Assembly: GCF_016401385.1 (NCBI RefSeq)
Contig: NZ_JAEACF010000002.1
Location: 124,001 to 188,000 of the forward strand
Reading direction: 5' to 3'
Source of the DNA: Fictibacillus halophilus
GTDB taxonomy: Bacteria; Bacillota; Bacilli; Bacillales; Fictibacillaceae
Length of the DNA: 64,000 bases
Part shown: in pieces, positions 1 to 64,000 of the stretch
Layout: the number at the start of each line of letters is the position of its first letter
Position numbering within the stretch: position 1 is the first letter of the stretch
The notes under the pieces: generated by a model
Databases searched by the model: none
What the model saw: the letters and a program-made list of their open reading frames with translations, nothing else
What the model was told of the DNA's origin: nothing
Program-made: the position numbers and the translations under genes

Positions 1-11
1 GAGACACTTAG

Positions 12-100
12 AGGCGGAAAGCGGCAAGTGGCTTACCGTTCGCCCCGCGGAAAGCGAGCAACCTGTAGCGGAAATCAACCTACTTCCAAAAGCAGAAAAG
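12..100. repeat. Partial copy of a Bacillaceae intergenic repeat
   Basis: GC-rich stretch lacking an ORF. Read on the minus strand it contains TTGATTTCCGCT, GCTCGCTTTCCGCGGGG and CGGTAAGCC. I recognise these from memory as parts of a palindromic intergenic element widespread in Bacillus-group genomes. Only part of it lies inside the window. The name and function of the element are not known to me. Confidence 0.55.
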
Positions 101-163
101 TATACGAAAACACCTTTTTAATAAGAATTCCTGAAATGCTTCTTATTTAAACCACAATAAAAA

Positions 164-188
164 AACAGGCTGCTATAAACAGCCCGTT
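164..188 (-). terminator. Rho-independent terminator of the AGCS symporter gene
   Basis: A 9-bp stem (minus strand AACGGGCTG / CAGCCTGTT, one G-T pair) with a 7-nt loop is followed by a run of T on the minus strand. It lies 13 nt past the symporter stop codon. Confidence 0.8.
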
Positions 189-200
189 CACATTCAATAA

Positions 201-1679
201 TCAAGATACTTTTTCTTCTGTATTCCCTTTGTCCTCTTGGTATCCGCCTTCCCAATACTCAGCATTTTTAATGCCAAGTTTTCTTGAATCAAAGACAGGA
301 TCGAGACCAGCTTTCTTTTGTTCCTCGTAATCTTTTAAAACACGAAGTGCTGGCTTGGCTAATATGAGGATAGCGATCAAGTTCAACCAAACCATGATTC
401 CGAGACCTAGATCTCCTAGCGCCCAAGCTAAGTCTGCTGTTTTCACTGCTCCGTAATACGTTGTTCCTAACAAAACAATCTTCAGCAAGAACATTGGAAT
501 TTTGTTATTTCGTCCTCTCATGAGGTATGCGATATTCGTTTCTGCAATATAGTAATACGCCATAATTGTTGTAAAAGCAAAGAAAAATAGGGACACAGCG
601 ACAAACCCAGAACCGAATCCAGGAAGCACTGATTCAATCGCCTCTTGTGTAAAGGCAGTACCTGCTTCTACTCCTGGAATATTTTCAACGATAAAGGTTT
701 TATCTGCTTCATTTTGAACATTATACATGCCTGTGAAGAGAATCATGAACGCTGTTGCTGTACATACAAGCCATGTGTCAATGTATACAGAGAATGCTTG
801 TACAAGTCCTTGTTTAGCAGGATGCGATACTTCTGCAGCTGCAGCTGGATGAGCTCCAGTACCTTGACCCGCTTCATTCGAATAGATTCCACGCTTAACA
901 CCCCACATAATCGCTGAACCTACAATGCCTCCAAATGCAGAATCAAAAGAGAACGCACTTCTGAAAATCAGCGAGAGTACTTCAGGAATCTGAGGGATAT
1001 GGAATGCAACGATTATTAGTGAAACAAGCACATAGCCAATCGCCATAAACGGAACGACATACTGTGCTACATTGGCAATCCTTTTAACACCACCAAAAAT
1101 AATAGCGGCTAATATAACAACTAAGAAAATACCCGTAACTGACGGTTTGATGTTAAAAGCATTATCAAGTCCTTCTGCAATTGAGTTTGATTGCACGCCT
1201 GGCATGAGTAATGCCATCGCCGCTAAAGCAGAAAAAGCAAAAATAATTCCGTACCACTTCCAACCTATTCCTTTTTCAATATAATAAGCAGGACCACCAC
1301 GATATTCTCCGTCCTGTTTCACTTTATAAACTTGAGCAAGTGCTGATTCTACAAATGCACTAGAAGCACCTATAAACGCGATCATCCACATCCAGAAAAC
1401 CGCACCAGGACCACCAAAGCCGATCGCAGTTGCTGTTCCTGCAATGTTCCCTGTTCCTACTCGGCCAGATAATGCAATCGCCAAAGCTTGGAAAGAAGAA
1501 ACCCCCGCTTTAGAACTTTTTCCTTCCATCATAAGTTTAATCATTTCTTTAAAGTGACGAACTTGCAAAAATCTCGTTAAAATTGAAAATAATAGCCCTA
1601 CGCCCAAACAAAAATAAATCATCGGCTGACTCCACAGAATCGCCACTGCATCTCCTACAAACGTTTCAAAGCTGTTCAA
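201..1679 (-). CDS. Amino acid carrier, AGCS (alanine/glycine:cation symporter) family
   Basis: A 492-aa polytopic membrane protein of normal length for the sodium:alanine/glycine symporter family (AlsT/AgcS type). The family signature region is visible as GRVGTGNIAGTATAIGFGGP near residues 72-91, and GIYSNEAGQGTGAHPAAAA near 265-283 is the second conserved family block. Family knowledge: these proteins import small neutral amino acids with Na+ or H+. The start is a TTG behind a GGGGG ribosome site. The gene stands alone with its own promoter and terminator. Whether the substrate is alanine, glycine or glutamine cannot be told from the sequence. Confidence 0.93.
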   Translation of the reverse strand: MNSFETFVGDAVAILWSQPMIYFCLGVGLLFSILTRFLQVRHFKEMIKLMMEGKSSKAGVSSFQALAIALSGRVGTGNIAGTATAIGFGGPGAVFWMWMIAFIGASSAFVESALAQVYKVKQDGEYRGGPAYYIEKGIGWKWYGIIFAFSALAAMALLMPGVQSNSIAEGLDNAFNIKPSVTGIFLVVILAAIIFGGVKRIANVAQYVVPFMAIGYVLVSLIIVAFHIPQIPEVLSLIFRSAFSFDSAFGGIVGSAIMWGVKRGIYSNEAGQGTGAHPAAAAEVSHPAKQGLVQAFSVYIDTWLVCTATAFMILFTGMYNVQNEADKTFIVENIPGVEAGTAFTQEAIESVLPGFGSGFVAVSLFFFAFTTIMAYYYIAETNIAYLMRGRNNKIPMFLLKIVLLGTTYYGAVKTADLAWALGDLGLGIMVWLNLIAILILAKPALRVLKDYEEQKKAGLDPVFDSRKLGIKNAEYWEGGYQEDKGNTEEKVS

Positions 1680-1724
1680 AAACTTTACCCCCTTGTATTT
1701 GACTGAAAATTTTATCTATTTGTA

Positions 1725-1753
1725 ATTATAAGATAAATCATATATGATTACAA
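1725..1753 (-). promoter_or_regulatory. SigA-type promoter of the AGCS symporter with a dyad in the spacer
   Basis: Minus-strand TTGTAA, 17-nt spacer, TATAAT, about 45 nt upstream of the TTG start. The spacer contains the perfect palindrome ATCATATATGAT (1737-1748), a possible repressor site. Apart from this promoter and the terminator at 1944-1965, nothing else was seen in the 304-nt gap 1680-1983. Confidence 0.6.
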
Positions 1754-1943
1754 ATTGTGACTTAAAACGCCAATATCTGTTTACGGCGTTGTCCTTATTA
1801 TGAAGTTAGTCGTAGTAAGAAAACAAGGTAAAATTCTTTCCAGTATGGACATTTGTATCTTTTGTCGTGTACAGTTCCTAGTTGAATATCAAAAATACAG
1901 AAAAAAATAGTAGAACATAAGTATGAAAAATTGTGCAACAAAA

Positions 1944-1965
1944 AAACCACCTGAACCAGATGGTT
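1944..1965 (-). terminator. Terminator of the ThrE-type exporter operon
   Basis: Minus-strand stem ACCATCTG / CAGGTGGT (one T-G pair, 3-nt loop) followed by seven T residues, just past the stop codon at 1984. Confidence 0.75.
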
Positions 1966-1983
1966 TAAGAATGCCTATTTTAT

Positions 1984-2439
1984 TTAATGTGTCTTATTCA
2001 CAATCGTCTTCAGCTTTGATTTCCGAATGATCTGGTTGATTACTTCAGAGAAAACAAGACCTATAGCAATAGATCCTGAGATCATAAAGGCTTTTGCGGC
2101 TAAATTAATGGCAAGATTATAATCATTCTCCACGAAGCTTCTCATCGCATTGTATGCAATACCACCTGGTACTAACGGAATGATGCCAGCTACGCTATAT
2201 ATAATGACTGGTGTTTTATACTTTTTAGCAAAGTATTGTGAAGCGATAGCGATTGTAAACGATGCGATAACCGTTGCTAACACCATATCTACACCATTTG
2301 TTTCTAATAAAAAATACAATATCCAACCGATCATTCCTACTAGACCACAGTGAAAAAGGGAGCGTTTTGGACCATTAAAAATGATAACAAACGCGGCTGA
2401 CGCTATAAAACTTGTAATGATTTGTTCAACAATTGTCAT
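1984..2439 (-). CDS. Threonine/serine exporter family, small subunit (YjjB/DUF3815-like)
   Basis: A 151-aa protein with four or five hydrophobic segments. It resembles the C-terminal half of ThrE, which in many bacteria is a separate YjjB-like subunit; AGIIPLVPGGIAYNAMRSF near residues 84-102 is the typical conserved loop. It probably forms an exporter for threonine, serine or a small organic acid with the product of the gene just upstream, 15 nt away on the same strand. The start ATG follows GAAGGAG. Substrate is inferred from the family only; YjjPB homologues in enterobacteria export succinate. Confidence 0.85.
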   Translation of the reverse strand: MTIVEQIITSFIASAAFVIIFNGPKRSLFHCGLVGMIGWILYFLLETNGVDMVLATVIASFTIAIASQYFAKKYKTPVIIYSVAGIIPLVPGGIAYNAMRSFVENDYNLAINLAAKAFMISGSIAIGLVFSEVINQIIRKSKLKTIVNKTH

Positions 2440-2454
2440 CGTGAACGCTCCTTC

Positions 2455-3216
2455 TTAAAAAAATGAAAAGATCACAGCGATCCCTGCACCTATTGCAAAT
2501 GCTGTTAAAAAAGCATCGGCGCCTTTTGCCAGTCCGGAAATAAGGTGTCCTGCCATTAAATCACGAACAGCATTCGTAATCAGCAACCCCGGTACCAAAG
2601 GCATAACGGACCCAATAATAATCTTATCCAGCTCACCGCCTATGCCAGTCGTAACAAAGAAAAGAGCTTGTAATCCAATTAAAAGGGATGCAGAAAACTC
2701 TGAGAAAAATTTTATCGGTACAAGTTGGTGAAAATACATCAGCGACAAGAACCCTAATCCACCTGTAATAAATGCAGGGAAAAAGTCTCTCCATTCCCCT
2801 TGAAACATGATCAAGAAACAGCCTGAAGACACAGCTGCTGCTAAAACATGAATCCATACAGAATAAGGGGAACCTGATTCACCAATTTTTTTTAACTCTT
2901 TATATGCTTCTTCAATCGTAAATTCACCAGCACTGATTCTACGCGATATACCATTCACTTGAGCAACCTTTTCTAGATCTGTTGTTCGTTCGACGATCCG
3001 AATCAGTTTTGTTTTTGTTGGCTCGTTACCTTCTACAGAAAAAAGAATGCCTGTTGGCGTTACATAAGGATGTGACTGATAAGCACCAAATGAAGAAGCG
3101 ATACGCATCATCGTATCCTCCACACGGTACGTTTCCGCTCCGCTTTGCAGCATAATCTTACCTGCCAATAGACAAACAGCCATTATATCGTAGGTTTCTT
3201 GTTTCTCCATTTCCAT
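2455..3216 (-). CDS. Threonine/serine exporter family, large subunit (YjjP/DUF1212-like)
   Basis: A 253-aa protein of the ThrE N-terminal domain family. The soluble N-terminal part (about 1-115) carries SGAETYRVEDTMMRIA and VTPTGILFS, typical of DUF1212. It is followed by roughly five membrane segments, including SVMPLVPGLLITNAVRDLMAG, which mirrors the loop of the small subunit. First gene of a two-gene operon with the DUF3815-like subunit. Start ATG behind GGAGAG; a second in-frame ATG lies two codons later. Confidence 0.87.
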   Translation of the reverse strand: MEMEKQETYDIMAVCLLAGKIMLQSGAETYRVEDTMMRIASSFGAYQSHPYVTPTGILFSVEGNEPTKTKLIRIVERTTDLEKVAQVNGISRRISAGEFTIEEAYKELKKIGESGSPYSVWIHVLAAAVSSGCFLIMFQGEWRDFFPAFITGGLGFLSLMYFHQLVPIKFFSEFSASLLIGLQALFFVTTGIGGELDKIIIGSVMPLVPGLLITNAVRDLMAGHLISGLAKGADAFLTAFAIGAGIAVIFSFF

Positions 3217-3357
3217 TAAGCATACTCTCCAATTTATTACTTACCATCATTCTACCCAAAAGTAGAGCGTTAATATTTTTACAGTTTAACTGATTGTGAC
3301 TGATTTCGGCAATGGAGTTGAACAAGTTTACAGATGTTACTACAATAAGTTCATAAG

Positions 3358-3519
3358 TTAGTCACCATACACATCAAATAAATAACTAAAGTGATCCTTC
3401 TTATTCTTTTTCTTTTGGGGCATCCCGCTTTTTTCCTGAAGTGAAACGGTTAATGAAGATAGGTATAGGATAGAGACGCACATAAAAATAAGACTAACGA
3501 TGCCGGTTAAAATCACCAT
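3358..3519 (-). CDS. 53-aa single-pass membrane peptide, function unknown
   Basis: A short gene starting at an ATG 7 nt behind an excellent AAGGGAGGT ribosome site. The product has one N-terminal transmembrane helix (MVILTGIVSLIFMCVSILYL) and a basic tail rich in Lys (QKKKNKKDH), so the tail is probably cytoplasmic. A longer ORF in the same frame overlaps the divergent regulator, but the ribosome site favours this start. It is divergent from the CcpB-like gene, and the LacI-type operator at 3561-3574 lies between the two, so it may be a target of that regulator. Family not recognised. Confidence 0.6.
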   Translation of the reverse strand: MVILTGIVSLIFMCVSILYLSSLTVSLQEKSGMPQKKKNKKDHFSYLFDVYGD

Positions 3520-3560
3520 AAGACATACCTCCCTTTTGTGTATATGCAAAGGGTATGGTA

Positions 3561-3574
3561 TGAAACGCGTTTCA
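3561..3574. promoter_or_regulatory. LacI-family operator between divergent genes
   Basis: The perfect 14-bp palindrome TGAAACGCGTTTCA with the central CG typical of LacI/CcpA operators. It lies 36 nt upstream of the CcpB-like start and 42 nt upstream of the small membrane peptide, so it could control both. It could also act as a catabolite-responsive element. Confidence 0.7.
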
Positions 3575-3609
3575 GAGCAAGAAAAACTTCTTAAAGAAAA
3601 GGTGAAGGC

Positions 3610-4572
3610 ATGACCAATATAAGAGATATCGCTAAGATGGCTGGTGTTTCTGTTACGACAGTCTCCCGTGTGATCAATAACCATCCATATGTAAGTGAGG
3701 AAAAAGTATCAGCTGTTAAAGCTGCTATGAAAAAATTTAATTATCACCGTAACATTAACGCTGTTCATCTGAGCCGAGGAAAGACACACTTGATCGGTGT
3801 AGTTGTTCCATTCTCTAACCATCCTTATTTCGGTTTATTGATAGAAGGAATCGCGAATGCGGCATTAGATCACAACTACAAACTTGCTCTTATTCAAACG
3901 AACTATGAAGAAACGAAAGAAATGGAAGCTTTAAGGATGCTTGAAGATAAGCAGATTGATTCATTGATCATTTGCTCGAGGATCTGTGCGTGGGACGTCA
4001 TTGAAAGTTACAGAAAGTATGGGTCTATCATCCTTTGTGAAGATTCAAGAAACGATAAGATTTCCTCCACATATATTGATCACTATAAAACTTTTACCAT
4101 GGCTCTAGATTATCTGTACGAAAAGGGTCATCACCAAATCGGCTATACGATTGGAAGGCAAACAGGGGCGAACAGCAGTCAACGAGATGCTGCTTATAAA
4201 GATTTTTTAACAAGGTACGCCTTACGTTATGAACCAAATTACATTTTTACAAGTCGTTTCGATGTTGAAGATGGTGTCAACGTGGCTGAGCATTTATTGG
4301 ACATGAAAAACCGTCCGACCGCTTTACTTGTCACAAGTGATCAGGTAGCTGCAGGGATCTTAACAGGTTGCAGGGAAAACGGCCTTGATGTTCCAGACGA
4401 CATCGCGATCATGAGTTTTGATAACCAACCCATCTCAAAAGTTATGCATATTACAACACTTGAGATACCTTTTGTAGAAGTCGGAAAGAAACTTTTTCAT
4501 CAAGCAGTAAACGGTCAGGAAGTTTCACATGAAGAGATCCAGGTACGATTGATTGAGAGGAAGACAGTTTAA
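3610..4572 (+). CDS. LacI/GalR-family transcriptional regulator, CcpB-like
   Basis: A 320-aa repressor. The N-terminal helix-turn-helix is IRDIAKMAGVSVTTVSRVIN (residues 4-23) followed by the hinge helix. The periplasmic-binding-like effector domain starts about residue 60 (HLIGVVVPFSNHPYFG). HTH and hinge (NNHPYVSEEK, LSRGKTH) and the start of the effector domain (NYEETKE) closely resemble B. subtilis CcpB as I remember it, a regulator of gluconate and xylose catabolite repression. Start ATG behind AAAAGGTGA. A perfect LacI-type palindrome lies just upstream, so autoregulation is likely. Orthology to CcpB is inferred from memory. Confidence 0.85.
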   Translation: MTNIRDIAKMAGVSVTTVSRVINNHPYVSEEKVSAVKAAMKKFNYHRNINAVHLSRGKTHLIGVVVPFSNHPYFGLLIEGIANAALDHNYKLALIQTNYEETKEMEALRMLEDKQIDSLIICSRICAWDVIESYRKYGSIILCEDSRNDKISSTYIDHYKTFTMALDYLYEKGHHQIGYTIGRQTGANSSQRDAAYKDFLTRYALRYEPNYIFTSRFDVEDGVNVAEHLLDMKNRPTALLVTSDQVAAGILTGCRENGLDVPDDIAIMSFDNQPISKVMHITTLEIPFVEVGKKLFHQAVNGQEVSHEEIQVRLIERKTV

Positions 4573-4601
4573 AAGCATGGGAAATTATTCTCCATGCTTT
4601 T
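4571..4601. terminator. Bidirectional terminator between convergent genes
   Basis: Ten-bp stem AAAAGCATGG / CCATGCTTTT with an 11-nt loop. A and T runs on both sides let it serve both the CcpB-like gene (+) and the anti-sigma gene (-). Confidence 0.8.
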
Positions 4602-4608
4602 AATCTCG

Positions 4609-5625
4609 CTATTGTAATAGTACTTTTATCGGTGAAAGTTCAGTTCGATTTTCTCTATCCATTGAAACAACTTCTGGATATACCATTAAGTAGTTTACAT
4701 CATCGGCTATTTTTCCTAACTGTAATTCTCTATATTGCTTAACGCCTTCTGAGTGTTCGATACTATTCTCTACACCATTACTTCTTAAAGGTACTCTTTT
4801 CCCGTGCTCATCAAAAACTATTAAATGTACATCTTGATTCAAGTCGCCTTTGATAGTATCAAAAGTGTAATACAAAGTTGATGAAGCTTTAGCTATCGAT
4901 AATTTATTTAAGTTAATCTTGTGTAAACCATTTTTTGTAGAACTACTTTCATTTAATTTTATTGTTTCAACAGGTAATTGTTTTACAGGGATCGAAAAGT
5001 TCCAAATCCCCTTTTTATTTGCTATAAGCGTAAATTGTAAAGGAAGCGTATAATTCTTTGGTAGCTCTTTTTCTTTCAATTCAAACTCCAACGCTGCTAC
5101 ATAACTTCCTTCTTTCAACTTCTGAAGGGGCCCCCTCAACCCAACAAGTTGATCTTTATCAGCTCCTCCAATTGTATATCCTGTTTCCGGACTATGCTTT
5201 TTATCCATTGCTCCAACCGATAAGTCTTTACCTTCCGCTTTTATCGTTACCCCTATCACGTTCCCGTCGTAATAAGCACTAGTTACTGTTACATCAACAC
5301 CATTACTCGTCGCTTTTTGGTTAATCTCTGTTACAAGGTTACTAGCTGCTAGTTCTTTACCGATACTGATATCTAGTTCTTCATATAGTTTCCCGATCAA
5401 AGGAACATCAGCTAATACTGTATTTATTGGTGAGAAGACAAACCCTGATACAAGAACAACAGAAGCTGCTGTGCCAGACATCCACGCAGAAACCTTCAGT
5501 CTAGCTTTTACTCTCTCTTTTCGCTTAATCCTTTTACCTTCATTCACGCCTTTTTGAATAGCACTTAAAAGCTCTGTTCGTGAAGGATCATTTTGATCCT
5601 TCTTATCAACCCATTTTATGTCCAT
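4609..5625 (-). CDS. Membrane-anchored anti-sigma factor, DUF4179-type
   Basis: A 338-aa protein with a cytoplasmic N-terminal segment of about 45 residues (basic KRIKRKERVKARLKVS), one transmembrane helix (about 46-72) and a large extracellular domain. The segment after the helix (PINTVLADVPLIGKLYEELD) matches the start of DUF4179. Family knowledge: such proteins sit downstream of ECF sigma factors and hold the sigma factor at the membrane until a signal arrives. The gene overlaps the sigma gene by 20 nt, so translation is probably coupled. The signal is unknown. Confidence 0.85.
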   Translation of the reverse strand: MDIKWVDKKDQNDPSRTELLSAIQKGVNEGKRIKRKERVKARLKVSAWMSGTAASVVLVSGFVFSPINTVLADVPLIGKLYEELDISIGKELAASNLVTEINQKATSNGVDVTVTSAYYDGNVIGVTIKAEGKDLSVGAMDKKHSPETGYTIGGADKDQLVGLRGPLQKLKEGSYVAALEFELKEKELPKNYTLPLQFTLIANKKGIWNFSIPVKQLPVETIKLNESSSTKNGLHKINLNKLSIAKASSTLYYTFDTIKGDLNQDVHLIVFDEHGKRVPLRSNGVENSIEHSEGVKQYRELQLGKIADDVNYLMVYPEVVSMDRENRTELSPIKVLLQ

Positions 5626-6145
5626 ATGTTCCTACTCCCCCCAGCAAGCTTCGCAACTCTATCTTTGCCCGATGTAAATATGTCTTTATCGTACCCTCCG
5701 GTTTTTGCATTTTTTGTGAAATGGTCTTTATTGATAAATCATGAAAATAAAACAAGATGATAACAGTTTGATAGTGTTGATCCATTTGAGATATTGCATA
5801 TGTTAAATCCAAATCTTGTTCAGGTTGAATACTCTTATTTTCAGTAATTTCTTGAATAAAAGCTTCACCTATTAGAACCGTCCTCTTTTTCTTTTGTAGC
5901 ACTTCATATGCAGTTCGAATCAATATTTTCATTAACCATGTACTAAAATATTTTGGTTCCTTTAATCTGTTTATACCGACAAAAGCTTTACAAACTGTCT
6001 CTTGTAGAACGTCTAAAGCATCTTCTTTATTACGAACATAGAGAAAAGCTGTCTTATAAAGCTTTTCACTCTCTTGGATAATGAGCTGCTCGAAAGCTTC
6101 TTCGTTTCCTTTAATCGCTTTTTTTACTGTATTATGATTTATCAA
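5606..6145 (-). CDS. ECF-subfamily RNA polymerase sigma factor
   Basis: About 179 aa, the normal length for an ECF sigma factor. Region 2 (EEAFEQLI..SEKLYKTAFLYVRNKEDALDVLQ) and region 4 (QHYQTVIILFYFHDLSIKTI, then EGTIKTYLHRAKIELR) are both present. Start: TTG at 6145 behind AAAGGGGGC is preferred; an in-frame GTG at 6163 lies within the ribosome-site region. It is co-transcribed with its DUF4179 anti-sigma partner. It resembles the SigV/SigW-like group of envelope-stress sigma factors, but regulon and signal cannot be deduced. Confidence 0.88.
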   Translation of the reverse strand: MINHNTVKKAIKGNEEAFEQLIIQESEKLYKTAFLYVRNKEDALDVLQETVCKAFVGINRLKEPKYFSTWLMKILIRTAYEVLQKKKRTVLIGEAFIQEITENKSIQPEQDLDLTYAISQMDQHYQTVIILFYFHDLSIKTISQKMQKPEGTIKTYLHRAKIELRSLLGGVGTYGHKMG

Positions 6146-6212
6146 GAGCTTGCCCCCTTTCACCTATTAGAGAGATGGGTAAAGAAAAAAGTTTCACTAC
6201 ATATGAAGATTT

Positions 6213-6845
6213 TTATTTTCTTTTTTTAGAATCGAAATATTTATATAGAACAAAAAATGCAATCAAAAAACTAAAGTAAAACAAACAATTAGAAGCTAGA
6301 AGATTTTTATAAGGCCTATATCCCGGCATATTGTTATCTAGCGCATCGCTTAACAAAAAAGGCAGAAACACAATGACGAACCCAATGATTGCTGCAAACA
6401 GTAACCAAATAACTTCTGACCGTTTCACGTAGAGAAAGATAAGCAGAATAGGGCAAATTGTTAGTGAAACCATTATGAACACACTAGTTCCAGACATAAT
6501 AAAACGATACATAACAGCTGAGTGCAGGAGGCTTGGCAAAGTTAACAAAACAATCATCAACATGGAGAATGGAACCGGGCTCATATAAAGCAGTCTCCTG
6601 CTCTTCATTAATAGCATCAGAATAAAAAATAGAGATAAAACTATACCTGTTATTTGTAAGAAGTAAAGCGTGGAAGTTACCAACGGTTCCCAACTGAGAG
6701 ATTGTTCAGATGCATATTGTATTGATTCACTTTTATAAAATAAAAAAAAGATCCATCCAATTATTAGCACTATAGGTGGTAGGTATCCTGTTACTCTATA
6801 AATGATTGGATCTTCCTCTTTGACTAGTTTTCTTTTCTTAACCAA
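6213..6845 (-). CDS. Polytopic membrane protein, function unknown
   Basis: A 210-aa hydrophobic protein with about six predicted transmembrane segments and short basic ends (KKRKLVKEE at the N-terminus, YFDSKKRK at the C-terminus). Start TTG after AAAGGATG. It lies directly upstream of the ECF sigma gene on the same strand with a 67-nt gap, so it could be read into the sigma operon or be a target of it. No family recognised. Confidence 0.7.
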   Translation of the reverse strand: MVKKRKLVKEEDPIIYRVTGYLPPIVLIIGWIFFLFYKSESIQYASEQSLSWEPLVTSTLYFLQITGIVLSLFFILMLLMKSRRLLYMSPVPFSMLMIVLLTLPSLLHSAVMYRFIMSGTSVFIMVSLTICPILLIFLYVKRSEVIWLLFAAIIGFVIVFLPFLLSDALDNNMPGYRPYKNLLASNCLFYFSFLIAFFVLYKYFDSKKRK

Positions 6846-6907
6846 CTCTTAACATCCTTTCGTAATCAAAAAATTCCACTCTAACCTATACTCTTAACAA
6901 ACAAAAA

Positions 6908-6939
6908 AACCTGCAGAAGTTATCCAACTTCTGCAGGTT
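6908..6939 (-). terminator. Strong terminator after the DUF6526 gene
   Basis: Perfect 13-bp stem AACCTGCAGAAGT / ACTTCTGCAGGTT with a 6-nt loop, followed on the minus strand by seven T residues. Confidence 0.9.
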
Positions 6940-6945
6940 TTACTG

Positions 6946-7368
6946 CTAGATTCTATAATGATCCGCTTTCCAGTTCGTAATCGCTTGTTTTATTTCCTTA
7001 GGTTTCAAGTTTTCAGTTGCTGCTTGCTCTACCAAAAGTGGAAGTTCTTCATCTGGTGCGAATCGAAGGGCTACGATCTGCCCTGTAGTAAGTCTTCCAT
7101 CCAACAACTTTCCTGTTAAAACATAATAGCGTAAGTTCTCTTCTGCACGAATCGCTCGATCTTGAGCTTTTAATGGGTACATGCGAAGTAAAGCAAACGT
7201 CACTAACAGACTGAGTTCCATCACAATTAATATCACGCCTAGAAACTTATCTTCTGCTTTAAACAGATAGACAATGCTCGCAATAAGACCTCCAAGGACA
7301 AGCAAAGAAAGTACATAATGATAGATGGGGTGCATACGTGCATGATTGTTGTAATTTTGTGTATTCAT
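6946..7368 (-). CDS. DUF6526 family membrane protein
   Basis: A 140-aa protein. Start chosen at the ATG of MNTQNYNNHARMHP, 5 nt behind GAGGAG; the longer ORF would run into the upstream ABC permease gene. Two transmembrane helices (about residues 18-38 and 45-65) are followed by a soluble C-terminal half with conserved RYYVLTGKLLDGRLTTGQIVALRFA. The NYxNHxRxHPxYH opening is characteristic of this uncharacterised Firmicute/Bacteroidetes family. Last gene of the ABC-2 exporter operon. Function unknown. Confidence 0.75.
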   Translation of the reverse strand: MNTQNYNNHARMHPIYHYVLSLLVLGGLIASIVYLFKAEDKFLGVILIVMELSLLVTFALLRMYPLKAQDRAIRAEENLRYYVLTGKLLDGRLTTGQIVALRFAPDEELPLLVEQAATENLKPKEIKQAITNWKADHYRI

Positions 7369-7394
7369 TCTTTCTCCTCTTTCTGCTACTTGAT

Positions 7395-8492
7395 CTATTC
7401 CCACTTAAATGTGAAACTCGCTACTATAAACGCTCCGATCAGCCAACCGCCTAGAATCATGGCCTCCATGCCGAGATCCAAGAACGAAGCTCCAACGTTC
7501 ATCGTCTCACGAAGAGCATGGCTTAAGTGAGCGATCGGTAAAATTTGCACAAACGGCTGTAAAAACTCGGGCATGTCTCGTATCGGAAAGAACACACCGC
7601 CTAAAAACAGCATCGGAAACGATAGAAAACCAGCAATCGGTCCTGCACTCTCAGGAGTCTTGGCAATACCTGCAATAATGAAGCCGATAGCCATAAACGC
7701 TAAAGTCCCAAGCGTCACAAACGCAATCACGGTTAACCATGACCCTCTCACTTCAATGCCGAACGCAGCCCAAGCGACAGCTAATACAATCATCGCTTGC
7801 AAACCGTTCAGCATAAAACGAGCAGTAATTTGCGCTGCAATAAACGTAGATGCTTTAAGTGTTGTTCCTTGCATACGACGTAAGATTCCACGTTCACGCC
7901 AGGATGATATCTGGCCTGCCACTCCGTTCATGTTATTGCTCATGATCATCATCGCCACGATTCCCGGTACGAGGAAGTCGATGTAACGAAGGTTAAGCGC
8001 TTCCACCCCTTTTGATTCTGTTATAACAACGGGCTCATAGCTCACTGTTTTTTTACTGATCGTGTCAACTGCATTATCGACAAGCTGAAGTCCGACTTGG
8101 GACATCGCCATGTTCGTTTCATTATAATAAACAGGCAGTTTAAAAGGATTTTCTTTATTTCCAGCAGCAAGATTTTCACCATAGCCTTTTGGAATAGTAA
8201 TAACGAGCGTTAGGTCACCTTGCTTTAGCTGACTTAACACATCTTTTTCGTTTGAACTTTTTTCAAGAGATACTGCTTCGTTTTTTTCCATTTCTTTCAC
8301 TAAGTTCTTTGACTGTTCACTCTTATCCTGATCAACAACAGCTGCCGTAATGGAAACACCATTACCATTTCCTAAGAATGAACCTAACATGACCATCAGA
8401 ACAATAGGAAATGCGAGGGTCCAGAACAGTACTTGTCTGTTTCTAAGGAAGATCCGAAGCTGAGCGAGTGTTAGTAGATAGTATGATCTCAT
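7395..8492 (-). CDS. ABC-2 type exporter permease
   Basis: A 365-aa permease of the ABC-2 class: one N-terminal helix (about 15-40), a large extracytoplasmic loop (about 45-170), then about five C-terminal membrane segments (from IDFLVPGIVAMMIMSNNMNG). The architecture matches linear-gradient drug or lipid exporters such as YhfI/YfiM. It overlaps the ATPase gene by the 4-nt ATGA, so the two are translationally coupled. The substrate is not evident; such pairs often give resistance to a peptide or polyketide antibiotic. Confidence 0.88.
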   Translation of the reverse strand: MRSYYLLTLAQLRIFLRNRQVLFWTLAFPIVLMVMLGSFLGNGNGVSITAAVVDQDKSEQSKNLVKEMEKNEAVSLEKSSNEKDVLSQLKQGDLTLVITIPKGYGENLAAGNKENPFKLPVYYNETNMAMSQVGLQLVDNAVDTISKKTVSYEPVVITESKGVEALNLRYIDFLVPGIVAMMIMSNNMNGVAGQISSWRERGILRRMQGTTLKASTFIAAQITARFMLNGLQAMIVLAVAWAAFGIEVRGSWLTVIAFVTLGTLAFMAIGFIIAGIAKTPESAGPIAGFLSFPMLFLGGVFFPIRDMPEFLQPFVQILPIAHLSHALRETMNVGASFLDLGMEAMILGGWLIGAFIVASFTFKWE

Positions 8493-9415
8493 CCTTCTCT
8501 TAACCTTCTTCCTGTCATGTGGATAAACACATCTTCAAGTGTTGCCGTTCTTGTTTGTAGATCTACAAGCTTCAGCTGTTTTTCAGAAGCGATAGCGATT
8601 AAACTCGTTAAGGTCCTCTGTAGATCATCTGTATAGAGAACGTGTACATCTTTCTGACTGCCCACTTGTTTCACTCCGTCGATCTCTGCTAACGCAATAT
8701 CTACTTCATCATTAAACTTAAATTCAACCGCGCTATCCGACTGAAGATTTCTCACAAGTTCACTAGGTGTATCTAGAGCAATTAGCTTCCCTTGGTCCAA
8801 GATTGCGATACGATCGCATAATACGTGTGCTTCATCCATGTAATGAGTCGTCAGTACAACCGTTTTGCCCCGTTCCTTCAAACGTAAAATAATGTCCCAT
8901 AACGTCCGGCGTGCTTGTGGATCGAGTCCAGTCGTGGGTTCGTCCAAGAAAATAATCTGCGGATCATGCACGAGTGCTAGAGCAATCGCGAGTCTCTGCT
9001 TTTGACCACCAGACAAACCTTTAATTCTACTATTCTTTTTCTCTGTTAATAGCATGTCATCAATTAATTCAGGAATTGAAATATGTTCTCGGTAAAAACT
9101 TCCATAAAGGTGAAGAATCTCATCTACGGTCAAGAGCTCAAAAAGAGTAGTAGATTGAAGCTGTACACCGATTACTTCTTTTACTTTATCAAGCTCTTTT
9201 GTAATATCGAATCCACCGACGATCGCTGTTCCTTCATCTGGCTTACGAAGACCTACTAACATCTCAAGTGTTGTCGTCTTCCCCGCTCCGTTCGGGCCGA
9301 GTAGACCAAACACCTCACCATTATGTACAGAGAACTCACTTCCATCCACGGCAGTAAAATCTCCATATCGTTTCACAAGTTTTTGCACCTTTATTATTTC
9401 TTGCTGCGTTTCCAT
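8489..9415 (-). CDS. ABC transporter ATP-binding protein
   Basis: A 308-aa ATPase with Walker A GLLGPNGAGKTTTLE (about residues 38-52), signature LSGGQKQRLAIALALVHDPQ, Walker B IIFLDEPTTGLDP, and the H-loop TTHYMDEA. The C-terminal ~90 residues form the accessory region common in DrrA-type exporter ATPases. Start ATG behind TTGGAGAG. Partner of the ABC-2 permease just downstream; the ArsR-like gene upstream on the same strand probably controls both. Confidence 0.92.
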   Translation of the reverse strand: METQQEIIKVQKLVKRYGDFTAVDGSEFSVHNGEVFGLLGPNGAGKTTTLEMLVGLRKPDEGTAIVGGFDITKELDKVKEVIGVQLQSTTLFELLTVDEILHLYGSFYREHISIPELIDDMLLTEKKNSRIKGLSGGQKQRLAIALALVHDPQIIFLDEPTTGLDPQARRTLWDIILRLKERGKTVVLTTHYMDEAHVLCDRIAILDQGKLIALDTPSELVRNLQSDSAVEFKFNDEVDIALAEIDGVKQVGSQKDVHVLYTDDLQRTLTSLIAIASEKQLKLVDLQTRTATLEDVFIHMTGRRLREG

Positions 9416-9438
9416 TGTTCACTCTCCAAGCATACGTT

Positions 9439-9768
9439 TTACTGCTTCTTTTGTTTGCTGCAGCAAAACATACCTTCAAATTTTGTCCAAAGCTGTTTAA
9501 GCGTAGAGATCCATTCACATGCCTCATCCATTGAATTCGGTTCTATCGCGTAATAGCGAAAGCGACCCTCTTTTCGGTGTGTGACAAGACCTGCATTCTC
9601 TAAAACTTTCAAATGCTTTGAGATCGCAGGAAGCGACATATCAAAAGGCTGGGCTAACTCTTGCACACTCCTTTCTCCTTTTGAAAGCTGCTCAATAATC
9701 GTACGCCGAGTGGGATCAGATAGAACTGAAAATACATCATTTAAATGTTCCGCATTATATTTAACCAT
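9439..9768 (-). CDS. ArsR-family winged-helix repressor
   Basis: A 109-aa regulator from the ATG at 9768 (MVKYNAEHLNDVFSVLSDPT). The winged helix is clear: LSDPTRRTIIEQLSKGERSV, then the recognition helix MSLPAISKHLKVLENAGLV and the wing HRKEGRFRYYAI. A C-terminal CC pair (GMFCCSKQKKQ) is present but the ELCVCDL-type metal site of ArsR/SmtB is absent, so it is unlikely to be a classical metal sensor. It precedes the ABC-2 exporter by 23 nt and presumably regulates it. An upstream GTG (9798) would add 10 residues. The preferred ATG sits within the operator and close to the predicted transcription start. Confidence 0.87.
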   Translation of the reverse strand: MVKYNAEHLNDVFSVLSDPTRRTIIEQLSKGERSVQELAQPFDMSLPAISKHLKVLENAGLVTHRKEGRFRYYAIEPNSMDEACEWISTLKQLWTKFEGMFCCSKQKKQ

Positions 9769-9786
9769 TTGGTTAAGTATAATGCG
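9751..9786. promoter_or_regulatory. 36-bp near-perfect inverted repeat over the regulator's start codon
   Basis: The arms CGCATTATA..TTAACCA and TGGTTAA..TATAATGCG match on both sides, with only the position next to each arm's centre and the two central bases failing. The repeat covers the -10 element and the ATG of the ArsR-like gene. It is the obvious autorepression operator. Confidence 0.75.
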
Positions 9787-9805
9787 CCATATATTCACCT
9801 GTCAA
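9776..9805 (-). promoter_or_regulatory. SigA-type promoter of the ArsR-like regulator/ABC exporter operon
   Basis: Minus strand TTGACA (9800-9805), 18-nt spacer, TATACT (9776-9781). A start about 7 nt downstream would fall at 9768-9769, on the proposed ATG, giving a leaderless or nearly leaderless message. Confidence 0.6.
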
Positions 9806-9821
9806 TTTGTACATGTCCTCC

Positions 9822-10505
9822 CTAACTATACGTGTATTGAATCTTTACAGAGGCTGTAATCTTATTCTCCCCTGGCTGTATAGGAGTTTCAGCACTTTGT
9901 GCATACATAACTGCTTGAAACGGAACGGGTCTAGGAGGTAAGGATTGAGATACCTCTTGAACGGTAATCGGTACTGGCCGAAGTGTAACTTGTAAGGCTC
10001 TTGCCATAGCTATAGCTTTTTGCTGAGCATTCTGAATAGCTAGTGACAATGCTTGATTATAAAAGGCATCTGGATTTGAAACGGTGAATTGAATGGAATT
10101 TACAGAGTTAGCTCCGTTCGCTACCGCTTGATCGATTGTCTGCCCTGTTTGCCGAATATCTTTTATCGTTACTTGCAGCTGGTGCTCTACACGATATCCT
10201 CTAAATTGTTGCTGACCATTTTCATAATTATATTGAGGTTCGATTCGAAAACTAGATGTTTGAATATCACTTTGAGGAATACCTAATGACATCAACGTTT
10301 GAATAACAGAAGCCGTTTTATCAGCGTTCTCTTTTTGAGCCACACCTAAGTTTGGGTTCTCTGTAATGACTCCTATTGTAAGAATAGCTCGATCCGGAAC
10401 AGCTGAAACAGAACCTTCACCCGTTACAATTAGGCGATTCATCGTTGTATGGTCGTCTTGTTGTCTCATGCCTACATTTTGAAAACCTGGATGATTGTAA
10501 TACAT
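9822..10505 (-). CDS. SIMPL domain (DUF541) protein
   Basis: A 227-aa protein covering one SIMPL/DUF541 domain from residue ~20 to the end (IVTGEGSVSAVPDRAILTIGV at its start, IQYTYS at its end). No signal peptide or lipobox is seen at the N-terminus (MYYNHPGFQNVGMRQQDD), so it may be cytoplasmic or spore-associated rather than secreted like many homologues. Start ATG behind GGAAGGAG. Family function is poorly defined; some homologues are linked to oxidative stress or interact with signalling kinases. Confidence 0.85.
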   Translation of the reverse strand: MYYNHPGFQNVGMRQQDDHTTMNRLIVTGEGSVSAVPDRAILTIGVITENPNLGVAQKENADKTASVIQTLMSLGIPQSDIQTSSFRIEPQYNYENGQQQFRGYRVEHQLQVTIKDIRQTGQTIDQAVANGANSVNSIQFTVSNPDAFYNQALSLAIQNAQQKAIAMARALQVTLRPVPITVQEVSQSLPPRPVPFQAVMYAQSAETPIQPGENKITASVKIQYTYS

Positions 10506-10590
10506 AAACAGACTCCTTCCGCCTAGTTATTCTATATAAGCTATGAGAGTTTATGAGAGAAAAGAAGAGCATATGAAGAGGGCATTTGGG

Positions 10591-10690
10591 GAGTTATGCT
10601 CGGTGATGAGGTTTTATGCTCGTTCCCGGACTTTTATGCTCGCTTATAGAATTTTATGATCGTTAGCGGCATTTTCCCCTCGTTCTCAGT
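10591..10690. repeat. Intergenic array A: five 20-nt degenerate repeats
   Basis: Five consecutive units at an exact 20-nt period: the core TTTTATGCTCG begins every 20 nt (units at 10591, 10611, 10631, 10651, 10671) followed by a variable segment, often ending GGA. Units 1-3 share TTATGCTCG exactly, unit 4 has TTATGATCG, unit 5 only the CTCG/CGTT part. It lies between the dipeptidase terminator and the upstream region of the SIMPL gene. Confidence 0.85.
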
Positions 10691-10720
10691 TCTCAATAAA
10701 ATCCTTCTCCACAGAAAAAA

Positions 10721-10765
10721 GCTGACATCCCAGGTGAACATAATTGTTCTATCTAGAATGCCAGC
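10721..10765 (-). terminator. Terminator of the dipeptidase gene
   Basis: Ten-bp stem GCTGGCATTC / GGGATGTCAGC (minus strand, two wobble pairs) followed by six T residues. Confidence 0.7.
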
Positions 10766-10779
10766 CTTTCCTTTTTAAA

Positions 10780-11709
10780 TTATATTTTAGAAATAAAATT
10801 CATGAAGTTCTGAGAAGCAAATCCTCGGACTTCTTCTTCGAAATAATGTTTTAACAATTCATTGATTAAGTTTTGAGTCATAGATGCATCTTCCAAGTCC
10901 GTAATAAGCTGCGAGATGCCGTCAAAATCAGAGCCTAGCCCTATTTGTTTTACGCCACCAAGTCCACAAAAATGGTCGATGTGTTTAATTAAATCACCGA
11001 TACTTGCTGAACCCTCATTCTTCGTAAATGGCGGGTTATACACAACATGTACGACTCCACCTTTATTAAACATCTCTTTTGCCATCTCATCCGTAAGGTT
11101 ACGCGGATGGTCACATAGTACACGTGAATTAGAATGACTAGCAAGCGGATAATCGGCAATCTCCATCACATCCCAAAAAGCACGATCACATAAATGAGAC
11201 ACATCGGTTAAGATCTTATGTTTATTATTGAAAGCAACGATCTCTTTTCCAAACACTGTCAGACCAGCTCCACGCGGTTCTTGTGCACCATCAGCTGCAA
11301 GATTCGCGTGATTCCATGTTAAACCGATCAAAAGAACACCGAGTTGATGCAGGATGCTTAACTTTGTAAGATCATCACCGATCGCATCTACTCCTTCAAG
11401 CGTAAGCACTGCTCCAATTTCTCCGTCCTTCAATGTTTGAAAGTCGTGCCAGTTCTTCAAATGCTTCATCTCTGGATTTTTACCAAGAACCTCTTTATAG
11501 AAATAGTCCACTTGCTGAAGAGCAGATTGGAATTTTTGATCGCTCGGAATAAAGGGCTCAATAAAAATCGCAAAGAACTGAACGTTCACTTTTCCCTTTT
11601 GTAGTCGTTTCTTATTTGTAGCAAGCTGTGGCGCATCTGCATAAGAGAGCCTGCCGTTTGTTTCCCATAGTTTCAATAATGCATCGCAATGCAAGTCAAT
11701 GACATTCAT
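10780..11709 (-). CDS. Membrane dipeptidase, peptidase family M19
   Basis: A 309-aa zinc dipeptidase of the renal-dipeptidase type. Visible metal-binding motifs: DLHCDAL at residues 5-11, the bridging Glu in LTLEGVDAIG, DVSHLCDRAFWD, and the conserved ASHSNSRVLCDHPRNLTDEM. LGSDFDGI near the C-terminus is another family block. It has no signal peptide, so it is probably cytosolic and hydrolyses dipeptides, possibly L-D or D-amino-acid containing. Start ATG behind GGTGGGA. Single gene with its own terminator. Confidence 0.92.
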   Translation of the reverse strand: MNVIDLHCDALLKLWETNGRLSYADAPQLATNKKRLQKGKVNVQFFAIFIEPFIPSDQKFQSALQQVDYFYKEVLGKNPEMKHLKNWHDFQTLKDGEIGAVLTLEGVDAIGDDLTKLSILHQLGVLLIGLTWNHANLAADGAQEPRGAGLTVFGKEIVAFNNKHKILTDVSHLCDRAFWDVMEIADYPLASHSNSRVLCDHPRNLTDEMAKEMFNKGGVVHVVYNPPFTKNEGSASIGDLIKHIDHFCGLGGVKQIGLGSDFDGISQLITDLEDASMTQNLINELLKHYFEEEVRGFASQNFMNFISKI

Positions 11710-11781
11710 GTTGATCCCACCATTTCTTTGTTAAATAATCTCCATATCCCTAAAAGAATACGTTTAGTTGAAATTTATTTT

Positions 11782-11790
11782 TGTTATAAT
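11782..11790 (+). promoter_or_regulatory. Extended -10 promoter of glnS
   Basis: TGTTATAAT (TGn-TATAAT) about 45 nt upstream of the glnS start. No good -35 hexamer lies 17 nt upstream, as is common for extended -10 promoters. Confidence 0.5.
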
Positions 11791-11835
11791 GTAAAGTATA
11801 TCTTAGTTTACATATAAGGAAAGGCTTGATACGGG

Positions 11836-13497
11836 ATGGAGAATAGTTCTTCTAATTTTATTAAAACAATCATCCAAAACGATCTGGAATCCGGAAAACA
11901 CAAGAAAATCGTTACTCGTTTCCCTCCAGAACCTAATGGATATCTTCATATTGGACATGCAAAATCAATCGTAATCAACTTCGGACTTGCGGATGAGTTT
12001 GGCGGAGAAACAAATCTGCGTTTTGATGATACGAACCCATTAAAGGAAGACCAAGAATACGTTGATGCGATTAAGAACGACGTCGAGTGGCTTGGGTTTG
12101 AATGGGAGAACCTTCGCTTTGCTTCCGATTACTTTGAAGAAATGTATGCGCGTGCTGTGCTTTTAATTAAAAAAGGAAAAGCGTATGTGGATGACCTTAC
12201 GGCAGATGAGATTCGTGAATACCGCGGAACGTTGACAGAGCCTGGTAAAGAAAGCCCTTATCGCAACCGTTCTGTAGAAGAGAACTTAGACCTTTTCGAT
12301 CGCATGCGTAAAGGCGAGTTCGGGAACGGTCAAAAAGTACTTCGTGCGAAGATCGACATGAGTTCACCTAATATTAACTTACGTGATCCTGTCATCTATC
12401 GTGTCTCTCACGCTACTCATCACAATACCGGTGATACTTGGTGCATCTATCCGATGTATGCATTCGCTCATCCAATTGAAGATGCGATCGAAGGCGTTAC
12501 ACATTCGCTTTGTACAACAGAATTTGAAGACCAACGCCCTCTTTACAACTGGGTTGTGGAAGAGTGTGAGATGGAAAGCCAGCCACAGCAAATCGAATTC
12601 GGCCGCTTAGGGTTAACAAATACGGTAATGAGTAAACGTAAGCTTAAGCAGCTTGTAGACGAAGGCTATGTGGACGGATGGGACGATCCACGCATGCCGA
12701 CAATCTCTGGACTACGCCGTAAAGGGTACACGCCTGAATCAATCGTTGAGTTTGTAAAAGCTGCCGGTGTTTCTAAAGGTTCTGGTGTAACGGACACAGC
12801 TATGCTTGAGCACTTTATCCGTGAAGATCTTAAGATAAAAGCACCTCGTACAATGGGAATTGTTGATCCATTAAAAGTGGTAATCACAAACTACCCTGAA
12901 GGACAGGTTGAGATGTTGGATGCTGAGATCAACCCAGAAAACCCTGAAATGGGAACACGTCAGATTCCGTTCTCGCGTGAAATCTATATCGAGCGTGAAG
13001 ACTTTATGGAAGATCCTCCGAAAAAGTACTTCCGTCTCTTCCCTGGCAACGAAGTACGCTTAAAGCACGCTTACTTCATTAAATGCGAGGATTTCATAAA
13101 AGATGAAAACGGCAATGTCGTTGAACTACATTGTACGTATGATGTGGAAACGAAATCCGGCTCAGGTTTTACAGGCCGTAAAGTAAAAGGAACACTTCAC
13201 TGGGTAGAAGCGACACAAGCTGTTCCTGCTGAGTTCCGTATTTATGAGCCGCTCATCTCTGATGAAGATATGGAAAAGGAAGAAGATAGTGAAGGCAAGA
13301 CATTCTTGGATTACGTGAACAAAGATTCTCTTATCGTAAAACAAGGATATATTGAAGCAAACTTGAAGGACGCGAAACCTCAAGATAAGTTCCAATTCTT
13401 CCGTCATGGCTACTTCAATGTTGATCCTAAGCATACATCAGATGATAAGATTGTTTTTAACGAAATTGTTTCACTGAAGAGTTCGTTTAAATTGTAA
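11836..13497 (+). CDS. glnS: Glutaminyl-tRNA synthetase
   Basis: A 553-aa class I synthetase. The HIGH motif sits in [15 protein letters not shown] (residues 38-41) and the KMSKS equivalent in NTVMSKRKL (about 264-268). The anticodon-binding beta-barrels follow, with [20 protein letters not shown] as a GlnRS hallmark, and it ends at the normal GlnRS C-terminus with no YqeY extension. It charges tRNA-Gln directly. Most Bacillaceae instead make Gln-tRNA by amidation with GatCAB, so its presence suggests acquisition by transfer or a second route. GluRS is the alternative identity, but the length, HIGH context and C-terminal barrels favour GlnRS. Confidence 0.95.
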
Positions 13498-13510
13498 AAT
13501 TACAATGAGA

Positions 13511-13538
13511 GAAGGGTTTCCAGCTGTGGAGACCCTTC
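13511..13538 (+). terminator. Terminator of glnS
   Basis: Eleven-bp stem GAAGGGTTTCC / GGAGACCCTTC (one T-G pair, 6-nt loop) followed by a T-rich tract. Confidence 0.85.
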
Positions 13539-13556
13539 TTTTCTTGTTGCAATATG

Positions 13557-13672
13557 TTTTTAGGACCTAAGTATGAGTTTATAGGCCCTTCAAATCCATT
13601 TATGGACCTTCAGAAAATTTTTATAGGCCGTTACAAAATGTTTATAGTCCTTTAAAATAATTTATAGACTTT
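13557..13672. repeat. Intergenic array B: six degenerate repeats of 20-22 nt
   Basis: The core TTTATAGGCC or a close variant (TTTTTAGGACC, TTTATGGACC, TTTATAGTCC, TTTATAGACT) recurs six times. Successive G positions are spaced 21, 20, 22, 21 and 20 nt. It lies between the convergent glnS and cwlK genes, downstream of the glnS terminator. Confidence 0.85.
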
Positions 13673-13719
13673 TCGACAAATAACCTTACAAATTAATTAA
13701 TTACAAGCTCATTAAACTC

Positions 13720-14247
13720 TTATTGTTTGGGTGGCCTTTCCCCATACCGCAACTCCCGAATACTTAACCCAAAGTCCATCTCAAGGTGCGGATAGTCCTT
13801 AAAACTTCCTTGAAAGTCTGCCCCCGATTTAAATCCTAATTTTTTCGCAATCTCGATAACTTCCATCCAATCAGACTGTCCATTCTGGTTATCATCTCGT
13901 TCTAGATCCCAGACGACAGAATCATCATCCAGCTTAAGAGCAAAATCAATCGCTAGACCGTAGTTATGATAAGATTCTCCACCTTCAACATGAGTAACAA
14001 TGGTCCCTTCTCTTGAACGCCCTTGTTCATACAGGCGATCCTGTTCTGCTGCAGATCGAAAATCATCCGTAATGACAATATTAATCCCTTTTTCAGACGC
14101 TTTTTGTATCAAAATATCACGGTTTTCTGCCACAATAGGATGCAACTCTGTAGGCAGAGGTGTATTTCTCTTTTTCCATTCCAATGTGATTAGATAAAAG
14201 ATAGATGCAAGGACCGCGAGAAACAGTATACTTTTGAATATTTTCAA
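13720..14247 (-). CDS. cwlK: Peptidoglycan L-alanyl-D-glutamate endopeptidase, M15 family
   Basis: A 175-aa protein with one N-terminal membrane anchor (residues ~5-21) and an extracellular M15 peptidase domain. Zinc ligands are visible as H94 and D101 in SYHNYGLAIDFAL and H154 in YPHLEMDF; the TDDFRSAAEQDRLYEQGR block is also conserved. It closely resembles B. subtilis CwlK, which cleaves the L-Ala-D-Glu bond of wall peptides. Start TTG behind AAAGGAG. The convergent position opposite glnS suggests no shared regulation. Confidence 0.9.
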   Translation of the reverse strand: MKIFKSILFLAVLASIFYLITLEWKKRNTPLPTELHPIVAENRDILIQKASEKGINIVITDDFRSAAEQDRLYEQGRSREGTIVTHVEGGESYHNYGLAIDFALKLDDDSVVWDLERDDNQNGQSDWMEVIEIAKKLGFKSGADFQGSFKDYPHLEMDFGLSIRELRYGERPPKQ

Positions 14248-14293
14248 TGAAACAAACTCCTTTTGTAATGCAGCACTCTACCTACAGTTTATA

Positions 14294-15634
14294 TCAACGA
14301 ATGGATTGCGGAAAAGAAAACACTCTTTTAGGATCGTATTTTTGATTGATTCGTTGAAGCCTCTCAACATTTCTACCAAAATACTCTTTCTCATAGTTTT
14401 TCAGTTCACCATATGGGAAATTCACAAATGATCCTTTGGTAATGGTCTCCAAATATTTGAACCTTTTTTCTACCCATCTTCTATTGTCTTCTGCAACGGC
14501 AGAATCTTCCCATACGGATTGTATGCCTAATATATAGCGTGCTTTTCGGTAGTAAAAAGAAGACTCTGTTTTGCTGACATTTCGAATCTGGCCGCCCATT
14601 GCATACACGGTAAGTGCTGCAAACACGGAACCTTCCGCACGTTTTTTTACAAGATTCACGATTGCTTCCACTTCTTCTCGATCGTATTCTTTGTATACGA
14701 AGCGTCCGGTCGATTTAAACTTTTCATATGGGGGATAAGTAGACTGAACTTCCGTAACAGCTTCTAAAAAGGTTAAAGATTTGGCAGAAATCTGAAAACC
14801 GTCTATTTTTTTATAAACGCTTAACAGTTTTAACGCTTCTTCCTTCGTTCCATAAAAAAATCCCCTGCCAAAGATAGCAAGTCCTTCTGAAACAGCATTA
14901 TACATGCTAGCATTCAAACACATTCGATCATCTAAATTTACAAGCCACTTTTGCCATATTCGTAAAAACTTGCCTAGCTCTTTTGTTGCGGCACCAGGCT
15001 TATATAGCTCAAACAGTGTCACTTGTTCTACTTTAGGCGGCAGTTTGAACGTCAAGGAAACAACCACTCCAAAGTTGCCTCCTCCTGCACCTTTGCATGC
15101 CCAAAACAGATCACTGTTTTCTGTTTCATTCACTTTTAAAATTTCACCTTTGTTGTTGATTAACTCCAGTTCATCCAAGCAGTCACAACCCAAGCCAAAC
15201 AACCGGCTAGAGAATCCCCACCCTGCACCAAGAACAAAACCACTTACGCCTACAGTTGGACAAGTTCCTCCTGGAAATGGATATCCTCTAGAACCTAACG
15301 CTTGATAGAGATCTTTGTTTTGAATACCTGCTTGAGCTTTAACTGTTCCATCTTCCTCATTAATAGCGACTTCATTTAAGCGACTGATGTCTATGACCAA
15401 AACACCATTACCAGTCGAATAGCCTTCGTAATGATGACCCCCTGATCGAATTCTTATATCCTTCCCATACTTTTGGGCCCAAAGAATGGCACGGCTCACA
15501 TCTTCATATTCAGAACAATAAACAATAACACTAGGAAATTTTTGAATAGCTCTGTTCCATTCTTGGCGTGCAATGTCATATTGCGGATCATCAGGTAAAA
15601 CTATTTCCCCCGTTAAACCTTGAAAGATATCCAT
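14294..15634 (-). CDS. FAD-binding oxidoreductase, berberine-bridge (BBE) type, CotQ/YgaK-like
   Basis: A 446-aa flavoprotein with the FAD-binding PCMH domain (about 30-205) and a C-terminal BBE domain (NYEKEYFGRNVERLQRINQKYDP). Both potential covalent FAD sites are visible: IRSGGHHYEGYS (His67/68) and GGTCPTVGVSG (Cys125), so a bicovalently bound FAD is likely. Length and sequence resemble B. subtilis YgaK and the spore coat protein CotQ (YvdP). No signal peptide is seen. Substrate unknown; family members oxidise sugars, alcohols or alkaloids with oxygen. Confidence 0.88.
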   Translation of the reverse strand: MDIFQGLTGEIVLPDDPQYDIARQEWNRAIQKFPSVIVYCSEYEDVSRAILWAQKYGKDIRIRSGGHHYEGYSTGNGVLVIDISRLNEVAINEEDGTVKAQAGIQNKDLYQALGSRGYPFPGGTCPTVGVSGFVLGAGWGFSSRLFGLGCDCLDELELINNKGEILKVNETENSDLFWACKGAGGGNFGVVVSLTFKLPPKVEQVTLFELYKPGAATKELGKFLRIWQKWLVNLDDRMCLNASMYNAVSEGLAIFGRGFFYGTKEEALKLLSVYKKIDGFQISAKSLTFLEAVTEVQSTYPPYEKFKSTGRFVYKEYDREEVEAIVNLVKKRAEGSVFAALTVYAMGGQIRNVSKTESSFYYRKARYILGIQSVWEDSAVAEDNRRWVEKRFKYLETITKGSFVNFPYGELKNYEKEYFGRNVERLQRINQKYDPKRVFSFPQSIR

Positions 15635-15718
15635 TCCTCAACACCCTTTTAAAAAAATGAGTTACATTTTAAAGTTTATGAGGAGTTGGCATGGCTAAAT
15701 TCTGGTATACAAAAATAA

Positions 15719-15746
15719 AAGACCAGGTCTCTGATCTCCTGGTCTT
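15719..15746 (-). terminator. Terminator of the rsbRD-like gene
   Basis: Nine-bp stem AAGACCAGG / CCTGGTCTT, 10-nt loop, then TTTATTTTTG on the minus strand. Confidence 0.85.
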
Positions 15747-15760
15747 CGTGCATTTATTCG

Positions 15761-16594
15761 TTATTGTTGTGAACCGATCGCTTGAGCGAGGCTCGACTTT
15801 ATGGAAACCTTCTCAAAGGATAGACCTAATTGAATAGCGGTCATTGCAATTTCAGGACGGATGCCAGACAAGGTTGACTTTACTCCTATGAGGCCAAGTG
15901 TTTCGATAAGTGAGAAAATTTGCTGAGCGACCATCGTATCAATGATTAAAACACCCGAGAGATCGATAAAGAGATGTGTAATCTCTTTTTCAGTACACTG
16001 TTCGAGCGTATTTTCTACAATATACTTTGCTCTTTGTGTGTCGATCACACCGATTAAAGGCAGAAGACCCATATGATTATTAAGTGCGATGACAGGTGAA
16101 CTAAGCTCATTGATCATCTCTTGCTGCGCAATTAATTTTTCCTCGCTATATCTCTGGTTTTCTTCAACAAACCAGGTCACAATTTTATTAAATGTTTCAA
16201 TAATAATTTCATTCCAGGCATCGATGATCGTTTGAGGATATTCCCCTTGGTGAAGATTAACGAATTCTTGTACTAAATTCAAATACTGCTTTTGTACATT
16301 GAAGAATTCTTTCATGATGACAGTTAAAGGTGTGTTCAAGTGCTCATCATCTTGAGCAATCATTAACACCCACTTTTCAAAATCTTTTAGGAACTTACTT
16401 TCTTCTGTTACAAAAACCTCACAGAAATGAACATGAAATTCATGATTTTGCTGTTTAAGCGTTTCTATCGTATCGGGATTCGTGGAAGCATATACCCCCG
16501 TGGCCTTTGATTTATCAATTGATCGGTACCAATCTTCCGTCAACTGCCAAGTTTTTTCAATTAAAAAAGAATGCAGCTCCTTATCTCTATGCAT
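15761..16594 (-). CDS. rsbRD: RsbR-family stressosome co-antagonist, RsbRD (YqhA)-like
   Basis: A 277-aa protein with the helical RsbRD N-terminal domain (MHRDKELHSFLIEKTWQLTE onward, about 1-155) and a C-terminal STAS domain (about 160-275). Thr186 (GVIDT) and Thr220 (LIIDT) sit 34 residues apart, the spacing of the two RsbT-phosphorylated threonines (T171/T205) of B. subtilis RsbRA. It should be part of the stressosome that activates sigma-B. It is a single gene away from an rsbRST operon, as in B. subtilis yqhA. Confidence 0.88.
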   Translation of the reverse strand: MHRDKELHSFLIEKTWQLTEDWYRSIDKSKATGVYASTNPDTIETLKQQNHEFHVHFCEVFVTEESKFLKDFEKWVLMIAQDDEHLNTPLTVIMKEFFNVQKQYLNLVQEFVNLHQGEYPQTIIDAWNEIIIETFNKIVTWFVEENQRYSEEKLIAQQEMINELSSPVIALNNHMGLLPLIGVIDTQRAKYIVENTLEQCTEKEITHLFIDLSGVLIIDTMVAQQIFSLIETLGLIGVKSTLSGIRPEIAMTAIQLGLSFEKVSIKSSLAQAIGSQQ

Positions 16595-16635
16595 CTCTTT
16601 TCCACTCTCCCCATCTACCCTATTTTATCAATATT

Positions 16636-16866
16636 TTAATCTTCGTCTTTTGCGTCCCAATCTTCAGGAATGGGTTCGCTCAAATACTCCTCAACCATCT
16701 TCTTATACTTTTCTAACTGTTCAAAATGTGTATTGAACTGTTCTTTGTTAATAAGATGCTGTTGACCGTCAAAGATTGTACGGATTTTATTCTGCTGAAC
16801 TAAGCTTTCTACTACCGCTTCAGGCATTGATAAGTATTCAGCCGTTTCTTTTATAGTAAGGTACAT
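16636..16866 (-). CDS. Small excisionase-type helix-turn-helix protein
   Basis: A 76-aa protein. The first 45 residues form a MerR-like/excisionase winged helix (MYLTIKETAEYLSMPEAVVE, followed by QNKIRTIFDGQQHLINKEQF). The tail is acidic (EPIPEDWDAKDED). No integrase or phage gene is near, so a role in excision is unlikely; such stand-alone proteins are usually small chromosomal regulators. Located 41 nt upstream of rsbRD on the same strand, so they may be co-transcribed. Confidence 0.78.
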   Translation of the reverse strand: MYLTIKETAEYLSMPEAVVESLVQQNKIRTIFDGQQHLINKEQFNTHFEQLEKYKKMVEEYLSEPIPEDWDAKDED

Positions 16867-16961
16867 GAATCATACATCCTGTCTAACTTTTGTTTAATCT
16901 TAGCTTACAGCAAGAACGGTATGGATTCAATATACCCTAATTCATTACTTCTAAAATCTAA

Positions 16962-18131
16962 TTAGTAGATTTTTTTATTTTGTATTAAATGTTTTTTCAT
17001 CAAAATGACAAAAAGGAGTAACGTTACGTCTACAAATCCATAAACCAAGCCATAACTCCCCAAATGATACAGAAAACTACCTAACAAGGGGCCGATCGAC
17101 ATTCCCATATATCTGAAAAAGTTATAAGCACCAATAGCAGTGGCGCGATTGGCTTGAAACTCTTGTGTAAGGAGAGCTGTCTGAACGGGTAATGACATAC
17201 CTAAGAACAGACCAAAAAATGAGATTGAAATGATCAATAAGATTAGAGATACATCTGAGACTAAGATAAACAACAATAGAGAGATTACGTTCAAAAGAGC
17301 AGAGTATACAATCACTTTTCGTTCATTGTATTTTCTCATTTTGCCTCCAATAAAACTTCCCACTACAATTCCGAGTGATAGTGGCAGAAAAACTAGACCT
17401 TTCTGTTCAACGGATAACGAATACCTTTCACTCATTATTGCCGGTAGAAATACTAGAAAGTTATACAGAGCGTAATATTGAATGAATCCCAAACCGATCA
17501 CGGTGTACCCTATACGGTTTTGCAAAATTGTAAGAAAATCTGAAATTTTGAAGTTCTGTTTTTTTGATGTACTTGGTTTTGTTTCGTGCAAAAAGATAAA
17601 ATTTCCTGCAAAGATGACGAATCCAACACAGATTAATGCAATAAAAATCATGTGAAAATCAAATGAAGCACTTAAAAAACCACCAACTACAGGACCTAAA
17701 ACTGGTCCTAGTGATACCATCATTTGAAACGTTCCCATAGGTTGAATCCGCTCTTTTCCTTCGAAAAGATCACCAATAACCGTTACCGCTACAACTGAAC
17801 CCGCAGCAATGCCTATAGCTTGCAGAGAGCGAAACACTAACAGAAATTCGATAGATGAAGAAAAATAACATCCGATAGTAGCCACTAAATAAATCAGGAT
17901 GCCCGATAGCATCACTTTACGCCTTCCGATCGAATCCGTAAGCGGTCCATAAACCATCTGCATTAAAGCGAGGAAAATCGTGTAGATCGAGATTGAAAAG
18001 TTAACCAAGAAAGGTGTTGTATGAAGTTCTTTCGTCACCTCAGGAATAAGAGGTACGTAGATCGTTTGAGAAAAAGGACCGAGAAACGCAGCAAGTGCAA
18101 CAAGATAGACTAACAATCTGCGGTGCTTCAC
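16962..18131 (-). CDS. MFS drug-resistance transporter, Bcr/CflA-like
   Basis: A 389-aa, 12-helix major facilitator. Motif A is GPLTDSIGRRKVML (about residues 63-76); the motif C region MVSLGPVLGPVVGGFLS supports a proton-driven exporter. Start GTG behind AGGAG. The organisation resembles multidrug or sugar-efflux pumps of the DHA1 group. A terminator lies just upstream (18165-18191), so it is probably transcribed separately from the preceding operon. Substrate unknown. Confidence 0.88.
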   Translation of the reverse strand: MKHRRLLVYLVALAAFLGPFSQTIYVPLIPEVTKELHTTPFLVNFSISIYTIFLALMQMVYGPLTDSIGRRKVMLSGILIYLVATIGCYFSSSIEFLLVFRSLQAIGIAAGSVVAVTVIGDLFEGKERIQPMGTFQMMVSLGPVLGPVVGGFLSASFDFHMIFIALICVGFVIFAGNFIFLHETKPSTSKKQNFKISDFLTILQNRIGYTVIGLGFIQYYALYNFLVFLPAIMSERYSLSVEQKGLVFLPLSLGIVVGSFIGGKMRKYNERKVIVYSALLNVISLLLFILVSDVSLILLIISISFFGLFLGMSLPVQTALLTQEFQANRATAIGAYNFFRYMGMSIGPLLGSFLYHLGSYGLVYGFVDVTLLLFVILMKKHLIQNKKIY

Positions 18132-18164
18132 AAATAAAAACTCCTATCATTTATAAAATAAAAA

Positions 18165-18191
18165 AGTCTGCTGAAATAATCCAGTCAGACT
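18165..18191 (-). terminator. Terminator of the HODM/dimethylamine operon
   Basis: Minus-strand stem AGTCTG-CTG / CAGCAGACT type, with one bulged base and an 8-nt loop, followed by TTTTTTATTTT. It separates the operon from the MFS gene. Confidence 0.7.
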
Positions 18192-18245
18192 CCCCTTATA
18201 TTAACTTTTTAAATTATACACCTTGTGAATCACTTTTTATAAGAT

Positions 18246-19415
18246 TTAGCTTGAAGCAGTAAATTGATCGTCTTTGAGCTTTTCAAGATCTTTTCTGTAT
18301 TTTTCATGGTAGGTTGCTGGTTTAATATCTCTTATCATATAAGCCAGAATACTGATAAGAGGTGAAGCTAACATGAACATAATAATATGTCCAAATAATC
18401 CCACTTCAAATTTTTCGGGTATATTCAAGATACCATAATTCACTAACATCATTCCCAATATCCACTGAAGTATAAAAAGCCCCGCAAAATTAAAATAGAA
18501 TCCTTTTTTTAATTGTGGTACTCCATATAAATACAGAGTTAAGAAGATGGTAAATACGAAATAGAAAGTTACCTTGGTTGGCCATGTCAATGTTTCATCA
18601 CTATTATATTGATTGTGAAAGAGAAGTAGAAAAAGTACCATTATGAAGAACTGAGCCGAAAATATTAACTTGTTTCCAAGCTTCTTTTTCACAAATAAAT
18701 CTTCTTGCATAAGTCTTTTAGTCATTGCCAATGTGTAAAGATTTGGCTTCTCAGTCGTCACTACCTTTAAACCAAGGTCTTTTAAAGAATCCTTTAAAAT
18801 ATAGGGTCGCCGATCAACCTCTTTTACCACAACATCTAAAAAATCTATTGCTGGAACCTCTGTTAACTCAAACTCGGTAATTTCAAGCGGCACATTGTGC
18901 TCCTGTAAATTTAGAAGCCATGGGTAGAGCTCTTCTTCTCTATAATCTGCGAATCGAAATACATCGAGTTTCCCATCTTCTTTTCGATAAACAATATTCA
19001 GTGTTATATATTTATAGTAACGTGTTTTCGTATCAAGGGAATTGGTTTGATATATACTTTCTGATAATGGCGAGATTAGACATTTAATAGCACTTGAGAA
19101 ACGAAATTCTGAACGCTGTATCTCGTTGGTTTCTAGATTTGTTTTTGTCGTTACATACCCCTTGTCAGTAAGCTCCCAATCCGTTACGTTTCTGGACTGC
19201 CTTATAGATCCTAATAACATGTATAGGATAATACCAATCAAAAATAATGAAACTAGCAATAATATAGAACCTAAGACAGGTTGATTTTCCAACATTTCGA
19301 TTGCTTCCTTGGTGATCAATGCTGTCATACCACCAAAAAATAGTATAAATCCAAATAATATTATCCAATGATACCAAAGAAATCTGTCCGTATATTTTCC
19401 ATTTTCCCCGTGCAT
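18246..19415 (-). CDS. Membrane protein of unknown function, end of the HODM operon
   Basis: A 389-aa protein. Two N-terminal helices (about 14-37 and 47-69) are followed by a soluble PH-like or mixed alpha/beta segment (about 75-245), then four to five C-terminal helices (about 248-370). It starts behind GAGGTAGTT, 23 nt after the reductase gene, and no terminator intervenes, so it is the last gene of the dmm-type operon. No family recognised and no transporter motif seen. It might be a transporter or sensor linked to methylamines, but that is only inference from position. Confidence 0.72.
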   Translation of the reverse strand: MHGENGKYTDRFLWYHWIILFGFILFFGGMTALITKEAIEMLENQPVLGSILLLVSLFLIGIILYMLLGSIRQSRNVTDWELTDKGYVTTKTNLETNEIQRSEFRFSSAIKCLISPLSESIYQTNSLDTKTRYYKYITLNIVYRKEDGKLDVFRFADYREEELYPWLLNLQEHNVPLEITEFELTEVPAIDFLDVVVKEVDRRPYILKDSLKDLGLKVVTTEKPNLYTLAMTKRLMQEDLFVKKKLGNKLIFSAQFFIMVLFLLLFHNQYNSDETLTWPTKVTFYFVFTIFLTLYLYGVPQLKKGFYFNFAGLFILQWILGMMLVNYGILNIPEKFEVGLFGHIIMFMLASPLISILAYMIRDIKPATYHEKYRKDLEKLKDDQFTASS

Positions 19416-19438
19416 AACTACCTCACTTTGACCAAATT

Positions 19439-20395
19439 TTAAATCTTTAACAATAGTTTATCTGACTGACCACGTGAAACACAGGCTAAAATACAATTTT
19501 GCTCCTTCTTTTGTTGTGCACTAAGAAAATCATCTAAATGTTCAACCTTTCCTTCAGCGACTGGAATTTCACACGTACCACATCTACCTACTCTACACGA
19601 GTACAGAATATCAATACCATTTGCTAACAATACTTCTAGAAGTGTTTGATTCTCTTCTACTGTTAATTCACTCCCATTATTAAGCACAACCTTAAAAGGC
19701 TTCATTTGCTTAATCCGAGTTGGTAAAAATCGCTCATAATGCACTGTAGTTTCAGGATATCCTAGCTCCCCTGCTCCTGCCCTAAACTGCTCAATAAACC
19801 CTTCAGGTCCACAAAAATAAACATGCGTACCGATTGGATGATTTTCTAAGGAGGCTGTTTGCAAACGTTGTTTTAGATCGGAAAAGTAAAAGTGGCTTTG
19901 ATTAGGGTAGTGTTTTTTTATGTAGGAATAAAAAGCACAGCTATCCTCAGATTTTGAGGCGTAATGAAGCTCAAAGGTTTGATTCTGAACGGAAAGGTCC
20001 TGCATCATAGAAAGGAATGGGGTAATCCCGATGCCCGCCGCGTAAAACACGTGATGTCTCGCTTTAAAGCTAAGAGAAAAATGATTTTTTGGGTAACTTA
20101 TTTGTAGTCGATCTCCCACTTTCATATCCTGATGCCAGTGGAGTGATCCACCTTTAGAATTCTCACTTAATCGAACAGCAATTCCATATTTCGTAATATC
20201 GTCTGGATGACTTATTAAAGAGTATTGTCTCACAATAAGTCCTGTCGATGTTTTTAGGTAAGTAGAAATATGCGCACCTCCACTAAATCTTGGAAGTTCC
20301 TTTCCCGTTTCTGGAGACAGCGTAAACTTTTTAACCTGCTTTGTTATCTTTTCTATAGAGGTAACTCGTACAAATAGAGTAGATTCGATAGACAA
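19439..20395 (-). CDS. PDR/VanB-type flavin reductase with C-terminal 2Fe-2S ferredoxin
   Basis: A 318-aa oxidoreductase of the phthalate dioxygenase reductase class. N-terminal flavin-binding barrel (RQYSLISHP), NAD(P)-binding domain (YAAGIGITPFLSMM, YFCGPEGFIEQF) and a C-terminal plant-type ferredoxin with CRVGRCGTC plus a downstream Cys (CILACVS). It should pass electrons from NAD(P)H to the heme of the HODM protein two genes upstream, the role of DmmB in dimethylamine monooxygenase. Start TTG with a strong GGAGGGAG site, 12 nt after dmmA. Confidence 0.9.
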   Translation of the reverse strand: MSIESTLFVRVTSIEKITKQVKKFTLSPETGKELPRFSGGAHISTYLKTSTGLIVRQYSLISHPDDITKYGIAVRLSENSKGGSLHWHQDMKVGDRLQISYPKNHFSLSFKARHHVFYAAGIGITPFLSMMQDLSVQNQTFELHYASKSEDSCAFYSYIKKHYPNQSHFYFSDLKQRLQTASLENHPIGTHVYFCGPEGFIEQFRAGAGELGYPETTVHYERFLPTRIKQMKPFKVVLNNGSELTVEENQTLLEVLLANGIDILYSCRVGRCGTCEIPVAEGKVEHLDDFLSAQQKKEQNCILACVSRGQSDKLLLKI

Positions 20396-20407
20396 ATAGA
20401 CTCCCTC

Positions 20408-20863
20408 CTAACTTGTAGCTGGATAGCCTAAAAATGCATGGTGTACTTGAGAATAGTGGTCTGACACTTCAAGCTTTAATTTACATTGATGGCAAGTTAG
20501 TTCAGTTTGTTGTTCTTCTCCTCTGTTCAACCCATGACAACGACAACAGAAAATGCTAATCCATTCCTCACCATAACCAATAAATTGTGCCTCATCACTC
20601 GAAAAACCGATACGAGTGGCCATTGTTTGTACGATATGAACTTCAGAATAAGGTAACACTACATAAAGAAAGGTTCCCATCTTTTGCTTACTTAGAAATT
20701 CTTCTAGCAACTCCCTTTTTTCAGTAGAAAAATGATACCACTCATAAGCTAATTTCTCTTTTTTCACCTGTTCGAACACATTACTTAATACTCTGAGTCC
20801 ATGCTTATCTGAACAAAAAATATATTTTCTTTTTCCTTTAATCAAGACTGCATCCATGCTCAT
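20408..20863 (-). CDS. Dimethylamine monooxygenase subunit DmmA-like protein
   Basis: A 151-aa protein with a C-terminal zinc-ribbon-like set of cysteines (FCCRCHG, then LTCHQCKLKL) and the ending DHYSQVHHAFLGYP. This arrangement matches the DmmA family as I recall it. It overlaps the HODM gene by ATGA and precedes the reductase, the order expected for a dmm cluster. DmmA is a small accessory subunit required for dimethylamine oxidation; its exact biochemical role is not settled. Confidence 0.75.
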   Translation of the reverse strand: MSMDAVLIKGKRKYIFCSDKHGLRVLSNVFEQVKKEKLAYEWYHFSTEKRELLEEFLSKQKMGTFLYVVLPYSEVHIVQTMATRIGFSSDEAQFIGYGEEWISIFCCRCHGLNRGEEQQTELTCHQCKLKLEVSDHYSQVHHAFLGYPATS

Positions 20864-21816
20864 AACGTCTTCACCTGTTGGAGCTGTTTTTCCAAGTAAT
20901 CTAACACAGCTTTTTTATAGGTGGAGATTCCTTTGTATTCAACAATATGGGCGGGAAGTTCAGATAGGATTTTGTAAAATTGCTGCAGCCAATCTTTGTT
21001 TGATGCTAGTTGATCAAGAGACAGCAAGTGTGTATGAATGGAAAAGAGAATGCTATTCGTTCGTGGCAACCGGAATAACTTCTGTACCTCTACGCGAATG
21101 TGAACAAGATTACCTGCGTTCTCCTTCGTAACCTGTTTGCGCAGCTTTCCCCACTGATCAAAGGTTTCAAGAGATGTATCAAGTCTATCTCCTGCCATAA
21201 GCGACCAATTCAGACGTTCCCAAGGAGTCCCTGTCTCTAACCTCATAAGAAATTGCAGGATTCGTTGATCTAATCCTTCTTCCTTAAACCCTGGGATAGG
21301 ATGGTGAATGTTTTTAAATTCCATCCCTATGTTAAAGGCGAGAGACCAGTTGGCAGGAAAACAAAGCTGTCCTGCATCTAAATACAGATTATCGTCACGC
21401 TGTCTCATGTAAATAAGGTCTTCTTGCACATGATGGCTAATAAAGAACAACGGCTCACAAGAAAGAGAGTGTTCATCTCCAAAAATAAACTCTACCTTTT
21501 CGTCCAATATTTTATTAGTAAAAATCCAATTAGTATTCTCTTTCTCTACTGAAAAATCTTGTGGGTATTGTGAAACTAAATGATCGATCACGAGCTCAAC
21601 AATCTCCCACTGTCCCGTAATAGAATGTGGCAACGATTGATAACAACGTTCTGGGTAATCATTTAATAATTTTCGTTTTAATAATATCTCTGTTTTGTAG
21701 CTCGGGGTAACCTCTATGCTGAAAGGCAGTTTCATGGGGATGGAGTTGTTGGAATAACGATACGTTGAATGTTTAAACGGATAAGGAAAATGTGCAAGAT
21801 TACCTGTCCACTTCAT
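20860..21816 (-). CDS. Heme-dependent oxidative N-demethylase (HODM, DUF3445)
   Basis: About 318 aa from the ATG at 21816 (MKWTGNLAHFPYPFKHSTYR), preceded by AAAGGGTG; an in-frame TTG at 21846 is less likely. Features of DUF3445: VLDYLEK-type end, AGQLCFPANWSLAFNIG, and TGTPWERLNWSLMAGDRLDTS. Family knowledge: HODM binds heme and oxidatively demethylates a secondary amine, and DmmD-type members act on dimethylamine to give methylamine and formaldehyde. Its partners DmmA and the PDR reductase follow at once. Substrate assignment rests on this context. Confidence 0.82.
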   Translation of the reverse strand: MKWTGNLAHFPYPFKHSTYRYSNNSIPMKLPFSIEVTPSYKTEILLKRKLLNDYPERCYQSLPHSITGQWEIVELVIDHLVSQYPQDFSVEKENTNWIFTNKILDEKVEFIFGDEHSLSCEPLFFISHHVQEDLIYMRQRDDNLYLDAGQLCFPANWSLAFNIGMEFKNIHHPIPGFKEEGLDQRILQFLMRLETGTPWERLNWSLMAGDRLDTSLETFDQWGKLRKQVTKENAGNLVHIRVEVQKLFRLPRTNSILFSIHTHLLSLDQLASNKDWLQQFYKILSELPAHIVEYKGISTYKKAVLDYLEKQLQQVKTL

Positions 21817-21906
21817 ACCTTCACCCTTTACAGAATATTCTTTCAATTAATTGTAAGGAAAATCTATGGTTTTGGAAAGAAAATGAAAGAACCAACTTTT
21901 AACAAG

Positions 21907-22326
21907 TCAGCTCTCCTTCTTCTTGTCCGGATAATCACACAGCTCAATAATCTGTCCTTGTGAATGTGCGGGGTTCATATAAATTAACCTTCTGCCGAAA
22001 GGATTTGTTCGATACGTATCTTTTAAAAAGGTATAGCCTCTAGCTTCAAAGTCATCAATCGTTTGAAGAAGATCATCCACTTCATAAGCCAGGTGATGCA
22101 CACCCTTTCCCTTCTGTCGGATGAATCGCTCGATCGGAGATGTTTTACTCGTAGGTTCCAGAAGTTCGATCACCTGATTTTCAAGCTCAATAACGGCAAT
22201 GTGCGTCTCCACTCCAGGCTTTTCACTCGTATAACGTTCAGTCAGCTTTCCGCCTAGTACATTCGTATAAAATTCAATCGCTTCGTCTATTCGTCTCACG
22301 GCAATGCCGGTATGATCTAGTCTCAT
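21907..22326 (-). CDS. mce: Methylmalonyl-CoA epimerase, VOC family
   Basis: A 139-aa vicinal-oxygen-chelate protein. Metal ligands fit the family: His in RLDHTGIAV, His in GKGVHHLAYEV, Glu in GQIIELCDYP. The PFGRRLIYMNPAHSQGQIIEL stretch (written here in part) is typical of the epimerase. It interconverts (R)- and (S)-methylmalonyl-CoA in propionate, odd-chain or branched-chain degradation. Start ATG at 22326 is 6 nt behind AGGTG. The mutase genes are not in this window. It sits 90 nt upstream of the HODM gene on the same strand; co-transcription is possible but functionally unexplained. Confidence 0.85.
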   Translation of the reverse strand: MRLDHTGIAVRRIDEAIEFYTNVLGGKLTERYTSEKPGVETHIAVIELENQVIELLEPTSKTSPIERFIRQKGKGVHHLAYEVDDLLQTIDDFEARGYTFLKDTYRTNPFGRRLIYMNPAHSQGQIIELCDYPDKKKES

Positions 22327-22379
22327 CACGTTCACCTCATTTAACTAGCATTATAGAGGGTTGTAGGCATTTAAGCAAA

Positions 22380-22409
22380 AAGGTGCTCCTACTAAGAAAG
22401 GACCACCTT
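22380..22409 (-). terminator. Terminator of the siderophore uptake operon
   Basis: Stem GAAGGTG / CACCTT with an inner TCC/GGA pairing across one mismatch, followed by TTTTTGC on the minus strand. Confidence 0.75.
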
Positions 22410-22419
22410 CACAGATTAT

Positions 22420-23430
22420 TTAATTTTTACGTGCCAATAAATACATAAAGTACGGTGCCCCAATGATGGTCACAATGATCCCTGCTGGTATTCCACTAGG
22501 ATCTAGTACTACTCTTCCAATCGTGTCAGCTGCCAGGAGTAAGATGCCCCCGACTAAAGCTGCAACGGGAAGGAAGACTTGGTGTCTCGGACCTACTAGT
22601 GAACGTGCGATGTGAGGAGCCATCAATCCTACAAAACCAATTCCACCACTGACTGCTACAGAAGCCGAAGCAAGTGCTACCGAGATCATGATCAAAGAAA
22701 TTCGTTCTCTGCTTACATTCACACCCACACCGACAGATACGTTCTCGTGCAGATTCAACGTATTTAATACATTGGATTTAAACATCGTATAAGGAATCAG
22801 CAGCAAGATCCATGGCAGCAACGATAAAACAAACGTCCAATCATCGCCCCAAATCCTACCTGCCATCCAGTTCGCCATGAACGAATAATCTTCCATATCT
22901 AATCTTGTAGAAAGTGTTAATGTCGCTCCATACAAAGCGGCGGCTAAACCCACACCGACTAAGACGAGCCGGGTCGGTTCAACACCCTCGCCTTTTATGT
23001 AAGACATGATGTAGATCACAAACGCTGTTAGCATTCCGCCGAATAATGCAAACAACGGCAATACGTATAAAAAGCTTGTGGTTTCCACTGTAAAAAACAT
23101 AATATACACCACAACCATCAGACCAGCACCAGCATTTATTCCTAAAATACCAGGATCTGAAAGCGGGTTCTTCGTTATACTTTGGAGGATGGCACCAGAC
23201 ACAGCGAGCCCCATCCCCGCAAGAATAGCAACAATAATGCGTGGTAAACGGAACTCAAAAAGAATGAGATTCTCTCTCGGCGTTCCTTGCCCCATTATGG
23301 TTCGAAATAATTCTGAAGGTGTTAATGACGCAAAACCAGTTGCCACACTTATAATAAACACGGCTATCAGCAATAAAATCGCCGCAATCGTCGTTACTCT
23401 TATTCTCTTAATCTGGCGTGCATTCATCAT
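22420..23430 (-). CDS. Iron-siderophore ABC permease, FecCD family
   Basis: A 336-aa permease with about nine to ten helices. Family hallmarks: FRLPRIIVAILAGMGLAVSG near residues 47-66, NPLSDPGILGINAGAG, and GFVGLMAPHIARSLVG for the ATPase contact. It pairs with the FecCD permease immediately upstream (overlap of 4 nt) to make a heterodimeric channel, with the binding protein and ATPase in the same Fur-regulated cluster. Last gene of the operon. Confidence 0.93.
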   Translation of the reverse strand: MMNARQIKRIRVTTIAAILLLIAVFIISVATGFASLTPSELFRTIMGQGTPRENLILFEFRLPRIIVAILAGMGLAVSGAILQSITKNPLSDPGILGINAGAGLMVVVYIMFFTVETTSFLYVLPLFALFGGMLTAFVIYIMSYIKGEGVEPTRLVLVGVGLAAALYGATLTLSTRLDMEDYSFMANWMAGRIWGDDWTFVLSLLPWILLLIPYTMFKSNVLNTLNLHENVSVGVGVNVSRERISLIMISVALASASVAVSGGIGFVGLMAPHIARSLVGPRHQVFLPVAALVGGILLLAADTIGRVVLDPSGIPAGIIVTIIGAPYFMYLLARKN

Positions 23431-24470
23431 GACAATTTTCTTCCTCCCTTTCTTGCAAGGTAGAGGAAGAAAGGTACCCCGATCATAGCGACTACTGCAC
23501 CGACTGGTGTTTCATAAGGAGCGTTTACCGTTCGGGCAAACGTATCTGCCAATACCATGAGCACACTTCCGAAGATCGCGGAACATGGAATGATCCATCG
23601 ATAATCTGTTCCAACTAAGAAGCGCACGATATGCGGAACCATAAGACCTACAAATGCAATGGCACCAACGAGTGAAACTGCAGCGCCTGCTAAGATCAAC
23701 ACCACAATCATGAGGACTATTTTCGTAAATAGGGTTCGTTGACCAAGGCCTCGCGCTACTTCTTCACCAAAGCTTAAAATGGTTAACTGCCTTGAGAACA
23801 TAACAGCTACAATAATTCCAACCAACACGACAGGTACGATAATTTTCAGTTGAGCCCAGTTTGTGCCTGACACACCACCTGCTGTCCAAAACGCAAGATC
23901 TTGAGAAAGCTTAAAATATAATGCAATGCCTTCTCCTAAAGAAGAAAGCAGTGCAGAAACAGCTGCACCTGCTAACGTAATTCGGATTGGAGTCAATCCA
24001 CCTCTGCTCATGGAGCCGAGTCCGAATACTAACACAGCACCTATTCCTGCACCAATAAAGGATAGAATCATCACGGTAAGGTAGTTCGCTTCTGTATTAA
24101 AAGCGAACACACAAGCTAGAGCGAGGCTTGCTCCCGCATTCAAACCAAGTAGACCTGGGTCTGCTAACGGGTTTCTAGTCATCCCTTGCATGATTGCTCC
24201 ACTCACAGCAAACGCCGCACCGACTATTGCTGCACCAAGCTCTCTCGGTAATCGTAGACTCATAATGATACGGTCAGCTTCCCTAGTAGGATCATAGTTG
24301 ATCACAGCGTTCCATACTGTCAGAAACTGAATCTTAGCGGCTCCCACTGATATCGCAAGAACGATACTCAACAAAAGAAGTGCGAACCCTAACAGTAAAA
24401 TAGCTGTCCCTACCGCTGGCCTAGAATACACTTTATTTTCTTGTATAAGCTTGGTTTTTGTTTTGAACAT
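23427..24470 (-). CDS. Iron-siderophore ABC permease, FecCD family
   Basis: A 347-aa permease, paralogous to the one downstream: LRLPRELGAAIVGAAFAVSG, NPLADPGLLGLNAGAS, IAFVGLMVPHIVRFLVG. It forms the membrane channel with that partner. It follows the binding-protein gene by 29 nt. The basic, hydrophilic N-terminus (KTKTKLIQENKVYSRP) precedes the first helix. Confidence 0.93.
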   Translation of the reverse strand: MFKTKTKLIQENKVYSRPAVGTAILLLGFALLLLSIVLAISVGAAKIQFLTVWNAVINYDPTREADRIIMSLRLPRELGAAIVGAAFAVSGAIMQGMTRNPLADPGLLGLNAGASLALACVFAFNTEANYLTVMILSFIGAGIGAVLVFGLGSMSRGGLTPIRITLAGAAVSALLSSLGEGIALYFKLSQDLAFWTAGGVSGTNWAQLKIIVPVVLVGIIVAVMFSRQLTILSFGEEVARGLGQRTLFTKIVLMIVVLILAGAAVSLVGAIAFVGLMVPHIVRFLVGTDYRWIIPCSAIFGSVLMVLADTFARTVNAPYETPVGAVVAMIGVPFFLYLARKGGRKLS

Positions 24471-24499
24471 AGCGTTTGTCCCTTTTTATAAAGTGCTTG

Positions 24500-25450
24500 T
24501 TATTTCTTTTTCGTTAACTCTTCAACGATCATATCTAGTTCTTTTTCTAGCGAGATCGGGTCATTGAAATAGAATGACTCTGAATCAAACTTGATTGCGT
24601 TACCGTTTTTCACAGCCGGCAACTCTTTCCACACATCTGACTCCATGAATGAGTTATCTGGATTTCCTGCTCCAGTTCCTACAAAGATATAATCTCCAGC
24701 GTATGTTGGGATCACTTCGGTAGAAATTGCTTTCCAGCCTGGACCAAATACATCTTCTTCTAACTTCTTAGGAGCTTTAAGTTCTAGCGCTTGGTAGATC
24801 ACTTCTGTACCACGGCCCCAGTTCTTACCGTATACATACATGTCTTTTCCGTATGCCTCCATAACCATGAACGTCTTGTCTTCACCGATCGCTGATTTTA
24901 CTTTTTCACGAGCATCAGCAGCTTTCTTCTTCCACTCTTCTACCCATGCCTTCGCTTCTTTTTCTTTATTAACCATCTTTCCGATCTCTACGTGCTGTTC
25001 CATGTAATCATATTTGTCATATGTCATTGTAACAGTTGGAGCAATCTCTTCATATTTCTTAATATTTTTGTCATCAGAATACGTAATGATAAGATCCGGA
25101 TCTAATTCTAATAGTTTTTCATAAGAATCAGCAGTAACTACTTCAGCTTTGTCTAGTTTGTTTCCGTAAAATTTGTTTTGCTTCGGGTATTCATTTACCG
25201 CGACTGGCGTAATTCCTAAATCTAGCAAGTTACCAGCGTATGTAGCTGCCATCATTGCAACACGTTTCGGTTCAGCTGGCACTTCAATCTCTTTACCTTT
25301 TTCATCTTTATAAATTCTCGTTTCTTTTTTCGACGATTCCTTCTTACCAGAACTTGCGTCTTCTTCTGATTTATTTCCACATGCAGCTAGTACAAACACT
25401 AAAAGCAATGTCATAAAACTAACGAGTAATTGTTTTGTTGTTCTTTTCAT
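24500..25450 (-). CDS. Iron-siderophore substrate-binding lipoprotein
   Basis: A 316-aa lipoprotein from the ATG at 25450 (MKRTTKQLLVSFMTLL) behind GGGGGATAAC. Lipobox LAAC with the lipidated Cys at residue 24, followed by a Ser/Lys/Glu-rich linker and a class III periplasmic-binding domain (FecB/BtuF type). It captures ferric siderophore and delivers it to the FecCD pair. A second Fur-box-like site (25477-25491) lies just upstream, so it can be transcribed separately from the ATPase gene. The siderophore type cannot be judged from the sequence. Confidence 0.92.
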   Translation of the reverse strand: MKRTTKQLLVSFMTLLLVFVLAACGNKSEEDASSGKKESSKKETRIYKDEKGKEIEVPAEPKRVAMMAATYAGNLLDLGITPVAVNEYPKQNKFYGNKLDKAEVVTADSYEKLLELDPDLIITYSDDKNIKKYEEIAPTVTMTYDKYDYMEQHVEIGKMVNKEKEAKAWVEEWKKKAADAREKVKSAIGEDKTFMVMEAYGKDMYVYGKNWGRGTEVIYQALELKAPKKLEEDVFGPGWKAISTEVIPTYAGDYIFVGTGAGNPDNSFMESDVWKELPAVKNGNAIKFDSESFYFNDPISLEKELDMIVEELTKKK

Positions 25451-25476
25451 TTTTGTTATCCCCCTGTATTTGACAA

Positions 25477-25491
25477 TAAAAATCATTCTCA
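25477..25491. promoter_or_regulatory. Fur box ahead of the binding-protein gene (imperfect)
   Basis: TAAAAATCATTCTCA matches 12 of 15 positions of the 7-1-7 Fur box TGATAATnATTATCA. It is placed 26 nt upstream of the binding protein's ATG. Confidence 0.55.
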
Positions 25492-25519
25492 ATTAACTTT
25501 AAAAAAGAAAGGCGAATAC

Positions 25520-26332
25520 TTACGCCAAGTTTTCAACCAACTTTACATTCTTAATCAGATCATACGTTAAACATACTGGCTTTCTCGTTCTTGGATCGAT
25601 ACCGATCTCTGCATCAATGTTAAATACATTGCGAAGAACCGTGCGAGTCATAACTTCCTCAGCCATACCCTCTTTTAAGATAGAACCGTCTTTCATCGCG
25701 ACCATATGATGAGCAAAGCGAGCTGCGTGGTTCAAATCATGAATGACCATTACGATCGTTCTCTTCTCATAGCGGTTTAAATGATTTAACAACTCTAGAA
25801 CTTCCAACTGGTGAGACAAATCCAAGTATGTAGTCGGTTCATCCAGCAGAATGATATCTGTTTCTTGGGCTAATGCCATTGCGATCCATACACGCTGGCG
25901 TTGCCCACCTGAAAGCGCATCTACGGATCGATCCTTGAACTCGAGGACGCCTGTGACGTCTAATGCCCAATCTATCACTTCATAATCTTTTTTTGTGAGC
26001 TTTCCGAAGCCTTTTTGATAAGGAAATCTTCCGTAAGAAACAAGCTCACCAACCGTAAGTCCTTCTGGTGAATCTGGTGACTGAGGAAGAATCGCCATCT
26101 TTTGGGCAATCTTTTTCGTAGATTCTTTGCTGACGGCTTTACCATCTAAATAAACCACTCCGGATTTAGGACTCAGAATACGCGACAACGTTTTCAAAAC
26201 CGTTGACTTCCCACAACCGTTCGGTCCAATGATTGTCGTGATCTTACCGTCTGGAATGGAAATGTTAAGATCTTTAACGATGTCTCGTTCACCATATGAG
26301 ATTTGCAAATGCTCAGCATACAGTCTAGACAC
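25520..26332 (-). CDS. Iron-siderophore ABC ATP-binding protein
   Basis: A 270-aa ATPase of the FepC/FhuC class: Walker A IIGPNGCGKSTVLKT (about residues 34-48), signature LSGGQRQRVWIAMAL, Walker B IILLDEPTTYLDLSHQLEVL, and H-loop VIHDLNHAARFA. First gene of the uptake cluster, downstream of a near-consensus Fur box. It energises the FecCD pair encoded downstream. Confidence 0.94.
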   Translation of the reverse strand: MSRLYAEHLQISYGERDIVKDLNISIPDGKITTIIGPNGCGKSTVLKTLSRILSPKSGVVYLDGKAVSKESTKKIAQKMAILPQSPDSPEGLTVGELVSYGRFPYQKGFGKLTKKDYEVIDWALDVTGVLEFKDRSVDALSGGQRQRVWIAMALAQETDIILLDEPTTYLDLSHQLEVLELLNHLNRYEKRTIVMVIHDLNHAARFAHHMVAMKDGSILKEGMAEEVMTRTVLRNVFNIDAEIGIDPRTRKPVCLTYDLIKNVKLVENLA

Positions 26333-26391
26333 TTTATTCGCCCTCCTTCTATAACAGTAATTTGAATTATATTTATAATATCGAACTTAAT

Positions 26392-26406
26392 TGAAAATGA
26401 TTATCA
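26392..26406. promoter_or_regulatory. Fur box of the siderophore uptake operon
   Basis: TGAAAATGATTATCA matches the 7-1-7 Fur consensus TGATAATnATTATCA at all but one position. It lies 60 nt upstream of the ATPase start, in the only sizable gap before the operon, and predicts iron-dependent repression. Confidence 0.85.
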
Positions 26407-26473
26407 ATCTCGTTCTCATTTTATTGGATATCACGGAGAGTGTCAACGGGAATTTAATTTTTAATATAAAAAA

Positions 26474-26499
26474 ATCAGCCTTTGTATATCAAGGCTGAT
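26474..26499 (-). terminator. Terminator of the L,D-transpeptidase gene
   Basis: Nine-bp stem ATCAGCCTT / AAGGCTGAT with an 8-nt loop and a T-rich tail on the minus strand. Confidence 0.85.
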
Positions 26500-26509
26500 C
26501 TCACATTAT

Positions 26510-27256
26510 TTAGAACATACCTAACGCTTTCTTAGTCGCTGGACCTACTACACCATCAACTGTGAGCTTCTTAGCTTTCTGAAACTTGCGAACAGCTGCA
26601 TCAGTATTGGCTCCAAATACACCATCGATTCCTTTTGTGCTATACCCTAGGTTTGTAAGCCTACGTTGAAGCTCCATGACTTCAGCTCCACGGCTACCCT
26701 TCTTTAGATTAACGACTGAGAATACAGGCACCGTTGAATTGTTTGTTACTTTATATCCATTCGCTGCAGCTAGAGCAGGGAATGATTTACCTGAAGTTGT
26801 TATCACTACAGGTGTATTTACTGAAATTCTTGCGTATAACCACTGCACCTCATTGTTGTACATACGGATACAGCCTGCACTCACATATTTTCCTATGGAA
26901 CTAGCATTATTGTTTCCATGGATGGCATACGTCGTTCCCCATGTTCCTTTTGCGTTTAAGCCTAGCCATCTATTTCCTAATGGATTACGCGGATCTCCAC
27001 CTGGTATGTTACCTGTATAATAAGGCCGATTTGTGATCTTGTTTACAATTTTAAACTTACCCTCTGGTGTATAGGACGGCAGTTTACCAGTAGCCACTTT
27101 AAACACCTTTGATAATTTATTATTCTCAAAATATGCTAGCTGGTTTGTAGATTTATTTATAACGATAAATGATGAAGCGGCAGCCTTTGCTGGTTGAACA
27201 AGTAAGAACATAAAACCAAACATCAGTAATGCAATCAGTACTTTTTTCGTTTTCAT
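26510..27256 (-). CDS. Secreted L,D-transpeptidase with C-terminal peptidoglycan-binding domain
   Basis: A 248-aa exported protein. Signal peptide at residues 1-26 (ending AKAAA). YkuD catalytic domain about 28-152 with His113 in YAIHGNN and the catalytic Cys129 in VSAGCIRMYN. PG_binding_1 domain about 184-246 (RGAEVMELQRRLTNLGYSTK). It likely forms or exchanges 3-3 cross-links in the wall. The domain order (catalytic then binding) is the reverse of the LysM-YkuD form of B. subtilis YkuD. Single gene. Confidence 0.93.
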   Translation of the reverse strand: MKTKKVLIALLMFGFMFLLVQPAKAAASSFIVINKSTNQLAYFENNKLSKVFKVATGKLPSYTPEGKFKIVNKITNRPYYTGNIPGGDPRNPLGNRWLGLNAKGTWGTTYAIHGNNNASSIGKYVSAGCIRMYNNEVQWLYARISVNTPVVITTSGKSFPALAAANGYKVTNNSTVPVFSVVNLKKGSRGAEVMELQRRLTNLGYSTKGIDGVFGANTDAAVRKFQKAKKLTVDGVVGPATKKALGMF

Positions 27257-27433
27257 TCCTTCTCTCCTATTCTTTATTGAAATAACAAATCCTCATATTC
27301 TATGCGAGGGTATAGGAGATGCATTACTACTTTTGTTAAAAATTTAATCAAAAAAACATGAATATTAAGCTTGTACGGTGAATAGACTGGTAGGTTATAT
27401 TTGTCTTATATATTTGAACAGAAAGAAGATGGA

Positions 27434-27970
27434 ATGATGCGTAACGTTTACTTAAAAAATCAATCGAATGTTAATATACGAAGAGTCACCACCGACGATG
27501 CTCAAAACATGATTAACTTTTATAATGTTGTTGGCGGCGAAAGTGATTTTTTATCCTTTGGGGCCGGTGAATTTAAGCTAGACCTTCAGGAATATAAAGA
27601 TTACATCACCGCAACTTCCAAAGAATTGAATTCTATCATGCTGATTGCCGAAATAGATTCAAAGATAATTGGGATCGCAACCATTAACTCACCACAAAAA
27701 GAAAGAACGAAACATGTTGGAACACTTGGTATTGTCGTTTCCGAAAAATACACAGGCATGGGATTGGGAAAAATCTTAATGAATGAACTATTGGAGTGGG
27801 CACGTTTAAATGGCATTACGAAAAAGATCAGTCTTGTAACGAATGAGAACAACTCAAAAGCGATTGAACTATATAAGAAATTGGGTTTTGAGAAGGAAGG
27901 TTTGTTAAAGCACGATAATTTTATTAAAGGAAATTATCATAACACCGTTGTTATGGGGCTGCTTTTATAA
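27434..27970 (+). CDS. GNAT-family N-acetyltransferase
   Basis: About 178 aa, with the acetyl-CoA binding block LGIVVSEKYTGMGLGKILMNELLEWA (given here in part: KYTGMGLGKILM) and the C-terminal NENNSKAIELYKKLGFEKEG. It resembles YkkB/RimJ-like small-molecule acetyltransferases; substrate unknown. The start is uncertain: ATGs at 27434 and 27437, and a TTG at 27401, are all in frame. The AAGAAGATGGA stretch before 27434 is the best ribosome-site candidate. Confidence 0.85.
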   Translation: MMRNVYLKNQSNVNIRRVTTDDAQNMINFYNVVGGESDFLSFGAGEFKLDLQEYKDYITATSKELNSIMLIAEIDSKIIGIATINSPQKERTKHVGTLGIVVSEKYTGMGLGKILMNELLEWARLNGITKKISLVTNENNSKAIELYKKLGFEKEGLLKHDNFIKGNYHNTVVMGLLL

Positions 27971-27998
27971 GCTGTTATTCTTATTTCATTTTGGAACA

Positions 27999-28020
27999 AT
28001 TGAACTGCTGCTCGTTCAAT
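27999..28020 (+). terminator. Terminator of the GNAT gene
   Basis: Seven-bp stem ATTGAAC / GTTCAAT with an 8-nt loop followed by TTTTC, directly upstream of the T-box promoter. Confidence 0.65.
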
Positions 28021-28045
28021 TTTTCAATGTTTTCAGAATTTGTTG

Positions 28046-28074
28046 TTGACTTTACTCTTTTAGGGAGATAAACT
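28046..28074 (+). promoter_or_regulatory. Promoter of the T-box/brnQ unit
   Basis: TTGACT (28046-28051), 17-nt spacer, TAAACT (28069-28074). Transcription would start about 28081, just ahead of the first T-box helix. Confidence 0.5.
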
Positions 28075-28080
28075 TACAAA

Positions 28081-28340
28081 TAATATTAAAGTCAATGACG
28101 AGAAAGAGTAAGATTTGATTACTGTCCCCCAGAGAATCGGCGCTTGGTGAAAGCCGATGTTCAGTGCTTATCCGAAAATCATCTCCGAGATTCAAAGCTG
28201 AAATGTAAGCTTTGACGGGCCGTCCGCCGTTACAAGGGAACACGTATGATTGTACGTTGACTGAGTGCCGCAAGCTTTTAATAAGCTGTGGAATTAGGGT
28301 GGTAACGCGAGCTATAACTCGTCCCTTCTATAGGGGCGGG
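28081..28340 (+). ncRNA. T-box leader controlling brnQ
   Basis: A complete T-box. The AATGACGAGAAAGAGTAAGA opening carries the AGTA motif, GGCCGTCCGCCGTTA belongs to the stem II/III region, AGGGTGGTAACGCG (28296-28309) is the T-box sequence, and the terminator helix (ACTCGTCCC / GGGGCGGGT, 28317-28340) ends in seven T. The bulge TGGT would pair with ACCA at the end of an uncharged tRNA, fitting Ile, Leu or Val. The likely specifier is ATC (Ile) in GAAAATCATC, but register was judged by eye. The last T-box core base pair partner is AAC rather than the usual ACC. Confidence 0.93.
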
Positions 28341-28380
28341 TTTTTTTATGTTTTCAAAACAATTAAAGGAGAGATTACTT

Positions 28381-29715
28381 ATGAGAAAGATGGACACCGT
28401 TTTTATTGGACTTATGTTATTTTCAATGTTTTTTGGAGCAGGAAATCTCATTTTCCCTCCATTCTTAGGGGCAGAAGCAGGATCTTCGTACTGGCTTGCG
28501 ATGGCAGGATTCATACTGACTGGAGTTGGACTTCCTTTTGCCGTATTATTTGCCGTTTCCCTCGTAAAAGGAGGCGTTCAAACGATCGGTAATCGTGTCC
28601 ATCCTGTTTTCAGCACCGTCTTTATGGTCGTTATCTATTTAAGTATCGGACCATTCTTGGCTATTCCGAGAAATGCAAACGTTGCTTATGAGATGGGACT
28701 TAAACCATTCTTGGGCACTGAATCAAACGCTGCACTCATTCTCTTATTATTTACCGTTACATTTTTCGCGCTCGTTTATGCGGTCAGCTTGAATCCATCG
28801 AAAATGGAGAAATATATGGGGCGCTGGATTACTCCAACCTTGCTCTTATCAATGGTTGTGCTTTGTACAGTAGGATTTTTCAAACTTGATGCTCCACTTC
28901 AATCACCATCCGCTACCTACCAATCCGGGGCCTTTTCGAAGGGTTTCATTGAAGGATACAACACAATGGATGCTCTTGCTGCTCTCGCTTTTGGTATCGT
29001 AATTCTTACAGCGATTCAACAAAGAGGCGTTCAAGATCGAAAGCAATTAACAACCTACACACTAAAAGCAGGTCTGATTGCAGGAACATTACTAACACTC
29101 GTTTATGTAAGCTTAGGATTAATCGGCGGTAAGATGGCTGCAACAGGTTCTTTTGAAAATGGAACAGACATCCTTGCAGAAGCTTCCACTCTTTTATTAG
29201 GAGAAAACGGAACAGCTCTACTTGGTTTTATTTTTACATTAGCTTGCTTTACTACAGTTGTGGGCTTAACAACAGCGTGTGGACAATACTTTTCAAAATT
29301 AATGCCAAGTATCAGCTATAAAACAGTTGTCTTACTCGTTACACTAATAAGCTTCACTCTATCAAACCTTGGACTGAACCAGATTCTTAAAGTTTCAGTG
29401 CCGTTTTTAGTCACCGCCTATCCATTAACAATCGTATTGGTTGTACTTACGTTTTTTAACCGCTTCTTCAAAAATCCTAAGAAAGTGTATGGAAGTGCAG
29501 TGCTCTTTACTGGTGTATTTGCCATGATGGACGGTTTGGTTGCATTCGGGTTAGATCTAGGTCCTGTTCAAGTGGTGAAAGATATCCTCCCTCTTTCATC
29601 TATGGGATTACAATGGATTCTTCCAGCTTTGGTGGGTACGGCAGTCGGAATGTTTTTAAGCAGCTTCAGCCGCGTTCATTCTCCATTAGATGAGGTTGAA
29701 GTGAAGGCTTCATAA
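28381..29715 (+). CDS. brnQ: Branched-chain amino acid:cation symporter BrnQ
   Basis: A 444-aa, 12-helix transporter starting at the ATG 7 nt behind AAAGGAGAG; an in-frame ATG at 28348 lies inside the terminator's T-run and is not used. Family hallmarks: MLFSMFFGAGNLIFPPFLG near the N-terminus and LACFTTVVGLTTACGQYF in the middle. It imports isoleucine, leucine and valine with Na+ or H+. The T-box leader means it is expressed when a branched-chain tRNA is uncharged. Confidence 0.95.
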   Translation: MRKMDTVFIGLMLFSMFFGAGNLIFPPFLGAEAGSSYWLAMAGFILTGVGLPFAVLFAVSLVKGGVQTIGNRVHPVFSTVFMVVIYLSIGPFLAIPRNANVAYEMGLKPFLGTESNAALILLLFTVTFFALVYAVSLNPSKMEKYMGRWITPTLLLSMVVLCTVGFFKLDAPLQSPSATYQSGAFSKGFIEGYNTMDALAALAFGIVILTAIQQRGVQDRKQLTTYTLKAGLIAGTLLTLVYVSLGLIGGKMAATGSFENGTDILAEASTLLLGENGTALLGFIFTLACFTTVVGLTTACGQYFSKLMPSISYKTVVLLVTLISFTLSNLGLNQILKVSVPFLVTAYPLTIVLVVLTFFNRFFKNPKKVYGSAVLFTGVFAMMDGLVAFGLDLGPVQVVKDILPLSSMGLQWILPALVGTAVGMFLSSFSRVHSPLDEVEVKAS

Positions 29716-29732
29716 TTCTGCATAACAAAAAA

Positions 29733-29764
29733 AAGGAGCTAATTTACAAAGTGATTAGCTCCTT
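29733..29764. terminator. Bidirectional terminator between brnQ and telA
   Basis: Eleven-bp perfect stem AAGGAGCTAAT / ATTAGCTCCTT with a 10-nt loop, and A/T runs on both sides; it serves brnQ (+) and the telA-like gene (-). Confidence 0.85.
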
Positions 29765-29770
29765 CATTCA

Positions 29771-30943
29771 TTATTCACCTTTAATTTCAAGCAGCTTCTG
29801 TCTTAACCCAATCTCCATCGTTGCCAGCTCTTCTTCTGCAAGACGTCGTTTAACTCGTCCTTCTTCTTGAATACGCAGTGTTTCCTCTAGCGTTGAAAGA
29901 AGATTCTCTTGCGTTTTCTTTAACGTCTCAATATCAATCAAACCGCGTTCGTTTTCTTTTGCGGTTTCGATCGTATTGGTTTTTAGCATCTCAGCATTTT
30001 TTAGTAAAAGTTCATTTGTCGTTTTGGAAACTTGTTTTTGAGCTTCTACCGCATTACGCTGTCTAATCAACGTTAGCGCAATTGCGACTTGGTTCTTCCA
30101 CAACGGAATAGCCGTCATGATGGACGATTGAATTTTTTCTACAAGCGCTTGGTTCGTGTTTTGAATAAGTCGAATTTGTGGTGCACTTTGAATCGTGATC
30201 TCACGACTTAGTTTTAAGTCATGTACCCGTTTATCGAGTCGATCGGCAAACTGGACCATATCATTTACTTCTTGAAACTTCATTTGATCGTTTGTTTGTT
30301 CAGCCACTCTTCTCATCTCAGGAATCGTAACCTGGTTTAGCTCATCTAGCTTTAGTTCTCCCGCCGCTATATATACATTTAACGCTTGAAAGTACTCTTT
30401 ATTGTTTTCGTACAACTTTTCGAGCATGACGATATCAGACATAAGAACATTCTTGCTACCGTCTAGCTTTACAGAGATTCTATCAATCTGTGCTCCCGTT
30501 TTCTGATACTTCGAAAGTACCTCTTGAACAGAACCTGAAATCTTTCCAAACATACGGCCGATCAACGTAGGTTTGTTTGATTTTAATTCTTCAGGATTCA
30601 CATCTTGAAGTTTTTTCATTAGATCCCCAATGATCTCACCGATTTGCCCAGTATCTTTCTTTTTCACATGATCAAGCATCGTGTTCGAAAATGAATGAAG
30701 CTTCGCCTGTGCCGGTGCTCCGTACGTGATCATCGTCTGGTGATTCGTCGGATCGATCTGTTTAGCCAGCTGATACGCTTTTTCTTTATTTTCTTCTGGC
30801 AGAACATCTATTAATCGTACCTGTTTGTTTTCATTCGAAGGCACAGTAGTTTCTTGCTGTTCGCCAAAAGGGTTTGCCAACAAGTCATCCATTAGATTTG
30901 TCGGTTCATCTGAATGGTTAAGGGGTGCATTATTTTCTTTCAT
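29771..30943 (-). CDS. TelA-family toxic anion resistance protein (YaaN-like)
   Basis: A 390-aa, largely helical cytoplasmic protein. The typical TelA blocks are present: [20 protein letters not shown] near residues 125-144, [20 protein letters not shown] and [20 protein letters not shown]. Family members are implicated in tellurite and lantibiotic or antibiotic tolerance, but the biochemical activity is unknown. It overlaps xpaC by 14 nt, the same pair as B. subtilis xpaC-yaaN. Confidence 0.92.
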
Positions 30944-31595
30944 TTATATCGCCTGCCTTTTTTATGGATTGGGAGTCGTTCTGGGATTTAATCGAGTACT
31001 TTGCTACATCGATCTCATAATGTAGGTCATCTATATCATTTGACAATACTTGGTATAAATCCTTTTCGATCTGATCAATCAGTTCATCAAGTGTTCTTTT
31101 CGTTTCTACTAATGATTGCGTTAATTCTTTTGATTTTCTAGGCTGCGAGGATAAAAACATATATTTTTCGGTGAGCTCTACGGCTGAGTCTAAATGAGAA
31201 AAATAGAACTGTTCTGCTTGATAAAAACGTCTTGGTTCTTTTTGGGTTAAACTCTGGATTTTTCTAACTACTCGTACAAGGTCCGCTCTTTGTTTCAAAC
31301 TCGGCAGATCACGCACTGAAAACATTGCCTTCTGTAGTCTATAGATCTTAGGCTTTGCTTCATCTAAGTTTTTTCTAATGTATTTATACTCTCTTCTTGA
31401 TAAGTGATGTTCACTGAGGAATCTCTGCTTTTGAAGAAGTCCTGTTGCTGTGTATGCGGCAGCTCCTCCAGCTACTGCGATTCCTGACGACAAAAGGTAG
31501 GTCTGGTCATATCCAATAATACTTGCCAGCCATACCCCTACTGAAGCTGAGATAGCAACAAACATGCGGATAAAAAAAGCTAAAAATCCGTTCAT
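30930..31595 (-). CDS. xpaC: XpaC-family membrane protein
   Basis: A 221-aa protein with two N-terminal transmembrane helices (about 5-27 and 32-52) and a long helical cytoplasmic part. It resembles B. subtilis XpaC, once described through a 5-bromo-4-chloroindolyl phosphate phenotype. It is co-transcribed with the downstream TelA-like gene and may anchor it at the membrane; that role is inference. Start ATG behind TCAGGAG. Confidence 0.87.
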
Positions 31596-31782
31596 TGTAA
31601 TCGACTCCTGACATAAACTCTTTACTATTCATACGGATGTAACGGTTTCTGAGTTTCGTTTAAATAAAAAAAGTTCATCTATATTATGTTTCTATTATTA
31701 CCTTATCGAAACCTTCCTAAAATAACCATGGCATTAAGAAGTAATGTGCTCTAAGACTTGAGGCGTATTATTTTCAATAAAA

Positions 31783-31806
31783 ATAAGGCTGCACCTGCAG
31801 CCTTAT
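31783..31806 (-). terminator. Terminator of the SSS symporter operon
   Basis: Perfect 11-bp stem ATAAGGCTGCA / TGCAGCCTTAT with a 2-nt centre on paper (opening to a 4-nt loop), followed by TTTTATTG on the minus strand. Confidence 0.85.
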
Positions 31807-31813
31807 AAATTTT

Positions 31814-33286
31814 TTATGCTGTTTTTGTTTTACTGCTAGCTACCGCGATAGATTTTGTAAAAAGACTTACTGCTGTTAAAACGATGATATTAAGGATCAT
31901 TGCAATGATGCCTACGTTAAAATCTTGAATCGCCTGTGGCAGGAATGGAAGAAGCGAACCTACAGTTGAACCTGTAATGGTTACATAAGCCACGGTTGCT
32001 ACCCCTGTTGCAATACCGGCAAATGCCCCTTGCTTCGTTACAAAATTATTCTTCATTAAACTAAACACCAATGTTGGAAACAGCTGTGTGACAAGGCTGT
32101 ACCCCATCAGTAATAACGTTACAAGTGTGTTACCCCCTTTAAATGTAAAAAAGACAGCAATCAGTGCTACTACCGGAACAAGATAACGAGCTGTTTTTGA
32201 TACTTGCTGGTCCGTTACTTTTGGATTTAAAACTTGATAAACATTTCTTGCTAAGAGAGTTGCAGCAGCCATTAAGATCATAGACCCTGGAACAAGGGCT
32301 GTAAGAATACCAGCTGCACCGATTACCCCCACTACCCAAGGGTCAAATGTTTCAATTGAAATTCTTAGTAAGGCAAGATCAGCATCAGGTCCCTCTAACC
32401 CTGGAACCTGCAGAATGGCTGCAAATCCAACAAAGAATACAAACAAAAGAACTAATTGATAGACCGGCATGAAGATCGCATTCTTTCTAAAGACCTTTTC
32501 ATTCTGTGCAGAATAAACTGAACCAAATGTATGAGGCCACATATAGAAACCTAATGCTGTTAGAAGGATAGTCGTTGCAAACCAAGATGGACTCATGCCA
32601 GTCTCTGGAAGAGCAAGAAACCCTGGCTTCGCGGCTTCTACTGCTTCAAACATCGGCTGGATACCGCCATAATAATGAATAGGCAGATAGATTCCTAGAA
32701 ATAAGACTACAACAAGTATTAAAATATCCTTTGCCACGGCTGTCCAAGCGGAACCATGTATACCAGAAACCATAACGTACACAGTAACAACCGTTAGACC
32801 GATCCAAATCGCAATAGTAGGCGAGATTGTTCCATATGATGCTTCTGAAACAATAATTCCTAAACCCTTTAGCTGAAGAACGAAATATGGAATCATGGCT
32901 ACTACACCAACTAAAGAAACGAAGATGCCTAGGTAAGGACTCTTGTATTTACTGACAAAAAAATCAGATTGTGATAAGAGATTGTTATCTTTTGCATAAC
33001 GCCAAATCTTTGGAAGCAAGAAGTATGACATAATATATGCTAGACAGCCATAACCGATAATATAGAACGTGGGCCCTCCCTTGCCATATGCCCATCCGCT
33101 TCCGCCAAGAAAAGTAAACGTTGTATAGATTTCTCCTGCCATCAGTAAGAATACAAAGATTGTACCGAAACCTCGACCTCCGACTGTCCACTGCTCAAGG
33201 TCCATATCTTTTCCTTTTTTTGCACGTATTCCTAAATAAATCGACATGATCATGACGGCAAAAATAATGACTAGTGCAGCATTCAT
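31814..33286 (-). CDS. Sodium:solute symporter (SSS family), YhjB-like
   Basis: A 490-aa symporter with about 13 helices. Sodium-symporter signature regions are present, with WTVGGRGFGTIFVFLLMAGE at the N-terminus and AAGILTALVPGSMILMAAAT for the second block. It overlaps the DUF3311 gene by ATGA and is the last gene of an operon with two M20 amidohydrolases, which suggests a substrate such as an N-acyl or N-carbamoyl amino acid or ureide. A paralogous pair is at 48.3-50.0 kb. Confidence 0.92.
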   Translation of the reverse strand: MNAALVIIFAVMIMSIYLGIRAKKGKDMDLEQWTVGGRGFGTIFVFLLMAGEIYTTFTFLGGSGWAYGKGGPTFYIIGYGCLAYIMSYFLLPKIWRYAKDNNLLSQSDFFVSKYKSPYLGIFVSLVGVVAMIPYFVLQLKGLGIIVSEASYGTISPTIAIWIGLTVVTVYVMVSGIHGSAWTAVAKDILILVVVLFLGIYLPIHYYGGIQPMFEAVEAAKPGFLALPETGMSPSWFATTILLTALGFYMWPHTFGSVYSAQNEKVFRKNAIFMPVYQLVLLFVFFVGFAAILQVPGLEGPDADLALLRISIETFDPWVVGVIGAAGILTALVPGSMILMAAATLLARNVYQVLNPKVTDQQVSKTARYLVPVVALIAVFFTFKGGNTLVTLLLMGYSLVTQLFPTLVFSLMKNNFVTKQGAFAGIATGVATVAYVTITGSTVGSLLPFLPQAIQDFNVGIIAMILNIIVLTAVSLFTKSIAVASSKTKTA

Positions 33287-33486
33287 TCTACTTCACTCTC
33301 CTTATTTCTTGGATCAAGCATATAGATGATGATCATAAGAAAGGTAGTAATAACAACCCAAATTACACAATAGGCTAGCAAGAAAGGCATTCCAAAAAGG
33401 TAAGGAGTAACCTTGTTAGCAAAATAAATGCCTATTAATAATCCGGCAAACGGTATTAACGCTAAAAATTTTATAAATGTGTTCAT
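33283..33486 (-). CDS. DUF3311 small membrane subunit, YhjC-like
   Basis: A 67-aa protein with two transmembrane helices joined by a short hydrophilic turn (YFANKVTPYLFGMPFLLAYC), ending in a charged tail. In Bacillus such proteins precede SSS symporters and are thought to be accessory subunits. Here the stop overlaps the start of the symporter gene, so translation is coupled. Confidence 0.87.
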   Translation of the reverse strand: MNTFIKFLALIPFAGLLIGIYFANKVTPYLFGMPFLLAYCVIWVVITTFLMIIIYMLDPRNKESEVE

Positions 33487-33504
33487 TCCTGATCCCTCCC
33501 CAAC

Positions 33505-34689
33505 CTATTGTTTTAATAACTTGAATGCTGCGTGAACAAAAACTCTGACTCCTTTTTCTAAAGCATCTTCATCAATTTCGAAGCGTGCATGGTGATGCGG
33601 ATAGACCGCTTCTTTTTCGGGATTTCCCGCTCCTATATAGAAGAAACAGCCGCCAGCTTTCTGCTGAAATGCCGAGAAGTCTTCACCGCCCATATTTGGT
33701 TTCATTCGGTCGAGCGTTTTTTCTCCATAAACCTCAACGATTGTATCTTCAATAACTTGTGTCACTTGATGATCATTGATAACAGGACGGTAACCGAATT
33801 CATAATCGAAATGATAATCGGCTTCATGTGCCTCAGTTATCCCTTTAACAATACGTTCTATGGTTTTAGGAACGGATTGACGGATTTCTGCATCAAAACT
33901 TCGAACTGTACCTAAAATTTCAACAGATCCTGGAATAACGTTATGTGTTGTACCACCAGTAAACTTTGTAACCGATACGACTAACTGTTCAAGAGGATCT
34001 GTGTTTCTGGAGACGATATGCTGCAAATTCGTAACGATTTGTGAAGCAATCGCTATGGAATCGACCGTTTGATGAGGCAGAGCAGCATGTCCCCCTTTCC
34101 CTTTTACCGTTATATAGAATGTGTCAGGTGAAGCCATCATCGGGCCATACACGACACCTATCTTCCCGATTTTAAGAGGTGCCCATAGATGTGCTCCGAT
34201 AATTGCATCTACCCCATCCATAACACCAGCCTGAACCATTTCTTCTGCTCCACCAGGAAACAGTTCTTCCGCGTGTTGGAAAAACAACCTGATCTCGCCT
34301 TGTAACTCATCTTTACGCTCGGATAATACTTTTGCTGCACCTAGAAGCATAGCCGTATGACCATCATGCCCACATGCATGCATGACTCCCGGGTTCTTTG
34401 AGATATATTCTGTAGTGTTCTCCTCCTGGATCGGCAATGCGTCCATATCTGCACGAATGGCAATCACTTTTCCAGGCTGTTTTCCTTGAATCCTTCCAAC
34501 CACACTCGTCTTTGTCGGGCGGGAAAGTTCGATTCCTCCGAAGGACTCTAATGTTTCGTAGATAAATTGTGATGTGTTTTCTTCCTGAAAAGATAACTCT
34601 GGATTTTCATGTAAGTATCGGCGCCATTGGGTAACTTGTTCTGAAACTGCATCAACTAGAGGATCAAAGGCTTTTGTTGTAACTGACAT
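33505..34689 (-). CDS. M20-family amidohydrolase (N-acyl-amino-acid/hippurate hydrolase type)
   Basis: A 394-aa zinc amidohydrolase. Motifs: ADMDALPIQEENTTEYISK, HACGHDGHTAMLLGAAKVL (metal-binding His/Asp), FFQHAEELFPGGAEEMV, and the dimerisation domain between about 190 and 300. It hydrolyses N-acyl amino acids or similar amides in the cytosol. Start ATG behind GGGAGAG. The adjacent M20 carbamoylase and symporter suggest a scavenging pathway. Confidence 0.92.
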   Translation of the reverse strand: MSVTTKAFDPLVDAVSEQVTQWRRYLHENPELSFQEENTSQFIYETLESFGGIELSRPTKTSVVGRIQGKQPGKVIAIRADMDALPIQEENTTEYISKNPGVMHACGHDGHTAMLLGAAKVLSERKDELQGEIRLFFQHAEELFPGGAEEMVQAGVMDGVDAIIGAHLWAPLKIGKIGVVYGPMMASPDTFYITVKGKGGHAALPHQTVDSIAIASQIVTNLQHIVSRNTDPLEQLVVSVTKFTGGTTHNVIPGSVEILGTVRSFDAEIRQSVPKTIERIVKGITEAHEADYHFDYEFGYRPVINDHQVTQVIEDTIVEVYGEKTLDRMKPNMGGEDFSAFQQKAGGCFFYIGAGNPEKEAVYPHHHARFEIDEDALEKGVRVFVHAAFKLLKQ

Positions 34690-34712
34690 TTTTATCTCTC
34701 CCTTTCACTTGG

Positions 34713-36017
34713 TTATTCGGCTGTCAACGATTCAATTGAAGTCTTTAACACATGAACGGCTTGAACACAGTCTCCTAAACTCGTCCATTCTTTTGGGTTA
34801 TGACTGATTCCATTAAGGCTTCTAACAAAGATCATGCCGGATAGAACGTGCCTGCCTAAAACCATGGCATCATGCCCTGCACCGCTCGGTAAGAGTACGG
34901 GTTTGATTCCATTTGCTTTTACAGCTTCAATCAATCGATGCTGCATTTCTTCTTTTATGGGAACAGGGGCTACATTTAACGTTTGTTCATATTCAACAGA
35001 AACCCCATGCAGCCCACCAATTTCCAATGCTTTCTTTGCTATCTCTTTTGTTAACTGATTCAGAGTCACTTGGTTAATGTCTCTAATATCCACATATAGC
35101 TCCACTTTTGCAGGAATGACATTGATTCCATTGGGATAGACCTGAAGCTTACCTACTGTGGCTACAGAAGTTTTGCTTATACTTTGAGGAATCTGGCTCA
35201 CATGTCCAACAAACTCACTAGCTGCAACAAGCGCATCATTTCTTGCACCCATCGGGGTGTTGCCAGCATGTCCTGCTTTTCCGTGAAAAGATATTTTTAA
35301 CCAGGAGGGACCAGCAATTCCTGTGACAACTCCTACAGGTGCATTCTCTCTTTCAAGTGTGCTTCCTTGTTCAATATGTACTTCAACAAATGCTTTAATC
35401 ATACCTAGATTTCGTTTAGATTCCTTAAACCCTTGAAGCGTAAGTCCATCACCCTCAATAACCTTTTCAAATGAATTCCCCTGTTGATCAACCTTTTGGA
35501 TTTCTTCATCCATATCGAGTTCTCCGCATATTGCACGGCTTCCCCTTAACCCTCCGTTAAACCTAGAACCTTCCTCATCTGAGAAAACAACAATTTCATA
35601 TGGACGTTCAGGTTTAAATCCTGTTACCTTCCAAGCTTCAACTACTTCTAAAGCGGCAAGTACGCCTAGAGGTCCGTCAAAATGTCCGCCGTTCGGGACA
35701 CTATCTACATGCGACCCTGAGATCACAGAAGCAAGCTCTTTATTCTTTCCTTCTAATTTTCCAAAAATATTGCCTGCACCGTCTTCTGTAACCACAAGAC
35801 CTGCGTTTATCATCCAGCTCTTAACCAGTTCTTTCGCTTTTCTTTCCTCTTTGGAGAAACCAATTCGGTATGAACCATTTTGTTCTGTCAATCCAATTTT
35901 AGAGAGCTCTGCCAGGCGGGCACTAAATCTTTCACCTGAGACCCCAGAGTGGTTCATCGTTCGGTCATAGCCTTCCAATAGTTTTGACTGAAATACATTG
36001 TCCGCTCTTTTCAGCAT
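34713..36017 (-). CDS. M20-family Zn-dependent hydrolase (N-carbamoyl-amino-acid/allantoate amidohydrolase type)
   Basis: A 434-aa hydrolase of the hydantoinase/carbamoylase family: VISGSHVDSVPNGGHFDGPL holds zinc ligands, VFSDEEGSRFNGGLRGSRAI the catalytic Glu-Glu pair, VEVHIEQGSTLERE and PSGAGHDAMVLG further ligands. Substrates of this family are N-carbamoyl-L-amino acids, allantoate or ureidoglycine. First gene of the catabolic operon, behind AAGGGGGAATT. Allantoin genes are not seen nearby, so a carbamoyl amino acid is the better guess. Confidence 0.9.
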   Translation of the reverse strand: MLKRADNVFQSKLLEGYDRTMNHSGVSGERFSARLAELSKIGLTEQNGSYRIGFSKEERKAKELVKSWMINAGLVVTEDGAGNIFGKLEGKNKELASVISGSHVDSVPNGGHFDGPLGVLAALEVVEAWKVTGFKPERPYEIVVFSDEEGSRFNGGLRGSRAICGELDMDEEIQKVDQQGNSFEKVIEGDGLTLQGFKESKRNLGMIKAFVEVHIEQGSTLERENAPVGVVTGIAGPSWLKISFHGKAGHAGNTPMGARNDALVAASEFVGHVSQIPQSISKTSVATVGKLQVYPNGINVIPAKVELYVDIRDINQVTLNQLTKEIAKKALEIGGLHGVSVEYEQTLNVAPVPIKEEMQHRLIEAVKANGIKPVLLPSGAGHDAMVLGRHVLSGMIFVRSLNGISHNPKEWTSLGDCVQAVHVLKTSIESLTAE

Positions 36018-36099
36018 GTAATTCCCCCTTTATTTGTGCATCTATCCAATGAGTTATTGAAAAGTATAGAATAATCAGTCAATTTTTAATATGTTAAAA

Positions 36100-36131
36100 A
36101 AGGACAAATAGATCACAATCTATTTGTCCTT
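36100..36131 (-). terminator. Strong terminator of the GAF/PucR regulator gene
   Basis: Perfect 14-bp stem AAGGACAAATAGAT / ATCTATTTGTCCTT with a 4-nt loop, then six T on the minus strand. Confidence 0.92.
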
Positions 36132-36136
36132 AATAG

Positions 36137-37915
36137 CTAATATTTTATTTTTACAAACTCTTGTAGATAAATGGCCAGTTGCAACTCAAATAATTCTTTT
36201 CCTTGTAACTTTTCCACCCTCAGAATCTCTTTGATTTTCTGCAGCCTGTATTTAATCGTATTTAAGTGAACGAAGCTCTCCGCTGCAGTCTTTGTCATAT
36301 TTTGCTTACATTGTAAATACGTGTGTAGTGTTTCTACTAATTCAGTGGCATGGTCTTGATCGTACTTAATGAGCGGACCTAGCAAGTCTGTTATATAATC
36401 GGCCAGCTCGTCTCGATCATGCTTTAAAAATAATTGATAGATCCCTAGCTCTTTATAAGAAAGGGCAACCTCTTCCGAACGATGCTTCTGTACATATTCT
36501 GCACATCTGATAGCATCTCTATATGAACTGTCAATATCACCAAGTTTAGTGAACATTCGTCCTAATCCCACATGAAACACGAATGACGTTTTGGAAGAAA
36601 GCAACGTTCTTAAGGTTGAAAAAAAATCCGAGAGCTGCAATAGAACCTCTTCTTCTTCCTTTTTATTATGGATAATGACAAGGATGTCATACTCCATGTT
36701 GCGATCCAGAACAAGGATCTTATACTCCAGTTTCTGTAGTTCTCTAAATAATAAGCGGTTAAATAATTGCTTTCGGCTGCTAAGTTCCTGAAAAGGAAGG
36801 AGCTGATTAGAGATTTTTATATTTACACATAAGTTTCTGTTATGATCAGAAATCCCAACAATGCTTCGTTGCGGCGGTGTAAATGATTCAAATTTATGAT
36901 TAAGAAGCTGTTCTAGGAGGTATCCCTCATATTTATACAGATCAGACAACATTCTTTCCTGACCCATTAATTCAATTGCAAATAGATTACTAGCTAAATC
37001 AATTGCTAGTTCATCCAGAACATCGAGTTCATCATGAGGCTCACCAAAGATAGCCATCGCACCAATTGCTACTTTATCTGTAATTATGGGAAATAAGTGA
37101 ACAGACCGCGCTTCAATTTGTTTATTAACCTGTGTTGAATGACCTAGTATAATTTGATCAAATAAGTCTTCATACGATTCTACTGCTACTTTCCCGATTT
37201 GCTCTGCTTCTAAAGAAGATGCAGTGATTAAATCCATAAACTCATTAAATAAACAAACGTGTCTTTGAATCAAATTACTTAAAGTAAATGTTACAGTTTC
37301 TAATCCTTGTTGAGATACAGATGCTCTTGCTAGTTCTGAATGAATACGTTTTGATCGTTCTTGATGAGTGAATAGCTTTGCATTTTCTATAGCGATCGAT
37401 GCCTGACTGGCAAACGTTTCTAACATTGTGAGGTCTTCATGATTGAATAATATATTCTCAGAGAAGCTATCTATTGTGAGAACACCCAGACAACCTTCTT
37501 TTGAGAGCAATGGCGCACAAATAGTGCTTATCGGATATTGATGCAAATCTCCCAAGGCTTTATGAAAATTTTTCTGATTTTCTGGCTGAATATTTTCCAT
37601 TCCTTTTGACGTATCTTGAATGTGGCTAAAAATCTGAGCTTTTTGAGTCATGAATGTTTTGCCTGTCATTCCTTCATCCTTATTCAGTGCAATATGCTTC
37701 ATGTATGTTTGATTAAACCCTTTGCATTTATTGATGATAAGTTTCTTTTTTTTCGGGTCATAAATAAAAAGAATAACCGCATGTGCTCCATCGATTACAT
37801 TTATTACTTCATCGATCAACCTATCTAGAACTTGATCCACATCCAGAGTAGATGAAAGAACCTGAGCTGCGTTAATCAAACTCATTAACTGTTTTTCAGA
37901 TTTCAATTGCCTCAC
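36137..37915 (-). CDS. GAF-domain transcriptional regulator, PucR/CdaR type
   Basis: A 592-aa regulator. GAF domain about 15-180 (INAAQVLSSTLDVDQVLDRL; ISTICAPLLSKEGCLGVLTI), a middle region, a CdaR-like domain (about 370-500) and a C-terminal PucR helix-turn-helix (NMTKTAAESFVHLNTIKYRL, about 555-574). It lies upstream of the amidohydrolase/symporter operon on the same strand, separated by a strong terminator, and is the probable regulator of it. The start is GTG with no clear ribosome site, so the N-terminus is uncertain. Confidence 0.88.
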   Translation of the reverse strand: MRQLKSEKQLMSLINAAQVLSSTLDVDQVLDRLIDEVINVIDGAHAVILFIYDPKKKKLIINKCKGFNQTYMKHIALNKDEGMTGKTFMTQKAQIFSHIQDTSKGMENIQPENQKNFHKALGDLHQYPISTICAPLLSKEGCLGVLTIDSFSENILFNHEDLTMLETFASQASIAIENAKLFTHQERSKRIHSELARASVSQQGLETVTFTLSNLIQRHVCLFNEFMDLITASSLEAEQIGKVAVESYEDLFDQIILGHSTQVNKQIEARSVHLFPIITDKVAIGAMAIFGEPHDELDVLDELAIDLASNLFAIELMGQERMLSDLYKYEGYLLEQLLNHKFESFTPPQRSIVGISDHNRNLCVNIKISNQLLPFQELSSRKQLFNRLLFRELQKLEYKILVLDRNMEYDILVIIHNKKEEEEVLLQLSDFFSTLRTLLSSKTSFVFHVGLGRMFTKLGDIDSSYRDAIRCAEYVQKHRSEEVALSYKELGIYQLFLKHDRDELADYITDLLGPLIKYDQDHATELVETLHTYLQCKQNMTKTAAESFVHLNTIKYRLQKIKEILRVEKLQGKELFELQLAIYLQEFVKIKY

Positions 37916-38202
37916 CTCTATGTACTTGTATTGCTTTTAGATAACAGTATAAACGATAACGAATTTACAAAAGGAAAAAACCTTACATTTCACAAATTAT
38001 ATATGTACAAAACAAAGACGCTGAATATGCATACATCACATAAACAACGCCTTTAGCTTAAACTCACTTTATTCACTTAAACGTTCTTTCCTTTCTTCCT
38101 AATACACAAATGCTAGTTATTGTCCCTAACTAGACTTCAATTAATTGTTCGTTCAATCAATTGCCTTGCATTAGATCTTATTTTTCCTCTACTTCTGGTA
38201 AA

Positions 38203-38430
38203 TTCCCACACGCCCACATGCTGCGAAAATAGTTTTCACCGGCTATTTCCATCTGCAACACGATCTTAGCATGCTTCGCTCACATACGTCATTGGAATCA
38301 TCCTCTTTCGTTATGTGTATTTGCGCGTTCCCACATACCCACACATCTCGAAATCAGTTTTCACTGGCTGATCTCTAACTGGATGTGATTTGATATGCTT
38401 CGCTTACTTATTTCATTGGAATCACGCCTT
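38203..38430. repeat. Tandem pair of about 98-nt structured elements, period about 125 nt
   Basis: Unit 1 (38203-38300) and unit 2 (38328-38424) share TTCCCACA, the loop block AGTTTTCAC, GCTTCGCT and CATTGGAATCA, at roughly 70 percent identity. Each holds a hairpin with loop TTTTCACYGG: stem AAATAG / CTATTT in unit 1 (38227-38248), ATCAG / CTGAT in unit 2 (38353-38372). Two stem pairs differ by double compensatory change. The enclosing gene-free stretch 37916-38702 holds nothing else I can name. Confidence 0.75.
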
Positions 38431-38702
38431 CCTTTAATTGAAGTAGTGTTCTTTGTTAACTACATATTAACTCATTCTAAATTTTATTTAAATATTCAGA
38501 ATAATCAATATTATGTGATTTAAGGTGTATTTATTCCTCTTTTTAGAGTCATACTCCTTCTTTCGTAAAATTTCTTTTTATTTCATCATATTTTAACAAT
38601 TTAAATAATGAATGTGTTTTTTTAGGCTATCACCTATACAACCTTCATAACATAACATGCATGTAGAAACACAACTACAAAAAAAGAGGAGTGTTTTGAA
38701 CC

Positions 38703-39809
38703 TTGACTGGAAAAATTCTAAATTATTACGCTGGCGGCAATACGGCTAGAGGTTTTCACAACTTATTTACATCAAATCTAAATGGTCTTGATCGCCTTTT
38801 CATCTTAAAAGGCGGACCTGGTACTGGTAAGTCCACGCTCATGAAAGCGGTCGGGGAAAAGTGGAACAACGAAGGCTACGATATAGAATACATTCATTGC
38901 GCTTCAGACAACGGGTCGATTGATGGCGTGATCATCCGGGAGCTAGGAATCGGAATAGTAGATGGCACTTCTCCACACGTTATTGAACCAAAAGCCCCTG
39001 GAGCTGTTGAGGAATACGTGAACTTAGGTGAGGCGTGGGATTCTAAAAAACTTACGAACAAAAAAGAGGCTATTTTAAAGATTACAGATTCAATTTCTGC
39101 AGATTATCAAAAAGCGTATGCGACTTTTCATGAAGCGCTTCTCATCCATGATGAATGGGAAGAAATTTATATTATGAATATGAATTATGAAAAAGCCAAC
39201 GAAATTACGGATGAACTGATGCATCAATTCTTTTCTAAGAAAGTAAATAAAGCCGCTAATGTTTATCACCGTTTTTTAGGTGCAGCTACCCCTAAAGGTG
39301 CAGTCGATTTTGTGCCAAACTTAACTGAAGGTCTAGAAAAGAGATATTTTATCAAGGGAAGACCAGGGTCTGGAAAATCAACTGTGTTAAAAAAGTTGGC
39401 CGCAAATGCCGAAGCATCAGGTTATGATGTTGAAATTTACCATTGTGGGTTCGATCCAAACAGTTTGGATATGGTGATCGTGAGAGAGCTCGGCTTCGCT
39501 ATCTTTGACAGTACAGCACCTCATGAGTATTTCCCTGAACGTGAAGGTGACTACATCATAGACATGTACGAAAAGACGATAAAAAAGGGCACCGATGAAA
39601 AATTCTTTGATAATTTAAAAGAGATCAGTGGCCGTTATTCAAAAAAGATGAAAGAAGCTATCGGATATCTAGCAGATGCAAAAAGTAAGCACGATGATTT
39701 AGAAAAGATCTATATTGCTGCGATGAATTTTTCAAAGATCGACAAAATTCACAAGAAGGTTGATCAGGAGATCGAAAAGTTAACCTCTGCACAACAACAA
39801 AAATATTGA
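38703..39809 (+). CDS. Internally duplicated P-loop ATPase, function unknown (PRK06851-like)
   Basis: A 368-aa protein made of two similar halves of about 181 residues. Each half has a Walker A loop, GGPGTGKST (37-45) and GRPGSGKST (219-227), followed by matching blocks IEYIHCASDN..VIIRELG and VEIYHCGFDP..VIVRELG. Each half ends with a charged helical region. The start is TTG about 11 nt behind GAGGAG. It belongs, as far as I recall, to an uncharacterised Bacillus ATPase family. No partner gene is adjacent. It could be a nucleotide-dependent switch or kinase. Confidence 0.82.
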   Translation: MTGKILNYYAGGNTARGFHNLFTSNLNGLDRLFILKGGPGTGKSTLMKAVGEKWNNEGYDIEYIHCASDNGSIDGVIIRELGIGIVDGTSPHVIEPKAPGAVEEYVNLGEAWDSKKLTNKKEAILKITDSISADYQKAYATFHEALLIHDEWEEIYIMNMNYEKANEITDELMHQFFSKKVNKAANVYHRFLGAATPKGAVDFVPNLTEGLEKRYFIKGRPGSGKSTVLKKLAANAEASGYDVEIYHCGFDPNSLDMVIVRELGFAIFDSTAPHEYFPEREGDYIIDMYEKTIKKGTDEKFFDNLKEISGRYSKKMKEAIGYLADAKSKHDDLEKIYIAAMNFSKIDKIHKKVDQEIEKLTSAQQQKY

Positions 39810-39815
39810 TTGATG

Positions 39816-39842
39816 CAGCCACTATTTTGAGGATGGTGGCTG
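39816..39842 (+). terminator. Terminator of the duplicated ATPase gene
   Basis: Seven-bp stem CAGCCAC / GTGGCTG with a 13-nt loop followed by TTTTGTT. Confidence 0.7.
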
Positions 39843-39891
39843 TTTTGTTATGATGAGCATAAGACAATCTTACATATGGAGGACATGTTTA

Positions 39892-40347
39892 ATGATGGAA
39901 ACAGAAAATACAAAAGCTGTTGAAGATCTATATTTTAACTTCTTACATGCGTGGAACGAGCGGAATTCACGTGCTATGGCTGATCATTTTACCAAGGACG
40001 GTGAGATGGTTGGGTATGATGGAAGTCAGGCATTTGGTCCTGAAGAAATTCATGCTCATCTCGAACCTATTTTCAGCAGCTTCCCAACACCTCCTTATTA
40101 TGCAAAAGTGAAGAACATTTCCTTCTTAAATGATGATGCTGTTATTGTTCGCGCTATTGCTGGCATGGTGCCGGTAGGAAAAACTGAACTATCTCAAGAA
40201 CTAAATACGCATCATACGGTGGTTGCAGTGAAAAATGATGAAAAATGGTTCATTAAACTTTTTCAAAACACACCTGCTCAATTCCATGGACGTCCTGAAC
40301 TTCTGAATCAGATGACTGAGGAGCTTCGTGCATTGCTTCCTGAATAA
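39892..40347 (+). CDS. SnoaL-like/NTF2-fold protein (SgcJ/EcaC family)
   Basis: A 151-aa protein from the ATG at 39892, 8 nt behind GGAGGA. One cystatin-like NTF2 fold: EDLYFNFLHAWNERNSRAMA at the start, FTKDGEMVGYDGSQAFGPEE, then HHTVVAVKNDEKWFIKLFQN. Stand-alone members are of unknown function; some bind small ligands or act as isomerases. Single gene. Confidence 0.8.
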   Translation: MMETENTKAVEDLYFNFLHAWNERNSRAMADHFTKDGEMVGYDGSQAFGPEEIHAHLEPIFSSFPTPPYYAKVKNISFLNDDAVIVRAIAGMVPVGKTELSQELNTHHTVVAVKNDEKWFIKLFQNTPAQFHGRPELLNQMTEELRALLPE

Positions 40348-40354
40348 AAACAAG

Positions 40355-40382
40355 GAAACCCGCTTAAGTTACAGCGGGTTTC
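40355..40382. terminator. Bidirectional terminator between convergent genes
   Basis: Ten-bp stem GAAACCCGCT / AGCGGGTTTC with an 8-nt loop, placed between the NTF2-like gene (+) and the small membrane protein (-). Confidence 0.85.
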
Positions 40383-40389
40383 TTCATAT

Positions 40390-40578
40390 CTATTTTCTTA
40401 ATATTTCCTTGAGCCCTTTATAAATCAATACGGCTCCAAAAACAAGAACCGTTAAAATCGCGATAATTTTAACAGCTGGACCGAATGCGGCTAAAAACGT
40501 GCCGCCTAGTGGAAGTGCAAGTAGAAAATAACCAGCTAATAAAGCCCCAATGAGTGTTAATACATTTGTATTAGACAT
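40390..40578 (-). CDS. 62-aa membrane protein, function unknown
   Basis: A small hydrophobic protein with two transmembrane helices (about 6-26 and 36-54) and a basic C-terminus (KGLKEILRK). The ribosome site AAGGAGG is excellent, but its AAGG is part of a 9-bp hairpin (40588-40618) that could hide it. Family not recognised; the terminator at 40355-40382 closes the gene. Confidence 0.7.
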   Translation of the reverse strand: MSNTNVLTLIGALLAGYFLLALPLGGTFLAAFGPAVKIIAILTVLVFGAVLIYKGLKEILRK

Positions 40579-40587
40579 ATTGCGCCT

Positions 40588-40618
40588 CCTTATAACAGTT
40601 TTTCTTCTCGTTATAAGG
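40588..40618 (-). promoter_or_regulatory. Hairpin that may sequester the ribosome site of the 62-aa protein
   Basis: Perfect 9-bp inverted repeat CCTTATAAC / GTTATAAGG with a 13-nt loop. On the minus-strand mRNA the 3' arm ends in AAGG of the AAGGAGG ribosome site, 9 nt before the ATG. If transcription starts upstream, translation would be structure-controlled; alternatively the dyad is a protein operator. Confidence 0.5.
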
Positions 40619-40670
40619 TATGCGCCGATGTGGAGAGTGGTTAATTCTACATTATGCAGGTTTTATTAGG

Positions 40671-40788
40671 TAATTTGTCCAATCTAGGAGTTAATCTGTC
40701 CAATGTTCACGTTAATCTGTCCGATTCACATGATAATCTGTCCAATGTCCCTAATAATCTATCCAATCTAAGAATTAATTTGTCCATT
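40671..40788. repeat. Intergenic array C: six 21-nt degenerate repeats
   Basis: The core TAATCTGTCCAAT recurs at an exact 21-nt period, beginning at 40671, 40692, 40713, 40734, 40755 and 40776. Variants are TAATTTGTCC and TAATCTATCC. The array ends at the mqnD stop codon. Read as protein it gives a heptad NLSNxxx, but the other arrays have periods of 20-22 nt, so coding is unlikely. Confidence 0.87.
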
Positions 40789-40789
40789 C

Positions 40790-41638
40790 TTAAATCTTCA
40801 ATAGATTCGTATAATCCTTCTTCGGCACGATGCCTTCTTCTCCAGCACGGTTCAATAGCGTTGTAATCGCCTCAAAGCCCTTGTCTCCAAGATCAGCGGT
40901 AAAATCATTCACATACAGATCGATATGGGATTTTGCAACGTCCTCTGAGAGCTCGCTCGCGTGCTGCATCACATAATCTCTAGATGCCTCAGGATTACGC
41001 CATGCATACTCTACCGATTTACGAATCCACTCAGAAATAGACTCTAAATCTAGTGAACGGCGTGCGATGATTGCTCCGAGTGGAATGGGTAGTCCCGTAT
41101 CTTCTTCCCACCAGCTCCCCATATCAGCCAACAGATTTAACCCGTAATCTTGATACGTAAAGCGAGCTTCATGGATAACAAGACCTGCATCAATCTTGCC
41201 GTCTTTTACAGCGGGCATGATTTCATTAAACGGCATAACGATGATCTCGCCTACTCCGCCTGGTACATTTTGAGCCGCCCATAAACGAAACAGCATGTAA
41301 GCGGTAGAGCGTTCACTCGGAACAGCCACCCTTGCTCCAGACAGCATGTTAGGCGTAACATCACCTGGCTCCTTCACCAAAACTAACGGACCACATCCAC
41401 GACCGAGCGCCCCTCCGCATGGAAGTAGAGCATATTTGTCCAAGACATAAGGAAGCGCTGCGTATGAGATCTTTAAGATATCAAGTTCATCTGACTCAGC
41501 AGCTAATCCGTTTGTAATATCAATATCTGCATATGTAACATCAAATTCTGGGGCACCAGAAACAAGACCATGTACCAATGCATGAAAAACAAACGTGTCA
41601 TTGGGACATGGTGAAAAAGCAATACTCATTTTACTCAT
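40790..41638 (-). CDS. mqnD: 1,4-dihydroxy-6-naphthoate synthase MqnD
   Basis: A 282-aa protein of the MqnA/MqnD family. The MqnD-specific N-terminal block FSPCPNDTFVFHALVHG (residues 8-24) is present, with GRGCGPLVLVKEPGD and GLVIHEARFTYQDYGL. It converts cyclic dehypoxanthine futalosine to 1,4-dihydroxy-6-naphthoate in the alternative menaquinone pathway. It overlaps mqnB by 4 nt. Array C follows immediately. mqnA, mqnC and mqnE are not in the window. Confidence 0.92.
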   Translation of the reverse strand: MSKMSIAFSPCPNDTFVFHALVHGLVSGAPEFDVTYADIDITNGLAAESDELDILKISYAALPYVLDKYALLPCGGALGRGCGPLVLVKEPGDVTPNMLSGARVAVPSERSTAYMLFRLWAAQNVPGGVGEIIVMPFNEIMPAVKDGKIDAGLVIHEARFTYQDYGLNLLADMGSWWEEDTGLPIPLGAIIARRSLDLESISEWIRKSVEYAWRNPEASRDYVMQHASELSEDVAKSHIDLYVNDFTADLGDKGFEAITTLLNRAGEEGIVPKKDYTNLLKI

Positions 41639-42297
41639 AACAAAACCTCCGCGATAACTTTACTAGCTCTCTCTAGTGTATCGAACGCTTCCTTCATACG
41701 CCAAGCAGAACGATCTCGCGGACCGATCGGATTTGATATCGAACGTATCTCAAGTACCGGCTTTCCAAATTCTTGTGCCGCTAGCGCTACCCCATAGCCT
41801 TCCATCGCTTCTGCTACAGCATCAGGCTCTCGATCCTGAAGACTCTTCGTAGTTTCAGAAGTTCCCGTCACAGTAGACAGTGTTAGAACGTGACCAAGCT
41901 GAACAGGTACTCCTGCGAGCTTTAATGACGTTAAACAATGCATGACCAGTTCGCTATCTGCTTTTATGCGAGTAGAAGCCCCAAAACCAAGTTCGTCTAA
42001 TGTGATGAATCCATCAGGAGATTCTGCACCAAGATCTCCTGAAATCATCTCATCTGCAATAACAAGTGTTCCAACATCTGCTTTACCCTGAAAACCTCCT
42101 GCAATTCCCATATTGATCACAAGGTCATAGTCTTTTGTTAATAAAGCTTTTGTTGTTTGGATACCCGCTGAGATCGGACCTACTCCAGCTAAGACCACAT
42201 CAACAGATGACGCTTGGCCAACCCCTCTTAAGATTGCCTCTTTCTCAGCAGCTACGGAAGTCATGATTAAAATACGGCGTTCGTTATTCATCGACAT
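41635..42297 (-). CDS. mqnB: Futalosine hydrolase MqnB
   Basis: A 220-aa nucleoside-phosphorylase-fold protein: VLAGVGPISAGIQTTKALL, INMGIAGGFQGKADVGTLVI and DAVAEAMEGYGVALAAQEFG (substrate-binding Glu-Met-Glu region). It removes hypoxanthine or adenine from (aminodeoxy)futalosine. Coupled to mqnD by an overlapping ATGA-type junction. MTA/SAH nucleosidase is the alternative, but the mqnD neighbour settles it. Confidence 0.92.
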   Translation of the reverse strand: MSMNNERRILIMTSVAAEKEAILRGVGQASSVDVVLAGVGPISAGIQTTKALLTKDYDLVINMGIAGGFQGKADVGTLVIADEMISGDLGAESPDGFITLDELGFGASTRIKADSELVMHCLTSLKLAGVPVQLGHVLTLSTVTGTSETTKSLQDREPDAVAEAMEGYGVALAAQEFGKPVLEIRSISNPIGPRDRSAWRMKEAFDTLERASKVIAEVLL

Positions 42298-42316
42298 GAA
42301 GATCCCCTTTCGCCGG

Positions 42317-43513
42317 TTAGCTTAATTTTTCAATGAACACTACTTTTAAATAGTTACCCTCTTTGAACTCTTTGTGTGTTTTAAAATCTTGTGGAAGCTT
42401 AAATTCTTCCAAAATGTTATACGTGCTCCCTGTTTGTTTAAATGCTGAGGCGATCATCTCTTTAAATTTTTTCATTCCAAACGTTGAGCAATTAGAAGAA
42501 GCTACGATTACACCGTTTCTTTCTGTAATCTGAATCGCTTGTGCTAATAAATCTGGATAATCTTTCCCAGCACTGAACGTATGTTTCTTAGAACGCGCAA
42601 AGCTCGGCGGATCTAGAATGACAAGGTCGAATGACAGCTCTTTTCGAACGGCATATTTAAAGTAGTTGAACACATCTTCTACAATGATGTCGTGGTCCTC
42701 ATAGTTCAAACCGTTCACACTGAACTGTTCTTGCGTCTTGCTTCGGCTTCTATTCGCTAAGTCAACGCTTGTCGTTTTCGCAGCTCCGCCAAGAGCAGCA
42801 GCAACTGAAAACGCACCTGTATAAGAGAACGTATTCAGAACGGTTTTCCCTTTCGCATATTGATCACGGATGGTCTTTCGCACATCACGCTGATCCAAGA
42901 ACACACCGACCATTGCACCATCATTTAGATAAACGGCAAAGTGGATGCCGTTCTCTCTTACGATCAGTGGACTAGGCGCTTGTTCACCTTCAACAAAATC
43001 GTTATCATCGATATATTTTCCTTTTACTGCAAAACGCTTCTTCTCATAGATGCCTTTTACCTTAACAAGTTCTTTAAGCGAAGCGATCACTTCATCCTTA
43101 AATGAGTAGATGCCTTCACTATACCAAGTTAGAACGTAGTAGCCGTTATAGTGGTCGATCGTCAGCCCACCGATTCCGTCTCCCTCACCGTTAAAAACGC
43201 GGAATGCTGTGGTTTCATAATTGTTAAAAAGTTCTTGTCGATGGTTGATCGCTTTTTTCAGTTTCTTCTCAAAAAATTCTTGATCGATGAGTTCTTGTGA
43301 ATTCTGCGTTAGTACCCAACCACGACCTTTATTTTGCTTGCCGTAGTATCCCTTACCTAGAAATACATTTTTTTCGTCAAACAATTCAATGATCGTTCCT
43401 TCTTCTTTCACGTTGCTAATATTCTGTACAGCATCCTCAGTGATTAGAGGGTAGCCTGTTTTTAAACCCTTCACATAAGAAGGTTTTACTTTTAATCGGA
43501 CATTCTTCTTCAT
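42317..43513 (-). CDS. Class I SAM-dependent rRNA methyltransferase, RlmI/YwbD-like
   Basis: A 398-aa enzyme with an N-terminal PUA domain (about 1-85), a linker, and a Rossmann methyltransferase domain: LNTFSYTGAFSVAAALGGA is the SAM-binding region and LVILDPPSFARSKKHTFSAG the catalytic region. It probably makes m5C in 23S rRNA like E. coli RlmI. It overlaps recQ by 4 nt and is followed by mqnB after 19 nt, so recQ, this gene, mqnB and mqnD may form one transcript. Confidence 0.88.
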   Translation of the reverse strand: MKKNVRLKVKPSYVKGLKTGYPLITEDAVQNISNVKEEGTIIELFDEKNVFLGKGYYGKQNKGRGWVLTQNSQELIDQEFFEKKLKKAINHRQELFNNYETTAFRVFNGEGDGIGGLTIDHYNGYYVLTWYSEGIYSFKDEVIASLKELVKVKGIYEKKRFAVKGKYIDDNDFVEGEQAPSPLIVRENGIHFAVYLNDGAMVGVFLDQRDVRKTIRDQYAKGKTVLNTFSYTGAFSVAAALGGAAKTTSVDLANRSRSKTQEQFSVNGLNYEDHDIIVEDVFNYFKYAVRKELSFDLVILDPPSFARSKKHTFSAGKDYPDLLAQAIQITERNGVIVASSNCSTFGMKKFKEMIASAFKQTGSTYNILEEFKLPQDFKTHKEFKEGNYLKVVFIEKLS

Positions 43514-45651
43514 CTTGTCACCCGTTTCTTATTTTCGTTTTGCAGCAAGTAAACTTTAATCATAAAGTAACTTACTTCTTCAGGAAGTAATTCTTTGATT
43601 GGCTTTAACTTTTCTCCGCCGGCTTGTTGAATGGCATGTTCAATTTTTGAGACATAATCATCTGGAATAAGATCCTCCATCTGAACGTCCATTCCCTCTT
43701 GCATGCATTGAACGAGATGACTCTCGACCGTACTCACGGCCAGATTGCGGTGTTCAGCAATTTCATCTACAGACATTTTCTCTTTATAGAAAGTGTATGT
43801 TTCAAGATGAGAATCAGGCGTTGCCTTTTTTGCAGGTGCTTTTGAAACCGTACTTTGATCAGCACTTTCTCTTCGCTCAGGATGCTCAGCCAAATAATTA
43901 GAAATAGCAGAGATAAAACGCTCACCATATTTCTCTAGTTTATTTTGACCAACACCCGTCACACTCAAAAATTCAGTTCTTGACTCAGGCAGTTTCACGC
44001 ACATATCTTTTAAAGCGGTATCTGCAAAAATAACGAACGGCGGAACGTTCTCCTGTTCTGCTATCGTCTTCCGCACGATTCGAAGTTCTTCAAATAGCGG
44101 ATCATCTGCAGCCACTTGTTTGGTTACGACTGCTTCTTTACGCATGATTTGTTCTTTTCCAAGCAGAATATCTTTCCCTTTTTCTTTTATATAAAGAGTT
44201 GGGAACGTCCCATGCTCAACGGCAATGATTTCTTGTGAGATAAAAAATTCAATGAGATCTGTTATTTCTTTCGTGCTTTTTTCTTTCAACATGCCGTAAG
44301 TCGGTAGCTTATTAAATCTCATCTCTAAAACCTTTTTATTCTTGGAACCGGTCAAAACCTGTGCGATCAATGTCTTCCCGAACCGCTTTTGCCCCATACG
44401 CACAATACAGGATAATACGATCTGCGCCTCTCTTGTCACATCGATACTATCGCGATTATCGGTACAGTTTCCGCACCGACCGCATGGTGGAATTTCTTCA
44501 TCACTAAAATAACGGACAATTGATTGCTGCAAACAGCTTTCGGTGTAGCAATAGTCCACCATGAGTTGAAGCTTCTCCAGCTCTTGCGCCATACGATCCT
44601 GCTCGCTAGACTGATCGATCAGAAAACGCTGTACTTGAACGTCTTGAGAAGAATACAGCAGGATACATTCACTTGGAAGTCCATCACGTCCAGCACGCCC
44701 AGCTTCTTGATAATAACTCTCCATGTTTTTAGGCAGCTGAAAATGGATAACATAACGGATATTCGATTTATCAATACCCATTCCAAATGCCGAAGTAGCC
44801 ACCATAACCGATGACTCATCTTGAAGAAACTGCTCCTGCTGCTGCATGCGCTCGTTGTCATTCATCCCTGCGTGATAGCGAGAAACGTTGATGCCGCTTT
44901 TTTGCAGGGTTTCATAAAGCTGATCAACCGTCTTACGTGTTGCAGCGTATATGATTCCCGCTTCTTTCTCGTTCTTTTTAAGGAAATCTTTTAAATATGA
45001 AAGCCGGTCTTGTCCCTTAATCACGGAAAAGGATAAATTTTCACGTTCAAATCCTGTTAATACCGTCTTGTTCTCATCAATATCGAGAGACCAGCAGATG
45101 TCCTGACGAACACGTGGTGTAGCAGTTGCGGTTAACGCCAGTACCACCGGACGATTTGGAAGATTCCCGATCATTCTTTGAATACGTTGATAGCTCGGTC
45201 TGAAGTCGTGTCCCCATTGCGAGATACAGTGAGCTTCATCTACGGCAATTAAAGGGATATCAATCTGTCTCAAATGATCCATAAAGTCATAAGATTCTAG
45301 GCGTTCTGGTGCAATATATAAAAGTTTGTACTCACCGCTTTTTGCCCTATCCATTCGTTCTCTCGCCTCTGACGCTGTAAGTGAACTATTGATGAAGGCC
45401 GCGGATATACCTAACTGCAATAATGTATCAACCTGATCTTTCATTAAAGAAATTAAAGGAGAAATAACAATTGTCGTTCCTTCAAAAACAAGGGCAGGTA
45501 TTTGATAACAGATCGATTTCCCGCCACCTGTAGGCATAACACAAAGGGTATCGTCACCTGCTAAAACCGATTGGATCGCTTGCTCTTGTCCATTTCGGAA
45601 TGAAGAATAACCGTAATGCAAATTCAGCATTTGCTTTGCTTTTTCTATCAA
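43510..45651 (-). CDS. recQ: ATP-dependent DNA helicase RecQ
   Basis: A 713-aa RecQ. Walker A MPTGGGKS (39-46), DEAH (138-141) in AVDEAHCISQWGHDF, motif VI ESYYQEAGRAGRDG, the RQC zinc-binding cysteines (CYTESCLQQ, CGRCGNCTD), a winged helix, and an HRDC domain (about 525-605). The C-terminal region carries a helix-turn-helix DEIAEHRNLAVSTVESHLVQ (about 645-664), typical of Bacillales RecQ. Start TTG behind GGAGG. It unwinds DNA in recombination and repair. Confidence 0.95.
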   Translation of the reverse strand: MIEKAKQMLNLHYGYSSFRNGQEQAIQSVLAGDDTLCVMPTGGGKSICYQIPALVFEGTTIVISPLISLMKDQVDTLLQLGISAAFINSSLTASEARERMDRAKSGEYKLLYIAPERLESYDFMDHLRQIDIPLIAVDEAHCISQWGHDFRPSYQRIQRMIGNLPNRPVVLALTATATPRVRQDICWSLDIDENKTVLTGFERENLSFSVIKGQDRLSYLKDFLKKNEKEAGIIYAATRKTVDQLYETLQKSGINVSRYHAGMNDNERMQQQEQFLQDESSVMVATSAFGMGIDKSNIRYVIHFQLPKNMESYYQEAGRAGRDGLPSECILLYSSQDVQVQRFLIDQSSEQDRMAQELEKLQLMVDYCYTESCLQQSIVRYFSDEEIPPCGRCGNCTDNRDSIDVTREAQIVLSCIVRMGQKRFGKTLIAQVLTGSKNKKVLEMRFNKLPTYGMLKEKSTKEITDLIEFFISQEIIAVEHGTFPTLYIKEKGKDILLGKEQIMRKEAVVTKQVAADDPLFEELRIVRKTIAEQENVPPFVIFADTALKDMCVKLPESRTEFLSVTGVGQNKLEKYGERFISAISNYLAEHPERRESADQSTVSKAPAKKATPDSHLETYTFYKEKMSVDEIAEHRNLAVSTVESHLVQCMQEGMDVQMEDLIPDDYVSKIEHAIQQAGGEKLKPIKELLPEEVSYFMIKVYLLQNENKKRVTR

Positions 45652-45819
45652 AACTTAATTAGCCTCCCTCAGGTAGAGTCATCTCTTGATTATAAAGGTA
45701 CTGACTCCACATAGCAAAGACACATCTTACCGTTTTCTTCCGATAAAATAGACAGACTACTTAATAAAATGTGATACATTAGGAATTGGAGAAAGAAATG
45801 AAAAAGGAGTTTTTTACAT

Positions 45820-46167
45820 ATGACAAATCATGAAAACAACAATTTGCCACCAAAAACATGTTCAATTGAAAGACTTGTGACGATGCCTGCTGATGTTGCT
45901 AAAGTTCTAGAAGGCAAGAAAACGGCAACTCGCCGAAACGGACGCTATGCAGACATTGGGGAAATCATGGAATTAGAAGGGTATTCGTTCGTAGTGAACA
46001 ATGTATACCGACAATCTCTTGGTGAACTAACCGATCAACACGCTCAAGACGAAGGCTTTGCAACGGTTGAAGAGTACAAGAACGCTATTCTTTCCTACCA
46101 CCCCGGTATGCCGTGGCTTCCTCATATGCAAGTATGGGTTCACGAATTCAGTCCTGCTAAAGGCTAA
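45820..46167 (+). CDS. ASCH-domain-like protein
   Basis: A 115-aa protein with PUA/ASCH-like features: VTMPADVAKVLEGKKTATRR (basic TATRR near residue 43 in the ASCH RNA-binding position) and ADIGEIMELEG. Members are thought to bind RNA. Start ATG behind AAAGGAG. The small membrane protein at 46179 starts 11 nt after it, so the two are probably co-transcribed. Exact function unknown. Confidence 0.78.
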   Translation: MTNHENNNLPPKTCSIERLVTMPADVAKVLEGKKTATRRNGRYADIGEIMELEGYSFVVNNVYRQSLGELTDQHAQDEGFATVEEYKNAILSYHPGMPWLPHMQVWVHEFSPAKG

Positions 46168-46178
46168 ATCATAACTTG

Positions 46179-46622
46179 ATGGATATTTTGTATCGCATTT
46201 TCTTGTATATCCATATTTTAAGCGTGATCATTTCTGTTGGGCCGTTCTTTATCTTGTTCCCACTGATTAAAAAGCTGCGAACAGCAACAGGTGATGAGAT
46301 GCACGCCCACCTTGGCACGTTTCGGTTTGTCGTTTGGCTCGCCAAACACGCCGGTCACGTCTTGGTATTATCAGGTTTTTTGCTTGTTTTTACTGGACCA
46401 TGGACGTGGGATACACCGTGGATCCTCATGACTTTAATCATCTTGTTCTGCTCGCTGTTCTTTTTAGCCCGCGCCTTTTCACCGACGCTTCGTAAGTTTG
46501 ATGATGAAGTGCATGATAAAGTCGGACTAGCTTTGAAATTACAGCGTGCTGTTTGGATTTACCTCGGGTTATTGATGATCATGCTTTGGTTTATGGTTGG
46601 AAAGCCATATTTGTGGTTTTGA
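46179..46622 (+). CDS. Four-helix membrane protein, function unknown
   Basis: A 147-aa hydrophobic protein with four helices (about 4-24, 50-68, 76-96, 120-142). The early segment YIHILSVIISVGPFF recalls DUF2269/CopD-like proteins with histidines in helices. Start ATG at 46179 after the ASCH gene; the in-frame TTG at 46176 is less likely. No clear ribosome site, so translational coupling is possible. Confidence 0.72.
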   Translation: MDILYRIFLYIHILSVIISVGPFFILFPLIKKLRTATGDEMHAHLGTFRFVVWLAKHAGHVLVLSGFLLVFTGPWTWDTPWILMTLIILFCSLFFLARAFSPTLRKFDDEVHDKVGLALKLQRAVWIYLGLLMIMLWFMVGKPYLWF

Positions 46623-46644
46623 GATTGATTGATATGATTGTGGA

Positions 46645-46674
46645 AGCTGACTCTTGAGTTGTGAGGGGTCGGCT
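46645..46674 (+). terminator. Terminator after the ASCH/membrane protein pair
   Basis: Nine-bp stem AGCTGACTC / GGGTCGGCT (two wobble pairs, 12-nt loop) followed by seven T. Confidence 0.8.
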
Positions 46675-46721
46675 TTTTTTGACGTGGTGTCCTTTTGAGG
46701 TGGACAAATTTAGCTTGCCAG

Positions 46722-46826
46722 ACTAAAAATGTGGATTGGAGCCTAAAACTCGTGGATTGAACGACTAAACTTTTGGATTCAGTGTGCTTTTTTCTGGATT
46801 CGGAAGCTATTTTGTGGATTCATTTG
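46722..46826. repeat. Intergenic array D: five degenerate repeats of 20-21 nt
   Basis: TGTGGATT or close variants (CGTGGATT, TTTGGATT, TCTGGATT) recur with GG at 46733, 46754, 46775, 46796 and 46816, i.e. spaced 21, 21, 21 and 20 nt. Three units also carry CTAAA 5-8 nt before the core. It lies in the 314-nt gap between two plus-strand genes, after a terminator; nothing else was seen there. Confidence 0.8.
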
Positions 46827-46936
46827 CTTGGTGTCTGGCTCGCACGGAAATGAGTGCCTAAATAAGAAGAAATTTGGCTCTCTGTTAGAATACATTAAGT
46901 ATTAAACTCCATTTTCCGAACAGGAGGCATATAAGC

Positions 46937-47368
46937 ATGGATTTACATCCAATCACAGTCATCGAAATTATGTTCACCTTAACTTTAATCAGCGCACTTT
47001 ACATTGTTGCTATTTTTATTCCCAAAACAAAACGAAAAATCGGTTTATATACAGCCAGCACCATTTCAGCTCTCGTTTTACTATTTTTCATCATACGTCC
47101 CTTTTGGACTGACTATCATGTCTCCGTAAAAAAAGAACAGCTCACCCTATATTTAGAGAAGCAATTTCCTAATGAAAAGTGGCAGATTACACAAAACATC
47201 GGACGGCAATACAATCCTTATATCTTTTTAGTAGAGTTTCATAACGAAAAAGGTTGGAAGTATCACTATTTTGTTAAGAATGCAGACCACATTAGGCAAA
47301 ACGGCTATTCTCATCCAGATGGAACAGGTAGAAAGAACGGAAAGCATATGCAACAAAATGATTGGTAA
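46937..47368 (+). CDS. Small membrane protein with C-terminal domain, function unknown
   Basis: A 143-aa protein with two N-terminal helices (about 8-28 and 36-55) and a basic soluble domain (YLEKQFPNEKWQITQNIGR..FHNEKGWKYHYF). It recalls DUF3139-like YfjS-type proteins but the match is loose. Start ATG behind CAGGAGG. The C-terminus is hydrophilic (HPDGTGRKNGKHMQQNDW). Single gene. Confidence 0.68.
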   Translation: MDLHPITVIEIMFTLTLISALYIVAIFIPKTKRKIGLYTASTISALVLLFFIIRPFWTDYHVSVKKEQLTLYLEKQFPNEKWQITQNIGRQYNPYIFLVEFHNEKGWKYHYFVKNADHIRQNGYSHPDGTGRKNGKHMQQNDW

Positions 47369-47377
47369 AAAAAGAAA

Positions 47378-47396
47378 ACCTCCTTTACTTGGAGGT
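47378..47396 (-). terminator. Terminator of the P-domain gene
   Basis: Six-bp stem ACCTCC / GGAGGT with a 7-nt loop followed by TTTTCTTTTTTT on the minus strand. Confidence 0.7.
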
Positions 47397-47403
47397 CTTA
47401 CAG

Positions 47404-48111
47404 TTAAAATGACTCTCGTGTTGTTATAGTCAGCTCCCAACCCCTATTGATAACTCCTTGGTCTTGAGCAAATTGATCATATACATATAATCGCCATGCA
47501 CCATTCGGATTCGTTCCATTAAAAACGCTAAGCGTCGTTCCATATGGAAGACCAGGGGCACCTGGTAATGCTGTAACTGGAGGAAAAGTACTTGGTTTAT
47601 AAATGCCTGATGGAGGAATAGCATCTTCTGTCATAGAATTTACTGCAGCATCACTGAACGTATACGTAGCATTCACAACACCAGGACTAAAGCCTCCAAC
47701 TGTAGACATTAAGATGACATTCTGTCCTTGAGGACCTACTAGTAATATCTGTAGATCTGCTAAATATGAATGCGTGAGGTTACGAAGAGTTACCGTCACA
47801 TTTGTAATTGTTCCACTTAAACCTGACACATTAATGAACGAGGGATAAGGTGTTGCAGCTCCACTATCAGGAATTGTAATAACATTAGGATTAAAAAACC
47901 GATTTATATTTACAGCCGTTCTGCTACAGATAACCGCTGTAATACATCCACAATCTAAAGCAAGCATTTGGTTACCACTCGTAATACCCACTACACAGTT
48001 TCCATTGATACCTTGAAAAATAAATGGAAACTGCCTACTCCCTACTAATAGGACGACAGCTTGCCCGTATTTTAAACATCTTAACGTGTGACAAACACAT
48101 GAATCTATCAT
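47404..48111 (-). CDS. Cys-rich N-terminus plus P/HomoB domain protein, possible spore-surface protein
   Basis: A 235-aa protein. The first 62 residues hold seven cysteines (5, 7, 12, 39, 54, 56, 62) and no signal peptide. Residues about 75-233 form a proprotein-convertase P domain: SGLSGTITNVTVTLRNLTHS, ADLQILLVGPQGQNVILMS, and FNGTNPNGAWRLYVYDQFAQ. P domains normally follow subtilase domains, but no protease is here. The start has an excellent GGGAGGTGGG site. A Cys-rich, unsecreted protein in a spore former suggests coat or exosporium; this is inference. Confidence 0.75.
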   Translation of the reverse strand: MIDSCVCHTLRCLKYGQAVVLLVGSRQFPFIFQGINGNCVVGITSGNQMLALDCGCITAVICSRTAVNINRFFNPNVITIPDSGAATPYPSFINVSGLSGTITNVTVTLRNLTHSYLADLQILLVGPQGQNVILMSTVGGFSPGVVNATYTFSDAAVNSMTEDAIPPSGIYKPSTFPPVTALPGAPGLPYGTTLSVFNGTNPNGAWRLYVYDQFAQDQGVINRGWELTITTRESF

Positions 48112-48335
48112 TGTTTCCCACCTCCCTTTATACGGTTACTTCTACAATATGCATGTCTCCTACTTTTGCTTAGGTCGTACAGTATATATTTTCAAAAAGA
48201 ATGAAAACCCTTTCATTATCTAATAATATTAAATATTTTAAAAATTTATAAAATTCCCCTTGTCCCACTCTTTTTAAGCTGTTATGATTGTGAACATTAT
48301 ATTTCTTAAAACACCACAGAAGGGACATATGCAGC

Positions 48336-48536
48336 ATGAAGAAATTATTATTGATTGTCTTGATTTCCGCTCCATTTATTGCACAACTGGTCGTTCTACC
48401 GTTCGTAAACAGGATTGATCCTATCATTTTCGGCCTTCCGTTTCTTCAGTTTTGGTTGTTTTTGTGGATTGTTTTAACTCCTTTTTGCACATTAGGAATC
48501 TATCATCTTCAGAAATCAGAAGGGAGCTTGGATTAA
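48336..48536 (+). CDS. DUF3311 small membrane subunit (second copy)
   Basis: A 66-aa protein with two helices and the same layout as the DUF3311 protein at 33283-33486 (LPFVNRIDPIIFGLPFLQFW compared with YFANKVTPYLFGMPFLLAYC). Its stop lies directly before the start of the SSS symporter. Accessory subunit role is inferred from conserved pairing. Confidence 0.86.
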   Translation: MKKLLLIVLISAPFIAQLVVLPFVNRIDPIIFGLPFLQFWLFLWIVLTPFCTLGIYHLQKSEGSLD

Positions 48537-50039
48537 ATGCAGCAGGGTAATCTTACAGCGCTATCTATCACTATTTTTATTATCTTAACGGTCGTTTTGA
48601 TTGGTTTTCTTGCCGGCAGGGACAAAGCTACACGTAGTTCTGTTGAAGAATGGTCTGTCGGCGGAAGACGCTTTGGTGGCCTACTCGTCTGGTTTCTAGT
48701 AGGGGCTGATCTTTACACAGCTTACACGTTCCTAGGATTAACGAGCACCGCTTACACAGCTGGTAGTCTCGCATTCTTCGCAATTCCCTATTCGGTTCTT
48801 GCGTATTTCATCTCTTATTTTTTCCTTCCGAAGTTATGGAAAGTGGCAAATGAGCATAAGTTAACGACTCTAGCAGACTATGCTCGTGAACGTTTTGACT
48901 CTAAGCTATTATCTTCACTCATCGCCATCGTTGGCGTTCTTATGCTGATTCCATATATCTGTCTGCAGCTGAGTGGTATTCAAGATACGCTACAGGTTGC
49001 TGGGACAGGCTTTATAAATGTTAAAGTGGTCGTGATCACCTCTTTCTTGCTTGTTGCACTATATACATTTTTCAGTGGAATCAAAGGACCGACTTATACA
49101 GCAATCATAAAAGATGTTCTAGTATGGGCGATCATGTTATTCATGGTTGTATCTCTTCCAATCATGCACTTTGGTGGCTGGAACCCCATGGTTGATAAAA
49201 TCGTGACAGAGGCTCCTCATCTTTTAACGATTCCAGAATCAGGACCAAAAGGTGTGATGTGGTTCATTACAGCAGCTTTCGTGTCATCACTCGCTCTTTT
49301 TATGTGGGCACATGCAGCTACAGGTGTTTTCACAGCAAAAAGTGCAGATGCCATTCGAAAAAACGCACTGTATTTGCCGCTTTATAATATCGTTTTAATT
49401 CTAGTCGTATTCCTTGGTTTCATCGCCTTTCTAGTTTTACCAGATGGTACGGATCCAAGGTTTGCTCTTCTTGCATTGATCCAAACGTCTTATGGTGGAA
49501 TTGGTCAGGGATTAGCGTACTCAACAATTGCACTTGCTTCACTTATTCCATGCTCCATCATGGCGATTGGTGCATCGAACCTTTTCGCAAACAACATCTA
49601 CCGCGACCTCATCAATCCAAAAGTAAAAGGCGCAAAACTAACGATGATTACTCGCGGCATGGTTTTCGTTGTCATCGGACTCGCCTTATTGTTCGGTCTT
49701 GTGTTTCCGCAAGCTCTCGTTTCCCTACAGTTGCTTGGTGTATCGGGAATGGTACAGATTTTCCCAGCGATCGTTATCAGTTTGTTCTGGAGAAATCAAT
49801 CTAGAGAAGCTACCATTATCGGTCTGATTGTCGGACTTGTTGTTACCTTCACAGTCTACTCAACAGGTACAAGTCTCGGAATCTATGAAGGTTTCTGGGG
49901 ATTGATGGCTAACTTTGCAACGGTAGTCGTATTGAATCCAATCTTCATTAAAAAGGCGAAGCATTCATCAAACGCTGTAAAAGATTACTTGTTTGATCAG
50001 TCATCAAAAGAAGAACAACTTGTACGAAAAGGAGCATGA
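48537..50039 (+). CDS. Sodium:solute symporter (SSS family), second DUF3311-paired copy
   Basis: A 500-aa symporter, paralogous to the one at 31814-33286: EEWSVGGRRFGGLLVWFLVG and ASLIPCSIMAIGASNLFANN. About 13 helices. Its start ATG follows immediately after the DUF3311 stop. Unlike the other copy it has no catabolic enzymes next to it. Substrate unknown. Confidence 0.91.
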   Translation: MQQGNLTALSITIFIILTVVLIGFLAGRDKATRSSVEEWSVGGRRFGGLLVWFLVGADLYTAYTFLGLTSTAYTAGSLAFFAIPYSVLAYFISYFFLPKLWKVANEHKLTTLADYARERFDSKLLSSLIAIVGVLMLIPYICLQLSGIQDTLQVAGTGFINVKVVVITSFLLVALYTFFSGIKGPTYTAIIKDVLVWAIMLFMVVSLPIMHFGGWNPMVDKIVTEAPHLLTIPESGPKGVMWFITAAFVSSLALFMWAHAATGVFTAKSADAIRKNALYLPLYNIVLILVVFLGFIAFLVLPDGTDPRFALLALIQTSYGGIGQGLAYSTIALASLIPCSIMAIGASNLFANNIYRDLINPKVKGAKLTMITRGMVFVVIGLALLFGLVFPQALVSLQLLGVSGMVQIFPAIVISLFWRNQSREATIIGLIVGLVVTFTVYSTGTSLGIYEGFWGLMANFATVVVLNPIFIKKAKHSSNAVKDYLFDQSSKEEQLVRKGA

Positions 50040-50060
50040 CTTTTACTCTATAAATGAAAG

Positions 50061-50094
50061 AAGCTTGAGTCCGAAATTTTTCAGACTCAAGCTT
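50061..50094 (+). terminator. Terminator after the second SSS symporter
   Basis: Eleven-bp stem AAGCTTGAGTC / GACTCAAGCTT with a 12-nt loop followed by TTTTTT. Confidence 0.9.
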
Positions 50095-50114
50095 TTTTAG
50101 TAACATCGGCAGAG

Positions 50115-51098
50115 CTATAAATCATTCAGTTCTTTTTTTACAATATCTAAAAGCACCGTGTTCTGATCGGTCTGAACCATCCCTTTATTCTCTCTATTAT
50201 TTAGATAGTAAGGCAGTTCCAACACATCCTTTAGTCTTCCTTCCGTTAAGAATGGCGTAGTCACTTTTAATTGGATATCATCACGCTGTAAAGGTAGTGT
50301 TGAAGCGAGGATATAACCCCAATCCACACCCGTCTTGTTTGAGAAATTATGAAAGGGAATCGTGAAAAGTCCACATTCTTTTAACGTCTTTTCAATGCTC
50401 CACATATATTCTGGCATCAGGTTGACGGTCGAACAAGCAATGGATAGAACACCACCAGGGTTTAAGTGTTCCTTTAACTCATGATAAAACTCTAAAGAAA
50501 ACAATCGGGATAGACTTGGACACTTTTCCGTGGGCTCTGGTATATCCACAATGATTACGTCCCAAGCTTCTAGGCTTTGTTCCACAAAACTTCTACCATC
50601 TTGAATCATAGTTCTCACTTTATGATGATTTAATGCACCTTCATTGAATGCCACCAAACGATCGAAGCTTTTTCCAAGGTCCATCATCTCTGCATCAATA
50701 TCGACTGCAATAATTTCGTCAACTTCTTCATAGCGTAAAGCTTCTCGGACACTGATTCCGCCTCCGCCACCGATGATTAAGATACGTCTAACCTCTTTTG
50801 CAGCTGCCATCGGAACATGTACGATCACTTCGGCATACTCATTCTCATCTTCTTTCGTACCAAACATGATTTCACCATTGCTATAGACCCATACTTCTTC
50901 TCCTACTTCGACTAATGCAATTTTTTGTGTAGATGTATGAAACGTTTGAATCACTCTAAAGTTTTGGTTGGGTCTCTGACCATCATTTATATAAGATATA
51001 ACAGACCCGTTTCCCCATAGAATCCAGTATAAGTAGACACTTGCTTCTATTATAAAAACTGCGGCTGCACCAACCGTTAGCCACATGAGTTCATCCAC
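50115..51098 (-). CDS. Spermidine synthase-like protein with an N-terminal membrane helix
   Basis: About 327 aa from the GTG at 51098, which follows AAGGAG; an in-frame GTG at 51107 overlaps that site. One N-terminal helix (about 6-28), then a polyamine aminopropyltransferase fold: ILIIGGGGGISVREALRY, AVDIDAEMMDLG, and VIIVDIPEPTEKCPS (DxPEP instead of the usual DxTDP). The catalytic Asp region is present but altered, so it may use a different substrate or make thermospermine or branched products. speB/speD genes are not adjacent. Confidence 0.83.
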   Translation of the reverse strand: MDELMWLTVGAAAVFIIEASVYLYWILWGNGSVISYINDGQRPNQNFRVIQTFHTSTQKIALVEVGEEVWVYSNGEIMFGTKEDENEYAEVIVHVPMAAAKEVRRILIIGGGGGISVREALRYEEVDEIIAVDIDAEMMDLGKSFDRLVAFNEGALNHHKVRTMIQDGRSFVEQSLEAWDVIIVDIPEPTEKCPSLSRLFSLEFYHELKEHLNPGGVLSIACSTVNLMPEYMWSIEKTLKECGLFTIPFHNFSNKTGVDWGYILASTLPLQRDDIQLKVTTPFLTEGRLKDVLELPYYLNNRENKGMVQTDQNTVLLDIVKKELNDL

Positions 51099-51240
51099 TA
51101 TGAACACTCCTTATTTTTCAACAAGCTTTATTCTCATTCTTATTCATTTATCCGGCATGTGGTGTTGAAAAACTTGTACATAAGCAAAATTTAGGCATCT
51201 GCATAGACTAATGCGACAATCACTTTTTGGAGGTTATCTT

Positions 51241-52002
51241 ATGAGTTATATGAATCCACAACAACAGCAGCAAGGCAGCGGTCAACAGCAGAGTGATGGG
51301 CAGCAGCAAGCTCTTCAACTATCTCTGCAACTCATTAAAGAAGCCGTTGCTGGCGAAAGAGAAGATCAATTATTTTACGAATACTTAATTTCTGAAGCAC
51401 CTACGAACGAAGAAAAATTAATCATTGCTTCCATTCGCGATGATGAGAAACGACATAACAAGCTTTTCAGAATGATCTACAAAGATCTCACCGGTCAAGA
51501 AGTTCCACCTGTGAACGGAGAAGAGTTTCAAAAACCAAAAACCTATAAAGACGGTCTTGTAAAAGCTTTGTTTGGGGAACTTGCTGCTGTCGAAAAATAT
51601 CGTGTCATTCGCCAAGGACTTCCTAATACGTATTATCGAGACATTCTTTTTAACATCATTACAGATGAGATCAAACACAGTGCAAAGTACAACTATTTAT
51701 ATACGTTAAACAGTCAACCAAGTTCTCCTCGTTCTGTTCAACAAGCACACCGAATGCCACAAACAGAGAGCATAGCGGATCAATGGGTTTCGTACATTGA
51801 CCCACTTGTCAAAAGAGCGTTAAAAGAGACGGAAGAAGGCATTAATCTTACTCATCTCTATCAGGAATTTATTTTATCTGGTGTTCTTGTTGGTCAAGGG
51901 TTCACACCTCAACAAGCAATTGAACAAGTAGAAGAGTGGGAAAAAACAGGAGAATCTCAGCTATTGAAAAAGAGCAAGATGATGGGAAACCAAGTAAGAT
52001 AG
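51241..52002 (+). CDS. Ferritin-like domain protein (rubrerythrin-like)
   Basis: A 253-aa protein from the ATG at 51241, behind TTGGAGG. A Gln-rich N-terminus (QQQQQGSGQQQSDGQQQ) precedes a ferritin-like four-helix domain with EREDQLFYEYLI, DDEKRHNKLF, GELAAVEKYRVIRQ and ITDEIKHSAKYNYLY, consistent with carboxylate/His iron ligands. The C-terminal ~70 residues are separate. It lies 12 nt ahead of a peroxiredoxin, so a role in iron or oxidative-stress protection is plausible. Confidence 0.83.
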   Translation: MSYMNPQQQQQGSGQQQSDGQQQALQLSLQLIKEAVAGEREDQLFYEYLISEAPTNEEKLIIASIRDDEKRHNKLFRMIYKDLTGQEVPPVNGEEFQKPKTYKDGLVKALFGELAAVEKYRVIRQGLPNTYYRDILFNIITDEIKHSAKYNYLYTLNSQPSSPRSVQQAHRMPQTESIADQWVSYIDPLVKRALKETEEGINLTHLYQEFILSGVLVGQGFTPQQAIEQVEEWEKTGESQLLKKSKMMGNQVR

Positions 52003-52014
52003 GGGAAGAGAGGG

Positions 52015-52692
52015 ATGGAATCTACACAAATATATTCAAAGCCTTTTATTGGCGATCAATTTCCGGAAATGACGGTTCATACAACCCTTGGGGATCTTGT
52101 CCTACCAACAAGCTATCAAGGTCATTGGTTTGTCCTCTTTAGCCATCCAGGTGACTTTACACCCGTGTGTACAACAGAGTTTGTTGCGTTCCAAAAGCTC
52201 ATGCCAGAGTTTAGAAAACTAAACACTTACTTAATCGGATTATCTGTAGAACAAGTGTACTCTCACATAAAGTGGATTGAATGGATACAGCAGAACTTGA
52301 AAGTAGAGATTACTTTTCCGATTATAGCGGATAGTCTTGGCAAGATTGCTACTAGACTTGGAATGATCCATCCTACCATGGGAACAAGAACGGTGAGAAG
52401 TGTTTATATCGTTGATCCGACAGGTAAAATTCGTCTTATTCTTACGTATCCCGAAAATGTCGGCCGTAATATCAACGAAATTCTAAGAGCGGTGAAGGCG
52501 TTGCAGACAGCAGATAGAAATAAAGCAGCAACACCTGCAAACTGGCCGAAAAATGAACTAGTCGGAGACCGTCTGATCGTTCCCGCACCTACAACCGTAC
52601 AAGAAGCGAAAAAACGGGCAGAACAAGCACAGGCCGGAGAGATCGAATGCTACGATTGGTGGTTATGCACAAAACCTCTTCATGATAGATAA
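52015..52692 (+). CDS. Peroxiredoxin, Prx6/1-Cys type
   Basis: A 225-aa AhpC/TSA-family peroxidase with the peroxidatic Cys52 in [14 protein letters not shown], and the conserved C-terminal dimerisation domain of the Prx6 group ([20 protein letters not shown]). Additional Cys residues lie only at the extreme C-terminus ([10 protein letters not shown]). Start ATG behind GAGAGGG, 12 nt after the ferritin-like gene, so they form an operon for peroxide defence. Confidence 0.94.
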
Positions 52693-52693
52693 A

Positions 52694-52717
52694 GAGCAGC
52701 CTTGAGTAAGGCTGCTC
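52694..52717. terminator. Bidirectional terminator between peroxiredoxin and DUF454 genes
   Basis: Ten-bp stem GAGCAGCCTT / AAGGCTGCTC with a 4-nt loop, directly after the peroxiredoxin stop codon. Confidence 0.85.
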
Positions 52718-52737
52718 TCTTTATGTCCACATATTCA

Positions 52738-53103
52738 CTATGCAGTTTTAATTTTAACGATAAAATAATAATACTTATACATCACAACAAGGATTAAGAT
52801 CACTCTTGCGACCATGCTGTCTGTAAGGATAAAAGTAATCAAGATCATCGAGTCTGAAAACAGGCTAATCATGATCTTTTTCTTTTTTGTCAGTGAGCGA
52901 TTTCTTACAAAATCATCTAGATGTTTTTTATAAATGTCGGTTCCTTTAAACCACATTTCAAACTTTTTTGAACCTTTTACGAAAAAATAAGACGCGAGTA
53001 ATAAGAGTGGTGTTGTAGGAAGCAACGGCAACACAATTCCAATCACACCTAAACCAAGGAAAAAGAACCCCAATGCTACAAATATGATGTTTTTTATTTT
53101 CAT
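52738..53103 (-). CDS. DUF454 membrane protein, YbaN-like
   Basis: About 121 aa from the ATG at 53103 (MKIKNIIFVALGFFFLGLGV), which follows GGAAGTGAG. The LGVIGIVLPLLPTTPLLLLASYFFVKGS block is the DUF454 signature (given in part: GIVLPLLPTTPLLLLASYFF). Three to four helices. Function unknown. It follows the thioesterase gene on the same strand. Confidence 0.87.
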   Translation of the reverse strand: MKIKNIIFVALGFFFLGLGVIGIVLPLLPTTPLLLLASYFFVKGSKKFEMWFKGTDIYKKHLDDFVRNRSLTKKKKIMISLFSDSMILITFILTDSMVARVILILVVMYKYYYFIVKIKTA

Positions 53104-53125
53104 TGGAATTCTCACTTCCTTTTTC

Positions 53126-53608
53126 TTATAAAGTTCCTGTTACGTTTTTATATAACAAACGCCGTTCTTTCCTTAGTGGAGCTCCTTTAAAGAATGCTAC
53201 TTCTTCTTCTGTCTCAGGAATGACACTTGGTACCGGAAACGGCTTACCGTTTTGATCGATGGCGACCATCGTTAAGATCGATGTGGTATTCAGCGTTCTA
53301 TTTCCCGTCTCTAGATTTTGACACTCTACTTTTACGTAAACTTCCATCGACGTTCTTCCAGTTGAGATCACTACACCTTCTAATATGAGGATGTCTCCCA
53401 CTTTAGCTGACGATAAGAAGTTTACATTATCAATGGATGCGGTGACAACCACTTTCTTGCTGTGCTTCATGGCGGCAATCGCTGCGATCTCATCAATGTA
53501 CGATAAAACGGTACCGCCAAATATTGTTCCCATGTGATTCGTATCAGGGGGCAATACCAACTTTGTTTGAATCGTTCTTGAGACGTTTGCTGATAACTGC
53601 TGTTCCAT
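53126..53608 (-). CDS. ykhA: Acyl-CoA thioesterase, hotdog fold, YkhA-like
   Basis: About 160 aa from the ATG at 53608 (MEQQLSANVSRTIQTKLVLP) behind GAGGG; the upstream part of the ORF lies in the riboswitch region. The conserved NHMGTIFGGTVLSYIDEIAA segment has the catalytic Asn/His/Asp features of the acyl-CoA thioesterase II family. It hydrolyses acyl-CoA; B. subtilis YkhA is the closest known relative I recall. A cobalamin riboswitch and its terminator sit directly upstream. Confidence 0.88.
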   Translation of the reverse strand: MEQQLSANVSRTIQTKLVLPPDTNHMGTIFGGTVLSYIDEIAAIAAMKHSKKVVVTASIDNVNFLSSAKVGDILILEGVVISTGRTSMEVYVKVECQNLETGNRTLNTTSILTMVAIDQNGKPFPVPSVIPETEEEVAFFKGAPLRKERRLLYKNVTGTL

Positions 53609-53676
53609 ACCATTCCCTCTTTCTGAAGCTTGCAAGCTCCTCTTTTTTTTGAGGGAGTTAGTGAACAAAGAAAAAA

Positions 53677-53696
53677 ACCCATCACAAAAGACGGGT
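53677..53696 (-). terminator. Terminator of the cobalamin leader (expression platform)
   Basis: Minus-strand stem ACCCGTC / GATGGGT (one G-T pair, 6-nt loop) followed by seven T, between the cobalamin aptamer and the thioesterase start. It would stop transcription when B12 is bound. Confidence 0.7.
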
Positions 53697-53773
53697 ACGT
53701 AAGAATACATAACAGAATCATCTATTAAATATCCCTCGTCCTATCTTCCCAACTCCCGAAGAAGATCAACGCT

Positions 53774-53934
53774 ATAAAGATGGCAGGTCTCCTGACTCGT
53801 GCATCAGCCTACTCTAAGCCCTTCCCGCCAGATAGACAGTGGTTTTGCTTATTTCGTCAGCACTTACAGTTGCGGGTACAGTTCTGGTCTTACACCAGAT
53901 TCCCTATTAAGTCTGTAACAGACACCATAATTAT
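53774..53934 (-). ncRNA. Cobalamin (B12) riboswitch
   Basis: All consensus blocks are present on the minus strand: GGTGTC with AATAGGGAATCTGGTG, GAACTGTACCCGCAACTGTA, CCACTGTCTATCTGGCGGG(AAGG), and the B12 box AGTCAGGAGACCTGCC at the 3' end. P1 closes as ATAATTATGG (5') with CCATCTTTAT (3'). The downstream minus-strand gene is the thioesterase at 53126-53608. Confidence 0.95.
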
Positions 53935-54070
53935 CGGATCTTATGAAATTATGAATCTATCTTATTGTACCACTAACAATTTTTACTTTTTACAAAACCT
54001 TTTATTCTTCTTCATATGAGGTTTAAAATCACCTGCTATGCTTATCTCAAAAGACTGGGGAGGTTTTCAA

Positions 54071-55198
54071 ATGATACGTCCAACAGCATTAATCCTTACA
54101 GCTAACTATGGCAGCGGTCACGTTCAAGTCGCTAATGTTCTCGCTGAAGAACTAAAAAATAAAGGATATCAACCTGTTATCTCTGATTTATTTGGTGAGG
54201 CTCACCCTATCATGTCTCAAGTCACACAATCTATATTTATCAAGAGTTTTTCACACGGCTCTTCTTTTTATAAATGGTTCTATTATGGAACAAATAAATT
54301 AAATGCAAATACGATTACACAATTTTCTCGGTATTTAGGAAGAAAAAGATTCTTAGAATTGATCAATGAACACCAACCCCATTTTGTGATAACAACCTTT
54401 CCCCTTCATGCTGCTCCATTTCTTATAAAAAAATCACGGTTCAATATTCCCATCTATACCGTGATCACAGATTATTTCGCTCATCCTTTTTGGATCAATC
54501 CATCGATTGATCGGTATTTTGTTGCCTCCGACTCAGTTAAATACGGATTGATCAAACACGGTGTAGATAAAAATAAAATTACAGCTAGTGGCATCCCGAT
54601 CCGTGCAGACTTTTACCGTCCGATTAATAGAGAAGAAGTGTTTACTGAATACGGAGTTACGCCAAGTAGTCGTGTAGTTACGATTTTAGCTGGTGCTCAA
54701 GGTGTGCTGAAAAACGTTAAGGTGCTCGCACAGCGTTTGCTGAAAGATCCATCATTGCGGGTGATTGTCGTTTGTGGCAAGAACAAAACGTTGTACCAAA
54801 AGTTAAAACCGCTTGCTGAACAATATTCAGACTCATTCCGATTATTTGGTTACGTAGAGAAGCTTCATGAGATTTTAAAGATCTCACATTGCTTAGTAAC
54901 AAAGCCAGGAGGAATCTCTATTACTGAGGCTGCCGCAGTAAGAGTCCCCCTCCTCCTTTATAAGCCAGTTCCTGGTCAAGAAGGAGAAAATGCTAAGTAT
55001 TTTGAAGAAAAAGGCGCTGCTTTTGTCGTTCATACTGTAGACGAAATCGTAAGTAATGTTCAGAAGTTATTTGATAACGAAGCTTTGCTGAGTAGCATGC
55101 AGAGAAATTTAGAGCTTATTCACCATTCTCACTCTTCCTCATTAATTGCTGACTATGTTATGGAAGAAGTACAAGAGCTGTATCAAGTTACACGTTAG
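54071..55198 (+). CDS. ugtP: Processive diacylglycerol glucosyltransferase
   Basis: A 375-aa glycosyltransferase of the MGDG synthase/UgtP family, started at the ATG 7 nt behind GGGGAGG. The N-terminal domain (ALILTANYGSGHVQVANVLA) and the C-terminal nucleotide-sugar binding block (HCLVTKPGGISITEAAAVRV, PGQEGENAKYFEEKG) are typical. It adds glucose to diacylglycerol for glycolipids and the lipoteichoic acid anchor, and in B. subtilis also moderates FtsZ by nutrient state. Confidence 0.9.
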   Translation: MIRPTALILTANYGSGHVQVANVLAEELKNKGYQPVISDLFGEAHPIMSQVTQSIFIKSFSHGSSFYKWFYYGTNKLNANTITQFSRYLGRKRFLELINEHQPHFVITTFPLHAAPFLIKKSRFNIPIYTVITDYFAHPFWINPSIDRYFVASDSVKYGLIKHGVDKNKITASGIPIRADFYRPINREEVFTEYGVTPSSRVVTILAGAQGVLKNVKVLAQRLLKDPSLRVIVVCGKNKTLYQKLKPLAEQYSDSFRLFGYVEKLHEILKISHCLVTKPGGISITEAAAVRVPLLLYKPVPGQEGENAKYFEEKGAAFVVHTVDEIVSNVQKLFDNEALLSSMQRNLELIHHSHSSSLIADYVMEEVQELYQVTR

Positions 55199-55261
55199 GT
55201 TTTTAATGGATACAACATCTCACAGCGGTTAATTAGATAAAGGTTTCGTGAAAGAAGTTAG

Positions 55262-55501
55262 TTAATAAACATTACTTATACCTGGCGGGGTATAACGATT
55301 ACTATTTCGAGAATTTTTTGAAATAATCCTAGAAATATCGGATTTATTCCGTTGAATTTTTCCGATTTTTAGGCGATTCTCGCCCATAAATCGGGTAGTC
55401 GACATACCTCGACAAGTACAAATTAGCCCAATACCCTCCACCCCAATCTCGCAAAGCAAAGTTAACATATTCAAGGGTTCATGCCTTGATACACACTCCA
55501 A
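55262..55501 (-). other. Spacer of uncertain content with an unlikely 79-aa ORF
   Basis: The 358-nt gap 55199-55556 carries an ORF that starts at TTG with no ribosome site, ending RNSNRYTPPGISNVY. The DNA is rich in short inverted stretches such as CGGAATAAATCCG and TTCTCGAAATAG. I think it is a dispersed intergenic element rather than a gene, but no second copy lies in the window. Confidence 0.3.
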
Positions 55502-55508
55502 ACAAATA

Positions 55509-55546
55509 AACGGGCAAAATCGCTATTATCAGCGATTCTGCCCGTT
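55509..55546 (-). terminator. Terminator of the 69-aa acidic protein gene
   Basis: Long stem AACGGGCAGAATCGCT / AGCGATTTTGCCCGTT (one mismatch, 6-nt loop), followed by TTATTTG on the minus strand. Confidence 0.8.
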
Positions 55547-55556
55547 CTATAAAACT

Positions 55557-55766
55557 TCAATCTTCCTTAGCACCATCTTCCGCAATCGCGCGCAGGTCAG
55601 CATAGAAAAAATCATCATTGCATAATGGAGAGTGTTCCTTTTTATCATAGCTCTCAACGATTTCCTTTAGTTCACCAGTATCACCTTTTGCATTAATGAT
55701 CTCTACTAACTCATTCATTCCGTCTGATGTTTCTTCGTCGATTCGTTCTTCATTCTTATCCTTCAT
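55557..55766 (-). CDS. Acidic 69-aa protein, function unknown
   Basis: A small, very acidic soluble protein (IDEETSDGMNELVEIINAKG; ADLRAIAEDGAKED) with an ideal AGGAGGGAAAG ribosome site ahead of the ATG. No membrane helix or known motif; it may be a small regulator or spore-associated protein. Single gene with terminator. Confidence 0.75.
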   Translation of the reverse strand: MKDKNEERIDEETSDGMNELVEIINAKGDTGELKEIVESYDKKEHSPLCNDDFFYADLRAIAEDGAKED

Positions 55767-55828
55767 AACTTTCCCTCCTATACGTTGTTAGCTTCCCCAC
55801 TCAGGAAAATTTTACACAAAAACAAAAA

Positions 55829-55852
55829 AGCCCCTAACATACGCCAGGGACT
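55829..55852 (-). terminator. Terminator of the beta-glucoside operon
   Basis: Minus-strand stem AGTCCCT / AGGGGCT (one wobble pair, 10-nt loop) followed by TTTTTTG, 30 nt past the GH1 stop. Confidence 0.75.
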
Positions 55853-55881
55853 TCAATGGTTATTACTATCTTAAAAATAAA

Positions 55882-57249
55882 TTAGCTTACGGAAATGGTA
55901 TCCGTCTCTTTGTTGCTGTTATTGGTTCCTCTGTTCTTCACGATCTCCGCATAACGGTAGGCGCTATCTTTCCAGATTCGCTCTTGAGAATCAAAGTCTA
56001 CATAGATGATTCCAAATCGTTTGTCATAACCGAAGCTCCACTCAAAGTTATCCATTAGAGACCACAGATAGTAGCCTTCAATATTCATACCTTCATCATT
56101 TAAATCAGAAACCGCTTGAAGATGCTTTTCGATATAATCAACACGGCCATGATCGTGGACTCGTCCGTTCTCTAGCACGTCATCAAAGGCTGCACCATTC
56201 TCTGTAATATAGATAGGAAGATCTGTATACTCTTTTCTCAGCCTTCTAATGAGATCCTTAAACTCTTCTGGCGCGATATCCCATCCCATGCCGGTTTTCT
56301 CATAATCAGAATGAGCCCCTCTATGTAAGAAGTCATTCGCAGCAGAGAATTCAACAATGCCTCGGCTATAATAGTTGATGCCAAAGAAATCACAAGACGT
56401 TGAGATAATCTCCATATCTCCTTGCTCGATAAAGTCATACGAATGAACATATTTAGAGAACAGATTCATCATATCAACAGGGTACTGTCCTTTAAAGACA
56501 GGATCTAAGAACCAGCGATTAGAATAACCGTCAGCATTATTTGCTGCAAGCTGATCGTTCACAGAATCTGTTTTTGCATACATCGGCGATAGGTTTAACG
56601 TGATACCGATCGGCGTTTTAGATTGAAGTTCGTTCTTTAAATATTGTACAGCTTTTCCGTGAGAAAGAAGCATGTGGTGTACGGCTTTAACGGCTTCGTC
56701 CATGTTCGTATGTCCTGGCGCATGGAAACCTTGATGGTAGCCTAAGAAACCGGCACACCACGGCTCGTTATGTGTAATCCAAGAATCCACTTCTGCATCA
56801 AGCTCTTGAAAGCAAACTTTTGCCAACTCCATAAACCAATCAACCGATTCACGGTTTACCCATCCGCCTTCCTCATGAGCCCATAGTGGAAGATCCCAGT
56901 GATAAAGCGTGATAGCAGGTTTGATTCCTTCTTCACGTAAACGTTGCGTCAATTTTTTGTAGAAGTCCATTCCTTCTCCATTCAAAACGCCCTTCTTAGG
57001 AAAAATACGTGGCCAGGAAACCGAAAAGCGATACGTTTCTACGCCAAGCTTCTTAATCTGCTGAATATCTTCTTCAAAACGGTGATAATGATCACACGCT
57101 ACGCTTCCATTATGCTGTTGATATACTTTTCCAGGCGTATCACAGAACGTATCCCAAATTGAAAGTGTTCTGCCGCCTTCAAGTCGAGCTCCCTCAATTT
57201 GATAAGAAGATGTTGCTGTACCAAACACGAATGACTTATTAAAATGCAT
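55882..57249 (-). CDS. GH1-family beta-glucosidase
   Basis: A 455-aa glycosidase. Acid/base Glu162 in SWITHNEPWCAGF and nucleophile Glu350 in IYITENGAAFDD; the N-terminus FVFGTATSSYQIEGA is the standard GH1 signature. Because its substrate enters through an ABC transporter, it is probably a non-phospho beta-glucosidase or beta-galactosidase acting on oligosaccharides in the cytosol. Last gene of the operon, 15 nt after the permease. Confidence 0.94.
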   Translation of the reverse strand: MHFNKSFVFGTATSSYQIEGARLEGGRTLSIWDTFCDTPGKVYQQHNGSVACDHYHRFEEDIQQIKKLGVETYRFSVSWPRIFPKKGVLNGEGMDFYKKLTQRLREEGIKPAITLYHWDLPLWAHEEGGWVNRESVDWFMELAKVCFQELDAEVDSWITHNEPWCAGFLGYHQGFHAPGHTNMDEAVKAVHHMLLSHGKAVQYLKNELQSKTPIGITLNLSPMYAKTDSVNDQLAANNADGYSNRWFLDPVFKGQYPVDMMNLFSKYVHSYDFIEQGDMEIISTSCDFFGINYYSRGIVEFSAANDFLHRGAHSDYEKTGMGWDIAPEEFKDLIRRLRKEYTDLPIYITENGAAFDDVLENGRVHDHGRVDYIEKHLQAVSDLNDEGMNIEGYYLWSLMDNFEWSFGYDKRFGIIYVDFDSQERIWKDSAYRYAEIVKNRGTNNSNKETDTISVS

Positions 57250-57264
57250 AACTGTTTCTCTCCT

Positions 57265-58167
57265 CTATTCTTTGATAGAACCTGCTGAAATGCTGTTGAC
57301 GATATATTTTGATAAAAATAGAAAAGCTACCATGATCGGTACTACTGATATCGCAATCCCTAAATACATGGAACCCAGGTTTTGAGCCACTTGCGAGCCT
57401 TTTAAGAAGCCCATCAATACTGGAAGAGTGAACTTTTCAGGTGAGAATAAAACGACTAACGGCATGATGTAGTTGTTCCATGATCCGATAAACGTAAAGA
57501 TAGACATCGTTGCGATCGCAGGCATCATGATTGGAATTGCGATCGTATGAAAGATTTTAAATTCACTTGCACCATCAATTCGTGCTGCCTCAATTAAACT
57601 CGGGTGCAACGTTGTTAAGATGTATTGGCGCAAAAAGAACACCACGAAAGGACTTGCTGCAGCTGGGATGATTAACGGAATATACGTATCCAATATTCCT
57701 AAGTTTTTACAAAGTTCATAAAAGCCGATTAACCCTAACTGACCAGGGACCATCATCATCACTAGCATGAAAACGAACATCGCATTCTTACCTTTGAACA
57801 CGTAGAACGCAAATCCATAAGCTGTTAACGCTGAAAAGTACCCCGACAATAACGTCACGAGAACTGAGATGAATAAGCTGTTCTTAAAGCCCGCCCAAAT
57901 ATTGATGTAGCTCATCATCGTTTGGTAGTTTTCAACTAACGCACTCCCAGGAATTAGAGTAAAGCCTGAGAGGATTGCTTCATTTGAACGTGTAGCGTTT
58001 ACAAGCATCATTAAGAACGGAATGAAGCATACGATGGCCATAGCGATCAATAAAGCATAGATCAAAAGTTTTGGTATGCTGATTTTTCGCTTCGGTTTTG
58101 TTTCTATAACACTTTTCTTTTGAACAGAATTTGAAAGGCTATTATCTACGGCTGTTTTTCCTATCAT
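57265..58167 (-). CDS. Sugar ABC permease, MalG type
   Basis: A 300-aa binding-protein-dependent permease with six helices and the EAA loop EAARIDGASEFKIFHTIAIP (about 191-210). It partners the MalF-type permease encoded just upstream (3-nt gap). The basic N-terminus (KKSVIETKPKRKISIPK) is cytoplasmic. No ATPase is in the cluster, so a shared MsmX-like ATPase is expected elsewhere. Confidence 0.94.
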   Translation of the reverse strand: MIGKTAVDNSLSNSVQKKSVIETKPKRKISIPKLLIYALLIAMAIVCFIPFLMMLVNATRSNEAILSGFTLIPGSALVENYQTMMSYINIWAGFKNSLFISVLVTLLSGYFSALTAYGFAFYVFKGKNAMFVFMLVMMMVPGQLGLIGFYELCKNLGILDTYIPLIIPAAASPFVVFFLRQYILTTLHPSLIEAARIDGASEFKIFHTIAIPIMMPAIATMSIFTFIGSWNNYIMPLVVLFSPEKFTLPVLMGFLKGSQVAQNLGSMYLGIAISVVPIMVAFLFLSKYIVNSISAGSIKE

Positions 58168-58170
58168 GCT

Positions 58171-59070
58171 TTACACCTGCCTTGGTTGTTTACGTTCTTT
58201 CCCATACATCCCCTTGAAAATAAAAGCAGAGAAGATGAGCGTTATAACAAATAATCCGTATGCTACTGCAGCAGCGTACCCGTAATTGTTATACTTGAAG
58301 GCTTGATTGTATAAATAGAGCACCATCGTATTCAATGAGCCATCTGGTGATCCTATTCCATCTGTTAAAAGCATCGGTAGATCAAACAATTGAAGACCTC
58401 CAATGAGCGAGGTAATCATGATATAAAGCAGGATAGGCTTTAAGAGCGGAATCGTAATCTTTGAAAACGTCTGCCAGCGATTTGCACCATCGATTAATGC
58501 TGCTTCGTAGTAGTCCTTCGATATGCCAGATACACCTGCCATTACGACGATAAAGGAGTGACCAAACCACATCCAAGTTAAGATCAGTGACACAGATAGC
58601 TGTGCACTCGTTGGTTCGTTCAGCCAGTTAATTGGATCTGAGATAATTCCTAGCTTCATTAACATCATGTTTAACGATCCGTGCTGCCAATCTAGTAAAA
58701 TACCGAATAATAGAGCAACGGAACTGATCGTAATTAGATTCGGAAGGTAAAAGATTGATCGGAAAAATGCGATTCCTTTTAACTTGATTCTCATATCTGA
58801 AAAAATCATAGCCAAGATGAGAGCAAGTCCCATTTGAAGCGCAAAGTTCACACCCCATATTTTCCATGTGTTAAAAAAGGCTTCAACAAAATAGGTGTCT
58901 GTGAGGAGTCGTTTATAGTTTGCTAGCCCTACTAACTGAGCTTCACCACTCCCTGTATAATTGGTAAAGCTATAATAAAAGGTTAGGGCGACGGGATATA
59001 TACTGAACACTAAGAAGACGAGCCAAAACGGAGCAATAAAAAAATAGCCATAACGGTTTAAATTTTTCAT
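58171..59070 (-). CDS. Sugar ABC permease, MalF type
   Basis: About 299 aa from the ATG at 59070 (MKNLNRYGYFFIAPFWLVFL), behind GGGGGAGGAG. Six helices with the EAA loop YYEAALIDGANRWQTFSKIT. It forms the import channel with the MalG-type partner. Order SBP-MalF-MalG-GH1 is the standard layout of a CUT1 oligosaccharide operon. Confidence 0.93.
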   Translation of the reverse strand: MKNLNRYGYFFIAPFWLVFLVFSIYPVALTFYYSFTNYTGSGEAQLVGLANYKRLLTDTYFVEAFFNTWKIWGVNFALQMGLALILAMIFSDMRIKLKGIAFFRSIFYLPNLITISSVALLFGILLDWQHGSLNMMLMKLGIISDPINWLNEPTSAQLSVSLILTWMWFGHSFIVVMAGVSGISKDYYEAALIDGANRWQTFSKITIPLLKPILLYIMITSLIGGLQLFDLPMLLTDGIGSPDGSLNTMVLYLYNQAFKYNNYGYAAAVAYGLFVITLIFSAFIFKGMYGKERKQPRQV

Positions 59071-59136
59071 CTCTCCTCCCCCTTTCAATAGATAGGCCAG
59101 TGGCGAGGAAATGTTTCCCGCCACCGTCCATAAAAC

Positions 59137-60447
59137 TTATTTTTTCGGTACTTTTATGTCTGGATAAGCATTTTGTGCTTTTTGATAGAATTCTTTAATT
59201 GCTTCTTTTTTAGATTTCTTCCCTGTCACATATTGCTGAACGGCATTTCCGTAGAGCGTATCTAGCTGTTGATCGTACTTCGTCACAATTCCTGGTGTGA
59301 TCTTAGTAGATTGATCTAGGAAGAATTGATAGTTGTTCTGTCCACCTAAAAACTTATCGCTAAAGTCGTCTTTAATCGTCTCTGTTACAGGTAGATAAGA
59401 AAGGACATCACCTGTTTCTTTACTCCAAGATGTTAAGAACTCATCGTCCTGCGTCATCATTTTCACAAATTTATAAGCAAGTTCTTTGTTATCCGATTTG
59501 TTGTAAACCCCAAGCCATGTTCCACCCCAGAAATAAGGGCTCGGACCGCTTGTTACTGCCCAGTCTCCAACAGATTCCTTAACGTTCGTTTTCAGAACGC
59601 TATGTAATCCCCATGTAGGAAGAACATAGGAAAACACTTGCGTTTCTTTTTCCTTGCCACCCTCTTTTACCTTGATCGGCTTATCCATGCCTTCGAACCA
59701 AGATGGTGACCATTCAGGTGCTAAAGCTGTGTATTGATTATCACGAAGCTTTTTTGAGTAGTCCATGTAATCCATTTTTTCATCTGTAAGCTGAAGCTCA
59801 TTCTTATCGTTTACCCAAGGCTGTGGGTTGTCTCCTTGTGTGAACCAGCGGATCGCTCCTTCATCTGGAAACATGCTATAGCCTTTTGACTTCATCTTAT
59901 CTGCTACTTCAAACACCTTATCCATCGAGCTCATCATCTCTCCAACTTGAGTTGGATCGTCTGTTCCTAATACTTCCTTAGCGATGCTTCGCTTATAATA
60001 GATGCCTCCAGGCGTTGTTTGCCATGAGAGGGCACGTACATTACCATCTTTATCTTTACCAAGGTCAAATACATAAGGTACATACTTATCAGAAAGTTTA
60101 TCAGCGTTATAAGGCTTCTCAGATAAGTTCTCCCAATAACCTGCATCTACCCATTGCTTTAAGAAGGCGATCTCACCCGTGAATACGTCAGGTGCTCCAA
60201 CGCCACTTTCAAGTACGGGCTTTAATTTTGTCGGATAGTCAGCGATCGGAACAATCGTTAACTCCACTTTTACACCGTTCTTTTCCTCAAATGTTTTGAT
60301 CGGTTTTTTTAATTCATCCGTAAACGACCAGATTCTTAAATCAACATCTTTTTTTCCATTACCTGATGTCTTTGAATCACTTGAACAACCTGCAAATAAT
60401 CCCACCAACAATATAGCTGCCAAAAAGATACTTAATTTCCTTTTCAT
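59137..60447 (-). CDS. Sugar ABC substrate-binding lipoprotein (CUT1)
   Basis: A 436-aa lipoprotein from the ATG at 60447, behind AAGGGG. Lipobox LFAGC (Cys21), then a CUT1-type binding protein (KDVDLRIWSFTDELKKPIKT, ENLSEKPYNADKLSDKYVPY). It captures the sugar for the two permeases downstream; a beta-linked oligosaccharide is likely because the operon ends with a GH1 enzyme. Expression is governed by two LacI-type operators upstream. Confidence 0.93.
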   Translation of the reverse strand: MKRKLSIFLAAILLVGLFAGCSSDSKTSGNGKKDVDLRIWSFTDELKKPIKTFEEKNGVKVELTIVPIADYPTKLKPVLESGVGAPDVFTGEIAFLKQWVDAGYWENLSEKPYNADKLSDKYVPYVFDLGKDKDGNVRALSWQTTPGGIYYKRSIAKEVLGTDDPTQVGEMMSSMDKVFEVADKMKSKGYSMFPDEGAIRWFTQGDNPQPWVNDKNELQLTDEKMDYMDYSKKLRDNQYTALAPEWSPSWFEGMDKPIKVKEGGKEKETQVFSYVLPTWGLHSVLKTNVKESVGDWAVTSGPSPYFWGGTWLGVYNKSDNKELAYKFVKMMTQDDEFLTSWSKETGDVLSYLPVTETIKDDFSDKFLGGQNNYQFFLDQSTKITPGIVTKYDQQLDTLYGNAVQQYVTGKKSKKEAIKEFYQKAQNAYPDIKVPKK

Positions 60448-60481
60448 GTACAAACCCCTTCCTTCTTTAAAATTTATAGAG

Positions 60482-60495
60482 CGAAAGCGGTTTCG
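60482..60495. promoter_or_regulatory. LacI-type operator 1 of the beta-glucoside operon
   Basis: CGAAAGCGGTTTCG, a 14-bp imperfect palindrome with central CG, about 35 nt upstream of the binding-protein start. Its exact reverse complement is at 60517-60530. Confidence 0.75.
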
Positions 60496-60516
60496 TTTTG
60501 TTTCAAAATAAATATT

Positions 60517-60530
60517 CGAAACCGCTTTCG
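60517..60530. promoter_or_regulatory. LacI-type operator 2 of the beta-glucoside operon
   Basis: CGAAACCGCTTTCG, the exact reverse complement of operator 1, 35 nt away centre to centre. It also lies close to the end of the LacI gene. Confidence 0.75.
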
Positions 60531-60550
60531 AATTATCCTAAAAAAATTTT

Positions 60551-61561
60551 TTATTTTTTGGGTGCGCATGATTCTCGAATGATTAGTTCGACTGGAATAC
60601 GCTTGGATGTAATCAGTTTTTTCTTTTGAATTATCTGTTTCATCAACAACTTTGCTGCTTGATACCCAATCATATCTGTATCTTGTTTAATCGTCGTTAA
60701 CTTCGGTGTAATGTATGCTGCCATTTCAATATCATCATAACCGATGATTGAAATATCTTCGGGTACAGATAGACCCTTCTCTTTTATGGCCTCAATTGCA
60801 CCGATGGCCATATGATCTCCTGCAACAAATACTGCCGTAGGTACATCATCCAGCATCAAAAGTTTTTCCATAGCCGCTTTGCCTTCACCGATTGAGAACA
60901 ATCCACCATTGATAAGATAGCCATCATGAATCGGCAGGTTCAACTCATTCATCGCTTTTTTAAATCCTTTAATTCTTTCTGCACCTGCATCAGTTAAAGC
61001 ATCGCCAGCGATATGAGCGATCTTTGTATGACCAAGTGAATGCAAGTAATTAACTGCCAGCTTTCCACCTTCAATATTATCCGAAAAGACAAGACTGCAG
61101 TTCTGTTTGTTCATATCTATAACCACGATAGGAATCGTGCTGTTTATCATCTCTTGTACTTGCGGATCTTGTGGATCAGAACAGATTACTACAATGCCAT
61201 CAACGGCACGGTAAGAAAAGTGTTCCAAATAACTGATATCCCGATTACGCAGATTCCTTGAAGCGAAAATAAGATCATATCCCTCTCGTTCTGCATTCTT
61301 TCTGAAGCTTTCTATTATGGCACTAAAGAAAGGATGTTTCATTCCGACTTCATTTGACTCAGAAAACATCACACCAATCGTCCAAGACTTTTTAGTTGAA
61401 AGCGATTGAGCATGTGCATTAGGCAGATATCCCATTTCTTCAACTGCTTGTAGAATTTTCTGCTTCGTTTTTTCACTCACATCAGAATAATTATTGAGTG
61501 CTTTTGAGACGGTAGTCGTTGAAAAACCCGTCTTTTTTGCAATATCATAGATTGTAGCCAT
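60551..61561 (-). CDS. LacI/GalR-family repressor of the beta-glucoside operon
   Basis: About 336 aa from the ATG at 61561 behind GAGGAG. HTH YDIAKKTGFSTTTVSKALNN (5-24) followed by hinge helix and a ligand-binding domain (SWTIGVMFSESNEVGMKHPF). It lies directly upstream of the sugar ABC operon on the same strand, and identical CGAAAG-type palindromes occur in its own leader and before the binding-protein gene, indicating local control and autoregulation. CcpA could share those sites. Confidence 0.9.
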   Translation of the reverse strand: MATIYDIAKKTGFSTTTVSKALNNYSDVSEKTKQKILQAVEEMGYLPNAHAQSLSTKKSWTIGVMFSESNEVGMKHPFFSAIIESFRKNAEREGYDLIFASRNLRNRDISYLEHFSYRAVDGIVVICSDPQDPQVQEMINSTIPIVVIDMNKQNCSLVFSDNIEGGKLAVNYLHSLGHTKIAHIAGDALTDAGAERIKGFKKAMNELNLPIHDGYLINGGLFSIGEGKAAMEKLLMLDDVPTAVFVAGDHMAIGAIEAIKEKGLSVPEDISIIGYDDIEMAAYITPKLTTIKQDTDMIGYQAAKLLMKQIIQKKKLITSKRIPVELIIRESCAPKK

Positions 61562-61578
61562 TGTTATCTCCTCTTTAC

Positions 61579-61592
61579 CGAAAGCGCTTTCG
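61579..61592. promoter_or_regulatory. Autoregulatory operator of the LacI-family gene
   Basis: Perfect palindrome CGAAAGCGCTTTCG placed just downstream of the promoter at 61602-61630 and ahead of the ribosome site, so a bound repressor would block initiation. Confidence 0.8.
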
Positions 61593-61601
61593 TTAATGAA
61601 A

Positions 61602-61630
61602 ATTATAACTGACAAGAAAATAAGTTTCAA
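61602..61630 (-). promoter_or_regulatory. Promoter of the LacI-family gene
   Basis: Minus strand TTGAAA (61625-61630), 17-nt spacer, TATAAT (61602-61607). A strong SigA-type promoter with the operator over the start region. Confidence 0.8.
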
Positions 61631-61659
61631 TATAATTTTCTAATTTTTTTGAACAAAAA

Positions 61660-61690
61660 AAGACAGGGGAAATAATATCCAACCTATCTT
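61660..61690 (-). terminator. Terminator of the NprR-like gene
   Basis: Stem AAGATAGG / CCTGTCTT (one wobble pair, long loop of 15 nt) followed by seven T on the minus strand. Confidence 0.65.
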
Positions 61691-61702
61691 GCATGGGTTT
61701 AT

Positions 61703-62944
61703 TTAATCTCTCGCTAAAAACAAAGCGGAAATTTTAACTGCTTTCTCGTACTGTTTCGTATCGGCATAATAGTGATATAGCTGCTTTCCAAACTTATCGA
61801 TCCTGCTGAATTGATTATGAGCTTGAAAAAATGGCAGAGCTACCTTTTCTAAGTAACTGAAATAAGCATCCAATTCACCCTTTAAGATATGCAGGTGAAG
61901 TTGAAACAAGTGCAGATATAAATGGTGCTTTAACATTTTGGCGGCTGTTAATCCTTCTTCTGCGCTTTTTAAGTTCTGCTTTTGAGACTGAAGTTTTCCA
62001 TCGATACTATTGTCCAAAAAATTATACAATCGGTTTAAATAAATCGCTGTTTTTTTATCAGCCATCTTTAATGCTTTCTGATAATAGATGTGGGCATTCT
62101 CATAATCTTTTCTTTTGAAAAATTCAAGTCCTAAATTATGTAGAAGCATTCCGATAATACCAATTTCGTTTAACGTTTCACTATCCTGAATCAACTGAAG
62201 GTAACGGTCAACTTTTTGTTCAAATTCAACTTGTGTTGCACATTCTATTTGAAGCAGCATGACTGATTCTGCTTGGATAGCTCTTGAGAAGTTGTTATTT
62301 CTCTTAAAATAGTGCATAGCTTTTTTAGCATTGATATAAGCCATCGTTTTGGATTCAACCCACTGATAAGCCATCGCTAAATGATAACAGTATTCTTCAT
62401 TTCCATAGGAAATCTTATCAATCGTACTCAAGAGCTCAATCGCCTTCTTCCGATTCTCAACATGAAAATTGTTATACTTCTGCAAATAATAGATTCCCTT
62501 TACATGCTTATACATGTTGTCCTCATAAGGAGTCAGGTGATCAGTTTTTATACGTTTTAATATTTCTGCTGCTTTTTTCGAGTCATTTTTCAAAAGGTAA
62601 TATCGAGCAAGCACCATCTGATACAGTGTTGCATGTTTTGAGGATTGAACAATCGGAAATTGATCTAATTCACTTTTTGTCTTCTCTACTTCTTTCATTC
62701 TTTGCATGATAATAGAGTTGTGCCATTGATGGAGTTTCTTCTCCATATCCTGAAAGAACTGTATTTCCCTTTGTATATCGATATCAAGCCGTTTTGAGAA
62801 TAACGCGATTATCTCCGTTGAATACTTCGTTTGCCCTCGCTCGATTTTACTAACATGTGTTGTCGTACAAATATCTTTGCCCAGTTGTTCTTGAGAAAGT
62901 CCTCTTCTTTTACGATAAAATTTTATAATTTCTCCCTCAATCAT
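61703..62944 (-). CDS. HTH-TPR regulator, NprR-like (RNPP family)
   Basis: A 413-aa regulator with an N-terminal Cro-type HTH (KFYRKRRGLSQEQLGKDICT, about 8-27) and a long TPR-type helical region (about 70-410). Length and architecture match RNPP peptide-sensing regulators, and the M4 neutral protease gene lies just upstream, the known neighbourhood of NprR in the B. cereus group. Start ATG behind GGAGAG. No obvious NprX-type pheromone gene was seen in the 152-nt gap before it or the 72-nt gap after it. Confidence 0.8.
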   Translation of the reverse strand: MIEGEIIKFYRKRRGLSQEQLGKDICTTTHVSKIERGQTKYSTEIIALFSKRLDIDIQREIQFFQDMEKKLHQWHNSIIMQRMKEVEKTKSELDQFPIVQSSKHATLYQMVLARYYLLKNDSKKAAEILKRIKTDHLTPYEDNMYKHVKGIYYLQKYNNFHVENRKKAIELLSTIDKISYGNEEYCYHLAMAYQWVESKTMAYINAKKAMHYFKRNNNFSRAIQAESVMLLQIECATQVEFEQKVDRYLQLIQDSETLNEIGIIGMLLHNLGLEFFKRKDYENAHIYYQKALKMADKKTAIYLNRLYNFLDNSIDGKLQSQKQNLKSAEEGLTAAKMLKHHLYLHLFQLHLHILKGELDAYFSYLEKVALPFFQAHNQFSRIDKFGKQLYHYYADTKQYEKAVKISALFLARD

Positions 62945-63058
62945 ATGTGTCTCTCCTCATGAACAAATGTTTAATGATAAAAGTTTCTTTCTAAATCGTT
63001 TTTTTTCCTTCTATAGTCATGTTTTTAAGTATTAATACCTACTATTTTTCCATAAAAA

Positions 63059-63086
63059 ATCCACGAAAGAAAAATCTCTCGTGGAT
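63059..63086 (-). terminator. Terminator of the M4 protease gene
   Basis: Eight-bp stem ATCCACGA / TCGTGGAT with a 12-nt loop, then TTTTTT on the minus strand. Confidence 0.85.
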
Positions 63087-63095
63087 CATACTGAC

Positions 63096-64000
63096 TTATT
63101 GAGCCGGTACACCAATCGCATCGTATGCTGCCATTACAGCTTTTGTTTCGGCAGATGGAGCTCCATTACGGTCTGGATAAAGATCTCGAGCGGACTGAAC
63201 CGCTGCAGCACGCATCTCTTGGAATCCTGATGACGGTACAAGATAGTTCGTTAAAGCACGGTAAAAGATTTTCTCTGTTTTCGAACGTGTGATACCCGTG
63301 ACTTTAACACCATGGTGCTCTCCTCCTTCAGAAATGAGATAAGCTGCTTTATTGTTGATGGAGCTGTTTATATGAACCCCACCCTTATCCAGCTCACCTA
63401 AGTAACGGTCTTCATAATGATCAGGGTATGCATTATCCTTTAACCCGTAAGCTGCAGAAAGCTTCTTGGACTTTGGATTGCTCATAGAACGAAGTCCGCC
63501 ATCACCTGGTACGTTTGGTGTAAAAATATCTTCACCCATCTCCCATTCAGATGGACTTGTCAACCCGTGTGAATGCATTTCAGACAATGCACCAAAGATA
63601 TCAGCTAGTGATTCATTAATTGCACCAGATTCTCCTTGATAGGTTAAGTTTGCAGTTTTTGAGATTACACCATGTGTCATTTCATGGCCCGCAACGTCCA
63701 TCGCACCTGCTAATGAACTGAACAGAATACCATCACCATCTCCGTAGAGCATCTGTTTTCCGTTCCATGCGGCATTGTTCCATTTAGATCCAATGTGAAC
63801 CGTGCTTATGATCGGCATCCCTTTTCCATCCAGACTATTTCGTTTATGAATATTTTGGTAATACGTATTCACTTTAATGGAATTTGTATGAGCTGAAACA
63901 GCTGCTGGATCCGCAAAGAACGACGTGCCTGTCTCTACTTCAAATCCTGAGAATCCAAAAAGTCCAGATAGTAGGATGAAAGGTGTTTCACCCATGCGGT
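63096..64000 (-). CDS. Neutral metalloprotease (M4, bacillolysin type), 5' part outside the window
   Basis: The C-terminal ~301 residues of a thermolysin-family protease; the reading frame is open to the window edge, so the signal peptide, propeptide and beginning of the mature domain are missing. Zinc site HEMTH in AGHEMTHGVISKT and the third ligand in GAINESLADIFG; the active-site His in GGVHINSSINNKAAY. The segment before TSFFADPAAV (GETPFILLSGLFGFSGFEVE) looks atypical for the family and may reflect a frameshift or divergence. It is an extracellular protease, probably activated by NprR. Confidence 0.9.
   Translation of the reverse strand, partial: RMGETPFILLSGLFGFSGFEVETGTSFFADPAAVSAHTNSIKVNTYYQNIHKRNSLDGKGMPIISTVHIGSKWNNAAWNGKQMLYGDGDGILFSSLAGAMDVAGHEMTHGVISKTANLTYQGESGAINESLADIFGALSEMHSHGLTSPSEWEMGEDIFTPNVPGDGGLRSMSNPKSKKLSAAYGLKDNAYPDHYEDRYLGELDKGGVHINSSINNKAAYLISEGGEHHGVKVTGITRSKTEKIFYRALTNYLVPSSGFQEMRAAAVQSARDLYPDRNGAPSAETKAVMAAYDAIGVPAQ

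Follow-up and report, generated by a model that had tools for sequence, protein, structure and literature searches.

Plasmid iterons and partition centromeres consist of about 5–10 tandem sites at a spacing near 20–22 bp, which lie on one helix face, carry replicon-specific words and are found next to rep or par genes, with a single set on each plasmid. CRISPR arrays have unique spacers of about the length of the repeat and are accompanied by cas genes. Staphylococcus aureus, the host of the STAR elements, belongs to the same taxonomic order as Fictibacillus. In the part of the published description used here, STAR elements are intergenic direct repeats of a 14-bp GC-rich word with spacers of at least 40 bp; 1–7 motifs are present at three loci, they expand and contract in place, the spacers are locus-specific and the function is unknown (PMC3532100). 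The BOX elements of pneumococcus, in the corresponding part of their description, have two end modules, a variable number of one kind of central unit and a predicted RNA stem-loop (PMC3049150). The TAACTGA repeats of Beggiatoaceae are presented, in the section of the source drawn on here, as heptamer direct repeats of a single word that in the main genome lie mostly just upstream of start codons (PMC4679880).

Four intergenic arrays compared with known repeats

We analysed a 64-kb stretch of Fictibacillus DNA, the window, for which four intergenic arrays had been predicted. Array 1 (10594–10682, minus strand) has five units at a step of 20 nt with the minus-strand word CGAGCATAAAA, the last unit being degenerate, and follows the 3' end of a Peptidase_M19 gene (membrane dipeptidase; 10780–11709, minus strand). 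Array 2 (13557–13667, minus strand) has six units at a step of 20–21 nt, with the word GGCCTATAAA on the minus strand, equal to TTTATAGGCC on the plus strand. It lies between a convergent pair, a glutamyl/glutaminyl-tRNA synthetase family gene to its left (11836–13497, plus strand) and a D-alanyl-D-alanine carboxypeptidase family gene to its right (Peptidase_M15_4/VanY; 13720–14247, minus strand). By eye, the edge letters of array 2 are TTTTCGACAAAT (13670–13681, plus strand), and a resembling sequence, TCGACAAAT, borders further arrays, for example at loci L179 and L190. The six units of array 3 (40671–40788, minus strand; step 21 nt, minus-strand word ATTGGACAGATTA) begin directly after the stop codon of a VitK2_biosynth gene (menaquinone biosynthesis; 40790–41638, minus strand). 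Array 4 (46732–46821, plus strand) has five units of the word TGTGGATT at a step of 20–21 nt, downstream of a small ORF with a weak DUF2269 match under the Pfam cut-off (46176–46622, plus strand). Reading of the sequence ahead of array 4 also reveals an inverted repeat, TGTCC...GGACA (46688–46706, plus strand), which is retained or altered among orthologues. The eight proteins around the four arrays, one of which lacks a Pfam match, share no common function.

The four arrays of five or six units are real features of the window: none was reproduced in shuffles, all four follow the 3' end of a gene, and the cores stated for them in the original prediction are correct on sequence reading. The predicted spacing of 20–22 nt keeps its two-turn step but is mostly 20–21 nt, and the four words do differ, although a word is not restricted to a single array, and words recur at several loci. 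No array of this kind is described among the matches listed from the open-licence literature, where the nearest elements are STAR and BOX; the claim that no named element has this property has to be narrowed, since these two are close in kind.

As far as the cited part of the STAR description goes, the arrays share with STAR elements a conserved motif with variable spacers, arranged as intergenic direct repeats that expand and contract within a locus. STAR has one word, whereas here we find many words, a 20–21 bp step and, in one subfamily, an end module, and the STAR spacer of at least 40 bp contrasts with 196 of 209 steps at 20–21 nt (PMC3532100). The STAR word T(G/A/T)TGTTG(G/T)GGCCC(C/A) has one exact match in 283 loci and none in the window, where allowing two mismatches gives one match against 2.08 expected by chance. 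BOX elements, within the portion of the source used, are likewise modular, dispersed and slow-moving, with an end module and variable tandem central units, but here one end module was found, in one subfamily, the central word depends on the locus, and the arrays are without an RNA structure signal (PMC3049150). With regard to the double end modules of BOX elements, this subfamily has one constant end and one ragged end, and three loci are composites in which two arrays face each other. Many intergenic direct-repeat sets per genome and a patchy distribution are also features of the TAACTGA repeats in the cited excerpt (PMC4679880).

The palindromic hairpin unit of REP/BIME elements is not seen, with no folding excess on either strand. 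In contrast to CRISPR spacers, those of the arrays are about 10 nt long and copied with the unit, and no cas family occurs among the eight flanking proteins. DnaA boxes, taking TTATNCACA as their presumed consensus, occur four times in the window against 3.03 expected by chance, and none lies inside an array. The arrays differ from iterons and centromeres in their number, extrapolated to 90 to 140 per genome, and in lying beside unrelated genes where examined; no replication or partition gene is found among the eight around the four arrays.

The array class and its end module

The four arrays are best explained as part of a large class of interspersed repeats, modular in build and intergenic in position. 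A word-blind detector (7-mers, at most one mismatch between neighbours, steps of 20–22 nt, at least four copies) returns precisely the four arrays in the non-coding DNA of the window and, across 464 kb of the genome, 11 arrays, of which one overlaps a doubtful ORF call; 10 dinucleotide shuffles give none. With 8-mers and at least three copies the same four arrays of the window are detected and nothing more, at 0.2 per shuffle. Autocorrelation of non-coding DNA is elevated at lags 20, 21 and 42 (z 4.6, 8.1 and 3.8) and also at some shorter lags, such as 4, 9 and 12; missed small genes partly inflate it at multiples of 3, an effect of which lag 20 is free. At least seven array words are present within one genome, and the exact 13-mer core of array 3 occurs 16 times in this genome and not at all in the control.

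The excess of 20–22 nt periodicity extends to other sampled stretches. A survey of 2.06 Mb from 12 genomes found 43 non-coding arrays against 1.55 per shuffle, with 86 steps of 20 nt, 110 of 21 nt and 13 others. The lag band 20±1 holds 35 arrays and band 41 holds 8, against 0–5 in each other band from 11 to 59; with wide-lag detection the few arrays at other steps include 5 in band 11 and 4 in band 53. Four of the 12 genomes yielded zero arrays, so that not every member of the order has the class. Among 299 genomes of the order, 84 show the array architecture with a GATAAA-type word, which elsewhere in the phylum is close to background. The number of tandem units per array runs from a few to 20; a unit of about 20–21 bp combines a conserved core, about 10 nt long, with a drifting spacer of about 10–11 nt. 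Gaps between convergent genes are favoured (15 of 43 arrays, compared to 112 of 832 background gaps) and divergent gaps are rare (4 of 43, compared to 233 of 832).

A constant 31-nt end module closes one subfamily; 16 of 18 Fictibacillus genomes carry it, in 156 copies altogether, and there are no control matches. A chain of at least three units runs up to the module at 29 of 36 inspected copies, compared to 23 of 192 control windows, and the module end is constant while the opposite end is ragged. Reading the module by eye as a reversed promoter was dropped, as the putative –10 letters differ among copies. The module adjoins arrays of several different words, also within the same genome. Because different words share this module and replace one another at one orthologous site (see below), a shared system is suggested, in support of the predicted common process behind unrelated words.

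Unit turnover and core conservation

Orthologous spacers in the sampled relatives contain units and show both their gain and their loss. With the excess of periodicity, neither of the two refuting outcomes named in the original prediction was observed in the stretches sampled. Five of nine Fictibacillus spacers read for array 1 carry orthologous arrays of variable unit number, with extra units in genomes G008 and G005, and array 2 was found at three of nine orthologous sites read. Array 4 has the same word at seven of nine Fictibacillus sites read, another word in G001 and no array in G007. Array words drift and different words substitute at the same orthologous site, and arrays persist at one site throughout the genus despite the change of word. 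One end-module locus, L230, is shortened in the window's own genome. Of the proposed copying mechanism that extends spacers at a fixed step, duplication and deletion of units in place is retained; recent unit copies in array 1 bring their own spacer along, which speaks against the remainder. Some arrays contain dimeric higher-order repeats of 41–42 nt, and some are exact or near-exact repeats (for example in genomes G299 and G205), as plain slippage would yield.

Cores are better conserved than spacers in two sets of orthologues. Identity is 0.962 in the core and 0.733 in the spacer for array 4 in seven species, a difference reached in 21 of 2000 random shifts of the core mask, where about 22 are expected from shift zero, and 0.988 and 0.715 for AAGTGGACAGTAAA arrays in four species. 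Array 3 in very close species has core and spacer identities that are alike (0.92 and 0.915), an observation that runs against a binding-site view. Column conservation across 47 arrays is 0.919 in the core and 0.612 in the spacer, figures that are descriptive because the core was defined by its being the window of highest conservation. At 10.5 bp the A/T power is 0.226 in arrays compared to 0.115 in 1325 control intergenic windows. Core and spacer covary in A/T content at offsets of 10–12 (47 arrays, P 0.0005; 22 end-module arrays, P 0.0375), and ordinary intergenic DNA has a weak covariance too, about nine times smaller. Core conservation and 10.5-bp phasing lend indirect support to the suggestion that a putative DNA-binding or nucleoid protein reads one helix face.

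Explanations and significance

We tentatively put first, at somewhat less than even confidence, the reading that the arrays are modular interspersed repeats of a STAR- or BOX-like kind whose units are putative helix-phased protein-binding sites, as judged from sequence. Each unit would be a predicted binding site, with one protomer or dimer per two helical turns, and the protein would assemble along one helix face, for which reason selection would act on the core, on the step and on how A/T is phased in the spacer, while the letters of the spacer would be free to change. An array would grow by duplication of one founder unit, which would explain why the word is uniform inside it; words would differ between arrays because founders vary within a relaxed specificity or because several paralogous proteins are involved. 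The presence of at least seven words in one genome would be difficult for a single protein, which weighs against this reading. The likeliest use would be to organise the chromosome architecturally or to insulate adjacent transcription units from each other at the 3' ends of genes.

It is possible, but in our judgment rather unlikely, that the arrays are selfish repeats of the BOX, STAR or MITE kind, mobilised by a transposase or other enzyme in trans for which the units and end module would be the recognition sites, with no gain to the host and merely tolerated at gene 3' ends. Dispersed copies with common ordered spacers would fit such an origin: locus L006 is 86% identical to L174 and 88% to L173 over an array of about 98 nt, and L173 and L174 share 77% identity across 243 nt. 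Apart from a second array, no further match among the three was reported within 400 nt on each side. All three are composites of two arrays facing in inverted order, which also fits, as do the patchy presence between species and the contrast of a ragged end with a constant module at the 3' end. Transposon-end arrays of the Tn7 or Mu type are marked by terminal inverted repeats, target duplication and a transposase. Against mobility, the sites read include neither a clean empty site nor a duplicated target, and arrays hold their site genus-wide while the word changes, unlike a freely jumping element. The likeness of L004 and L172 was rejected as a case of dispersal or transposition, and co-duplication is preferred because the gene tail is shared too.

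Several unrelated protein families, each with its own word, could instead have separate operator arrays that converged on a two-turn spacing, which we regard as improbable. Sequence-specific tandem sites near this spacing do exist in iterons and plasmid centromeres, and the words recur at several loci. Yet different words share the end module in one genome and swap at an orthologous site, and the eight proteins around the window arrays have no function in common.

Still less probable are elements that work as transcripts, in the form of 3' UTR or small RNA repeats. Array 3 alone folds strongly (z –3.9 against its own shuffles), and it begins at a stop codon from which a simple terminator scan (loop limit 8) finds no terminator before the array; for arrays 1, 2 and 4, too, the scan calls no terminator between array and gene. 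However, the mean folding z of 30 end-module and 40 other arrays, on both strands, is –0.14 to –0.25, weaker than the –0.54 of control intergenic windows, and array 4 reaches –0.71. The case of array 3 did not generalise, and RNA structure was rejected as a feature of the arrays on these 70. By eye, several arrays are situated past terminator-like hairpins with longer loops, and hairpins of this look stand between one flanking gene and arrays 1, 2 and 4. An arrangement of the window arrays between terminators is no longer taken as established, these hairpins being uncalled in the simple scan. A strict sense orientation to the upstream gene was dropped too, as word orientations are mixed, which also counts against RNA-level function. 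The only Rfam families above gathering score in the window are a T-box and a cobalamin riboswitch, neither at an array.

Neutral slippage, in which stretches of about 21 nt are duplicated in tandem and then decay, is very unlikely. It would account for the duplication and deletion of units (array 1 in G008 and G005, the shortened L230) and for the dimeric 41–42 nt repeats, but neutral decay would wear core and spacer alike, whereas two sets of orthologues show a strong difference between them, and slippage would not favour a 20–21 nt step or a 10.5-bp A/T phase. That degenerate AT-rich words were singled out by chance is already refuted by the 11 arrays against none in 10 shuffles and by the 16 copies of the array-3 core against none in the control.

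If the frequency seen in the Fictibacillus samples is representative, the arrays are a major non-coding feature of these genomes. Under the reading of helix-phased binding sites, sequence becomes separable from pitch: the words differ while the two-turn step and A/T phase are constant, so that it can be tested whether a nucleoid or architectural protein can select phasing over word. Natural experiments for finding the putative binding factor are offered by the constant end module and by the sites at which one word has replaced another. More speculatively, and with low confidence, the arrays may form a satellite-like chromosomal binding system in Bacillales-type bacteria, with about a hundred arrays per genome in carrier lineages acting as putative platforms for helix-phased filaments, in which the word drifts freely while step and A/T phase are kept. 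If true, this would be a bacterial counterpart of the fast-evolving centromeric satellites, in which shape and pitch, not sequence, would be heritable and words would turn over at fixed chromosomal sites.

Four arrays of one pitch

Direct reading bore out the original prediction that four non-coding spacers of the window hold arrays of repeated units, which we call arrays 1 to 4 (10594-10682 (-), 13557-13667 (-), 40671-40788 (-) and 46732-46821 (+)). Each unit of 20-21 nt is composed of a conserved core, or word, of about 10 nt and a spacer. A word-blind detector (a 7-mer, adjacent copies differing at no more than one position, steps of 20-22 nt, at least four copies) returned exactly these four arrays in the window's non-coding DNA. 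When 400 kb of stretches taken at even steps along the window's own genome was added, it returned 11 arrays compared to none in ten dinucleotide shuffles; one of the 11, in locus L009, overlaps a doubtful ORF call. The intergenic periodicity that had been anticipated was also found, as elevated non-coding autocorrelation at lags 20, 21 and 42.

In 2.06 Mb from 12 genomes (stretches plus window) we observed 43 non-coding arrays compared to an expectation of 1.55, each stretch having been shuffled 20 times; the total is not a fair density because genomes and stretches were partly picked by prior matches. Six genomes (G232, G251, G276, G081, G294 and G097) were chosen for having matches to our breadth query, a GATAAA triple at steps of 19-22 nt, and some stretches of G276, G294, G097 and the window's own genome (G000) were positioned at known matches. 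No array was present in the sampled stretches of four of the 12 genomes (G251, G081, G018 and G268). The fair density samples are the evenly spaced stretches of G000 (11 arrays in 464 kb) and G004 (12 in 340 kb), which extrapolate to roughly 90 to 140 arrays per Fictibacillus genome. All these figures rest on sampled stretches and on crude, longest-ORF gene calls.

In the arrays of the 12-genome sample the step is 20 nt in 86 cases, 21 nt in 110 and 19, 22 or 23 nt in 13. The lag band 20±1 contains 35 arrays and each other band 0 to 5, except for the band 41±1, whose eight are probably arrays of the first band detected again at twice their step. Some long arrays are built of dimers, with alternating steps of 21 and 20 nt and two alternating spacer types. 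Two spacers also alternate in 20 units of GCAAATAAA in G276 (L143:1218-1608).

Placement is biased: by longest-ORF gene calls only, 15 of the 43 arrays lie in convergent gaps (background 112 of 832), 4 in divergent gaps (233 of 832) and 24 in codirectional gaps (487 of 832). Hairpins resembling terminators adjoin arrays by eye, and a simple terminator scan at the window arrays did not call them. No RNA folding signal was detected on either strand of the arrays. The window also holds a T-box leader (Rfam RF00230, 28086-28329) and a cobalamin riboswitch (RF00174, minus strand, 53765-53944).

Words, end module and breadth

The words used as queries were chosen post hoc. The exact array-3 core has 16 matches in its own genome compared to none for the reversed pattern, and ten arrays read there contain it. 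In tandem it occurs in 10 stretches, all from Fictibacillus records, in a genome collection that possibly omits records near the window's own genome; the window too comes from a Fictibacillus. Seven words are found among the 11 own-genome arrays and about as many in G004, and words recur between species, ATCACATAA being an example. Several array edges resemble TCGACAAAT by eye. Loci L203 (G294) and L209 (G097) each contain two blocks in fixed order, GCTGATAAA units then GCGCCAAAT units, whose words have the GAGCGC half of the unit in common.

In G004, arrays of words such as TTGAGCGAAAC and GGGTGAAAC terminate at one constant 31-nt module, GYGAA-CGTGTAATAAATAWAAGAACACGTACCGTAA. Of 18 Fictibacillus genomes, 16 contain this end module, in 156 copies altogether, and the control pattern gave no match. 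The half-sites ACGTGT and ACACGT of the module were fixed in the search pattern and are hence constant by design among the matches, and its loop varies among copies. Three or more units in a chain lead into 29 of 36 inspected copies, compared to 23 of 192 control windows. The module is absent from the window's non-coding DNA, even at up to nine mismatches, and the four arrays therefore belong to other subfamilies.

Within the order, 84 of 299 genomes contain the GATAAA triple, with 883 matches in total (reversed pattern, 37 in 22 genomes). Outside the order it was found in 23 of 391 phylum-sample genomes, no genome having more than four; several of these 31 matches resemble coding sequence or simple repeats, and the control gave 18 matches in 14 genomes. 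This word is missing from the window's own genome, so 84 of 299 counts the architecture in one word and is an undercount of the class. In G232, a single contig of 4.25 Mb, GGATAAA clusters lie at 125k, 192k, 455k and 516k (minus) and 4157k (plus); all five, each with at least two linked pairs, lie no further than about 0.52 Mb from a contig end, and their strand switches at the contig start. Isolated pairs occur at two other positions (806k and 1192k), and the reversed control gave two matches. If the contig start is the replication origin, the arrays of this one genome would, post hoc, be origin-proximal and replication-oriented.

Turnover at fixed sites and copying between them

Gain and loss of units in relatives, as proposed, is seen in orthologous spacers. 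Array 1 was found at five of nine orthologous sites read and array 2 at three of nine; in G005 and G008, array 1 is longer by some units than it is in the window's genome. At nine sites of array 4, seven have its own word, one (G001) another word and one no array. Among 13 genomes, the array 3 site carries ATTGGACAGATTA in three, AAGTGGACAGTAAA in the same place in four, related units or remnants in three and none in three. The same word pair is split 6 and 2 at the L172 site (eight genomes with flank, 15 searched). At L223, a convergent gap, 13 of 15 genomes have both array and module, the arrays representing three or more word types and the module being altered in a few; G271 has the array without the module and G001 has neither. 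Thus the sites persist as one word gives way to another, and arrays gain or lose units where they stand. At L230 (own genome, contig C7, ~8088) an end-module array is down to about two units where G008, G307, G005, G308 and G003 have several more; this is a contraction, probably through deletion between units.

Three loci of the own genome (L006, L173 and L174) have ordered spacers in common, which suggests that some dispersal or gene conversion has occurred between array sites. Each is a composite of five ATTGGACAGATTA units, a gap of somewhat less than 100 nt and an inverted second array of AAGTGGACAGTA units; the two facing words are the pair that substitute for each other at other sites. 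The composite stands at the L006 site in six of the 11 genomes printed (15 found), with 4 to 6 units on its left side. In G003, which is among these six, the middle and the right array are both mostly gone, as would be expected from array-to-array deletion. A rival explanation is that the arrays are selfish BOX/STAR-like elements moved by a mobilising enzyme; no clean empty site was seen at the sites read.

Core constraint, A/T phase and a putative binding protein

Cores are constrained in two orthologue sets. For array 4 in seven species, identity is 0.962 in the core, 0.733 in the spacer and 0.654 in the next 80 nt, and the core-spacer difference was matched by 21 of 2000 random core-mask shifts, about the frequency of drawing a shift of zero. 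For the AAGTGGACAGTAAA arrays in four species the values are 0.988 and 0.715. For array 3, core and spacer do not differ among three very close species (0.92 vs 0.915).

Within the unit, the 10.5-bp period accounts for 22.6% of A/T power and the 21-bp period for 22.1%, compared to 11.5% and 9.7% in 1325 control windows. Spacer A/T tracks core A/T at offsets 10-12 (permutation P 0.0005 for 47 arrays and 0.0375 for 22 end-module arrays); in ordinary intergenic DNA this covariance has the same sign and is about nine times weaker, still beyond its own permutations. These data hint that what the arrays share is pitch rather than letters, with the A/T phase as the strongest pointer.

We suggest that a putative protein of relaxed specificity may bind along one helix face, and that each array may have inherited its word from its founder. 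This protein-binding reading and the selfish-element reading could both be true together. A candidate role for the arrays would be in chromosome architecture or insulation.
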